Positions 1 through 41,153 of a DNA stretch of 41,153 nucleotides are shown one piece after another. The position numbers and the translations under genes were made by a program. The notes under the pieces were generated by a model. The model saw nothing but the letters and a program-made list of their open reading frames with translations, searched no databases and was not told the origin of the DNA. Source of the stretch: Saccoglossus kowalevskii (lineage: Eukaryota > Hemichordata > Enteropneusta > Harrimaniidae); NCBI RefSeq assembly GCF_000003605.2, contig NW_003109905.1:1-41153 (forward strand). Direction: 5' to 3'. Every line of letters starts with the position of its first letter. Position 1 is the stretch's first letter.

Positions 1-345
1 TTCCACAAGTAATTGGTTAGCAGCCTGCACCTCCTCTAATTTCTTTCTGTTTTCTTCAAACAAAGCGTTAATATATTGCATAGATGTTTCTACCTTTTCA
101 AGTTTTGCCTCCAATGCACCCATTTTCTCCAACTTTTCATTAATTCCACGTATTTCCTGTAGAATTGTTAGTATATTGGCTTCACTGTTGTTACCATCAT
201 CTGTTGCAGTGGCATTCACCACCGTGCCTGTCATTGCCGAGTGACCATCGTGCTGGAAACGCTTCTTTTTGCATTTTTCACACAATAGCAAATCTCCTTG
301 GCACAAATGCACTCCCCGTTTTATATTACAGTCGTCGCACTTCAT
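1..345 (-). CDS. N-terminus of B-box-like zinc finger / coiled-coil protein (partial, runs off left edge)
   Basis: An open frame of 115 codons starts at the ATG at 345-343 and has no stop before the window edge. An in-frame TAA lies two codons upstream and the start has A at -3, so this start is well supported unless an upstream exon is spliced on. Cysteines and histidines are spaced C3-x2-C6-x8-C15-x6-C22-x2-C25-x6-H32-x2-H35, which fits a B-box-type zinc finger. From about residue 60 the chain is rich in E, K, L and Q with heptad-like leucines (LEKMGALEAKLEKVETSM), a probable coiled coil. Zinc finger plus coiled coil occurs in TRIM-like proteins without a RING and also in the first ORF of some non-LTR retrotransposons. 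The abrupt junction with the array at 439/440 makes a mobile-element ORF1 attractive, but this is inference. It shares nothing with the repeats to its right. Confidence 0.6.
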   Translation of the reverse strand, partial: MKCDDCNIKRGVHLCQGDLLLCEKCKKKRFQHDGHSAMTGTVVNATATDDGNNSEANILTILQEIRGINEKLEKMGALEAKLEKVETSMQYINALFEENRKKLEEVQAANQLLVE

Positions 346-439
346 TCTTTAGTGGATTATGATATAGTATAACGAATTTGAGGTAGTTTTCCCGTGAAAA
401 TCTCAAGAGCACGAAATTGGCCGTGTTCACTGTTCACAC
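346..439 (-). other. unique sequence upstream of the B-box-like gene, ending at the array junction
   Basis: This AT-rich stretch is the only non-repeat sequence besides the gene at 1-345. It would be the 5' leader or promoter of that gene. A tandem pair of TGTTCAC lies at 424-437 directly against the junction. I see no convincing TATA box or splice site. If the neighbour is a retrotransposon, this is its 5' UTR and 439/440 is its 5' insertion end. Confidence 0.45.
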
Positions 440-501
440 AAATACGCATAGTAGCATGCTATACGGGAGTCAAACATGATATGGCAGTTATTTGGATCCA
501 T
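440..501 (-). pseudogene. mini-gene copy 0, 5' fragment cut by the array edge
   Basis: Only the leader and about the first 21 codons remain (start ATG at 501, one of the N4-N6 codons deleted). At 439/440 the frame runs into foreign sequence and would stop after CEQ. Its promoter is complete: TATA at 551-560, CCAAT boxes near 569 and 605. A transcript starting here would run leftward into the unique region, toward and in the same direction as the B-box-like gene. Confidence 0.75.
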
Positions 502-1286
502 GTCGATTGATGGTATGGCTGTATCTGATGGAAAACAGTAAATTATGTCGTTTATAAAAGGGGGTCGGCCAATCAGCTTGATCTCGAACATGTCACTTTT
601 TGAACCAATCAGAAATCCCCGTCGAAGTGACAAAGTCGTCCAAACACGAAAATAGTTGTCACATTTTCACTTGTAGGCGGCGTGATTGAAGTTCTACGTT
701 ATTGTTTCCACTAAACTTTGTTGTGAAGCGAGTTTTTTAATTGCGACGCCTATTTGTTACCAGATACAACCGCGAAACGGTGACGCTTTATTACGTCCCG
801 GCAAATTAACAATACATATTCTGAGAGCTTTGCATAATGTAGTAATACATGCATTTGATTATTGCAATTTCTAGTTCATTACTTGCTCAGTTTCGCATTG
901 CCAAACTCTTATTCGCAACACATATGTATTAACATATATTTACTCGACAAAAAGATGGCGTTTTGTTGAGAACCGGAGATTAACATTACATATTCTGAAA
1001 GCTTTAAACAATTATGTAATACTTGTAATTAAGCATTTGAAATTAGCTGCTATTACATAATCTGCTTCCACATGTTCTTTTACTTAACTGAATAATTCCA
1101 ATGTGATGTGCGTCGCATGTTGGCGCTCTTTATTCTTTTTTATGCATTATGACATTGACCCGAATTGGTTGAAATCGTTCTGATTTGCAAATTAATAATG
1201 TATGAGAGTTGTACATAGCATTACGTGCAATAATCTGAGTGACGGGATGAACAATGTACGGTAGTTCTCATTTTGGAGTATGTGCT

Positions 1287-1302
1287 GGCCCTGAGAAGGG
1301 CC
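1287..1302 (-). terminator. histone-type 3' stem-loop, copy 1
   Basis: Minus strand GGCCCT-TCTC-AGGGCC, a perfect match to the histone stem-loop consensus GGYYYUHHUHARRRCC. It survives although most of the gene is deleted. Downstream purine element AAAATGAG. Confidence 0.85.
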
Positions 1303-1324
1303 GTTTTGTATGAGTGTCGTAGCA

Positions 1325-1388
1325 CTATTGCTGACGACGATTTTGCCTTTTCTGGATATTTTTTAAAATCACCCAAGGAGCATAATCT
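1325..1388 (-). pseudogene. mini-gene copy 1, 3' fragment
   Basis: Only the last ~20 codons (tail QKRQNRRQQ) and the stop remain. At about 1388 the sequence jumps straight into the spacer motif TTGCTCAGTTTCG, so leader, promoter and most of the ORF are deleted. The stem-loop at 1287-1302 survives. The same breakpoint occurs in copy 16. Confidence 0.8.
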
Positions 1389-1790
1389 TGCTCAGTTTCG
1401 CATTGCCAAACTCTTATTCGCAACACATATGTATTAACATATATTTACTCGACAAAAAGATGGCGTTTTGTTGAGAACCGGAGATTAACATTACATATTC
1501 TGAAAGCTTTAAACAATTATGTAATACTTGTAATTAAGCATTTGAAATTAGCTGCTATTACATAATCTGCTTCCACATGTTCTTTTACTTAACTGAATAA
1601 TTCCAATGTGATGTGCGTCGCATGTTGGCGCTCTTTATTCTTTTTTATGCATTATGACATTGACCCGATTGGTTGAAATCGTTCTGATTTGCAAATTAAT
1701 AATGTATGAGAGTTGTACATAGCATTACGTGCAATAATCTGAGTGATGGGATGAACAATGTACGGTAGTTCTCATTTTGGAGTATGTGCT

Positions 1791-1806
1791 GGCCCTGAGA
1801 AGGGCC
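1791..1806 (-). terminator. histone-type 3' stem-loop, copy 2
   Basis: Loop TCTC; downstream element AAAATGAG. Gene truncated. Confidence 0.85.
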
Positions 1807-1828
1807 GTTTTGTATGAGTGTCGTAGCA

Positions 1829-1926
1829 CTATTGCTGACGACGATTTTGCCGTTTCTGGATAATTTTTAAAATCACACAAGGAGCATAATCTACAGGATA
1901 ATTGCCTTCTTCAAGAATTTAGATGA
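1829..1926 (-). pseudogene. mini-gene copy 2, 3' fragment
   Basis: About 32 C-terminal codons remain. At 1926 the sequence jumps to the region beyond the distal CCAAT box (taaagtcgtcc), removing start codon, TATA and both CCAAT boxes. This is a different deletion from that in copy 1. Confidence 0.8.
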
Positions 1927-2582
1927 TAAAGTCGTCCAAACACGAAAATAGTTGTCACATTTTCACTTGTAGGCGGCGTGATTGAAGTTCTACGTTATTG
2001 TTTCCACTAAACTTTATTGTGAAGCGAGTTTATTAATTGCGACGCCTATTTGTTACCAGATACAACCGCGAAAAGGTGACGCTTTAGTACGTCCCGGCAA
2101 ATTAACAATACATATTCTGAGAGCTTTGCATAATGTAGTAATACATGCATTTGATTATTGCAATTTCTAGTTCATTACTTGCTCAGTTTCGCATTGCCAA
2201 ACTCTTATTCGCAACACATATGTATTAACATATATTTACTCGACAAAAAGATGGCGTTTTTTTGAGAACCGGAGATTAACATTACATATTCTGAAAGCGT
2301 TAAATAATTATGTAATACTTGTAATTAATCATTTGAAATTAGCTGCTATTACATAATCTGCTTCCACGTGTTCTTTTACTTAACTGAATTATTCCAATTT
2401 GATGTGCGTCGAATGTTGGCGCTCTTTATTCTGTTTTATGCATTATGACATTGACCCGAATTGGTTGAAATCGTTCTGATTTGCAAATAAGTAAGATATG
2501 ACAGTTGTACATAGCATTACGTGCAATAATCGCAGTGATGGGATGGACAATGTACGGTAGTTCTCTTTTTGGAGTATGTGCT

Positions 2583-2598
2583 GGCCCTGAGAAGGGCC
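2583..2598 (-). terminator. histone-type 3' stem-loop, copy 3
   Basis: Loop TCTC; downstream element AAAAAGAG. Confidence 0.85.
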
Positions 2599-2620
2599 GT
2601 TTTGTATGAGTGTCGTAGCA

Positions 2621-2878
2621 CTATTGCTGAGACGATTTTGCCGTTTCTGGATAATTTTTAAAATCACACAAGGAGCATAATCTACAGGATAATTGCCTTC
2701 TTCAGAATTTAGATGACCTCTTCGACAGGTAATAACTGTACGATGGATCGTGCCCAAGACGAGAATGCTCGTGTCCATGGCTGCGGTGTTCTCCTGTCGA
2801 AAAAGGGCTGAATAAAAACGCATAGTATCGTGCTATACGGGAGTCCAACATGATAGGGCAGTTGTTATTTGGATACAT
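2621..2878 (-). pseudogene. mini-gene copy 3, frameshifted, with dead proximal promoter
   Basis: Several one-base deletions break the frame (near 2630, 2704 and 2790). The N-terminus has D2Y, H8P and F11L. The proximal TATA is replaced by TTTTTAAAAAGG near 2929-2940 and the cap-site motif by CCATATGATA. Two further complete promoter modules lie behind it (TATA at 3171-3180 and 3412-3421). Confidence 0.8.
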
Positions 2879-2928
2879 GTCGATTGATAGTATGGCGGTA
2901 TCATATGGAAAAATGTAAAGGGCTGTCG

Positions 2929-2990
2929 TTTTTAAAAAGGCGTTCGGCCAATCAGCATGATCTCGCACATGTCACTTTTCGAACCAATCG
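2929..2990 (-). promoter_or_regulatory. degenerate proximal promoter of copy 3
   Basis: Both CCAAT boxes persist but TATAAA is replaced by an A/T run (TTTTTAAAAAGG) and the cap motif is CCATATGATA. Probably inactive. Confidence 0.6.
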
Positions 2991-3089
2991 GAAATCCCCG
3001 TCGAAGCGACAAAGTCGTCCAAACACGAAAATAGTTGTCACATTTTCACTTGTAGGCGGCGTGATTGAAGTTCTACGTTATTGTTTCCA

Positions 3090-3330
3090 CAGTTGTTATG
3101 GCAGTTGTTACTTGGATCCATGTTGATTTATGGCATGCCGGTATCTGATGGAAAACAGTAAATTCTGTCGTTTATAAAAGGGGGTCGGCCAATCAGCTTG
3201 ATCTCGCACATGTCACTTTTTGAACCAATCGGAAATCCCCGTCGAAGCGACAAAGTCGTCCAAACACGAAAATAGTTGTCACATTTTCACTTGTAGGCGG
3301 CGTGATTGAAGTTCTACGTTATTGTTTCCA
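3090..3330 (-). repeat. extra 241-bp promoter module, first of two behind copy 3
   Basis: Contains a complete TATA (3171-3180), both CCAAT boxes, leader and the first codons (MDPSNNCHNN), then joins the spacer-side sequence of the promoter next to it. It would start a transcript that runs into the copy 3 promoter. Confidence 0.85.
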
Positions 3331-3571
3331 CAGTTGTTATGGCAGTTGTTACTTGGATCCATGTTGATTTATGGCATGGCGGTATCTGATGGAAAACAGT
3401 AAATTCTGTCGTTTATAAAAGGGGGTCGGCAAATCAGCTTGATCTCGCACATGTCACTTTTTGAACCAATCAGAAATCCCCGTCGAAGTGACAAAGTCGT
3501 CCAAACACGAAAATAGTTGTCACATTTTCACTTGTAGGCGGCGTGATTGAAGTTCTACGTTATTGTTTCCA
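3331..3571 (-). repeat. extra 241-bp promoter module, second behind copy 3
   Basis: Directly follows the previous module with a period of 241 bp, making three promoters in series, the only triplet in the window. TATA 3412-3421; the proximal CCAAT is CAAAT. Confidence 0.85.
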
Positions 3572-4147
3572 CTAAACTTTATTGTGAAGCGAGTTTTTTT
3601 ATTGCGACGCCTATTTGTTACCAGATACAACCGCGAAAAGGTGACGCTTTAGTACGTCCCGGCAAATTAACAATACATATTCTGAGAGCTTTGCATAATG
3701 TAGTAATACATGCATTTGATTATTGCAATTTCTAGTTCATTACTTGCTCAGTTTCGCATTGCCGAACTCTTATTCACAACACATATGTATTAGCATATAT
3801 TTACTCGACAAAAAGATGGCGTTTTGTTGAGAACCGAAGATTAACATTACATATTCTGAAAGCTATAAATAATTATGTAATACTTGTAATTAATCATTTG
3901 AAATTAGCTGCTATTACATAATCTGCTTTTACATGTTCTTTTACTTAACTGAATAATTCCAATGTGATGTGCGTCGAATGTTGGCGCTCTTTATTCTGTT
4001 TTATGCATTATGACATTGACCCGAATTGGTTGAAATCGTTCTGATTTGCAAATAAGTATGATATGACAGTTGTACATAGCATTACGTGCAATAATCGCAG
4101 TGATGGGATGGACAGTGTACGGTAGTTCTCTTTTTGGAGTATGTGCT

Positions 4148-4163
4148 GGCCCTGAGAAGGGCC
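4148..4163 (-). terminator. histone-type 3' stem-loop, copy 4
   Basis: Loop TCTC; downstream element AAAAAGAG. Spacer to the stop has TAATGC instead of CATACA. Confidence 0.85.
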
Positions 4164-4185
4164 GTTTTGCATTAGTGTCGTAGCA

Positions 4186-4433
4186 CTATTGCTGACGACG
4201 ATTTTGCCTTTTCTGGGTAATTTTTAAAATCACCCAAGTAGCATAATCTACAGGATAATTGCCTTCTTCAAGAATTGAGATGACCTCTTCGACAGGTAAT
4301 AACTGTACGATGGATCGTGCCCAAGACGAGAATGCTCGGGTGGTCTCCTTGTCGAAAAAGGGCTGAATAAATACGGATAGTAGCATGCTATACGGGAGTC
4401 CAACATGATATGGCAGTTGTTATTTGGATCCAT
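4186..4433 (-). pseudogene. mini-gene copy 4, 13-nt deletion
   Basis: A 13-nt deletion near 4339 removes the PPQPWT segment and shifts the frame, so the N-terminal part (start 4433) and the C-terminal part ending at the stop 4188-4186 lie in different frames. The proximal TATA is degraded (TTTCTAAAAAGG near 4484); a good TATA sits in the next module at 4736-4745. It is a near twin of copy 15. Confidence 0.8.
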
Positions 4434-4483
4434 GTCGATTGATAGTATGGCGGTATCATATGGAAAAATGTAAACAGCTGTCG

Positions 4484-4545
4484 TTTCTAAAAAGGCGTTC
4501 GGCCAATCAGCATGATCTCGCACATGTCACTTTTCGAACCAATCG
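4484..4545 (-). promoter_or_regulatory. degenerate proximal promoter of copy 4
   Basis: TATA position reads TTTCTAAAAAGG; CCAAT boxes kept. Confidence 0.6.
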
Positions 4546-4644
4546 GAAATCCCCGTCGAAGTGACAAAGTCGTCCAAACACGAAAATAGTTGTCACATTT
4601 TCACTTGTAGGCGGCGTGATTGAAGTTCTACGTTATTGTTTCCT

Positions 4645-4885
4645 CAGTTGTTATGGCAGTTATTACTTGGATCCATGTTGATTTATGGCATGGCGGTATC
4701 TGATGGAAAACAGTAAATTCTGTCGTTTATAAAAGGGGGTCGGCCAATCAGCTTGATCTCGCACATGTCACTTTTTGAACCAATCAGAAATCCCCGTCGA
4801 AGTGATCAAGTCGTCCAAACGCGAAAATATTTGTCACATTTTCACTTGTAGGCGGCGTGATTGAAGTTCTACGTTATTGTTTCCA
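4645..4885 (-). repeat. extra 241-bp promoter module behind copy 4
   Basis: TATA 4736-4745. It supplies the only good TATA for this unit. Confidence 0.85.
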
Positions 4886-5461
4886 CTAAACTTTGTTGTG
4901 AAGCGAGTTTTTTAAATGCGACGCCTATTTGTTACCAGATACAACCGCGAAACGGTGACACTTTAGTACGTCCCGGCAAATTAACAATACATATTCTGAG
5001 AGCTTTGCATAATGTAGTAATACATGCATTTGATTATTGCAATTTCTAGTTCATTACTTGCTCAGTTTCGCATTGCCAAACTCTTATTCGCAACACATAT
5101 GTATTAACATATATTTACTCGACAAAAAGATGGCGTTTTGTTGAGAATCGGAGATTAACATTACATATTCTGAAAGCTTTAAATAATTATGTAATACTTG
5201 TAATTAATCATTTGAAATTAGCTGCTATTACATAATCTGCTTCGACATGTTCTTTTACTTAACTGAATTATTCCAATTTGATGTGCGTCGAATGTTGGCG
5301 CTCTTTATTCTGTTTTATGCAATATGACATTGACCTGAATTGGTTGAAATCGTTCTGATTTGCAAATTAATATCATATGCCTGTTGTTCATAGCATTACG
5401 TGCAATAATCTGAGTGATGGGATGGACAATGTACGGTAGTTCTCTTTTTGGAGTATGTGCT

Positions 5462-5477
5462 GGCCCTGAGAAGGGCC
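5462..5477 (-). terminator. histone-type 3' stem-loop, copy 5 (reference)
   Basis: Six GC-rich pairs closed by T-A around TCTC, 22 nt after the TAG stop. It is preceded by CAAAAC and followed by AGCACA, where cleavage after CA would be expected. AAAAAGAG at 5449-5442, 12 nt further, could pair with the CUCUUU core known from U7 snRNA. Confidence 0.9.
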
Positions 5478-5499
5478 GTTTTGTATGAGTGTCGTAGCA

Positions 5500-5760
5500 C
5501 TATTGCTGACGACGATTTTGCCTTTTCTGGATAATTTTTAAAATCACCCAAGGAGCATAATCTACAGGATAATTGCCTTCTCCAAGAATCGAGATGACCT
5601 CTTCGACAGGTAATAACTGTACGACGGATCGTGCCCAAGACGAGAATGCTCGTGTCCATGGCTGCGGTGGTCTCCTTGTCGAAAGAGGGCTGGATAAATA
5701 CGCATAGTAGCATGCTATACGGGAGTCAAACATGATATGGCAGTTGTTATTTGGATCCAT
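5500..5760 (-). CDS. histone-style mini-gene copy 5, intact 86-codon ORF (reference copy)
   Basis: This copy shows the full gene plan. TATA is at 5810-5819 (TATAAA read 5815 to 5810), with CCAAT boxes at 5828-5832 and 5864-5868. The predicted start is the A at 5788 in TTCCATCAG, followed by a 28-nt leader and the ATG at 5760. The 86-residue protein has an N-rich start (MDPNNNCHIM), a proline/arginine patch (STRRPPQPWTR, 27-37), a middle with PVEEVISILGEGNY (51-64) and a basic tail KIIQKRQNRRQQ (75-86). Net charge is about +4. I see no signal peptide, membrane segment or cysteine-pair motif. Only I46V departs from the array majority. The frame stays open upstream of the ATG, but that extension would be encoded by the promoter, so this ATG is preferred. 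I do not recognise the protein. PV-x9-GNY has the spacing seen at the start of the H2A fold, but identity is otherwise low. Confidence 0.5.
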   Translation of the reverse strand: MDPNNNCHIMFDSRIACYYAYLSSPLSTRRPPQPWTRAFSSWARSVVQLLPVEEVISILGEGNYPVDYAPWVILKIIQKRQNRRQQ

Positions 5761-5809
5761 GTCGATTGATGGTATGGCGGTATCTGATGGAAAACAGAAA
5801 ATTCTGTCG

Positions 5810-5868
5810 TTTATAAAAGGTGGTCGGCCAATCAGCTTGATCTCGCGCATGTCACTTTTTTAACCAAT
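5810..5868 (-). promoter_or_regulatory. histone-style core promoter (reference, copy 5)
   Basis: On the minus strand, distal ATTGG (5868-5864), proximal ATTGG (5832-5828) and TTTTATAAA (5818-5810) follow in order. The two CCAAT boxes are 36 bp apart. Both fit the NF-Y consensus well (GGCCAATCAG, AACCAATCAG), and evenly spaced NF-Y pairs are a known feature of cell-cycle promoters. An E-box-like CACATG occurs between them in most copies; here it reads CGCATG. TTCCATCAG, 28 nt after the first T of TATAAA, resembles the invertebrate histone cap motif YCATTCR. Confidence 0.75.
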
Positions 5869-5924
5869 CAGAAATCCCCGTCGAAGTGACAAAGTCGTCC
5901 AAACACGAAAATAGTTGTCACAGT

Positions 5925-6137
5925 TTCTACAGCATAATATTCAGGATAATTGCCTTCTCCAAGAATTGAGATAACCTCTTCGACAGGTAATAACTGTACG
6001 ATGGATCGTGCCCAAGACGAGAATGCTCGTGTCCATGGCTGCGGTGGTCTCTTTGTCGAAAGAGGGCTGGATAACTACGCATAGTAGCATGCTATACGGG
6101 AGTCAAACATGATATGGCAGTTGTTATTTGGATCCAT
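5925..6137 (-). pseudogene. mini-gene copy 6, lacks 3' end and stem-loop
   Basis: A partial duplicate inserted between copy 5's promoter and the next spacer. It has its own TATA (6187-6196) and start (6137), but Y21 is changed to TAG near 6075 and the sequence breaks off near 5925, so there is no tail, stop or stem-loop. A transcript from it would run on through the copy 5 promoter. Confidence 0.75.
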
Positions 6138-6924
6138 GTCGATTGATAGTACAGCGATATCTGATGGAAAACAGTAAATTCTGTCGTTTATAAAAGGGTG
6201 TCGGCCAATCAGCTTGATCTCGCACATGTCACTTTTTGAACCAATCAGAAATCCCCGTCGAAGTGACAAAGTCGTCCAAACACGAAAATAGTTGTCACAT
6301 TTTCACTTGTAGGCGGCGTGATTGAAGTTCTACGTTATTGTTTCCACTAAACTTTGTTGTGAAGCGAGTTTTTTAATTGCGACGCCTATTTGTTACCAGA
6401 TACAACCGCGAAACGGTGACACTTTAGTACGTCCCGGCAAATTAACAATACATATTCTGAGAGCTTTGCATAATGTAGTAATACATGCATTTGATTATTG
6501 CAATTTCTAGTTCATTACTTGCTCAGTTTCGCATTGCCAAACTCTTATTCGCAACAAATATGTATTAACATATATTTACTCGACAAAAAGATGGCGTTTT
6601 GTTGAGAACCGGAGATTAACATTACATATTCTGAAAGCTTTAAATAATTATGTAATACTTGTAATTAATCATTTGAAATTAGCTGCTATTACATAATCTG
6701 CTTCTACATGTTCTTTTACTTAACTGAATTATATTCCAATGTGATGTGCGTCGAATGTTGGCGCTCTTTATTCTGTTTTATGCATTATGACATTGACCTG
6801 AATTGGTTGCAATCGTTCTGATTTGCAAATTAATATGATATGGCAGTTGTTCATAGCATTGCGTGCAATAATCTGAGTGATGGGATGGACAATGTACGGT
6901 AGTTCTCTTTTTGGAGTATGTGCT

Positions 6925-6940
6925 GGCCCTGAGAAGGGCC
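6925..6940 (-). terminator. histone-type 3' stem-loop, copy 7
   Basis: Loop TCTC; downstream element AAAAAGAG. Confidence 0.85.
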
Positions 6941-6962
6941 GTTTTGTATGAGTGTCGTAGCA

Positions 6963-7224
6963 CTATTGCTGACGACGATTTTGCCTTTTTCTGGATAATT
7001 TTTAAAATCACCCAAGGAGCATAATCTACAGGATAATTGCCTTCTCCAAGAATTGAGATGACCTCTTCGACAGGTAATAACTGTACGATGGATCGTGCCC
7101 AAGACGAGAATGCTCGTGTCCATGGCTGCGGTGGTCTCCTTGTCAAAAGTGGGCTGGATAAATACGCATAGTAGCATGCTATACGGGAGTCAAACATGAT
7201 ATGGCAGTTGTTATTTGGATCCAT
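6963..7224 (-). pseudogene. mini-gene copy 7, C-terminal frameshift
   Basis: One extra T in the run near 6985 shifts the frame ten codons before the usual stop. The ORF from 7224 then runs through the stem-loop (6925-6940) to 6778. Translation across the stem-loop is not compatible with a histone-type mRNA, so the copy is probably non-functional as a protein gene. Its TATA (7274-7283) and stem-loop are intact. Confidence 0.7.
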
Positions 7225-7433
7225 GTCGATTGATGGTATGGCGGTATCTGATGGAAAACAGTAAATTCTGTCGTTTATAAAAGGGGGTCGGCCAATCAGC
7301 TTGATCTCGCACATGTCACTTTTTGAACCAATCAGAAATCCCCGTCGAAGTGAGAAAGTCGTCCAGACGCGAAAATAGTTGTCACATTTTCACTTGTAGG
7401 CGGCGTGATTGAAGTTCTACGTTATTGTTTCCA

Positions 7434-7674
7434 CAGTTGTTATGGCAGTTGTTATTTGGATCCATGTCGATTGATGGTATGGCGGTATCTGTTGGAAAAC
7501 AGTAAATTCTGTCGTTTATAAAAGGGTGTCGGCCAATCAGCTTGATCTCGCACATGTCACTTTTTGAACCAATCAGAAATCCCCGTCGAAGTGACAAAGT
7601 CGTCCAAACACGAAAATAGTTGTCACATTTTCACTTGTAGGCGGCGTGATTGAAGTTCTACGTTATTGTTTCCA
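7434..7674 (-). repeat. extra 241-bp promoter module behind copy 7
   Basis: TATA 7515-7524. From the ATG at 7465 a 27-codon ORF (to 7382) begins MDPNNNCHNNCGNNN and ends in sequence that is normally upstream of the promoter. Confidence 0.85.
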
Positions 7675-8250
7675 CTAAACTTTATTGTGAAGCGAGTTTT
7701 TTAATTGCGACGCCTATTTCTTACCAGATACAACCGCGAAAAGGTGACGCTTTAGTACGTCCCGGCAAATTAACAATACATATTCTGAGAGCTTTGCATA
7801 ATGTAGTAATACATGCATTTGATTATTGCAATTTCTAGTTCATTACTTGCTCAGTTTCGCATTGCCAAACTCTTATTCACAACACATATGTATTAGCATA
7901 TATTTACTCGACAAAAAGATGGCGTTTTGTTGAGAACCGGAGATTAACATTACATATTCTGAAAGCTTTAAATAATTATGTAATACTTGTAATTAAGCAT
8001 TTGAAATTAGTTGCTATTACATAATCTGCTTCCACATGTTCTTTTACTTAACTGAATTATTCCAATGTGATGTGCGTCGAATGTTGGCGCTCTTTATTCT
8101 GTTTTATGCATTATGACATTGACCTGCATTGGTTGAAATCGTTCTGATTTTCAAATTAATATGATATGGCAGTTGTTCATAGCATTACGTGCAATAATCT
8201 GAGTGATGGGATGGACAATGTACGGTAGTTCTCCTTTTGGAGTATGTGCT

Positions 8251-8266
8251 GGCCCTGAGAAGGGCC
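8251..8266 (-). terminator. histone-type 3' stem-loop, copy 8
   Basis: Loop TCTC; downstream element AAAAGGAG, which with CTCC before it forms a small inverted repeat. Confidence 0.85.
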
Positions 8267-8288
8267 GTTTTGTAAGAGTGTCGTAGCA

Positions 8289-8546
8289 CTATTGCTGACG
8301 ACGATTTTGCCTTTTCTGGATATTTTTTAAAATCACCCAAGGAGCATAATCTATAGGATAATTGCCTTCTCCAAGAATTGAGATGACCTCTTCGTCAGGT
8401 AATAACTGTACGATGGATCGTGCCCAAGACGAGAATGCTCGTGTCCATGGCTGCGGTGGTCTCCTTGTCAAAGAGGGCTGGAAAATATGCCTAGTAGCAT
8501 GCTATACGGGAGTCAACATGATATGGCAGTTGTTATTTGGATCCAT
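8289..8546 (-). pseudogene. mini-gene copy 8, N-terminal frameshifts
   Basis: One-base deletions near 8470 and 8515 put the start (8546) out of frame with the C-terminal half. The C-terminal half carries V52D, V66I and I76N, variants shared only with copy 13. TATA is at 8596-8605. Confidence 0.75.
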
Positions 8547-8815
8547 GTCGATTGATGGTATGGCGGTATCTGATGGAAAACAGTAAATTCTGTCGTTTAT
8601 AAAAGGGGGTCGGCCAATCAGCTTGATCTCGCACATGTCACTTTTTGAACCAATCAGAAATCCCCGTCGAAGTGACAAAGTCGTCCAGACGCGAAAATAG
8701 TTGTCACATTTTCACTTGTAGGCGGCGTGATTGAAGTTCTACGTTATTGTTTCCACTAAACTTTGTTGTGAAGCGGGTTTTTTAATTGCGACGCCTATTT
8801 GTTACCAGATACAAC

Positions 8816-8915
8816 CGCGAAAAGGTGACGCTTTAGTACGTCCCGGCAAATTAACAATACATATTCTGAGAGCTTTGCATAATGTAGTAATACATGCATT
8901 TGATTATTGCAATTT
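8816..8915 (+). repeat. internal spacer repeat, arm a (representative)
   Basis: Shares with arm b the series TTAACA-TACATATTCTGA-AGCTTT-ATAAT-GTAATAC. Offset between arms is 174 bp. Both arms occur in all complete spacers, so the duplication predates array expansion. Confidence 0.65.
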
Positions 8916-8989
8916 CTAGTTCATTACTTGCTCAGTTTCGCATTGCCAAACTCTTATTCGCAACACATATGTATTAACATATATTTACT

Positions 8990-9090
8990 CGACAAAAAGA
9001 TGGCGTTTTGTTGAGAACCGGAGATTAACATTACATATTCTGAAAGCTTTAAATAATTATGTAATACTTGTAATTAATCATTTGAAATTA
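8990..9090 (+). repeat. internal spacer repeat, arm b (representative)
   Basis: Diverged partner of arm a, with the start CGACAAAAAGATGGCG aligning to CGCGAAAAGGTGACG. Confidence 0.65.
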
Positions 9091-9331
9091 GCTGCTATTA
9101 CATAATCTGCTTCTACATGTTCTTTTACTTAACTGAATTTTTCCAATTTGATGTGCGTCGTATGTTGGCGCTCTTTATTCTGTTTTATGCATTATGACAT
9201 TGACCTGAATTGGTTGAAATCGCTCTGATTTGCAAATTAATATGATATGGCAGTTGTTCATAGCATTACGTGCAATAATCTGAGTGATGGGATGGACAAT
9301 GTACGGTAGTTCGACTTTTGGAGTATGTGCT

Positions 9332-9347
9332 GGCCCTGAGAAGGGCC
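9332..9347 (-). terminator. histone-type 3' stem-loop, copy 9
   Basis: Loop TCTC; downstream element AAAAGTCG, a weak U7-type match. Confidence 0.85.
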
Positions 9348-9369
9348 GTTTTGTATGCGTGTCGTAGCA

Positions 9370-9630
9370 CTATTGCTGACGACGATTTTGCCTTTTCTGG
9401 ATAATTTTTAAAATCACCCAAGGAGCATAATCTACAGGATAATTGCCTTCTCCAAGAATTGAGATGACCTCTTTAACAGGTAATAACTGTACGATGGATC
9501 GTGCCCAAGACGAGAATGCTCGTGTCCATGGCTGCGGTGGTCTCCTTGTCGAAAGAGGGCTGGATAAATACGCATAGTAGCATGCTATACGGGAGTCAAA
9601 CATGATATGGCAGTTGTTATTTGGATCCAC
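9370..9630 (-). pseudogene. mini-gene copy 9, start codon lost
   Basis: The frame is full length but the initiator is GTG (cac at 9628-9630). The next ATG is codon 10, giving at most a 77-residue product. It also has E53K. TATA lies at 9680-9689 and again at 9921-9930. Confidence 0.65.
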
Positions 9631-9839
9631 GTCGATTGATGGTATGGCTGTATCTGATGGAAAACAGTAAATTCTGTCGTTTATAAAAGGGGGTCGGCCA
9701 ATCAGCTTGATCTCGCACATGTCACTTTTTGAACCAATCAGAAATCCCCGTCGAAGTAACAAAGTCGTCCAAACACGAAAATAGTTGTCACATTTTCACT
9801 TGTAGGCGGCGTGATTGAAGTTCTACGTTATTGTTTCCA

Positions 9840-10080
9840 CAGTTGTTATGGCAGTTGTTACTTGGATCCATGTTGATTAATGGCATGGCGGTATCTGATG
9901 GAAAACAGTAAATTCTGTCGTTTATAAAAGGGGGTCGGCCAATCAGCTTGATCTCGCACATGTCACTTTTTGAACCAATCAGAAATCCCCGTCGAAGTGA
10001 CAAAGTCGTCCAAACACGAAAATAGTTGTCACATTTTCACTTGTAGGCGGCGTGATTGAAGTTCTACGTTATTGTTTCCA
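9840..10080 (-). repeat. extra 241-bp promoter module behind copy 9
   Basis: TATA 9921-9930. The 27-codon ORF runs 9871-9788. Because copy 9 has lost its own ATG, this is the only MDP-type start in the unit. Confidence 0.85.
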
Positions 10081-10653
10081 CTAAACTTTATTGTGAAGCG
10101 AGTTTTTTAATTGCGACGCCATATTTGTTACCAGATACAACCGCGAAAAGGTGACGCTTTAGTACGTCCCGGCAAATTAACAATACATATTCTGAGAGTT
10201 TGCATAATGTAGTAATACATGCATTTGATTATTGCAATTTCTAGTTCATTACTTGCTCAGTTTCGCATTGCCAAACTCTTATTCGCAACACATATGTATT
10301 AACATATATTTACTCGACAAAAGATGGCGTTTGTTGAGAACCGGAGATTAACATTACATATCTGAAAGCTTTAAATAATTATGTAATACTTGTAATTAAG
10401 CATTTGAAATTAGCTGCTATTACATAATCTGCTTCTACATGTTCTTTTACTTAACTGAATTATTCCAATGTGATGTGCGTCGAATGTTGGCGCTCTTTAT
10501 TCTGTTTTATGCATTATGACATTGACCTGAATTGGTTGAAAACGTTCTGATTTGCAAAGTAATATGATATGGCAGTTGTTCATAGTATTACGTGCAATAA
10601 TCTGAGTGATGGAATGGACAATGTACGGTAGTTCTGCTTTTGGAGTATGTGCT

Positions 10654-10669
10654 GGCCCTGAGAAGGGCC
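10654..10669 (-). terminator. histone-type 3' stem-loop, copy 10
   Basis: Loop TCTC; downstream element AAAAGCAG. Confidence 0.85.
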
Positions 10670-10691
10670 GTTTTGTATGAGTGTCGTAGCA

Positions 10692-10952
10692 CTATTGCTG
10701 ACGACGATTTTGCCTTTTCTGGATAATTTTTAAAATCACACAAGGAGCATAATCTACAGGATAATTGCCTTCTCCAAGAATTGAGATGACCTGTTCGACA
10801 GGTAATAACTGTACGATGGATCGTGCCCAAGACGAGAATTCTCGTGACCATGGCTGCGGTGGTCTCCTTATCGAAAGAGGGCTGGATAAATACGCATAGT
10901 AGCATGCTATACGGTAGTCAAACATGATATGGCAGTTGTTATTTGGATCCAT
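10692..10952 (-). CDS. mini-gene copy 10, intact ORF
   Basis: Full 86 codons with S13Y, T28I, T36S, A38E, E54Q and W71C, one of the more divergent intact copies. TATA 11002-11011. There is no extra promoter module. Confidence 0.5.
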   Translation of the reverse strand: MDPNNNCHIMFDYRIACYYAYLSSPLSIRRPPQPWSREFSSWARSIVQLLPVEQVISILGEGNYPVDYAPCVILKIIQKRQNRRQQ

Positions 10953-11739
10953 GTCGATTGATGGTAAGGCGGTATCTGATGGAAAACAGTAAATTCTGTC
11001 CTTTATAAAAGGAGGTCGGCCAATCAGCTTGATCTCGCACAAGTCACTTTTTGAACCAATCAGAAATCCCCGTCGAAGTGACAAAGTCGTCCAAACACGA
11101 AAATAGTTGTCACATTTTCACTTGTAGGCGGCGTGATTGAAGTTCTACGTTATTGTTTCCACTAAACTTTATTGTGAAGCGAGTTTTTTTTAATTGCGAC
11201 GCCTATTTGTTACCAGATACAACCGCGAAAAGGTGACGCTTTAGTACGTCCCGGCAAATTAAAAATACATATTCTGAGAGCTTTGCATAATGTAGTAATA
11301 CATGCATTTGATTATTGCAATTTCTAGTTCATTACTTGCTCAATTTCGCATTGCCAAACTCTTATTCACAACACATATGTATTAGCATCTATTTACTCGA
11401 CAAAAAGATGGCGTTTTGTTGAGAACCGGAGATTAACATTACATATTCTGAAAGCTTTAAATAATTATGTAATACTTGTATTTAATCATTTGAAATTAGC
11501 TGCTATTACATAATCTGCTTCTACATGTTCTTTTACTTAACTGAATTATTTTCAATTTGATGTGCGTCGAATGTTGGCGCTCTTTATTCTGTTTATGCAT
11601 TATGACATTGACCCGAATTGGTTGAAATCGTTCTGATTTGCAAATAAGTGTGATATGACAGTTGTACATAGCATTACGTGCAATAATCGCAGTGATGGGA
11701 TGGACAATGTACGGTAGTTCTCTTTTTGGAGTATGTGCT

Positions 11740-11755
11740 GGCCCTGAGAAGGGCC
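11740..11755 (-). terminator. histone-type 3' stem-loop, copy 11
   Basis: Loop TCTC; downstream element AAAAAGAG. Confidence 0.85.
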
Positions 11756-11777
11756 GTTTTGTATGAGTGTCGTAGCA

Positions 11778-12038
11778 CTATTGCTGACGACGATTTTGCC
11801 TTTTCTGGATAATTTTTAAAATCACCCAAGGAGCATAATCTACAGGATAATTGCCTTCTCCAAGAATTGAGATGACCTCTTCGACAGGTAATAACTGTAC
11901 GACGGATCGTGCCCAAGATGAGAATGCTCGTGTCCGTGGCTGCGGTGGTCTCCTTGTCGAAAGAGGGCTGGATAAATACGCATAGTAGCATGCTATACGG
12001 GAGTCAAACATGATATGGCAGTTGTTATTTGGATCCAT
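11778..12038 (-). CDS. mini-gene copy 11, intact ORF
   Basis: Full length with W35R and I46V. TATA 12088-12097. W35 and its neighbours are otherwise constant in nearly all intact copies. Confidence 0.5.
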   Translation of the reverse strand: MDPNNNCHIMFDSRIACYYAYLSSPLSTRRPPQPRTRAFSSWARSVVQLLPVEEVISILGEGNYPVDYAPWVILKIIQKRQNRRQQ

Positions 12039-12824
12039 GTCGATTGATGGTATGGCTGTATCTGATGGAAAACAGTAAATTCTGTCGTTTATAAAAGGGG
12101 GTCGGCCAATCAGCTTGATCTCGCACATGTCACTTTTTGAACCAATCAGAAATCCCCGTCGAAGTAACAAAGTCGTCCAAACACGAAAATAGTTGTCACA
12201 TTTTCACTTGTAGTCGGCGTGATTGAAGTTCTACGTTATTGTTTCCACTAAACTTTATTGTGAAGCGAGTATTTTTAATTGCAACGCCTATTTGTTACCA
12301 GATACAACCGCGAAAAGGTGACGCTTTAGTACGTCCCGGCAAATTAACAATACATATTCTGAGAGCTTTGCATAATGTAGTAATACATGCATTTGATTAT
12401 TGCAATTTCTAGTTCATTACTTGCTCAGTTTCGCATTGCCAAACTCTTATTCGCAACACATATGTATTAACATATATTTACTCGACAAAAAGATGGAGTT
12501 TTGTTGAGAACCGGAGATTAACATTACATATTCTGAATGCTTTAAATAATTATGTAATACTTGTAATTAATCATTTGAAATTAGCTGCTATTACATAATC
12601 TGCTTCTACATGTTCTTTTACTTAACTGAATTATTCCAATGTGATGTGCGTCGAATGTTGGCGTTCTTTATTCTGTTTTATGCATTATGACATTGACCCG
12701 AATTGGTTGAAATCGTTCTGATTTGCAAATAAGTATGATATGACAGTTGTACATAGCATTACGTGCAATAATCGCAGTGATGGGATGGACAATGTACGGT
12801 AGTTCTCTTTTTGGAGTACGTGCT

Positions 12825-12840
12825 GGCCCTGAGAAGGGCC
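12825..12840 (-). terminator. histone-type 3' stem-loop, copy 12
   Basis: Loop TCTC; downstream element AAAAAGAG. Confidence 0.85.
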
Positions 12841-12862
12841 GTTTTGTATGAGTGTCGTAGCA

Positions 12863-13123
12863 CTATTGCTGACGACGATTTTGCCTTTTCTGGATAATTT
12901 TTAAAATCACCCAAGGAGCATAATCTACAGGATAATTGCCTTCTCCAAGAATTGAGATGACCTCTTCGACAGGTAATAACTGTACGACGGATCGTGCCCA
13001 AGACGAGAATGCTCGTGTCCATGGCTGCGGTGGTCTCCTTGTCGAAAGAGGGCTGGATAAATACGCATAGTAGCATGCTATACGGGAGTCAAACATGATA
13101 TGGCAGTTGTTATTTGGATCCAT
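12863..13123 (-). CDS. mini-gene copy 12, intact ORF
   Basis: Full length, with I46V the only change from the majority. TATA 13173-13182. Copies 12 to 15 are spaced at exactly 1,084 bp, the cleanest stretch of the array. Confidence 0.5.
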   Translation of the reverse strand: MDPNNNCHIMFDSRIACYYAYLSSPLSTRRPPQPWTRAFSSWARSVVQLLPVEEVISILGEGNYPVDYAPWVILKIIQKRQNRRQQ

Positions 13124-13908
13124 GTCGATTGATGGTATGGCTGTATCTGATGGAAAACAGTAAATTCTGTCGTTTATAAAAGGGGGTCGGCCAATCAGCT
13201 TGATCTCGCACATGTCACTTTTTGAACCAATCAGAAATCCCCGTCGAAGTAACAAAGCCGTCCAAACACGAAAATAGTTGTCACATTTTCACTTGTAGGC
13301 GGCGTGATTGAAGTTCTACGTTATTGTTTCCACTAAACTTTGTTGTGAAGCGAGTTTTTTATTTGCGACGCCTATTTGTTACCAGATACAACCGCGAAAA
13401 GGTGACTCTTTGGTACGTCCCGGCAAATTAACAGTACATATTCTGAGAGCTTTGCATAATGTAGTAATACATGCATTTGACTATTGCAATTTCTAGTTCA
13501 TTACTTGCTCAGTTTCGCATTGCCAAACTCTTATTCGCAACACATATGTATTAACATATATTTACTCGACAAAAAGTTGGCGTTTTGTTGAGAACCGGAG
13601 ATTAGCATTACATATTCTGAAAGCTTTAAATAATTATATAATACTTGTAATTAATCATTTGAAATTAGCTGCTATTACATAATCTGCTTCTACATGTTCT
13701 TTTACTTAACTGAATTATTCCAATGTGATGTGCGTCGAATGTTGGCGCTCTTTATTCTGTTTTATGCATTATGACATTGACCTGCATTGGTTGAAATCGT
13801 TCTGATTGTCAAATTAATATGATATGGCAGTTGTTCATAGCATTACGTGCAATAATCTGAGTGATGGGATGGACAATGTACGGTAGTTCTCCTTTTGGAG
13901 TATGTGCT

Positions 13909-13924
13909 GGCCCTGAGAAGGGCC
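13909..13924 (-). terminator. histone-type 3' stem-loop, copy 13
   Basis: Loop TCTC; downstream element AAAAGGAG. Confidence 0.85.
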
Positions 13925-13946
13925 GTTTTGTAAGAGTGTCGTAGCA

Positions 13947-14207
13947 CTATTGCTGACGACGATTTTGCCTTTTCTGGATATTTTTTAAAATCACCCAAGG
14001 AGCATAATCTATAGGATAATTGCCTTCTCCAAGAATTGAGATGACCTCTTCGTCAGGTAATAACTGTACGATGGATCGTGCCCAAGACGAGAATGCTCGT
14101 GTCCATGGCTGCGGTGGTCTCCTTGTCAAAAGAGGGCTGGAAAAATACGCATAGTAGCATGCTATACGGGAGTCAAACATGATATGGCAGTTGTTATTTG
14201 GATCCAT
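13947..14207 (-). CDS. mini-gene copy 13, intact ORF
   Basis: Full length with L22F, S27L, V52D, V66I and I76N. V52D breaks the H2A-like PV-x9-GNY motif. It is the intact sister of broken copy 8, about 5.66 kb away. TATA 14257-14266. Confidence 0.5.
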   Translation of the reverse strand: MDPNNNCHIMFDSRIACYYAYFSSPLLTRRPPQPWTRAFSSWARSIVQLLPDEEVISILGEGNYPIDYAPWVILKNIQKRQNRRQQ

Positions 14208-14992
14208 GTCGATTGATGGTATGGCGGTATCTGATGGAAAACAGTAAATTCTGTCGTTTATAAAAGGGGGTCGGCCAATCAGCTTGATCTCGCACATGTC
14301 ACTTTTTGAACCAATCAGAAATCCCCGTCGAAGTGAGAAAGTCGTCCAGACGCGAAAATAGTTGTCACATTTTCACTTGTAGGCGGCGTGATTGAAGTTC
14401 TACGTTATTGTTTCCACTAAACTTTGTTGTGAAGCGAGTTTTTTAATTGCGACGCCTATTTGTTACCAGATTCAGCCGCGAAAAGGTGACGCTTTAGTAC
14501 GTCCCGGCAAATTAACAATACATATTCTGAGAGCTTTGCATAATGTAGTAATACATGCATTTGATTATTGCAATTTCTAGTTCATTACTTGCTCAGTTTC
14601 GCATTGCCAAACTCTTATTCGCAACACATATGTATTAACATATATTTACTCGACAAAAAGTTGGCGTTTTGTTGAGAACCGGAGATTAACATTACATATT
14701 CTGAAAGCTTTAAATAATTATGTAATACTTTTAATTATTCATTTGAAATTAGCTGCTATTACATAATCTGCTTCTACATGTTCTTTTACTTAACTGAATT
14801 ATTCCAATGTGATGTGCGTCGAATGTTGGCGCTCTTTATTCTGTTTTATGCATTATGACATTGACCTGAATTAGTTGAAATCGTTCTGATTTGCAAATTA
14901 ATATGATATGCCTGTTGTTCATAGCATTACGTGCAATAATCTGAGTGATGGGATGGAAAATGTACGGTAGTTCTCTTTTTGGAGTATGTGCT

Positions 14993-15008
14993 GGCCCTGA
15001 GAAGGGCC
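14993..15008 (-). terminator. histone-type 3' stem-loop, copy 14
   Basis: Loop TCTC; downstream element AAAAAGAG. Confidence 0.85.
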
Positions 15009-15030
15009 GTTTTGTATGAGTGTCGTAGCA

Positions 15031-15291
15031 CTATTGCTGACGACGATTTTGCCTTTTCTGGATAATTTTTAAAATCACCCAAGGAGCATAAACTACAGGA
15101 TAATTGCCTTCTCCAAGAATCGAGATGACCTCTTCGACAGGTAATAACTGTACGACGGATCGTGCCCAAGACGAGAATGCTCGTGTCCATGGCTGCGGTG
15201 GTCTCCTTGTCGAAAGAGGGCTGGATAAATACGCATAGTAGCATGCTATACGGGAGTCAAACATGATATGGCAGTTGTTATTTGGATCCAT
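15031..15291 (-). CDS. mini-gene copy 14, intact ORF
   Basis: Full length with I46V and D67V. It shares with copy 5 a silent change in the S57 codon and a variant spacer (atgcctgttgttcatag), pointing to a common origin about 9.5 kb apart. TATA 15351-15360. Confidence 0.5.
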   Translation of the reverse strand: MDPNNNCHIMFDSRIACYYAYLSSPLSTRRPPQPWTRAFSSWARSVVQLLPVEEVISILGEGNYPVVYAPWVILKIIQKRQNRRQQ

Positions 15292-16076
15292 GTCGATTGA
15301 TGGTATGGCGGTATCTGATGGAAAACAGTAAATTCTGTCGTTTATAAAAGGGGGTCGGCCAATCAGCTTGATCTCGCACATGTCACTTTTTGAACCAATC
15401 AGAAATCCCCGTCGAAGTGACAAAGTCGTCCAAACACGAAAATAGTTGTCACATTTTCACTTGTAGGCGGCGTGATTGAAGTTCTACGTTATTGTTTCCA
15501 CTAAACTTTATTGTGAAGCGAGTTTTTTAATTGCGACGCCTATTTGTTACCAGATACAACCGCGAAAAGGTGACGCTTTAGTACGTCCCGGCAAATTAAC
15601 AATACATATTCTGAGAGCTTTGCATAATGTAGTAATACATGCATTTGATTATTGCAATTTCTAGTTCATTACTTGCTCAGTTTCGCATTGCCAAACTCTT
15701 ATTCACAACACATATGTATTAGCATATATTTACTCGACAAAAAGATGGCGTTTTGTTGAGAACCGAAGATTAACATTACATATTCTGAAAGCTTTAAATA
15801 ATTATGTAATACTTGTAATTAATCATTTGAAATTAGCTGCTATTACATAATCTGCTTTTACATGTTCTTTTACTTAACTGAATAATTCCAATGTGATGTG
15901 CGTCGAATGTTGGCGCTCTTTATTCTGTTTTATGCATTATGACATTGACCCGAATTGGTTGAAATCGTTCTGATTTGCAAATAAGTATGATATGACAGTT
16001 GTACATAGCATTACGTGCAATAATCGCAGTGATGGGATGGACAGTGTACGGTAGTTCTCTTTTTGGAGTATGTGCT

Positions 16077-16092
16077 GGCCCTGAGAAGGGCC
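16077..16092 (-). terminator. histone-type 3' stem-loop, copy 15
   Basis: Loop TCTC; downstream element AAAAAGAG; same TAATGC spacer as copy 4. Confidence 0.85.
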
Positions 16093-16114
16093 GTTTTGCA
16101 TTAGTGTCGTAGCA

Positions 16115-16362
16115 CTATTGCTGACGACGATTTTGCCTTTTCTGGGTAATTTTTAAAATCACCCAAGTAGCATAATCTACAGGATAATTGCCTTCTTCAA
16201 GAATTGAGATGACCTCTTCGACAGGTAATAACTGTACGATGGATCGTGCCCAAGACGAGAATGCTCGGGTGGTCTCCTTGTCGAAAAAGGGCTGAATAAA
16301 TACGGATAGTAGCATGCTATACGGGAGTCCAACATGATATGGCAGTTGTTATTTGGATCCAT
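16115..16362 (-). pseudogene. mini-gene copy 15, 13-nt deletion
   Basis: It has the same 13-nt deletion as copy 4, exactly 11,929 bp away, and the same unusual variants around it. The proximal TATA region reads TTTCTATAAAGG (16413-16424), a degraded form in which a TATAAA string has reappeared on the plus strand. A normal TATA follows in the next module (16655-16664). Confidence 0.8.
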
Positions 16363-16412
16363 GTCGATTGATAGTATGGCGGTATCATATGGAAAAATGT
16401 AAACAGCTGTCG

Positions 16413-16474
16413 TTTCTATAAAGGCGTTCGGCCAATCAGCATGATCTCGCACATGTCACTTTTCGAACCAATCG
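16413..16474 (-). promoter_or_regulatory. degenerate proximal promoter of copy 15
   Basis: TATA position reads TTTCTATAAAGG, one base different from the copy 4 form; CCAAT boxes kept. Confidence 0.55.
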
Positions 16475-16573
16475 GAAATCCCCGTCGAAGTGACAAAGTT
16501 GTCCAAACACGAAAATAGTTGTCACATTTTCACTTGTAGGCGGCGTGATTGAAGTTCTACGTTATTGTTTCCT

Positions 16574-16814
16574 CAGTTGTTATGGCAGTTCTTACTTGGA
16601 TCCATGTTGATTTATGGCATTATGGTATCTGATGGAAAACAGTAAATTCTGTCGTTTATAAAAGGGGGTCGGCCAATCAGCTTGATCTCGCACATGTCAC
16701 TTTTTGAACCAATCAGAAATCCCCGTCGAAGTGATAAAGTCGTCCAAACGCGAAAATAGTTGTCACATTTTCACTTGTAGGCGGCGTGATTAAAGTTCTA
16801 CGTTATTGTTTCCA
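16574..16814 (-). repeat. extra 241-bp promoter module behind copy 15
   Basis: TATA 16655-16664. Counterpart of the module at 4645-4885. Confidence 0.85.
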
Positions 16815-17390
16815 CTAAACTTTGTTGTGAAGCGAGTTTTTTAAATGCGACGCCTATTTGTTACCAGATACAACTGCGAAACGGTGACACTTTAGTACGT
16901 CCCGGCAAATTAACAATACATATTCTGAGAGCTTTGCATAATGTAGTAATACATGCATTTGATTATTGCAATTTCTAGTTCATTACTTGCTCAGTTTCGC
17001 ATTGCCAAACTCTTATTCGCAACACATATGTATTAACATATATTTACTCGACAAAAAGATGGCGTTTTGTTGAGAACCGGAGATTAACATTACATATTCT
17101 GAAAGCTTAAAACAATTATGTAATACTTGTAATTAAGCATTTGAAATTAGCTGCTATTACATAATCTGCTTCCACATGTTCTTTTACTTAACTGAATTAT
17201 TCCAATGTGATGTGCGTCGCATGTTGGCGCTCTTTATTCTTTTTTATGCATTATGACATTGACCCGAATTGGTTGAAATCGTTCTGATTTGCAAATTAAT
17301 AATGTATGAGAGTTGTACATAGCATTACGTGCAATAATCTGAGTGACGGGATGAACAATGTACGGTAGTTCTCATTTTGGAGTATGTGCT

Positions 17391-17406
17391 GGCCCTGAGA
17401 AGGGCC
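17391..17406 (-). terminator. histone-type 3' stem-loop, copy 16
   Basis: Loop TCTC; downstream element AAAATGAG, as in copies 1 and 2. Confidence 0.85.
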
Positions 17407-17428
17407 GTTTTGTATGAGTGTCGTAGCA

Positions 17429-17491
17429 CTATTGCTGACGACGATTTTGCCTTTTCTGGATATTTTTTAAAATCACCCAAGGAGCATAATC
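17429..17491 (-). pseudogene. mini-gene copy 16, 3' fragment
   Basis: Ends at the same breakpoint as copy 1, joining gene sequence directly to the spacer motif TTGCTCAGTTTCG. About 20 C-terminal codons, the stop and the stem-loop remain. Confidence 0.8.
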
Positions 17492-17895
17492 TTGCTCAGT
17501 TTCGCATTGCCAAACTCTTATTCACAACACATATGTATTAGCATATATTTACTCGACAAAAAGATGGCGTTTTGTTGAGAACCGGAGATTAACATTACAT
17601 ATTCTGAAAGCTTTAAACAATTATGTAATACTTGTAATTAAGCATTTGAAATTAGCTGCTATTACATAATCTGCTTCCACATGTTCTTTTACTTAACTGA
17701 ATTATTCCAATGTGATGTGCGTCGCATGTTGGCGCTCTTTATTCTGTTTTATGCATTATGACATTGACCCGAATTGGTTGAAATCGTTCTGATTTGCAAA
17801 TTAATAATGTATGAGAGTTGTACATAGCATTACGTGCAATAATCTGAGTGATGGGATGGACAATGTACGATAGTTCTCTTTTTGGAGTATGTGCT

Positions 17896-17911
17896 GGCCC
17901 TGAGAAGGGCC
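17896..17911 (-). terminator. histone-type 3' stem-loop, copy 17
   Basis: Loop TCTC; downstream element AAAAAGAG. Confidence 0.85.
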
Positions 17912-17933
17912 GTTTTGTATGAGTGTCGTAGCA

Positions 17934-18194
17934 CTATTGCTGACGACGATTTTGCCTTTTCTGGATAATTTTTAAAATCACCCAAGGAGCATAATCTACA
18001 GGATAACTGCCTTCTCGAAGAATTGAGATGACCTCTTCGACAGGTAATAACTGTACGATGGATCGTGCCCAAGACGAGAATGCTCGTGTCCATGGCTGCG
18101 GTGGTCTCCTTGTCAAAAGAGGGCTGAATAAATACGCATAGTAGCATGCTATACGGCAGTCAAACATGATATGGCAGTTGTTATTTGGATCCAT
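17934..18194 (-). CDS. mini-gene copy 17, intact ORF
   Basis: Full length with S13C, S23F, S27L, G60R and N63S; the last breaks the GNY motif. TATA 18244-18253, plus a second promoter module with TATA at 18485-18494. Confidence 0.5.
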   Translation of the reverse strand: MDPNNNCHIMFDCRIACYYAYLFSPLLTRRPPQPWTRAFSSWARSIVQLLPVEEVISILREGSYPVDYAPWVILKIIQKRQNRRQQ

Positions 18195-18403
18195 GTCGAT
18201 TGATGGTATGGCTGTATCTGATGGAAAACAGTAAATTCTGTCGTTTATAAAAGGGGGTCGGCCAATCAGCTTCATCTCGCACATGTCACTTTTTGAATCA
18301 ATCAGAAATCCCCGTCGAAGTGACAAAGTCGTCCAAACACGAAAATAGTTGTCACATTTTCATTTGTAGGCGGCGTGATTGAAGTTCTACGTTATTGTTT
18401 CCA

Positions 18404-18644
18404 CAGTTGTTATGGCAGTTGTTACTTGGATCCATGTCGATTGATGGTATGGCTGTATCTGATGGAAAACAGTGAATTCTGTCGTTTATAAAAGGGGGTC
18501 GGCCAATCAGCTTGATCTCGCACATGTCACTTTTTGAACCAATCAGAAATCCCCGTCGAAGTGACAAAGTCGTCCAAACACGAAAATAGTTGTCACATTT
18601 TCACTTGTAGGCGGCGTGATTGAAGTTCTACGTTATTGTTTCCA
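18404..18644 (-). repeat. extra 241-bp promoter module behind copy 17
   Basis: TATA 18485-18494; 27-codon ORF 18435-18352. Here the copy in front has a healthy promoter and ORF. Confidence 0.85.
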
Positions 18645-19220
18645 CTAAACTTTGTTGTGAAGCGAGTTTTTTAATTGCGACGCCTATTTGTTACCAGATA
18701 CAACCGCGAAACGGTGACGCTTTATTACGTCCCGGCAAATTAACAATACATATTCTGAGAGCTTTGCATAATGTAGTAATACATGCATTTGATTATTGCA
18801 ATTTCTAGTTCATTACTTGCTCAGTTTCGCATTGCCAAACTCTTATTCGCAACACATATGTATTAACATATATTTACTCGACAAAAAGATGGCGTTTTGT
18901 TGAGAACCGGAGATTAACATTACATATTCTGAAAACTTTAAATAATTATGTAATACTTGTAATTAATCATTTGAAATTAGCTGCTATTACATAATCTGCT
19001 TCTACATGTTCTTTTACTTAACTGAATTTTTCCAATTTGATGTGCGTCGAATGTCGGCGCTCTTTATTCTGTTTTATGCATTATGACATTGACCTGAATT
19101 GGTTGAAATCGCTCTGATTTGCAAATTAATATGATATGGCAGTTGTTCATAGCATTACGTGCAATAATCTGAGTGATGGGATGGACAATGTACGGTAGTT
19201 CGACTTTTGGAGTATGTGCT

Positions 19221-19236
19221 GGCCCTGAGAAGGGCC
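19221..19236 (-). terminator. histone-type 3' stem-loop, copy 18
   Basis: Loop TCTC; downstream element AAAAGTCG, as in copy 9. Confidence 0.85.
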
Positions 19237-19258
19237 GTTTTGTATGCGTGTCGTAGCA

Positions 19259-19519
19259 CTATTGCTGACGACGATTTTGCCTTTTCTGGATAATTTTTAA
19301 AATCACCCAAGGAGCATAATCTACAGGATAATTGCCTTCTCCAAGAATTGAGATGACCTCTTTAACAGGTAATAACTGTACGATGGATCGTGCCCAAGAC
19401 GAGAATGCTCGTGTCCATGGCTGCGGTGGTCTCCTTGTCGAAAGAGGGCTGGATAAATACGCATAGTAGCATGCTATACGGGAGTCAAACATGATATGGC
19501 AGTTGTTATTTGGATCCAT
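19259..19519 (-). CDS. mini-gene copy 18, intact ORF
   Basis: Full length, differing from the majority only by E53K. TATA 19569-19578. It is the intact sister of start-less copy 9, with the same downstream variants. Confidence 0.5.
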   Translation of the reverse strand: MDPNNNCHIMFDSRIACYYAYLSSPLSTRRPPQPWTRAFSSWARSIVQLLPVKEVISILGEGNYPVDYAPWVILKIIQKRQNRRQQ

Positions 19520-20304
19520 GTCGATTGATGGTATGGCGGTATCTGATGGAAAACAGTAAATTCTGTCGTTTATAAAAGGGGGTCGGCCAATCAGCTTGAT
19601 CTCGCACATGTCACTTTTTGAACCAATCAGAAATCCCCGTCGAAGTGACAAAGTCGTCCAGACGCTAAAATAGTTGTCACATTTTCACTTGTAGGCGGCG
19701 TGATTGAAGTTCTACGTTATTGTTTCCACTAAACTTTGTTGTGAAGCGGGTTTTTTAATTGCGACGCCTATTTGTTACCAGATACAACCGCGAAAAGGTG
19801 ACGCTTTAGTACGTCCCGGCAAATTAACAATACATATTCTGAGAGCTTTGCATAATGTAGTAATACATGCATTTGATTATTGCAATTTCTAGTTCATTAC
19901 TTGCTCAGTTTCGCATTGCCAAACTCTTATTCGCAACACATATGTATTAACATATATTTACTCGACAAAAAGATGGCGTTTTGTTGAGAACCGGAGATTA
20001 ACATTACATATTCTGAAAGCTTTAAATAATTATGTAATACTTGTAATTAATCATTTGAAATTAGCTGCTATTACATAATCTGCTTCTACATGTTCTTTTA
20101 CTTAACTGGATTTTTCCAATTTGATGTGCGTCGAATGTTGGCGCTCTTTATTCTGTTTTATGCATTATGACATTGACCTGAATTGGTTGAAATCGCTCTG
20201 ATTTGCAAATTAATATGATATGGCAGTTGTTCATAGCATTACGTGCAATAATCTGAGTGATGGGATGGACAATGTACGGTAGTTCTCCTTTTGGAGTATG
20301 TGCT

Positions 20305-20320
20305 GGCCCTGAGAAGGGCC
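20305..20320 (-). terminator. histone-type 3' stem-loop, copy 19
   Basis: Loop TCTC; downstream element AAAAGGAG. Confidence 0.85.
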
Positions 20321-20342
20321 GTTTTGTATGAGTGTCGTAGCA

Positions 20343-20603
20343 CTATTGCTGACGACGATTTTGCCTTTTCTGGATAATTTTTAAAATCACCCAAGGAGCA
20401 TAATCTACAGGATAATTGCCTTCTCCAAGAATTGAGATGACCTCTTCGACAGGTAATAACTGTACGATGGATCGTGCCCAAGACGAGAATGCTCGTGACC
20501 ATGGCTGCGGTGGTCTCCTTGTCGAAAGAGGGCTGGATAAATACGCATAGTAGCATGCTATACGGGTGTCAAACATGATATGGCAATTGTTATTTGGATC
20601 CAT
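20343..20603 (-). CDS. mini-gene copy 19, intact ORF
   Basis: Full length with S13T and T36S. TATA 20653-20662. The T36S variant recurs in copies 10, 26 and 30. Confidence 0.5.
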   Translation of the reverse strand: MDPNNNCHIMFDTRIACYYAYLSSPLSTRRPPQPWSRAFSSWARSIVQLLPVEEVISILGEGNYPVDYAPWVILKIIQKRQNRRQQ

Positions 20604-21386
20604 GTCGATTGATGGTATGGCGGTATCTGATGGAAAACAGTAAATTCTGTCGTTTATAAAAGGGGGTCGGCCAATCAGCTTGATCTCGCACATGTCACTT
20701 TTTGAACCAATCAGAAATCCCCGTCGAAGTGATAAAGTCGTCCAAACACGAAAATAGTTGTCACATTTTCACTTGTAGGCGGCGTGATTGAAGTTCTACG
20801 TTATTGTTTCCACTAAACTTTGTTGTGAAGCGAGTTTTTTAATTGCGACGCCTATTTGTTACCAGATACAACCGCGAAAAGGTGACGCTTTAGTACGTCC
20901 CGGCAAATTAACAATACATATTCTGAGAGCTTTGCATAATGTAGTAATACATGCATTTGATTATTGCAATTTTATTCATTACTTGCTCAGTTTCGCATTG
21001 CCAAACTCTTATTCGCAACACATATGTATTAACATATATTTACTCGACAAAAAGATGGCGTTTTGTTGAGAACCGGAGATTAACATTACATATTCTGAAA
21101 GCTTTAAATAATTATGTAATACTTGTAATTAATCATTTGAAATTAGCTGCTATTACATAATCTGCTTCTACATGTTCTTTTACTTAACTGAATTTTTCCA
21201 ATTTGATGTGCGTCGAATGTTGGCGCTCTTTATTCTGTTTTATGCATTATGACATTGACCTGAATTGGTTGAAATCGCTCTGATTTGAAAATTAATATGA
21301 TATGGCAGTTGTTCATAGCATTACGTGCAATAATCTGAGTGATGGGATGGACAATGTACGGTAGTTCTCCTTTTGGAGTATGTGCT

Positions 21387-21402
21387 GGCCCTGAGAAGGG
21401 CC
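21387..21402 (-). terminator. histone-type 3' stem-loop, copy 20
   Basis: Loop TCTC; downstream element AAAAGGAG. Confidence 0.85.
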
Positions 21403-21424
21403 GTTTTGTATGCGTGTCGTAGCA

Positions 21425-21685
21425 CTATTGCTGACGACGATTTTGCCTTTTCTGGATAATTTTTAAAATCACCCAAGGAGCATAATCTACAGGATAATTG
21501 CCTTCTCCAAGAATTGAGATGACCTCTTTAACAGGTAATAACTGTACGATGGATCGTGCCCAAGACGAGAATGCTCGTGTTCATGGCTGCGGTGGTCTCC
21601 TTGTCGAAAGAGGGCTGGATAAATACGCATAGTAGCATGCTATACGGGAGTCAAACATGATATGGCAGTTGTTATTTGGATCCAT
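21425..21685 (-). pseudogene. mini-gene copy 20, nonsense at codon 35
   Basis: W35 (TGG) is TGA at about 21583, leaving 34 codons. The rest of the frame is intact and carries E53K. TATA 21735-21744 and the stem-loop are normal. Confidence 0.7.
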
Positions 21686-22470
21686 GTCGATTGATGGTAT
21701 GGCGGTATCTGATGGAAAACAGTAAATTCTGTCGTTTATAAAAGGGGGTCGGCCAATCAGCTTGATCTCGCACATGTCACTTTTTGAACCAATCAGAAAT
21801 CCCCGTCGAAGTGACAAAGTCGTCCAGACGCGAAAATAGTTGTCACATTTTCACTTGTAGGCGGCGTGATTGAAGTTCTACGTTATTGTTTCCACTAAAC
21901 TTTGTTGTGAAGCGGGTTTTTTAATTGCGACGCCTATTTGTTACCAGATACAACCGCGAAAAGGTGACGCTTTAGTACGTCCCGGCAAATTGACAATACA
22001 TATTCTGAGAGCTTTGCATAATGTAGTAATACATGCATTTGATTATTGCAATTTCTAGTTCATTACTTGCTCAGTTTCGCATTGCCAAACTCTTATTCGC
22101 AACACATATGTATTAACATATATTTACTCGACAAAAAGATGGCGTTTTGTTGAGAACCGGAGATTAACATTACATATTCTGAAAGCTTTAAATAATTATG
22201 TAATACTTGTAATTAATCATTTGAAATTAGCTGCTATTACATAATCTGCTTCTACATGTTCTTTTACTTAACTGGATTTTTCCAATTTGATGTGCGTCGA
22301 ATGTTGGCGCTCTTTATTCTGTTTTATGCATTATGACATTGACCTGAATTGGTTGAAATCGCTCTGATTTGCAAATTAATATGATATGGCAGTTGTTCAT
22401 AGCATTACGTGCAATAATCTGAGTGATGGGATAGACAATGTACGGTAGTTCTCCTTTTGGAGTATGTGCT

Positions 22471-22486
22471 GGCCCTGAGAAGGGCC
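22471..22486 (-). terminator. histone-type 3' stem-loop, copy 21
   Basis: Loop TCTC; downstream element AAAAGGAG. Confidence 0.85.
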
Positions 22487-22508
22487 GTTTTGTATGAGTG
22501 TCGTAGCA

Positions 22509-22769
22509 CTATTGCTGACGACGATTTTGCCTTTTCTGGATAATTTTTAAAATCACCCAAGGAGCATAATCTACAGGATAATTGCCTTCTCCAAGAATTG
22601 AGATGACCTCTTCGACAGGTAATAACTGTACGACGGATCGTGCCCAAGACGAGAATGCTCGTGTCCATGGCTGCAGTGGTCTCCTTGTCGAAAGAGGGCT
22701 GGATAAATACGCATAGTAGCATGCTATACGGGAGTCAAACATGATATGGCAGTTGTTATTTGGATCCAT
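22509..22769 (-). CDS. mini-gene copy 21, intact ORF
   Basis: Full length with P32L and I46V. TATA 22819-22828. A one-base deletion in the T run between the CCAAT boxes (near 22867) shortens their spacing to 35 bp. Confidence 0.5.
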   Translation of the reverse strand: MDPNNNCHIMFDSRIACYYAYLSSPLSTRRPLQPWTRAFSSWARSVVQLLPVEEVISILGEGNYPVDYAPWVILKIIQKRQNRRQQ

Positions 22770-23554
22770 GTCGATTGATGGTATGGCTGCATCTGATGGA
22801 AAACAGTAAATTCTGTCGTTTATAAAAGGGGGTCGGCCAATCAGCTTGATCTCGCACATGTCACTTTTGAACCAATCAGAAATCCCCGTCGAAGTAACAA
22901 AGTCGTCCAAACACGAAAATAGTTGTCACATTTTCACTTGTAGGCGGCGTGATTGAAGTTCTACGTTATTGTTTCCACTAAACTTTATTGTGAAGCGAGT
23001 TTTTTTTAATTGCAACGCCTATTTGTTACCAGATACAACCGCGAAAAGGTGACGCTTTAGTACGTCCCGGCAAATTAACAATACATATTCTGAGAGCTTT
23101 GCATAATGTAGTAATACATGCATTTGATTATTGCAATTTCTAGTTCATTACTTGCTCAGTTTCGCATTGCCAAACTCTTATTCGCAACACATATGTATTA
23201 ACATATATTTACTCGACAAAAAGATGGAGTTTTGTTGAGAACCGGAGATTAACATTACATATTCTGAATGCTTTAAATAATTATGTAATACTTGTAATTA
23301 ATCATTTGAAATTAGCTGCTATTACATAATCTGCTTCTACATGTTCTTTTACTTAACTGAATTATTCCAATGTGATGTGCGTCGAATGTTGGCGTTCTTT
23401 ATTCTGTTTTATGCATTATGACATTGACCCGAATTGGTTGAAATCGTTCTGATTTGCAAATAAGTATGATATGACAGTTGTACATAGCATTACGTGCAAT
23501 AATCGCAGTGATGGGATGGACAATGACGGTAGTTCTCTTTTTGGAGTATGTGCT

Positions 23555-23569
23555 GGCCCTGAGAAGGCC
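23555..23569 (-). terminator. damaged histone-type stem-loop, copy 22
   Basis: One C is missing from the 5' arm (GGCCTTCTCAGGGCC), so the six-pair stem cannot form as in the others. Confidence 0.7.
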
Positions 23570-23591
23570 GTTTTGTATGAGTGTCGTAGCA

Positions 23592-23849
23592 CTATTGCTG
23601 ACGACTATTTTGCTTTTCTGGATAATTTTTAAATCACCCAAGGCGCATAATCTACAGGATAATTGCCTTCTCAAGAATTGAGATGACCTCTTCGACAGGT
23701 AATAACTGTACGACGGATCGTGCCCAAGACGAGAATGCTCGTGTCCATGGCTGCGGTGGTCTCCTTGTCGAAAGAGGGCTGGATAAATACGCATAGTAGC
23801 ATGCTATACGGGAGTCAAACATGATATGGCAGTTGTTATTTGGATCCAT
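23592..23849 (-). pseudogene. mini-gene copy 22, multiple one-base deletions
   Basis: Single-base losses in short homopolymers near 23612, 23632 and 23671 break the frame, and the stem-loop has also lost a base. The cluster of deletions looks like uncorrected sequencing error as much as decay. TATA 23899-23908, with a second module at 24140-24149. Confidence 0.65.
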
Positions 23850-24058
23850 GTCGATTGATAGTATAGCGGTATCTGATGGAAAACAGTAAATTCTGTCGTT
23901 TATAAAAGGGGGTCGGCCAATCAGCTTGATCTCGCACATGTCACTTTTGGAACCAATCGGAAATCCCCGTCGAAGTGACAAAGTCGTCCAAACACGAAAA
24001 TAGTTGTCAAATTTTCACTTGTAGGCGGCGTGATTGAAGTTCTACGTTATTGTTTCCA

Positions 24059-24299
24059 CAGTTGTTATGGCAGTTGTTACTTGGATCCATGTTGATTAAT
24101 GGCATGGCGGTATCTGATGGAAAACAGTAAATTCTGTCGTTTATAAAAGGGGGTCGGCCAATCAGCTTGATCTCGCACATGTCACTTTTTGAACCAATCA
24201 GAAATCCCCGTCGAAGTGATAAAGTCGTCCAAACACGAAAATAGTTGTCACATTTTCACTTGTAGGCGGCGTGATTGAAGTACTACGTTATTGTTTTCA
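24059..24299 (-). repeat. extra 241-bp promoter module behind copy 22
   Basis: TATA 24140-24149. The end of the module carries two changes (tactacg, gttttca). Confidence 0.85.
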
Positions 24300-24875
24300 C
24301 TAAACTTTGTTGTGAAGCGAGTTTTTTAATTGCGACGCCTATTTGTTACCAGATACAGCCGCGAAAAGGTGACGCTTTAGTACGTCCCGGCAAATTAACA
24401 ATACATATTCTGAGAGCTTTGCATAATGTAGTAATACATGCATTTGATTATTGCAATTTCTAGTTCATTACTTGCTCAGTTTCGCATTGCCAAACTCTTA
24501 TTCGCAACACATATGTATTAACATATATTTACTCGACAAAAAGATGGCGTTTTGTTGAGAACCGGAGATTAACATTACATATTCTGAAAGCTTTAAATAA
24601 TTATGTAATACTTGTAATTAATCATTTGAAATTAGCTGCTATTACATAGTCTGCTTCCACATGTTCTTTTACTTAACTGAATTATTCCAATTTGATGTGC
24701 GTCGAATGTTGGCGCTCTTTATTCTGTTTTATGCATTATGACATTGACCCGAATTGGTTGAAATCGTTCTGATTTGCAAATAAGTATGATATGACAGTTG
24801 TACATTGCATTACGTGCAATAATCGCAGTGATGGGATGGACAATGTACGGTAGTTCGTTTTTTGGAGTATGTGCT

Positions 24876-24891
24876 GGCCCTCAGAAGGGCC
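24876..24891 (-). terminator. altered-loop stem-loop, copy 23
   Basis: Stem perfect, loop TCTG. The fourth loop base is G, outside the H allowed by the consensus. Downstream element AAAAAACG. Confidence 0.8.
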
Positions 24892-24913
24892 GTTTTGTAT
24901 GAGTGTCGTAGCA

Positions 24914-25174
24914 CTATTGCTGACGACGATTTTGCCTTTTCTGGATAATTTTTAAAATCACACAAGGAGCATAATCTACAGGATAATTGCCATCTTCAAG
25001 AATTGAGATGACCTCTTCGACAGGTAATAACTGTACGATGGATCGTGCCCAAGACGAGAATGCTCGGGTCCATGGCTGCGGTGGTCTCCTTGTCGAAAAA
25101 GGGCTGAATAAATTCGCATAGTAGCATGCTGTACGGGAGTCAAACATGATATGGCAGTTGTTATTTGGATCCAT
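24914..25174 (-). CDS. mini-gene copy 23, intact ORF
   Basis: Full length with I15T, Y21N, S23F, L26F, G60E, E61D and W71C. First copy of the subfamily with the altered stem-loop loop. TATA 25224-25233, with a second module behind it. Confidence 0.5.
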   Translation of the reverse strand: MDPNNNCHIMFDSRTACYYANLFSPFSTRRPPQPWTRAFSSWARSIVQLLPVEEVISILEDGNYPVDYAPCVILKIIQKRQNRRQQ

Positions 25175-25383
25175 GTCGATTGATGGTATGGCTGTATCTG
25201 ATGGAAAACTGTAAATTCTCTCGTTTATAAAAGGGGGTCGGCCAATCAGCTTGATCTCGCACATGTCACTTTTTGAACCAATCAGAATTCCCCGTCGAAG
25301 TAACAAAGTCGTCCAAACACGAAAATAGTTGTCACATTTTCACTTGTAGGCGGCGTGATTGAAGTTCTACGTTATTGTTTCCA

Positions 25384-25621
25384 CAGTTGTTATGGCAGTT
25401 ATTACTTGGATCCATGTTGATTTATGGCATGCGGTATCTGATGGAAAACAGTAAATTCTGTCGTTTATAAAGGGGTTCGGCCAATCAGCTTGATCTCGCA
25501 CATGTCACTTTTGAACCAATCAGAAATCCCCGTCGAAGTGACAAAGTCGTCCAAACACGAAAATAGTTGTCACATTTTCACTTGTAGTCGGCGTGATTGA
25601 AGTTCTACGTTATTGTTTCCA
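25384..25621 (-). repeat. extra promoter module behind copy 23 (238 bp)
   Basis: TATA region shortened to TTTATAAAGG (25464-25473) with further one-base losses; CCAAT boxes intact. Confidence 0.8.
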
Positions 25622-26196
25622 CTAAACTTTATTGTGAAGCGAGTTTTTTAATTGCGACGCCTATTTGTTACCAGATACAACCGCGAAAAGGTGACGCTTT
25701 AGTACGTCCCGGCAAATTAACAATACATATTCTGAGAGCTTTGCATAATGTAGTAATACATGCATTTGATTATTGCAATTTAGAGTTCATTACTTGCTCA
25801 GTTTCGCATTGCCAAACTCTTATTCGCCACACATATGTATTAACATATATTTACTCGACAAAAAGATGGCGTTTTGTTGAGAACCGGAGATTAACATTAC
25901 ATATTCTGAAAGCTTTAAATAAATATGTAATACTTGTAATTAATCATTTGAAATTAGCTGCTAATACATAATCTGCTTCCACATGTTCTTTTACTGAACT
26001 GAATTATTCCAATGTGATGTGCGTCGAATGTTGGCGCTCTTTATTCTGTTTTATGCATTATGACATTGACCTGAATTGGTTGAAATCGTTCTGATTTGCA
26101 AATAAGTATGATATGACAGTTGTACATTGCATTACGTGCAATAATCGCAGTGATGGGATGGACAATGTACGGTAGTCGTTTTTTGGAGTATGTGCT

Positions 26197-26211
26197 GGCC
26201 TCAGAAGGGCC
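26197..26211 (-). terminator. damaged altered-loop stem-loop, copy 24
   Basis: Loop TCTG and one base missing from the 3' arm. Confidence 0.65.
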
Positions 26212-26233
26212 GTTTTGTATGAGTGTCGTAGCA

Positions 26234-26494
26234 CTATTGCTGACGACGATTTTTCCTTTTCTGGATAATTTTTAAAGTCACACAAGGAGCATAATCTACA
26301 GGATAATTGCTTTCTTCAAGAATTGAGATGACCTCTTCGACAGGTAATAACTGTACGATGGATCGTGCCCTAGACGAGAATGCTCAGGTCCATGGCTGCG
26401 GTGGTCTCCTTGTCGAAAAAGGGCTGAATAAATTCGCATAGTAGCATGCTATACGGGAGTCCAACATGATAGGGCAGTTGTTATTTGGATACAT
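26234..26494 (-). pseudogene. mini-gene copy 24, nonsense codon and dead proximal promoter
   Basis: The N-terminus has D2Y, H8P and F11L; R37 is TGA near 26384. The proximal TATA is lost (TTTTTAAAAAGG near 26545) as in copy 3. The stem-loop has lost one base. A normal promoter module follows (TATA 26787-26796). Confidence 0.75.
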
Positions 26495-26542
26495 GTCGAT
26501 TGATAGTATGGCGGTATCATATGGTAAAATGTAAAGGGATGT

Positions 26543-26605
26543 CGTTTTTAAAAAGGCGTTCGGCCAATCAGCATGATCTCGCACATGTCACTTTTCGAAC
26601 CAATC
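26543..26605 (-). promoter_or_regulatory. degenerate proximal promoter of copy 24
   Basis: Same TATA loss as copy 3 (TTTTTAAAAAGG); CCAAT boxes kept. Confidence 0.6.
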
Positions 26606-26705
26606 GGAAATCCCCGTCGAAGCGACAAAGTCGTCCAAACACGAAAATAGTTGTCACATTTTCACTTGTAGGCGGCGTGATTGAAGTTCTACGTTATTGT
26701 TTCCA

Positions 26706-26930
26706 CAGTTGTTATGGCAGTTGTTACTTGGATCCATGTTGATTTATGGCATGGCGGTATCTGATGGAAAACAGTAAATTCTGTCGTTTATAAAAGGGGG
26801 TCGGCCAATCAGCTGGATCTCGCACATGTCACTTTTTGAACCAATCAGAAATCCCCGTCGAAGTGACAAAGTCGTCCAAACACGAAAATAGTTGTCACAT
26901 TTTCACTTGTAGGCGGCGTGATTGTTTCCA
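26706..26930 (-). repeat. extra promoter module behind copy 24 (225 bp)
   Basis: TATA 26787-26796. A 16-bp deletion removes aagttctacgtta and neighbours at the spacer end. Confidence 0.8.
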
Positions 26931-27506
26931 CTAAACTTTATTGTGAAGCGAGTTTTTTAATTGCGACGCCTATTTGTTACCAGATACAACCGCGAAATGG
27001 TGACGCTTTAGTACGTCCCGGCAAATTAACAATACATATTCTGAGAGCTTTGCATAATGTAGTAATACATGCATTTGATTATTGCAATTTCTAGTTCATT
27101 ACTTGCTCAGTTTCGCATTGCCAAACTCTTATTCGCAACACATATGTATTAACATATATTTACTCGACAAAACGTTGGCGTTTTGTTGAGAACCGGAGAT
27201 TAGCATTACATATTCTGAAAGCTTTAAATAATTATGTAATACTTGTAAATCATCATTTGAAATTAGCTGCTATTACATAATCTGTTTCTACATGTTCTTT
27301 TACTTAACTGAATTATTCCAATTTGATGTGCGTCGAATGTTGGCGCTCTTTATTCTGTTTTATGCATTGTGACATTGACCAGAATTTGTTGAAATCGTTC
27401 TGATTTGCAAATTAATATGATATGGCAGTTGTTCATAGCATTACGTGCAATAATCTGAGTGATGGGATGGACAATGTACGGTAGTTCTCTTGTTGGAGTA
27501 TGTGCT

Positions 27507-27522
27507 GGCCCTGAGAAGGGCC
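27507..27522 (-). terminator. histone-type 3' stem-loop, copy 25
   Basis: Loop TCTC; downstream element ACAAGAG. Confidence 0.85.
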
Positions 27523-27544
27523 GTTTTGTATGATTGTCGTAGCA

Positions 27545-27801
27545 CTATTGCTGACGACGATTTTGCCTTTTCTGGATAATTTTTAAAATCACCCAAGGAG
27601 CATAATCTACAGGATAACTGCCTTCTCCAAGATTTGAGATAACCTCTTCGACAGGTAATAACTGTACGATGGATCGTTCCCAAGACGAGATGCTCGTGAC
27701 CATGGCTGCGTGGTCTCCTGTCGAAAGAGGCTGGATAAATACGCATAGTAGCATGCTATACGGGAGTCAAACATGATAGGGCAGTTGTTATTTGGATCCA
27801 T
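27545..27801 (-). pseudogene. mini-gene copy 25, frameshifted
   Basis: One-base deletions near 27691, 27709, 27718 and 27730 disrupt the middle of the frame. H8P is present. TATA 27851-27860 and the stem-loop are intact. The deletions cluster in homopolymers and could be assembly errors. Confidence 0.65.
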
Positions 27802-28588
27802 GTCGATTGATGGTATGGCTGTATCTGATGGAAAACAGTAAATTCTGTCGTTTATAAAAGGGGGTCGGCCAATCAGCTTGATCTCGCACATGTCACTTTT
27901 TGAACCAATCAGAAATCCCCGTCGAAGTAACAAAGTCGTCCAGACGCGAAAATAGTTGTCACATTTTCACTTGTAGGCGGCGTGATTGAAGTTCTACGTT
28001 ATTGTTTCCACTAAACTTTATTGTGAAGCGAGTTTTTTTTAATTGCAACGCCTATTTGTTACCAGATACAACCGCGAAACGGAGACACTTTAGTACGTAC
28101 CGGCAAATTAACAATACATATTCTGAGAGCTTTGCATAATGTAGTAATACATGCATTTGATTATTGCAATTTCTAGTTCATTACTTGCTCAGTTTCGCAT
28201 TGCCAAACTCTTATTCGAAACACATATGTATTAACATATATTTACTCGACAAAAAGATGGCGTTTTGTTGAGAACCGGAGATTAACATTACATATTCTGA
28301 AAGCTTTAAATAATTATGTAATACTTGTAATTAATCATTTGAAATTAGCTGCTATTACATAATCTGCTTCTACATGTTCTTTTACTTAACTGAATTTTTC
28401 CAATTTGATGTGCGTCGAATGTTGGCGCTCTTTATTCTGTTTTATGCATTATGACATTGACCTGAATTGGTTGAAATCGCTCTGATTTGCAAATTAATAT
28501 GATATGGCAGTTGTTCATAGCATTACGTGCAATAATCTGAGTGATGGGATGGACAATGTACGGTAGTTCTCCTTTTGGAGTATGTGCT

Positions 28589-28604
28589 GGCCCTGAGAAG
28601 GGCC
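28589..28604 (-). terminator. histone-type 3' stem-loop, copy 26
   Basis: Loop TCTC; downstream element AAAAGGAG. Confidence 0.85.
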
Positions 28605-28626
28605 GTTTTGTATGAGTGTCGTAGCA

Positions 28627-28887
28627 CTATTGCTGACGACGATTTTGCCTTTTCTGGATAATTTTTAAAATCACCCAAGGAGCATAATCTACAGGATAAT
28701 TGCCTTCTCCAAGAATTGAGATGACCTCTTCGACAGGTAATAACTGTACGATGGATCGTGCCCAAGACGAGAATGCTCGTGACCATGGCGGCGGTGGTCT
28801 CCTTGTCGAAAGAGGGCTGGATAAATACGCATAGTAGCATGCTATACGGGAGTCAAACATGATATGGCAGTTGTTATTTGGATCCAT
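28627..28887 (-). CDS. mini-gene copy 26, intact ORF
   Basis: Full length with Q33P, giving four prolines in a row, and T36S. TATA 28937-28946. Confidence 0.5.
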   Translation of the reverse strand: MDPNNNCHIMFDSRIACYYAYLSSPLSTRRPPPPWSRAFSSWARSIVQLLPVEEVISILGEGNYPVDYAPWVILKIIQKRQNRRQQ

Positions 28888-29672
28888 GTCGATTGATGGT
28901 ATGGCGGTATCTGATGGAAAACAGTAAATTCTGTCGTTTATAAAAGGGGGTCGGCCAATCAGCTTGATCTCGCACATGTCACTTTTTGAACCAATCAGAA
29001 ATCCCCGTCGAAGTGATAAAGTCGTCCAAACACGAAAATAGTTGTCACATTTTCACTTGTAGGCGGCGTGATTGAAGTTCTACGTTATTGTTTCCACTAA
29101 ACTTTGTTGTGAAGCGAGTTTTTTAATTGCGACGCCTATTTGTTACCAGATACAACCGCGAAACGGTGACACTTTAGTACGTCCCGGCAAATTAACAATA
29201 CATATTCTGAGAGCTTTGCATAATGTAGTAATACATGCATTTGCTTATTGCAATTTCTAGTTCATTACTTGCTCAGTTTCGCATTGCCAAACTCTTATTC
29301 GCAACACATATGTATTAACATATATTTACTCGACAAAAAGATGGCGTTTTGTTGAGAACCGGAGATTAACATTACATATTCTGAAAGCTTTAAATAATTA
29401 TGTAATACTTGTAATTAATCATTTGAAATTAGCTGCTATTACATAATCTGCTTCTACATGTTCTTTTACTTAACTGAATTTTTCCAATTAGATGTGCGTC
29501 GAATGTTGGCGCTCTTTATTCTGTTTTATGCATTATGACATTGACCTGAATTGGTTGAAATCGTTCTGATTTGCAAATAAGTATGATATGACAGTTGTAC
29601 ATTGCATTACGTGCAATAATCGCAGTGATGGGATGGACAATGTACGGTAGTTCTTTTTTTGGAGTATGTGCT

Positions 29673-29688
29673 GGCCCTCAGAAGGGCC
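29673..29688 (-). terminator. altered-loop stem-loop, copy 27
   Basis: Loop TCTG; downstream element AAAAAAAG. The ORF in front belongs to the other subfamily (W71 kept), so this unit is a mosaic. Confidence 0.8.
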
Positions 29689-29710
29689 GTTTTGTATGAG
29701 TGTCGTAGCA

Positions 29711-29971
29711 CTATTGCTGACGACGATTTTGCCTTTTCTGGATAATTTTTAAAATCACCCAAGGAGCATAATCTACAGGATAATTGCCTTCTCCAAGAAT
29801 TGAGATGACCTCTTTAACAGGTAATAACTGTACGATGGATCGTGCCCAAGACGAGAATGCCCGTGTCCATGGCTGCGGTGGTCTCCTTGTCGAAAGAGGG
29901 CTGGATAAATACGCATAGTAGCATGCTATACGGGAGTCAAACATGATATGGCAGTTGTTATTTGGATCCAT
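29711..29971 (-). CDS. mini-gene copy 27, intact ORF
   Basis: Full length, E53K only. TATA 30021-30030. An A/G change at 30044 lies two bases past the proximal CCAAT (ATCGG instead of ATCAG), leaving CCAAT itself intact. Confidence 0.5.
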   Translation of the reverse strand: MDPNNNCHIMFDSRIACYYAYLSSPLSTRRPPQPWTRAFSSWARSIVQLLPVKEVISILGEGNYPVDYAPWVILKIIQKRQNRRQQ

Positions 29972-30756
29972 GTCGATTGATGGTATGGCGGTATCTGATG
30001 GAAAACAGTAAATTCTGTCGTTTATAAAAGGGGGTCGGCCAATCGGCTTAATCTCGCACATGTCACTTTTAGAACCAATCAGAAATCCCCGTCGAAGTGA
30101 TAAAGTCGTCCAAACACGAAAATAGTTGTCACATTTTCACTTGTAGGCGGCGTGATTGAAGTTCTACGTTATTGTTTCCACTAAACTTTGTTGTGAAGCG
30201 AGTTTTTTAATTGCGACGCCTATTTGTTACCAGATACAACCGCGAAACGGTGACACTTTAGTACGTCCCGGCAAATTAACAATACATATTCTGAGAGCTT
30301 TGCATAATGTAGTAATACATGCATTTGCTTATTGCAATTTCTAGTTCATTACTTGCTCAGTTTCGCATTGCCAAACTCTTATTCGCAACACATATGTATT
30401 AACATATATTTACTCGACAAAAAGATGGCGTTTTGTTGAGAACCGGAGATTAACATTACATATTCTGAAAGCTTTAAATAATTATGTAATACTTGTAATT
30501 AATCATTTGAAATTAGCTGCTATTACATAATCTGCTTCTACATGTTCTTTTACTTAACTGAATTTTTCCAATTTGATGTGCGTCGAATGTTGGCGCTCTT
30601 TATTCTGTTTTATGCATTATGACATTGACCTGAATTGGTTGAAATCGCTCTGATTTGCAAATTAATATGATATGGCAGTTGTTCATAGCATTACGTGCAA
30701 TAATCTGAGTGATGGGATGGACAATGTACGGTAGTTCTCCTTTTGGAGTATGTGCT

Positions 30757-30772
30757 GGCCCTGAGAAGGGCC
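30757..30772 (-). terminator. histone-type 3' stem-loop, copy 28
   Basis: Loop TCTC; downstream element AAAAGGAG. Confidence 0.85.
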
Positions 30773-30794
30773 GTTTTGTATGCGTGTCGTAGCA

Positions 30795-31055
30795 CTATTG
30801 CTGACGACGATTTTGCCTTTTCTGGATAATTTTTAAAATCACCCAAGGAGCATAATCTACAGGATAATTGCCTTTTCCAAGAATTGAGATGACCTCTTTA
30901 ACAGGTAATAACTGTACGATGGATCGTGCCCAAGACGAGAATGCTCGTGTCCATGGCTGCGGTGGTCTCCTTGTCGAAAGAGGGCTGGATAAATACGCAT
31001 AGTAGCATGCTATACGGGAGTCAAACATGATATGGCAGTTGTTATTTTGATCCAT
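30795..31055 (-). CDS. mini-gene copy 28, intact ORF
   Basis: Full length with P3Q, E53K and E61K, so more basic than the others. TATA 31105-31114, plus a second module with TATA 31346-31355. Confidence 0.5.
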   Translation of the reverse strand: MDQNNNCHIMFDSRIACYYAYLSSPLSTRRPPQPWTRAFSSWARSIVQLLPVKEVISILGKGNYPVDYAPWVILKIIQKRQNRRQQ

Positions 31056-31264
31056 GTCGATTGATGGTATGGCGGTGTCTGATGGAAAACAGTAAATTCT
31101 GTTGTTTATAAAAGGGGGTCGGCCAATCAGCTTGATCTCGCACATGTCACTTTTCGAACCAATCGGAAATCCCCGTCGAAGTGACAAAGTCGACCAAACA
31201 CGAAAATAGTTGTCATATTTTCACTTGTAGGCGGCGTGATTGAAGTTCTACGTTATTGTTTCCA

Positions 31265-31505
31265 CAGTTGTTATGGCAGTTGTTACTTGGATCCATGTTG
31301 ATTTATGGCATGGCGGTATCTGATGGAAAACAGTAAATTCTGTCGTTTATAAAAGGGGGTCGGCCAATCAGCTTGATCTCGCACATGTCACTTTTTGAAC
31401 CAATCAGAAATCCCCGTCGAAGTAACAAAGTCGTCCAAACACGAAAATAGTTGTCACATTTTCACTTGTAGGCGGCGTGATTGAAGTTTTACATTATTGT
31501 TTCCA
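31265..31505 (-). repeat. extra 241-bp promoter module behind copy 28
   Basis: TATA 31346-31355, CCAAT boxes intact. Confidence 0.85.
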
Positions 31506-32082
31506 CTAAACTTTGTTGTGAAGCGAGTTTTTTTAATTGCAACGCCTATTTGTTACCAGATACAACCGCGAAACGGTGACGCTTTAGTACGTCCCGGCAA
31601 ATTAACAATACATATTCTGAGAGCTTTGCATAATGTAGTAATACATGCATTTGATTATTGCAATTTCTAGTTCATTACTTGCTCAGTTTCGCATTGCCAA
31701 ACTCTTATTCGCAACACATATGTATTAATATATATTTACTCGACAAAAAGATGGCGTTTTGTTGAGAACCGGAGATTAACATTACATATTCTGAATGCTT
31801 TAAATAATTATGTAATACTTGTAATTAATCGTTTGAAATTAGCTGCTATTATATAATCTGCTTCTACAGGTTCTTTTACTTAACTGAATTACTCCAATGT
31901 GATGTGCGTCGAATGTTGGCGCTCTTTATTCTGTTTTATGCATTGTGACATTGCCCCGAATTGGTTGAAATCGTTCTGATTTGCAAATAAGTATGATATG
32001 ACAGTTGTACATAGCATTACGTGCAATAATCGCAGTCATGGGATGGACAATGTACGGTAGTTCTCTTTTTGGAGTACGTGCT

Positions 32083-32098
32083 GGCCCTGAGTAGGGCC
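32083..32098 (-). terminator. histone-type 3' stem-loop, copy 29
   Basis: Loop ACTC, still within consensus; downstream element AAAAAGAG. Confidence 0.85.
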
Positions 32099-32122
32099 GT
32101 TATGTATGTGTGTGTCGTAGCA

Positions 32123-32382
32123 CTATTGCTGACGACGATTTGCCTTTTCTGGATAATTTTTAAAATCACCCAAGGAGCATAATCTACAGGATAATTGCCT
32201 TCTCCAAGAATTGAGATGACCTCTTCGACAGGTAATAACTGTACGATGGATCGTGCCCAAGACGAGAAAGCTCGTGTCCATGGCTGCGGTGGTCTCCTTG
32301 TCGAAAGAGGGCTGGATAAATACGCATAGTAGCATGCTATTCGGGAGTCAAACATGATATGGCAGTTGTTATTTGGATCCAT
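32123..32382 (-). pseudogene. mini-gene copy 29, C-terminal frameshift
   Basis: One T is missing near 32142, so the frame from 32382 misses the usual stop (32125-32123) and runs through the stem-loop to 32017. The stem-loop has an A in the loop (TCTC to ACTC) that still fits the histone consensus. TATA 32432-32441. Confidence 0.65.
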
Positions 32383-32524
32383 GTCGATTGATGGTATGGC
32401 TGTATCTGATGGAAAACAGTAAATTATGTCGTTTATAAAAGGGGGTCGGCCAATCAGCTTGATCTCGCACATGTCACTTTTTGAACCAATCAGTAATCCC
32501 TGTCGAAGTGACAAAGTCGTCCAA

Positions 32525-33083
32525 ACACGAAAATAGTTGTCACATTTTCACTTGTAGGCGGCGTGATTGAAGTTCTACGTTATTGTTTCCACTAAACTTT
32601 GTTGTGAAGCGAGTTTTTTAAATGCGACGCCTATTTGTTACCAGATACAACCGCGAAACGGTGACACTTTTGTACGTCCCGGCAAATTAACAATACATAT
32701 TCTGAGAGCTTTGCATAATGTAGTAATACATGCATTTGATTATTGCAATTTCTAGTTCATTACTTGCTCAGTTTCGCATTGCCAAACTCTTATTCGCAAC
32801 ACATATGTATTAATATATATTTACTCGACAAACAGTTGGCGTTTTGTTGAGAACCGGAGATTAACATTACATATTCTGAAAGCTTTAAATAATTATGTAA
32901 TACTTGTAATTAATCATTTGAAATTAGCTGCTATTACATAATCTGCTTCTACATGTTCTTTTACTTAACTGAATTATTCCAATGTGATGTGCGTCGAATG
33001 TTGGCGCTCTTTCTTCTGTTTTATGCATTATGACATTGACCTGAATTGGTTGAAATCGTTCTGATATGCAAATTAATTTGCAA
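32525..33083. repeat. gene-less 559-bp repeat unit
   Basis: This unit has spacer but no stem-loop, ORF, TATA or CCAAT. It is almost identical to the next 559 bp (about 33084-33642), sharing rare variants (aaatgcgac, cttttgtacg, acaaacagttgg), so it is a recent tandem duplication. A perfect 14-bp palindrome (gcaaattaatttgc, 33068-33081) sits on the junction. Confidence 0.85.
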
Positions 33084-33726
33084 ACTAGAAAATAGTTGTC
33101 ACATTTTCACTTGTAGGCGGCGTGATTGAAGTTCTACGTTATTGTTTCCACTAAACTTTGTTGTGAAGCGAGTTTTTTAAATGCGACGCCTATTTGTTAC
33201 CAGATACAACCGCGAAACGGTGACACTTTTGTACGTCCCGGCAAATTAACAATACATATTCTGAGAGCTTTGCATAATGTAGTAATACATGCATTTGATT
33301 ATTGCAATTTCTAGTTCATTACTTGCTCAGTTTCGCATTGCCAAACTCTTATTCGCAACACATATGTATTAATATATATTTACTCGACAAACAGTTGGCG
33401 TTTTGTTGAGAACCGGAGATTAACATTACATATTCTGAAAGCTTTAAATAATTATGTAATACTTGTAATTAATCATTTGAAATTAGCTGCTATTACATAA
33501 TCTGCTTCTACATGTTCTTTTACTTAACTGAATTATTCCAATGTGATGTGCGTCGAATGTTGGCGCTCTTTATTCTGTTTTATGCATTATGACATTGACC
33601 TGAATTGGTTGAAATCGTTCTGATTTGCAAATTAATATGATATGGCAGTTGTTCATAGCATTACGTGCAATAATCTGAGTGATGGGATGGACAATGTACG
33701 GTAGTTCTCTTTTTGGAGTATGTGCT

Positions 33727-33742
33727 GGCCCTGAGAAGGGCC
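33727..33742 (-). terminator. histone-type 3' stem-loop, copy 30
   Basis: Loop TCTC; downstream element AAAAAGAG. Confidence 0.85.
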
Positions 33743-33764
33743 GTTTTTTATGAGTGTCGTAGCA

Positions 33765-34025
33765 CTATTGCTGATGACGATTTTGCCTTTTCTGGATAAT
33801 TTTTAAAATCACCCAAGGAGCATAATCTACAGGATAATTGCCTTCTCCAAGAATTGAGATGACCTCTTCGACAGGTAATAACTGTACGATGGATCGTGCC
33901 CAAGACGAGAATGCTCGTGACCATGGCTGCGGTGGTCTCCTTGTCGAAAGAGGGCTGGATAAATACGCATAGTAGCATGCTATACGGGAGTCAAACATGA
34001 TATGGCAGTTGTTATTTGGATCCAT
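33765..34025 (-). CDS. mini-gene copy 30, intact ORF
   Basis: Full length with T36S and R84H, the only intact copy with a changed basic tail. TATA 34075-34084. Confidence 0.5.
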   Translation of the reverse strand: MDPNNNCHIMFDSRIACYYAYLSSPLSTRRPPQPWSRAFSSWARSIVQLLPVEEVISILGEGNYPVDYAPWVILKIIQKRQNRHQQ

Positions 34026-34810
34026 GTCGATTGATGGTATGGCGGTATCTGATGGAAAACAGTAAATTCTGTCGTTTATAAAAGGGGGTCGGCCAATCAG
34101 CTTGATCTCGCACATGTCACTTTTTGAACCAATCAGAAATCCCCGTCGAAGTGATAAAGTCGTCCAAACACGAAAATAGTTGTCACATTTTCACTTGTAG
34201 GCGGCGTGATTGAAGTTCTACGTTATTGTTTCCACTAAACTTTGTTGTGAAGCGAGTTTTTTAATTGCGACGCCTATTTGTTACCAGATACAACCGCGAA
34301 AAGGTGACGCTGTAGTACGTCCCGGCAAATTAACAATACATATTCTCAGAGCTTTGCATAATGTAGTAATACATGCATTTGATTATTGCAATTTCTAGTT
34401 CATTACTTGCTCAGTTTCGCATTGCCAAACTCTTATTCGCAACACATATGTATTAACATATACTTACTCGACAAAAATATGGCGTTTTGTTGAGAACCGG
34501 AGATTAACATTACATATTCTGAAAGCTTTAAATAATTATGTAATACTTGTAATTAATCATTTGAAATTAGCTGCTATTACATAATCTGCTTCTACATGTT
34601 CTTTTACTTAACTGAATTTTTCCAATTTGATGTGCGTCGAATGTTGGCGCTCTTTATTCTGTTTTTTGCATTATGACATTGACCTGAATTGGTTGAAATC
34701 GTTCTGATTTGCAAATAAGTATGATATGACAGTTGTACATTGCATTACGTGCAATAATCGCAGTGATGGGATGGACAATGTACGGTAGTTCTTTTTTTGG
34801 AGTATGTGCT

Positions 34811-34826
34811 GGCCCTCAGAAGGGCC
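34811..34826 (-). terminator. altered-loop stem-loop, copy 31
   Basis: Loop TCTG; downstream element AAAAAAAG. Confidence 0.8.
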
Positions 34827-34848
34827 GTTTTGTATGAGTGTCGTAGCA

Positions 34849-35109
34849 CTATTGCTGACGACGATTTTGCCTTTTCTGGATAATTTTTAAAATCACACAA
34901 GGAGCATAATCTACAGGATAATTGCCTTCTCCAAGAATTGAGATGACCTCTTCGACAGGTAATAACAGTACGATGGATCGTGCCCAAGACGAGAATGCCC
35001 GTGTCCATGGCTGCGGTGGTCTCCTTGTCGAAAAAGGACTGAATAAATACGCATAGTAGCATGCTATACGGGAGTCCAACATGATAGGGCAGTTGTTATT
35101 TGGATACAT
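34849..35109 (-). CDS. mini-gene copy 31, intact ORF
   Basis: Full length with D2Y, H8P, F11L, S23F, L26F, Q48L and W71C. Its N-terminal variants match dead copies 3 and 24, but here both the ORF and TATA (35159-35168) are intact. A second module has TATA at 35400-35409. Confidence 0.5.
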   Translation of the reverse strand: MYPNNNCPIMLDSRIACYYAYLFSPFSTRRPPQPWTRAFSSWARSIVLLLPVEEVISILGEGNYPVDYAPCVILKIIQKRQNRRQQ

Positions 35110-35318
35110 GTCGATTGATGGTATGGCGGTATCTGATGGAAAACAGTAAATTCTGTCGTTTATAAAAGGGGGTCGGCCAATCAGCTTGATCTCGAACATG
35201 TCACTTTTTGAACCAATCAGAAATCCCCGTCGAAGTGACAAAGTCGTCCAAACACGAAAATAGTTGTCACATTTTCACTTGTAGGCGGCGTGATTGAAGT
35301 TCTATGTTATTGTTTCCA

Positions 35319-35559
35319 CAGTTGTTATGGCAGTTGTTACTTGGATCCATGTCGATTGATGGTATGGCGGTATCTGATGGAAAACAGTAAATTCTGTCGT
35401 TTATAAAAGGGGGTCGGCCAATCAGCTTGATCTCGCACATGTCACTTTTTGAACCAATCAGAAATCCCCGTCGAAGTGATAAAGTCGTCCAAACACGAAA
35501 ATAGTTGTCACATTTTCACTTGTAGGCGGCGTGATTGAAGTTCTACGTTATTGTTTCCA
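35319..35559 (-). repeat. extra 241-bp promoter module behind copy 31
   Basis: TATA 35400-35409. Its leader matches the gene-proximal type rather than the usual module type (tgtcgattgatgg). Confidence 0.85.
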
Positions 35560-36135
35560 CTAAACGTTATTGTGAAGCGAGTTTTTTAATTGCGACGCCT
35601 ATTTGTTACCAGATACAACCCCGAAAAGGTGTCGCTTTAGTACGTCCCGTCAAATTAACAATACATATTCTGAGAGCTTTGCATAATGTAGTAATACATG
35701 CATTTGATTATTGCAATTTCTAGTTCATTACTTGCTCAGTTTCGCATTGCCAAACTCTTATTCACAACACATATGAATTAGCATATATTTACTCGACAAA
35801 AAGATGGCGTTTTGTTGAGAACCGGAGATTAACATTACATATTCTGAAAGCTTTAAATAATTATGTAATACTTGTAATTAATCATTTGAAATTAGCTGCT
35901 ATTACATAATCTGCTTCTACATGTTCTTTTACTTAACTGAATTATTCCAATGTGATGTGCGTCGAATGTTGGCGCTCTTTATTCTGTTTTATGCATTATG
36001 ACATTGACCTGAATTGGTTGAAATCGTTCTGATTTGCAAATTAATATGATATGGCAGTTGTTCATAGCATTACGTGCAATAATCTGAGTGATGGGATGGA
36101 CAATGTACGGTAGTTCTCCTTTAGGAGTATGTGCT

Positions 36136-36151
36136 GGCCCTGAGAAGGGCC
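36136..36151 (-). terminator. histone-type 3' stem-loop, copy 32
   Basis: Loop TCTC; downstream element TAAAGGAG. Confidence 0.85.
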
Positions 36152-36173
36152 GTTTTGTATGAGTGTCGTAGTA

Positions 36174-36431
36174 CTATTGCTGACGACGATTTTGCCTTTT
36201 CTGGATAATTTTTAAAATCACCCAAGGAGCATAATCTACAGGATAACTGCCCTTCTCGAAGAATTGAGATGACCTCTTCGACAGGTATAACTGTACGATG
36301 ATCGTGCCCAGACGAGAATGCTCGTGTCCATGGCTGCGGTGGTCTCTTGTCGAAAGAGGGCTGGATAAATACGCATAGTAGCATGCTATACGGGAGTCGA
36401 ACATGATATGGCAGTTGTTATTTGGATCCAT
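36174..36431 (-). pseudogene. mini-gene copy 32, compensated frameshifts
   Basis: Deletions near 36286, 36300, 36310 and 36345 plus an insertion near 36250 leave the frame open for 85 codons, but the middle third is translated in other frames, replacing the PPQPW to ISILG segment. The proximal CCAAT reads CAAAT. TATA 36481-36490, second module 36722-36731. Confidence 0.65.
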
Positions 36432-36640
36432 GTCGATTGATAGTATAGCGGTATCTGATGGAAAACAGTAAATTCTGTCGTTTATAAAAGGGGGTCGGCA
36501 AATCAGCTTGATCTCGCACATGTCACTTTTCGAACCAATCGGAAATCCCCGTCGAAGTGACAAAGTCGTCCAAACACGAAAATAGTTGTCACATTTTCAC
36601 TTGTAGGCGGCGTGATTGAAGTTCTACGTTATTGTTTCCA

Positions 36641-36881
36641 CAGTTGTTATGGCAGTTGTTACTTGGATCCATGTTGATTTATGGCATGGCGGTATCTGAT
36701 GGAAAACAGTAAATTCTGTCGTTTATAAAAGGGGGTCGGCCAATCAGCTTGATCTCGCACATGTCACTTTTTGAACCAATCAGAAATCCCCGTCGAAGTG
36801 ATAGAGTCGTCCAAACACGAAAATAGTTGTCACATTTTCACTTGTAGGCGGCGTGATTGAAGTACTACGTTATTGTTTCCA
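36641..36881 (-). repeat. extra 241-bp promoter module behind copy 32
   Basis: TATA 36722-36731, CCAAT boxes intact. Confidence 0.85.
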
Positions 36882-37458
36882 CTAAACTTTGTTGTGAAGC
36901 GAGTTTTTTTATTTGCGACGCCTATTTGTTACCAGATACAGCCGCCAAAAGGTGACGCTTTAGTACGTCCCGGCAAATTAACAATACATATTCTGAGAGC
37001 TTTGCATAATGTAGTAATACATGCATTTGATTATTGCAATTTCTAGTTCATTACTTGCTCAGTTTCGCATTGCCAAACTCTTATTCGCAACACATATGTA
37101 TTAACATATATTTACTCGACAAAAAGTTGGCGTTTTGTTGAGAACCGGAGATTAACATTACATATTCTGAAAGCTTTAAATAATTATGTAATACTTGTAA
37201 TTAATCATTTGAAATTAGCTGCTATTACATAATCTGCTTCTACATGTTCTTTTACTTAATTGAATTATTCCACTGTGATGTGCGTCGAATGTTGGCGCTC
37301 TTTAGTCTGTTTTATGCATTATGACATTGACCCGAATTTGTTGAAATCGTTCTGATTTGCAAATAAGTATGATATGACAGTTGTACATAGCATTACGTGC
37401 AATAATCGCAGTGATGGGATGGACAATGTACGGTAGTTCTCTTTTTGGAGTATGTGCT

Positions 37459-37474
37459 GGCCCTCAGAAGGGCC
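37459..37474 (-). terminator. altered-loop stem-loop, copy 33
   Basis: Loop TCTG; the downstream element is the strong form AAAAAGAG. Confidence 0.8.
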
Positions 37475-37496
37475 GTTTTGTATGAGTGTCGTAGCA

Positions 37497-37757
37497 CTAT
37501 TGCTGACGACGATTTTGCCTTTTCTGGATAATTTTTAAAATCACACAAGGAGCATAATCTACAGGATAATTGCCTTCTTCAAGAATTGAGATGACCTCTT
37601 CGACAGGTAATAACTGTACGATGGATCGTGCCCAAGACGAGAATGCTCGGGTCCATGGCTGCGGTGGTCTCCTTGTCGAAAAAGGGCTGAATAAATACGG
37701 ATAGTAGCATGCTATACGGGAGTCCAACATGATATGGCAGTTGTTATTTGGATCCAT
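37497..37757 (-). CDS. mini-gene copy 33, intact ORF
   Basis: Full length with F11L, A20P, S23F, L26F, G60E and W71C, variants typical of the altered-loop subfamily. TATA 37807-37816. Confidence 0.5.
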   Translation of the reverse strand: MDPNNNCHIMLDSRIACYYPYLFSPFSTRRPPQPWTRAFSSWARSIVQLLPVEEVISILEEGNYPVDYAPCVILKIIQKRQNRRQQ

Positions 37758-38539
37758 GTCGATTGATGGTATGGCGGTATCTGATGGAAAACAGTAAATT
37801 CTGTCGTTTATAAAAGGGGGTCGGCCAATCAGCTTGATCTCGCACATGTCACTTTTTGAACCAATCAGAAATCCCCGTCGAAGTGATAAAGTCGTCCAAA
37901 CACGAAAATAGTTGTGACATTTTCACTTGTAGGCGGCGTGATTGAAGTTCTACGTTATTGTTTCCATTAAACTTTATTGTGAAGCGAGTTTTTTTAATTG
38001 CGACGCCTATTTGTTACCAGATACAACCGCGAAAAGGTGACGCTTTAGTACGTCCCGGCAAATTAAAAATACATATTCTGAGAGCTTTGCATAATGTAGT
38101 AATACATGCATTTGATTATTGCAATTTCTAGTTCATTACTTGCTCAGTTTCGCATTGCCAAACTCTTATTCACAACACATATGTATTAACATATATTTAC
38201 TCGACAAAAAGATGGCGTTTTGTTGAGAACCGGAGATTAACATTACATATTCTGAAAGCTTTAAATAATTATGTAATACTTGTATTTAATCATTTGAAAT
38301 TAGCTGCTATTACATAATCTGCTTCTACATGTTCTTTTACTTAACTGAATTATTTCAATTTGATGTGCGTCGAATGTTGGCGCTCTTTATTCTGTTTTAT
38401 GCATTATGACATTGACCCGAATTTGTGAAATCGTTCTGATTTGCAATTAAGTATGATATGACAGTTGTACATAGCATGCGTGCATAATCGCAGTGATGGG
38501 ATGGACAATGTACGGTAGTCTCTTTTTGGAGTATGTGCT

Positions 38540-38555
38540 GGCCCTGAGAAGGGCC
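38540..38555 (-). terminator. histone-type 3' stem-loop, copy 34
   Basis: Loop TCTC; downstream element AAAAAGAG. Confidence 0.85.
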
Positions 38556-38577
38556 GTTTTGTATGAGTGTCGTAGCA

Positions 38578-38838
38578 CTATTGCTGACGACGATTTTGCC
38601 TTTTCTGGATAATTTTTAAAATCACCCAAGGAGCATAATCTACAGGATAATTGCCTTATCCAAGAATTGAGATGACCTCTTCGACAGGTAATAACTGTAC
38701 GATGGATCGTGCCCAAGACGAGAATGCTCGTGTCCATTGCTGCGGTGGTCTCCTTGTCGAAAGAGGGCTGGATAAATACGCATAGTAGCATGCTATACGG
38801 GAGTCAAACATGATATGGCAGTTGTTATTTGGATCCAT
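38578..38838 (-). pseudogene. mini-gene copy 34, nonsense at codon 61
   Basis: E61 (GAA) is TAA at about 38658, removing the GNY motif and basic tail. It also has P34Q. TATA 38888-38897 and the stem-loop are intact. Confidence 0.7.
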
Positions 38839-39623
38839 GTCGATTGATGGTATGGCGGTATCTGATGGAAAACAGTAAATTCTGTCGTTTATAAAAGGGG
38901 GTCGGCCAATCAGCTTGATCTCGCACATGTCACTTTTTGAACCAATCAGAAATCCCCGTCGAAGTGACAAAGTCGTCCAGACGCGAAAATAGTTGTCACA
39001 TTTTCACTTGTAGGCGGCGTGATTGAAGTTCTACGTTATTGTTTCCACTAAACTTTGTTGTGAAGCGAGTTTTTTAATTGCGACGCCTATTTGTTACCAG
39101 ATACAACCGCGAAACGGTGACACTTTAGTACGTCCCGGCAAATTAACAATACTTATTCTGAGAGCTTTGCATAATGTAGTAATACATGCATTTGATTATT
39201 GCAATTTCTAGTTCATTACTTGCTCAGTTTCGCATTGCCAAACTCTTATTCGCAACACATATGTATTAACATATATTTACTCGACAAAAAGATGGCGTTT
39301 TGTTGAGAACCGGAGATTAACATTACATATTCTGAAAGCTTTAAATAATTATGTAATACTTATAATTAATCATTTGAAATTAGCTGCTATTACATAATCT
39401 GCTTCTACATGTTCTTTTACTTAACTGAATTTTTCCAATTTGATGTGCGTCGAATGTTGGCGCTCTTTATTCTGTTTTATGCATTATGACATTGACCTGA
39501 ATTGGTTGAAATCGTTCTGATTTGCAAATAAGTATGATATGACAGTTGTACATTGCATTACGTGCAATAATCGCAGTGATGGGATGGACAATGTACGGTA
39601 GTTCTTTTTTTGGAGTATGTGCT

Positions 39624-39639
39624 GGCCCTCAGAAGGGCC
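39624..39639 (-). terminator. altered-loop stem-loop, copy 35
   Basis: Loop TCTG; downstream element AAAAAAAG. W71 kept in the ORF, a mosaic like copy 27. Confidence 0.8.
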
Positions 39640-39661
39640 GTTTTGTATGAGTGTCGTAGCA

Positions 39662-39922
39662 CTATTGCTGACGACGATTTTGCCTTTTCTGGATAATTTT
39701 TAAAATCACCCAAGGAGCATAATCTACAGGATAATTGCCTTCTCCAAGAATTGAGATGACCTCTTTAACAGATAATAACTGTACGATGGATCGTGCCCAA
39801 GACGAGAATGCTCGTGTCCATTGCTGCGGTGGTCTCCTTGTCGAAAGAGGGCTGGATAAATACGCATAGTAGCATGCTATACGGGAGTCAAACATGATAT
39901 GGCAGTTGTTATTTGGATCCAT
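39662..39922 (-). CDS. mini-gene copy 35, intact ORF
   Basis: Full length with P34Q, P51S and E53K. TATA 39972-39981. P34Q is shared with neighbouring copy 34, suggesting local exchange. Confidence 0.5.
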   Translation of the reverse strand: MDPNNNCHIMFDSRIACYYAYLSSPLSTRRPPQQWTRAFSSWARSIVQLLSVKEVISILGEGNYPVDYAPWVILKIIQKRQNRRQQ

Positions 39923-40707
39923 GTCGATTGATGGTATGTCGGTATCTGATGGAAAACAGTAAATTCTGTCGTTTATAAAAGGGGGTCGGCCAATCAGCTT
40001 GATCTCGCACATGTCACTTTTTGAACCAATCAGAAATCCCCGTCGAAGTGACAAAGTCGTCCAAACGCGAAAATAGTTGTCACATTTTCACTTATAGGCG
40101 GCGTGATTGAAGTTCTACGTTATTGTTTCCACTAAACTTTGTTGTGAAGCGAGTTTTTTAAATGCGACGCCTATTTGTTACCAGATACAACCGTGAAAAG
40201 GTGACGCTTTAGTACGTCCCGGCAAATTAACAATACATATTCTGAGAGCTTTGCATAATGTAGTAATACATGCATTTGATTATTGCAATTTCTAGTTCAT
40301 TACTTGCTCAGTTTCGCATTGCCAAACTCTTATTCGCAACACATATGTATTAACATATATTTACTCGACAAAAAGATGGCGTTTTGTTGAGAACCGGAGA
40401 TTAACATTACATATTCTGAAAGCTTTAAATAATTATGTAATACTTGTAATTAAGCATTTGAAATTAGCTGCTATTACATAATCTGCTTCCACATGTTCTT
40501 TTACTTAACTGAATTATTCCAATGTGATGTGCGTCGAATGTTGGCGCTCTTTATTCTGTTTTATGCATTATGACATTGACCTGAATTGGTTGAAATCGTT
40601 CTGATTTGCAAATTAATATGATATGGCAGTTGTTCATAGCATTGCGTGCAATAATCGCAGTGATGGGATGGACAATGTACGGTAGTTCGTTTTTTGGAGT
40701 ATGTGCT

Positions 40708-40723
40708 GGCCCTCAGAAGGGCC
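40708..40723 (-). terminator. altered-loop stem-loop, copy 36
   Basis: Loop TCTG; downstream element AAAAAACG. Confidence 0.8.
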
Positions 40724-40745
40724 GTTTTGTATGAGTGTCGTAGCA

Positions 40746-41006
40746 CTATTGCTGACGACGATTTTGCCTTTTCTGGATAATTTTTAAAATCACACAAGGA
40801 GCATAATCTACAGGATAATTGCCTTCTTCAAGAATTGAGATGACCTCTTCGACAGGTAATAACTGTACGATGGATCGTGCCCAAGACGAGAATGCTCGGG
40901 TCCATGGCTGCGGTGGTCTCCTTGTCGAAAAAGGGCTGGATAAATACGCATAGTAGCATGTTATACGGGAGTCAAACATGATATGGCAGTTGTTATTTGG
41001 ATCCAT
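40746..41006 (-). CDS. mini-gene copy 36, intact ORF
   Basis: Full length with A16T, L26F, G60E and W71C. TATA 41056-41065. The proximal CCAAT is changed to CCCAT (near 41074); the distal one is normal. Last copy before the right edge. Confidence 0.5.
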   Translation of the reverse strand: MDPNNNCHIMFDSRITCYYAYLSSPFSTRRPPQPWTRAFSSWARSIVQLLPVEEVISILEEGNYPVDYAPCVILKIIQKRQNRRQQ

Positions 41007-41153
41007 GTCGATTGATGGTATGGCGGTATCTGATGGAAAACAGTAAATTCTGTCGTTTATAAAAGGGGGTCGGCCCATCAGCTTGATCTCGCACATGTCA
41101 CTTTTCGAACCAATCAGAAATCCCCGTCAAAGTGACAAAGTCGTCCAAACTGA

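Follow-up and report, generated by a model that had tools for sequence, protein, structure and literature searches.

To our knowledge, the SLBP/U7 pathway is generally presented as serving almost only histone mRNAs, whose hairpin has the consensus GGYYYUUYUNARRRCC. Replication-dependent histone genes and satellite DNA are the closest described systems to the locus analysed here, a window of 41,153 nucleotides of Saccoglossus kowalevskii (contig NW_003109905.1) that is largely occupied by a tandem array. With the replication-dependent histone genes the array shares the hairpin, a downstream element complementary to a probable U7 snRNA, a CCAAT/TATA promoter, a short distance from stop codon to hairpin and a multicopy arrangement, but it lacks histone coding, its open reading frame (ORF) is unconstrained and 32 of its 33 hairpin regions fall below the Rfam gathering score. 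With satellite DNA it shares a head-to-tail unit of about 1,084 bp, partial internal duplications and 150 scored copies in five contigs, whereas it differs in having histone-type start and end signals in each unit. Overall, the array has the appearance of a young satellite built from a histone-type transcription unit and not that of a functioning protein gene.

Architecture of the repeat unit

Similarity to the array begins at about position 440 and continues to the end of the window (441–41,153, minus strand, running off the right edge). Its near-identical units of about 1,084 bp lie head-to-tail, as in satellite DNA, and are interspersed with 241-bp partial copies that cover the promoter and 5' ORF segment. 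This confirmed the original prediction of a satellite-like array at 440–41,150 with a short ORF and a histone 3' signal in each repeat, with the qualification that some units are partial or broken. Thirty-two full-length ORF copies were found in the window: 20 ungapped and without internal stop (one of them, 9370–9629, with GTG in place of ATG), 3 with a stop and 9 gapped, one of these still being open. Five additional ORF copies are partial, and the hairpins at 1287, 1791 and 17391 are preceded by the 3' part of the unit only. Outside the array, positions 1–440 (minus strand) contain an open frame with 115 residues in view (MKCDDC...), which is cut by the window edge and matched no Pfam family above the cut-off.

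A minus-strand search of the window with GGCCCTTYTCARGGCC, allowing up to 2 mismatches, returned 34 matches, 26 of them exact, while none appeared in 100 shuffled controls. The 6-bp stem is intact in 33 of the 34, the very number of stem-loops that had been predicted for this strand; the exception is a broken-stem copy at 23555–23570 (minus strand). That copy and a loop variant at 32083–32098 are the misfits to the histone consensus, which was fitted by 32/34 hairpins in the window and by 45/47 aligned copies. The search with the Rfam Histone3 model (RF00032), put forward as a check of the prediction, gave a divided result: 33 window matches were obtained (E values from 2.3e-6 to 2.4e-3), yet just one of them, at 17870–17916 (minus strand, 34.3 bits), exceeded the gathering score of 34.

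The layout of a representative unit (all features on the minus strand) is as follows. The 86-codon ORF (MDPNNN...RRQQ; 12863–13123) is followed, 22 nt past its stop, by the hairpin GGCCCT-TCTC-AGGGCC (12825–12840; pattern and Rfam match) and, 12 nt past the hairpin, by the downstream element AAAAAGAGAACTACCGTA (12795–12812), which is predicted to pair with the 5' end of a probable U7 snRNA. Both predicted distances thus held, the 22 nt in copies with an intact ORF and the 12-nt spacer to the purine-rich AAAAAGAGAA in the example units. Upstream, a TATA box TTTTATAAAC (13172–13181) lies 58 nt from the ATG and is preceded by a proximal (13191–13196) and a distal (13227–13232) inverted CCAAT box (GATTGG). 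These boxes, identified by reading the sequence, resemble the histone promoters of the same genome, and the ordered combination of two CCAAT boxes and a TATA box is present in 35 of 43 aligned copies. An AATAAA follows the array hairpin at about 150 nt in the consensus. Among 10 tested hairpins, 5 had AATAAA or ATTAAA within 340 nt downstream (beginning at 62 nt in family C, see below) and none had a poly(A)-type hexamer within 120 nt upstream.

The genome encodes an SLBP RNA-binding domain (PF15247) in two pieces at C1837:289594–290049. As for U7, three Rfam matches were obtained, all below threshold, and the weakest of them (24.8 bits, E 0.82) was picked because its 5' end fits the downstream element. 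This candidate (C62:79430–79490) lies in a locus that contains two copies 763 bp apart, and it combines the complementary 5' end with a 3' hairpin of 13 bp and an Sm-like AATTTCTCCAG. Searches for U7 by sequence pattern were rejected, one having produced no hits and another 4 hits, the same number as its control. The predicted pairing between this sub-threshold candidate and the array element averaged -16.0 kcal/mol (n = 34, range -18.1 to -10.0), with a median of 0 out of 200 shuffles reaching values as low, here and in every other class of site described below; the proposed comparison with the U7 snRNA of the same genome therefore favoured the prediction. In at least two array copies the predicted pairing is weakened (-10.0 and -11.7 kcal/mol).

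Variation among copies and readings of the array

On balance, we lean towards reading the array as a recently amplified tandem satellite of a complete histone-type transcription unit devoid of a histone, whose 3' cassette derived from a histone gene and spread as a module. Transcription from the CCAAT/TATA promoter would yield an RNA of roughly 330 nt, with SLBP recognising the hairpin and the U7 snRNP pairing with the downstream element, and cleavage a few bases past the hairpin would release a short non-polyadenylated RNA in S phase. The 3' end of a histone gene would be the source of the cassette, from which the module may have spread through the genome. Several observations weigh against this reading: the AATAAA/ATTAAA hexamers downstream of hairpins, the single hairpin region above the Rfam gathering score, the copies with weakened U7 pairing, the low rank of the U7 candidate together with the outcome of the U7 pattern searches, and the variation in downstream element and promoter described below.

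It is also quite possible, though we would not call it probable, that the array is inert, that is, the dead and untranscribed descendant of a histone-type gene or element, multiplied through unequal exchange, its signals being intact through youth alone. Variation among copies bears directly on this. Of 47 hairpin-anchored rows, 43 were kept and 4 dropped as misaligned or partly divergent. The copies varied almost evenly across the ORF, the downstream element and the spacer and more strongly in the promoter, as expected of an inert satellite: the downstream element carried 9 alleles against 6.5 expected, so that its conservation among copies was not above background, and the promoter carried 37 against 28.2, a variability above average. 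These two values raise the possibility that the array is a decaying relic, with signals kept by youth. The neutral replacement/silent ratio of the ORF (see below) and the confinement of all 150 scored ORF copies (of 213 candidates) to five contigs point in the same direction. Against inertness, the hairpin core was less variable than the rest, with 3 alleles against 8.9 expected (P 0.022), a rate below that of the 3' spacer (P 0.048) and 2 singletons against 5.9 expected (P 0.066), all P values being uncorrected; the ordered promoter boxes are kept in most of the aligned copies; and the predicted U7 pairing of a typical copy beats its shuffles. Selection on the whole cassette within the array was considered and rejected, since the signal was stronger with all 47 rows, whereas with 43 the hairpin core was the only part with below-average variation.

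That the unit is instead a genuine gene, encoding a new S-phase protein of 86 residues and amplified in the manner of histone genes, with a few copies selected and most being pseudogenes, appears improbable. Its stop-to-hairpin distance is close to that of the histone genes in this genome (24–31 nt), 30 of the 47 full-length copies are ungapped and without internal stop, and a stop-free run of 141 codons arose in only 4 of 300 shuffles; however, an M-started ORF of at least 86 codons arose in 56 of 300. Moreover, the ORF alleles over the 47 copies comprised 69 replacement, 19 silent and 8 stop changes, against 66.5, 21.8 and 7.7 expected, so the variation matches neutral change and purifying selection was not detected. 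We dropped the protein-gene reading on these counts and the ORF shuffles. As the protein encoded by the 86-codon ORF is not maintained, the product, if any, would be an RNA or a dispensable peptide.

Homology searches with the ORF pointed the same way. No Pfam family was found at E 10, the search of solved structures gave two non-histone matches (E 0.92 and 1.5) and no histone at E 10, and no ORF relative outside the array was present among the 150 matches scored. These results bore out the prediction that the unit is not H1, H2A, H2B, H3 or H4, and PF00125 had no match on C439 among the genome matches listed. Searches for viral relatives produced 20 pattern matches for the ORF protein, none confirmed, and none for the cassette pattern. 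A histone remnant was likewise rejected, because no Pfam family and only non-histone structures were found and histone loci align to the cassette alone. From the predicted multicopy, histone-type but non-canonical gene, what stands is a multicopy non-histone unit with a histone-type 3' end; the protein gene is not supported, given the neutral variation of the ORF, the absence of relatives in the searches made and the occurrence of M-started ORFs of its length in shuffles.

The cassette at histone genes and in dispersed families

The cassette recurs at H2A, H2B, H3 and H4 genes of this genome, and a nearly identical one of about 50–60 nt lies behind the genes of three unrelated dispersed families, with DDE_1 (family A), DDE_3 (family B) and HIRAN (family C) domains. 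Among the matches listed, cassette loci amounted to at least 32 in dispersed families versus at least 20 at histone genes. At E 1e-3, alignments of the array with histone loci and with the three families were limited to about 50–60 nt around the hairpin and element, at 76–94% identity to histone loci (92–94% to H4 sites) and 77–92% to dispersed loci, and no similarity to families A–C extended past the cassette. Two additional hairpin loci (L017 and L036) had no interpretable gene. As a separate observation on this genome, a 614-base piece of COX1 reads TGA as tryptophan and is open under six mitochondrial-type codes.

Family A is a 2,290-bp element (L070, 3514–5803) with a TA target, inverted termini matching at 26 of 27 bases, TA included, and a DDE_1 domain (E 5e-15, the N-terminal part lying outside the sequence examined). 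In domain, termini and target it agrees with the pogo/Tigger-type DNA transposons, to which we take it to belong, and it differs from them in the histone cassette located 31 nt past the stop of its transposase gene. Family B, presumably a Tc1/IS630-type transposase, shares the DDE_3 domain with that type and differs in carrying the cassette after the stop, as do two relatives with 34–36% amino-acid identity to it; no terminal repeats were found in three loci. Family C has the HIRAN domain, detected in the one copy scanned, in common with other HIRAN-domain genes, whereas its gene forms part of a dispersed element, about 1.2 kb long in L071, whose ends are of the TACCGTATTACCCCGGG type, and the cassette follows 27 nt past the stop in L085 and L087. 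We know of no other transposase gene ending in a histone cassette, and in the parts of the open literature that were accessible we found no report of such a cassette on comparable non-histone or mobile DNA, nor anything joining the histone stem-loop to a transposable element.

Predicted pairing with the U7 candidate averaged -17.1 kcal/mol at histone sites (18 distinct), -18.0 in family A (n = 4), -17.9 in family B and its relatives (n = 5) and -16.7 in family C (11 distinct). It is very improbable that hairpin and element are a recombination or insertion site, or another DNA-level motif common to histone genes, transposons and array, instead of processing signals: the block shared among families A, B and C and an H2B gene is indeed sharply bounded (58–96 nt), and TACCGTA opens the termini of both family A and family C, but the block lies 27–33 nt past the stop in families A, B and C and in one relative (52 nt in another), and in the distant relatives L086 and L081 the letters of the element differ while the predicted pairing is kept (-17.5 and -22.7 kcal/mol).

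Implications of a possibly transferable 3' end

The presence of the cassette on a satellite and several mobile families suggests, as far as sequence comparison can tell, that the histone pathway may have been co-opted by selfish DNA. We consider the chances evenly balanced that the SLBP/U7 3' end can be transferred as a module, that it is in working order on the DDE_1, DDE_3 and HIRAN mobile families and on the satellite, and that it yields RNAs without poly(A) in S phase only. If so, such transcripts would escape poly(A)-selected RNA-seq, and they would offer a natural set of non-histone substrates for defining what SLBP and U7 require. The expression of mobile elements would be tied to DNA replication, the time when DNA transposons may profit most from jumping, and would escape poly(A)-based control. 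Should transposons and the satellite indeed use SLBP and U7, the pathway would represent a capturable route by which selfish DNA is expressed only during replication.

Histone-type signals of the array unit

The SLBP/U7 pathway processes the 3′ ends of histone mRNAs by way of a hairpin of known consensus and, to our knowledge, is used near-exclusively by histones. A pattern search of the window revealed 34 minus-strand hairpins within 2 mismatches of GGCCCTTYTCARGGCC, 26 of them exact, and the pattern found no match in 100 shuffles. Infernal matched the Rfam Histone3 stem-loop model (RF00032) at 33 places in the window, with E values from 2.3e-6 to 2.4e-3, and just one of the 33 exceeded the gathering score. 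In units with an intact ORF the hairpin starts 22 nt past the stop, and AAAAAGAGAACTACCGTA starts 12 nt past the hairpin, in agreement with the spacings first noted. Across the genome (572 Mb in 4,830 contigs, the window being one whole contig, C439), the exact array hairpin occurs 126 times, and at least 2 of these, among the matches listed, lie at H4 genes of contig C260; the rest may include further sites outside the array. A COX1 piece of this genome was seen to use TGA for tryptophan.

The array unit measures about 1084 bp. Its promoter carries a TATA box 58 nt upstream of the ATG and two inverted CCAAT boxes, an ordered CCAAT/CCAAT/TATA set that is present in 35 of 43 array copies and resembles the H2A and H3 promoters of the genome. 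The SLBP domain (PF15247) is encoded, in two pieces, at contig C1837. Tandem partial duplications of 241 bp, most of them consisting of the promoter and the 5′ part of the ORF, and one of 377 bp, were observed at window positions 2857-3572, 4409-4884, 5554-6304, 7200-7675 and others. At window positions 1-440 the minus strand holds an open frame (MKCDDC..., 115 residues visible) which runs to the window edge; it starts Cys/His-rich and has no Pfam family over the cut-off.

Coding capacity and constraint

The window holds 32 full-length ORF copies. Twenty show neither gaps nor internal stops (one of them begins with GTG instead of ATG), 3 contain a stop and 9 are gapped, one of these still being open; 5 further copies are partial. 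The best 150 of 213 candidate matches to the ORF protein all fell within contigs C439, C1112, C1716, C2493 and C2911. Of the distinct alleles in 47 full-length copies, taken from the window and from stretches of C1112 and C2493, 69 replaced an amino acid, 19 were silent and 8 introduced a stop, against 66.5, 21.8 and 7.7 expected at random under the same mutation spectrum. In a second set of 43 rows (47 hairpin-anchored rows minus 4 partly misaligned or divergent), the ORF varied like the rest of the unit, with 89 alleles against 88.7 expected. An M-started ORF of at least 86 codons arose in 56 of 300 shuffled consensus units, whereas just 4 of the 300 held 141 codons in a row free of stops. 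At E 10 no Pfam family matched the ORF protein; its only two matches among solved structures (E 0.92 and 1.5) were not histones, in keeping with the initial reading by eye, in which the gene was none of H1, H2A, H2B, H3 or H4. Taken together, these results led us to conclude that the ORF, in the copies read, is not maintained as a protein; the reading of the array as a protein gene is not supported.

The 26-nt hairpin core showed 3 alleles against 8.9 expected within the array (P 0.022, uncorrected), with uncorrected P values of 0.048 against the 3′ spacer and 0.066 for singletons. The array downstream element was not conserved above background (9 alleles against 6.5 expected) and the promoter varied more than average (37 against 28.2). 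From these counts the hairpin may be under weak constraint, or the array may be an inert young satellite. An ordinary poly(A) end is a further possibility for an array RNA, since the consensus unit has an AATAAA about 150 nt downstream of the hairpin. Ten loci, two of them short (L085 and L086), were tested for such hexamers: none of the 10 had AATAAA or ATTAAA up to 120 nt upstream of its hairpin, and 5 had at least one within 340 nt downstream (L012, L076, L085, L019 and the H2B gene L038).

A candidate U7 snRNA

Three Rfam U7 matches were obtained, all sub-threshold, the weakest of which (24.8 bits, E 0.82) was locus L065 (C62:79430 of genome G000). It holds two copies of the candidate, at positions of about 746 and 1509, 763 bp apart, both with a 5′ end, UUACGGUAUAUCUCUUUUC, that is complementary to the array downstream element; 3′ of this end lie AAUUUCUCCAG and then a 13-bp hairpin. 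The Sm-like site, AATTTCTCCAG, is unusual. By their sequence, the L065 copies are probably U7 snRNA. The suggested comparison with the genome's own U7 was made with this sub-threshold candidate: its predicted pairing with the array averaged -16.0 kcal/mol (-18.1 to -10.0, 34 copies) and with 18 distinct histone sites -17.1 kcal/mol, and the median number of shuffles pairing as low was 0 of 200 for array and histone sites alike.

The cassette at histone genes and in dispersed elements

The same cassette of hairpin and downstream element is found at H2A, H2B, H3 and H4 genes of the genome, 24-31 nt past the stop (measured to the hairpin start), and the TCTC-loop hairpin is common to H4 genes and the array. 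The hairpin-to-element block is the sole part of the array unit that aligned with the non-array loci compared, with identities of 76-94% at histone loci (92-94% at H4 sites) and 77-92% in three dispersed element families, A, B and C. Together, RF00032 matches and hits to the pattern AACGGCCCTTTTCAGGGCCAC, with three sites added, gave at least 86 distinct non-array hairpin loci, assigned by sequence or by proximity to protein matches; all counts are lower bounds, the best 75 of 50,532 RF00032 candidates having been scored. They comprise at least 20 histone-gene loci, with at least 3 more within 6 kb of a histone gene, at least 5 loci each of families A and B with their relatives, at least 22 of family C (most of L014-L034, plus L037, L071, L085 and L087), at least 7 whose one link to family C is a score equal to that of two of its copies, and at least 24 unclassified loci, e.g. 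C996:534652 (L017) and C96:114532 (L036), near which no histone or known element was identified. Inspection of L017 and L036 revealed no gene that could be interpreted.

The family A element spans 2290 bp (L070:3514-5803, on C3323; other copies L009, L010 and L011), has inverted termini matching at 26 of 27 bases, TA included, and a TA target, and encodes a DDE_1 transposase (E 5e-15) with the hairpin and U7 element 31 nt past its stop. Three copies, one ending at a contig edge, are 99% alike and diverge past the shared terminus. Its protein was found at 16 places (19 rows), 14 of which entered the tally, with a listed hairpin near at least 5 of the 16; the two places outside the tally, C3427:242610 and C1491:42688, had none nearby among those listed. 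Family B encodes a DDE_3 transposase (L012, L013 and L032), with the hairpin 27 nt past the stop in L012 and 33 nt in L074; DDE_1 elements such as A are of the pogo/Tigger type, and DDE_3 transposases such as that of B are of the Tc1/IS630 type. Two distant relatives of B, L076 and L081 (34-36% protein identity to B, 49% to each other), also carry the hairpin, 52 and 32 nt past the stop. Of 12 extracted loci reported with family B, 7 had the hairpin (three being parts of one element) and 5 lacked it. The one family C copy scanned encodes a HIRAN domain; the family has ends of the TACCGTATTACCCCGGG type (in L071 they match exactly, inverted, over 13 bp) and, where the frame is intact (L085 and L087), the hairpin 27 nt past the stop. 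The termini of A and C (L070 and L071) start with TACCGTA, the closing letters of the histone U7-complementary element, by chance or by history.

Families A, B, C and an H2B gene align mutually over just 58-96 nt around the hairpin. The three families are predicted to pair with the U7 candidate as well as histones do, at -18.0 (A, n=4), -17.9 (B, n=5) and -16.7 kcal/mol (C, n=11 distinct). The element letters differ in the divergent L081, with loop-free pairing at -22.7 kcal/mol, and also in L086, where pairing is kept at -17.5 kcal/mol, which is the pattern that maintained function would give. Searches of the open literature turned up no paper that describes histone hairpins in transposons.

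Transcription, processing and S-phase timing of the array and element RNAs are inferred here from sequence. The cassette was putatively captured from a histone gene and would be functional in the A, B and C elements, with SLBP on the hairpin and U7 on the downstream element; the RNA would be cut a few bases beyond the hairpin and lack a poly(A) tail, and element expression would be tied to S phase. The array may be the same type of unit, amplified into a satellite, whose product would be an RNA or a dispensable peptide.
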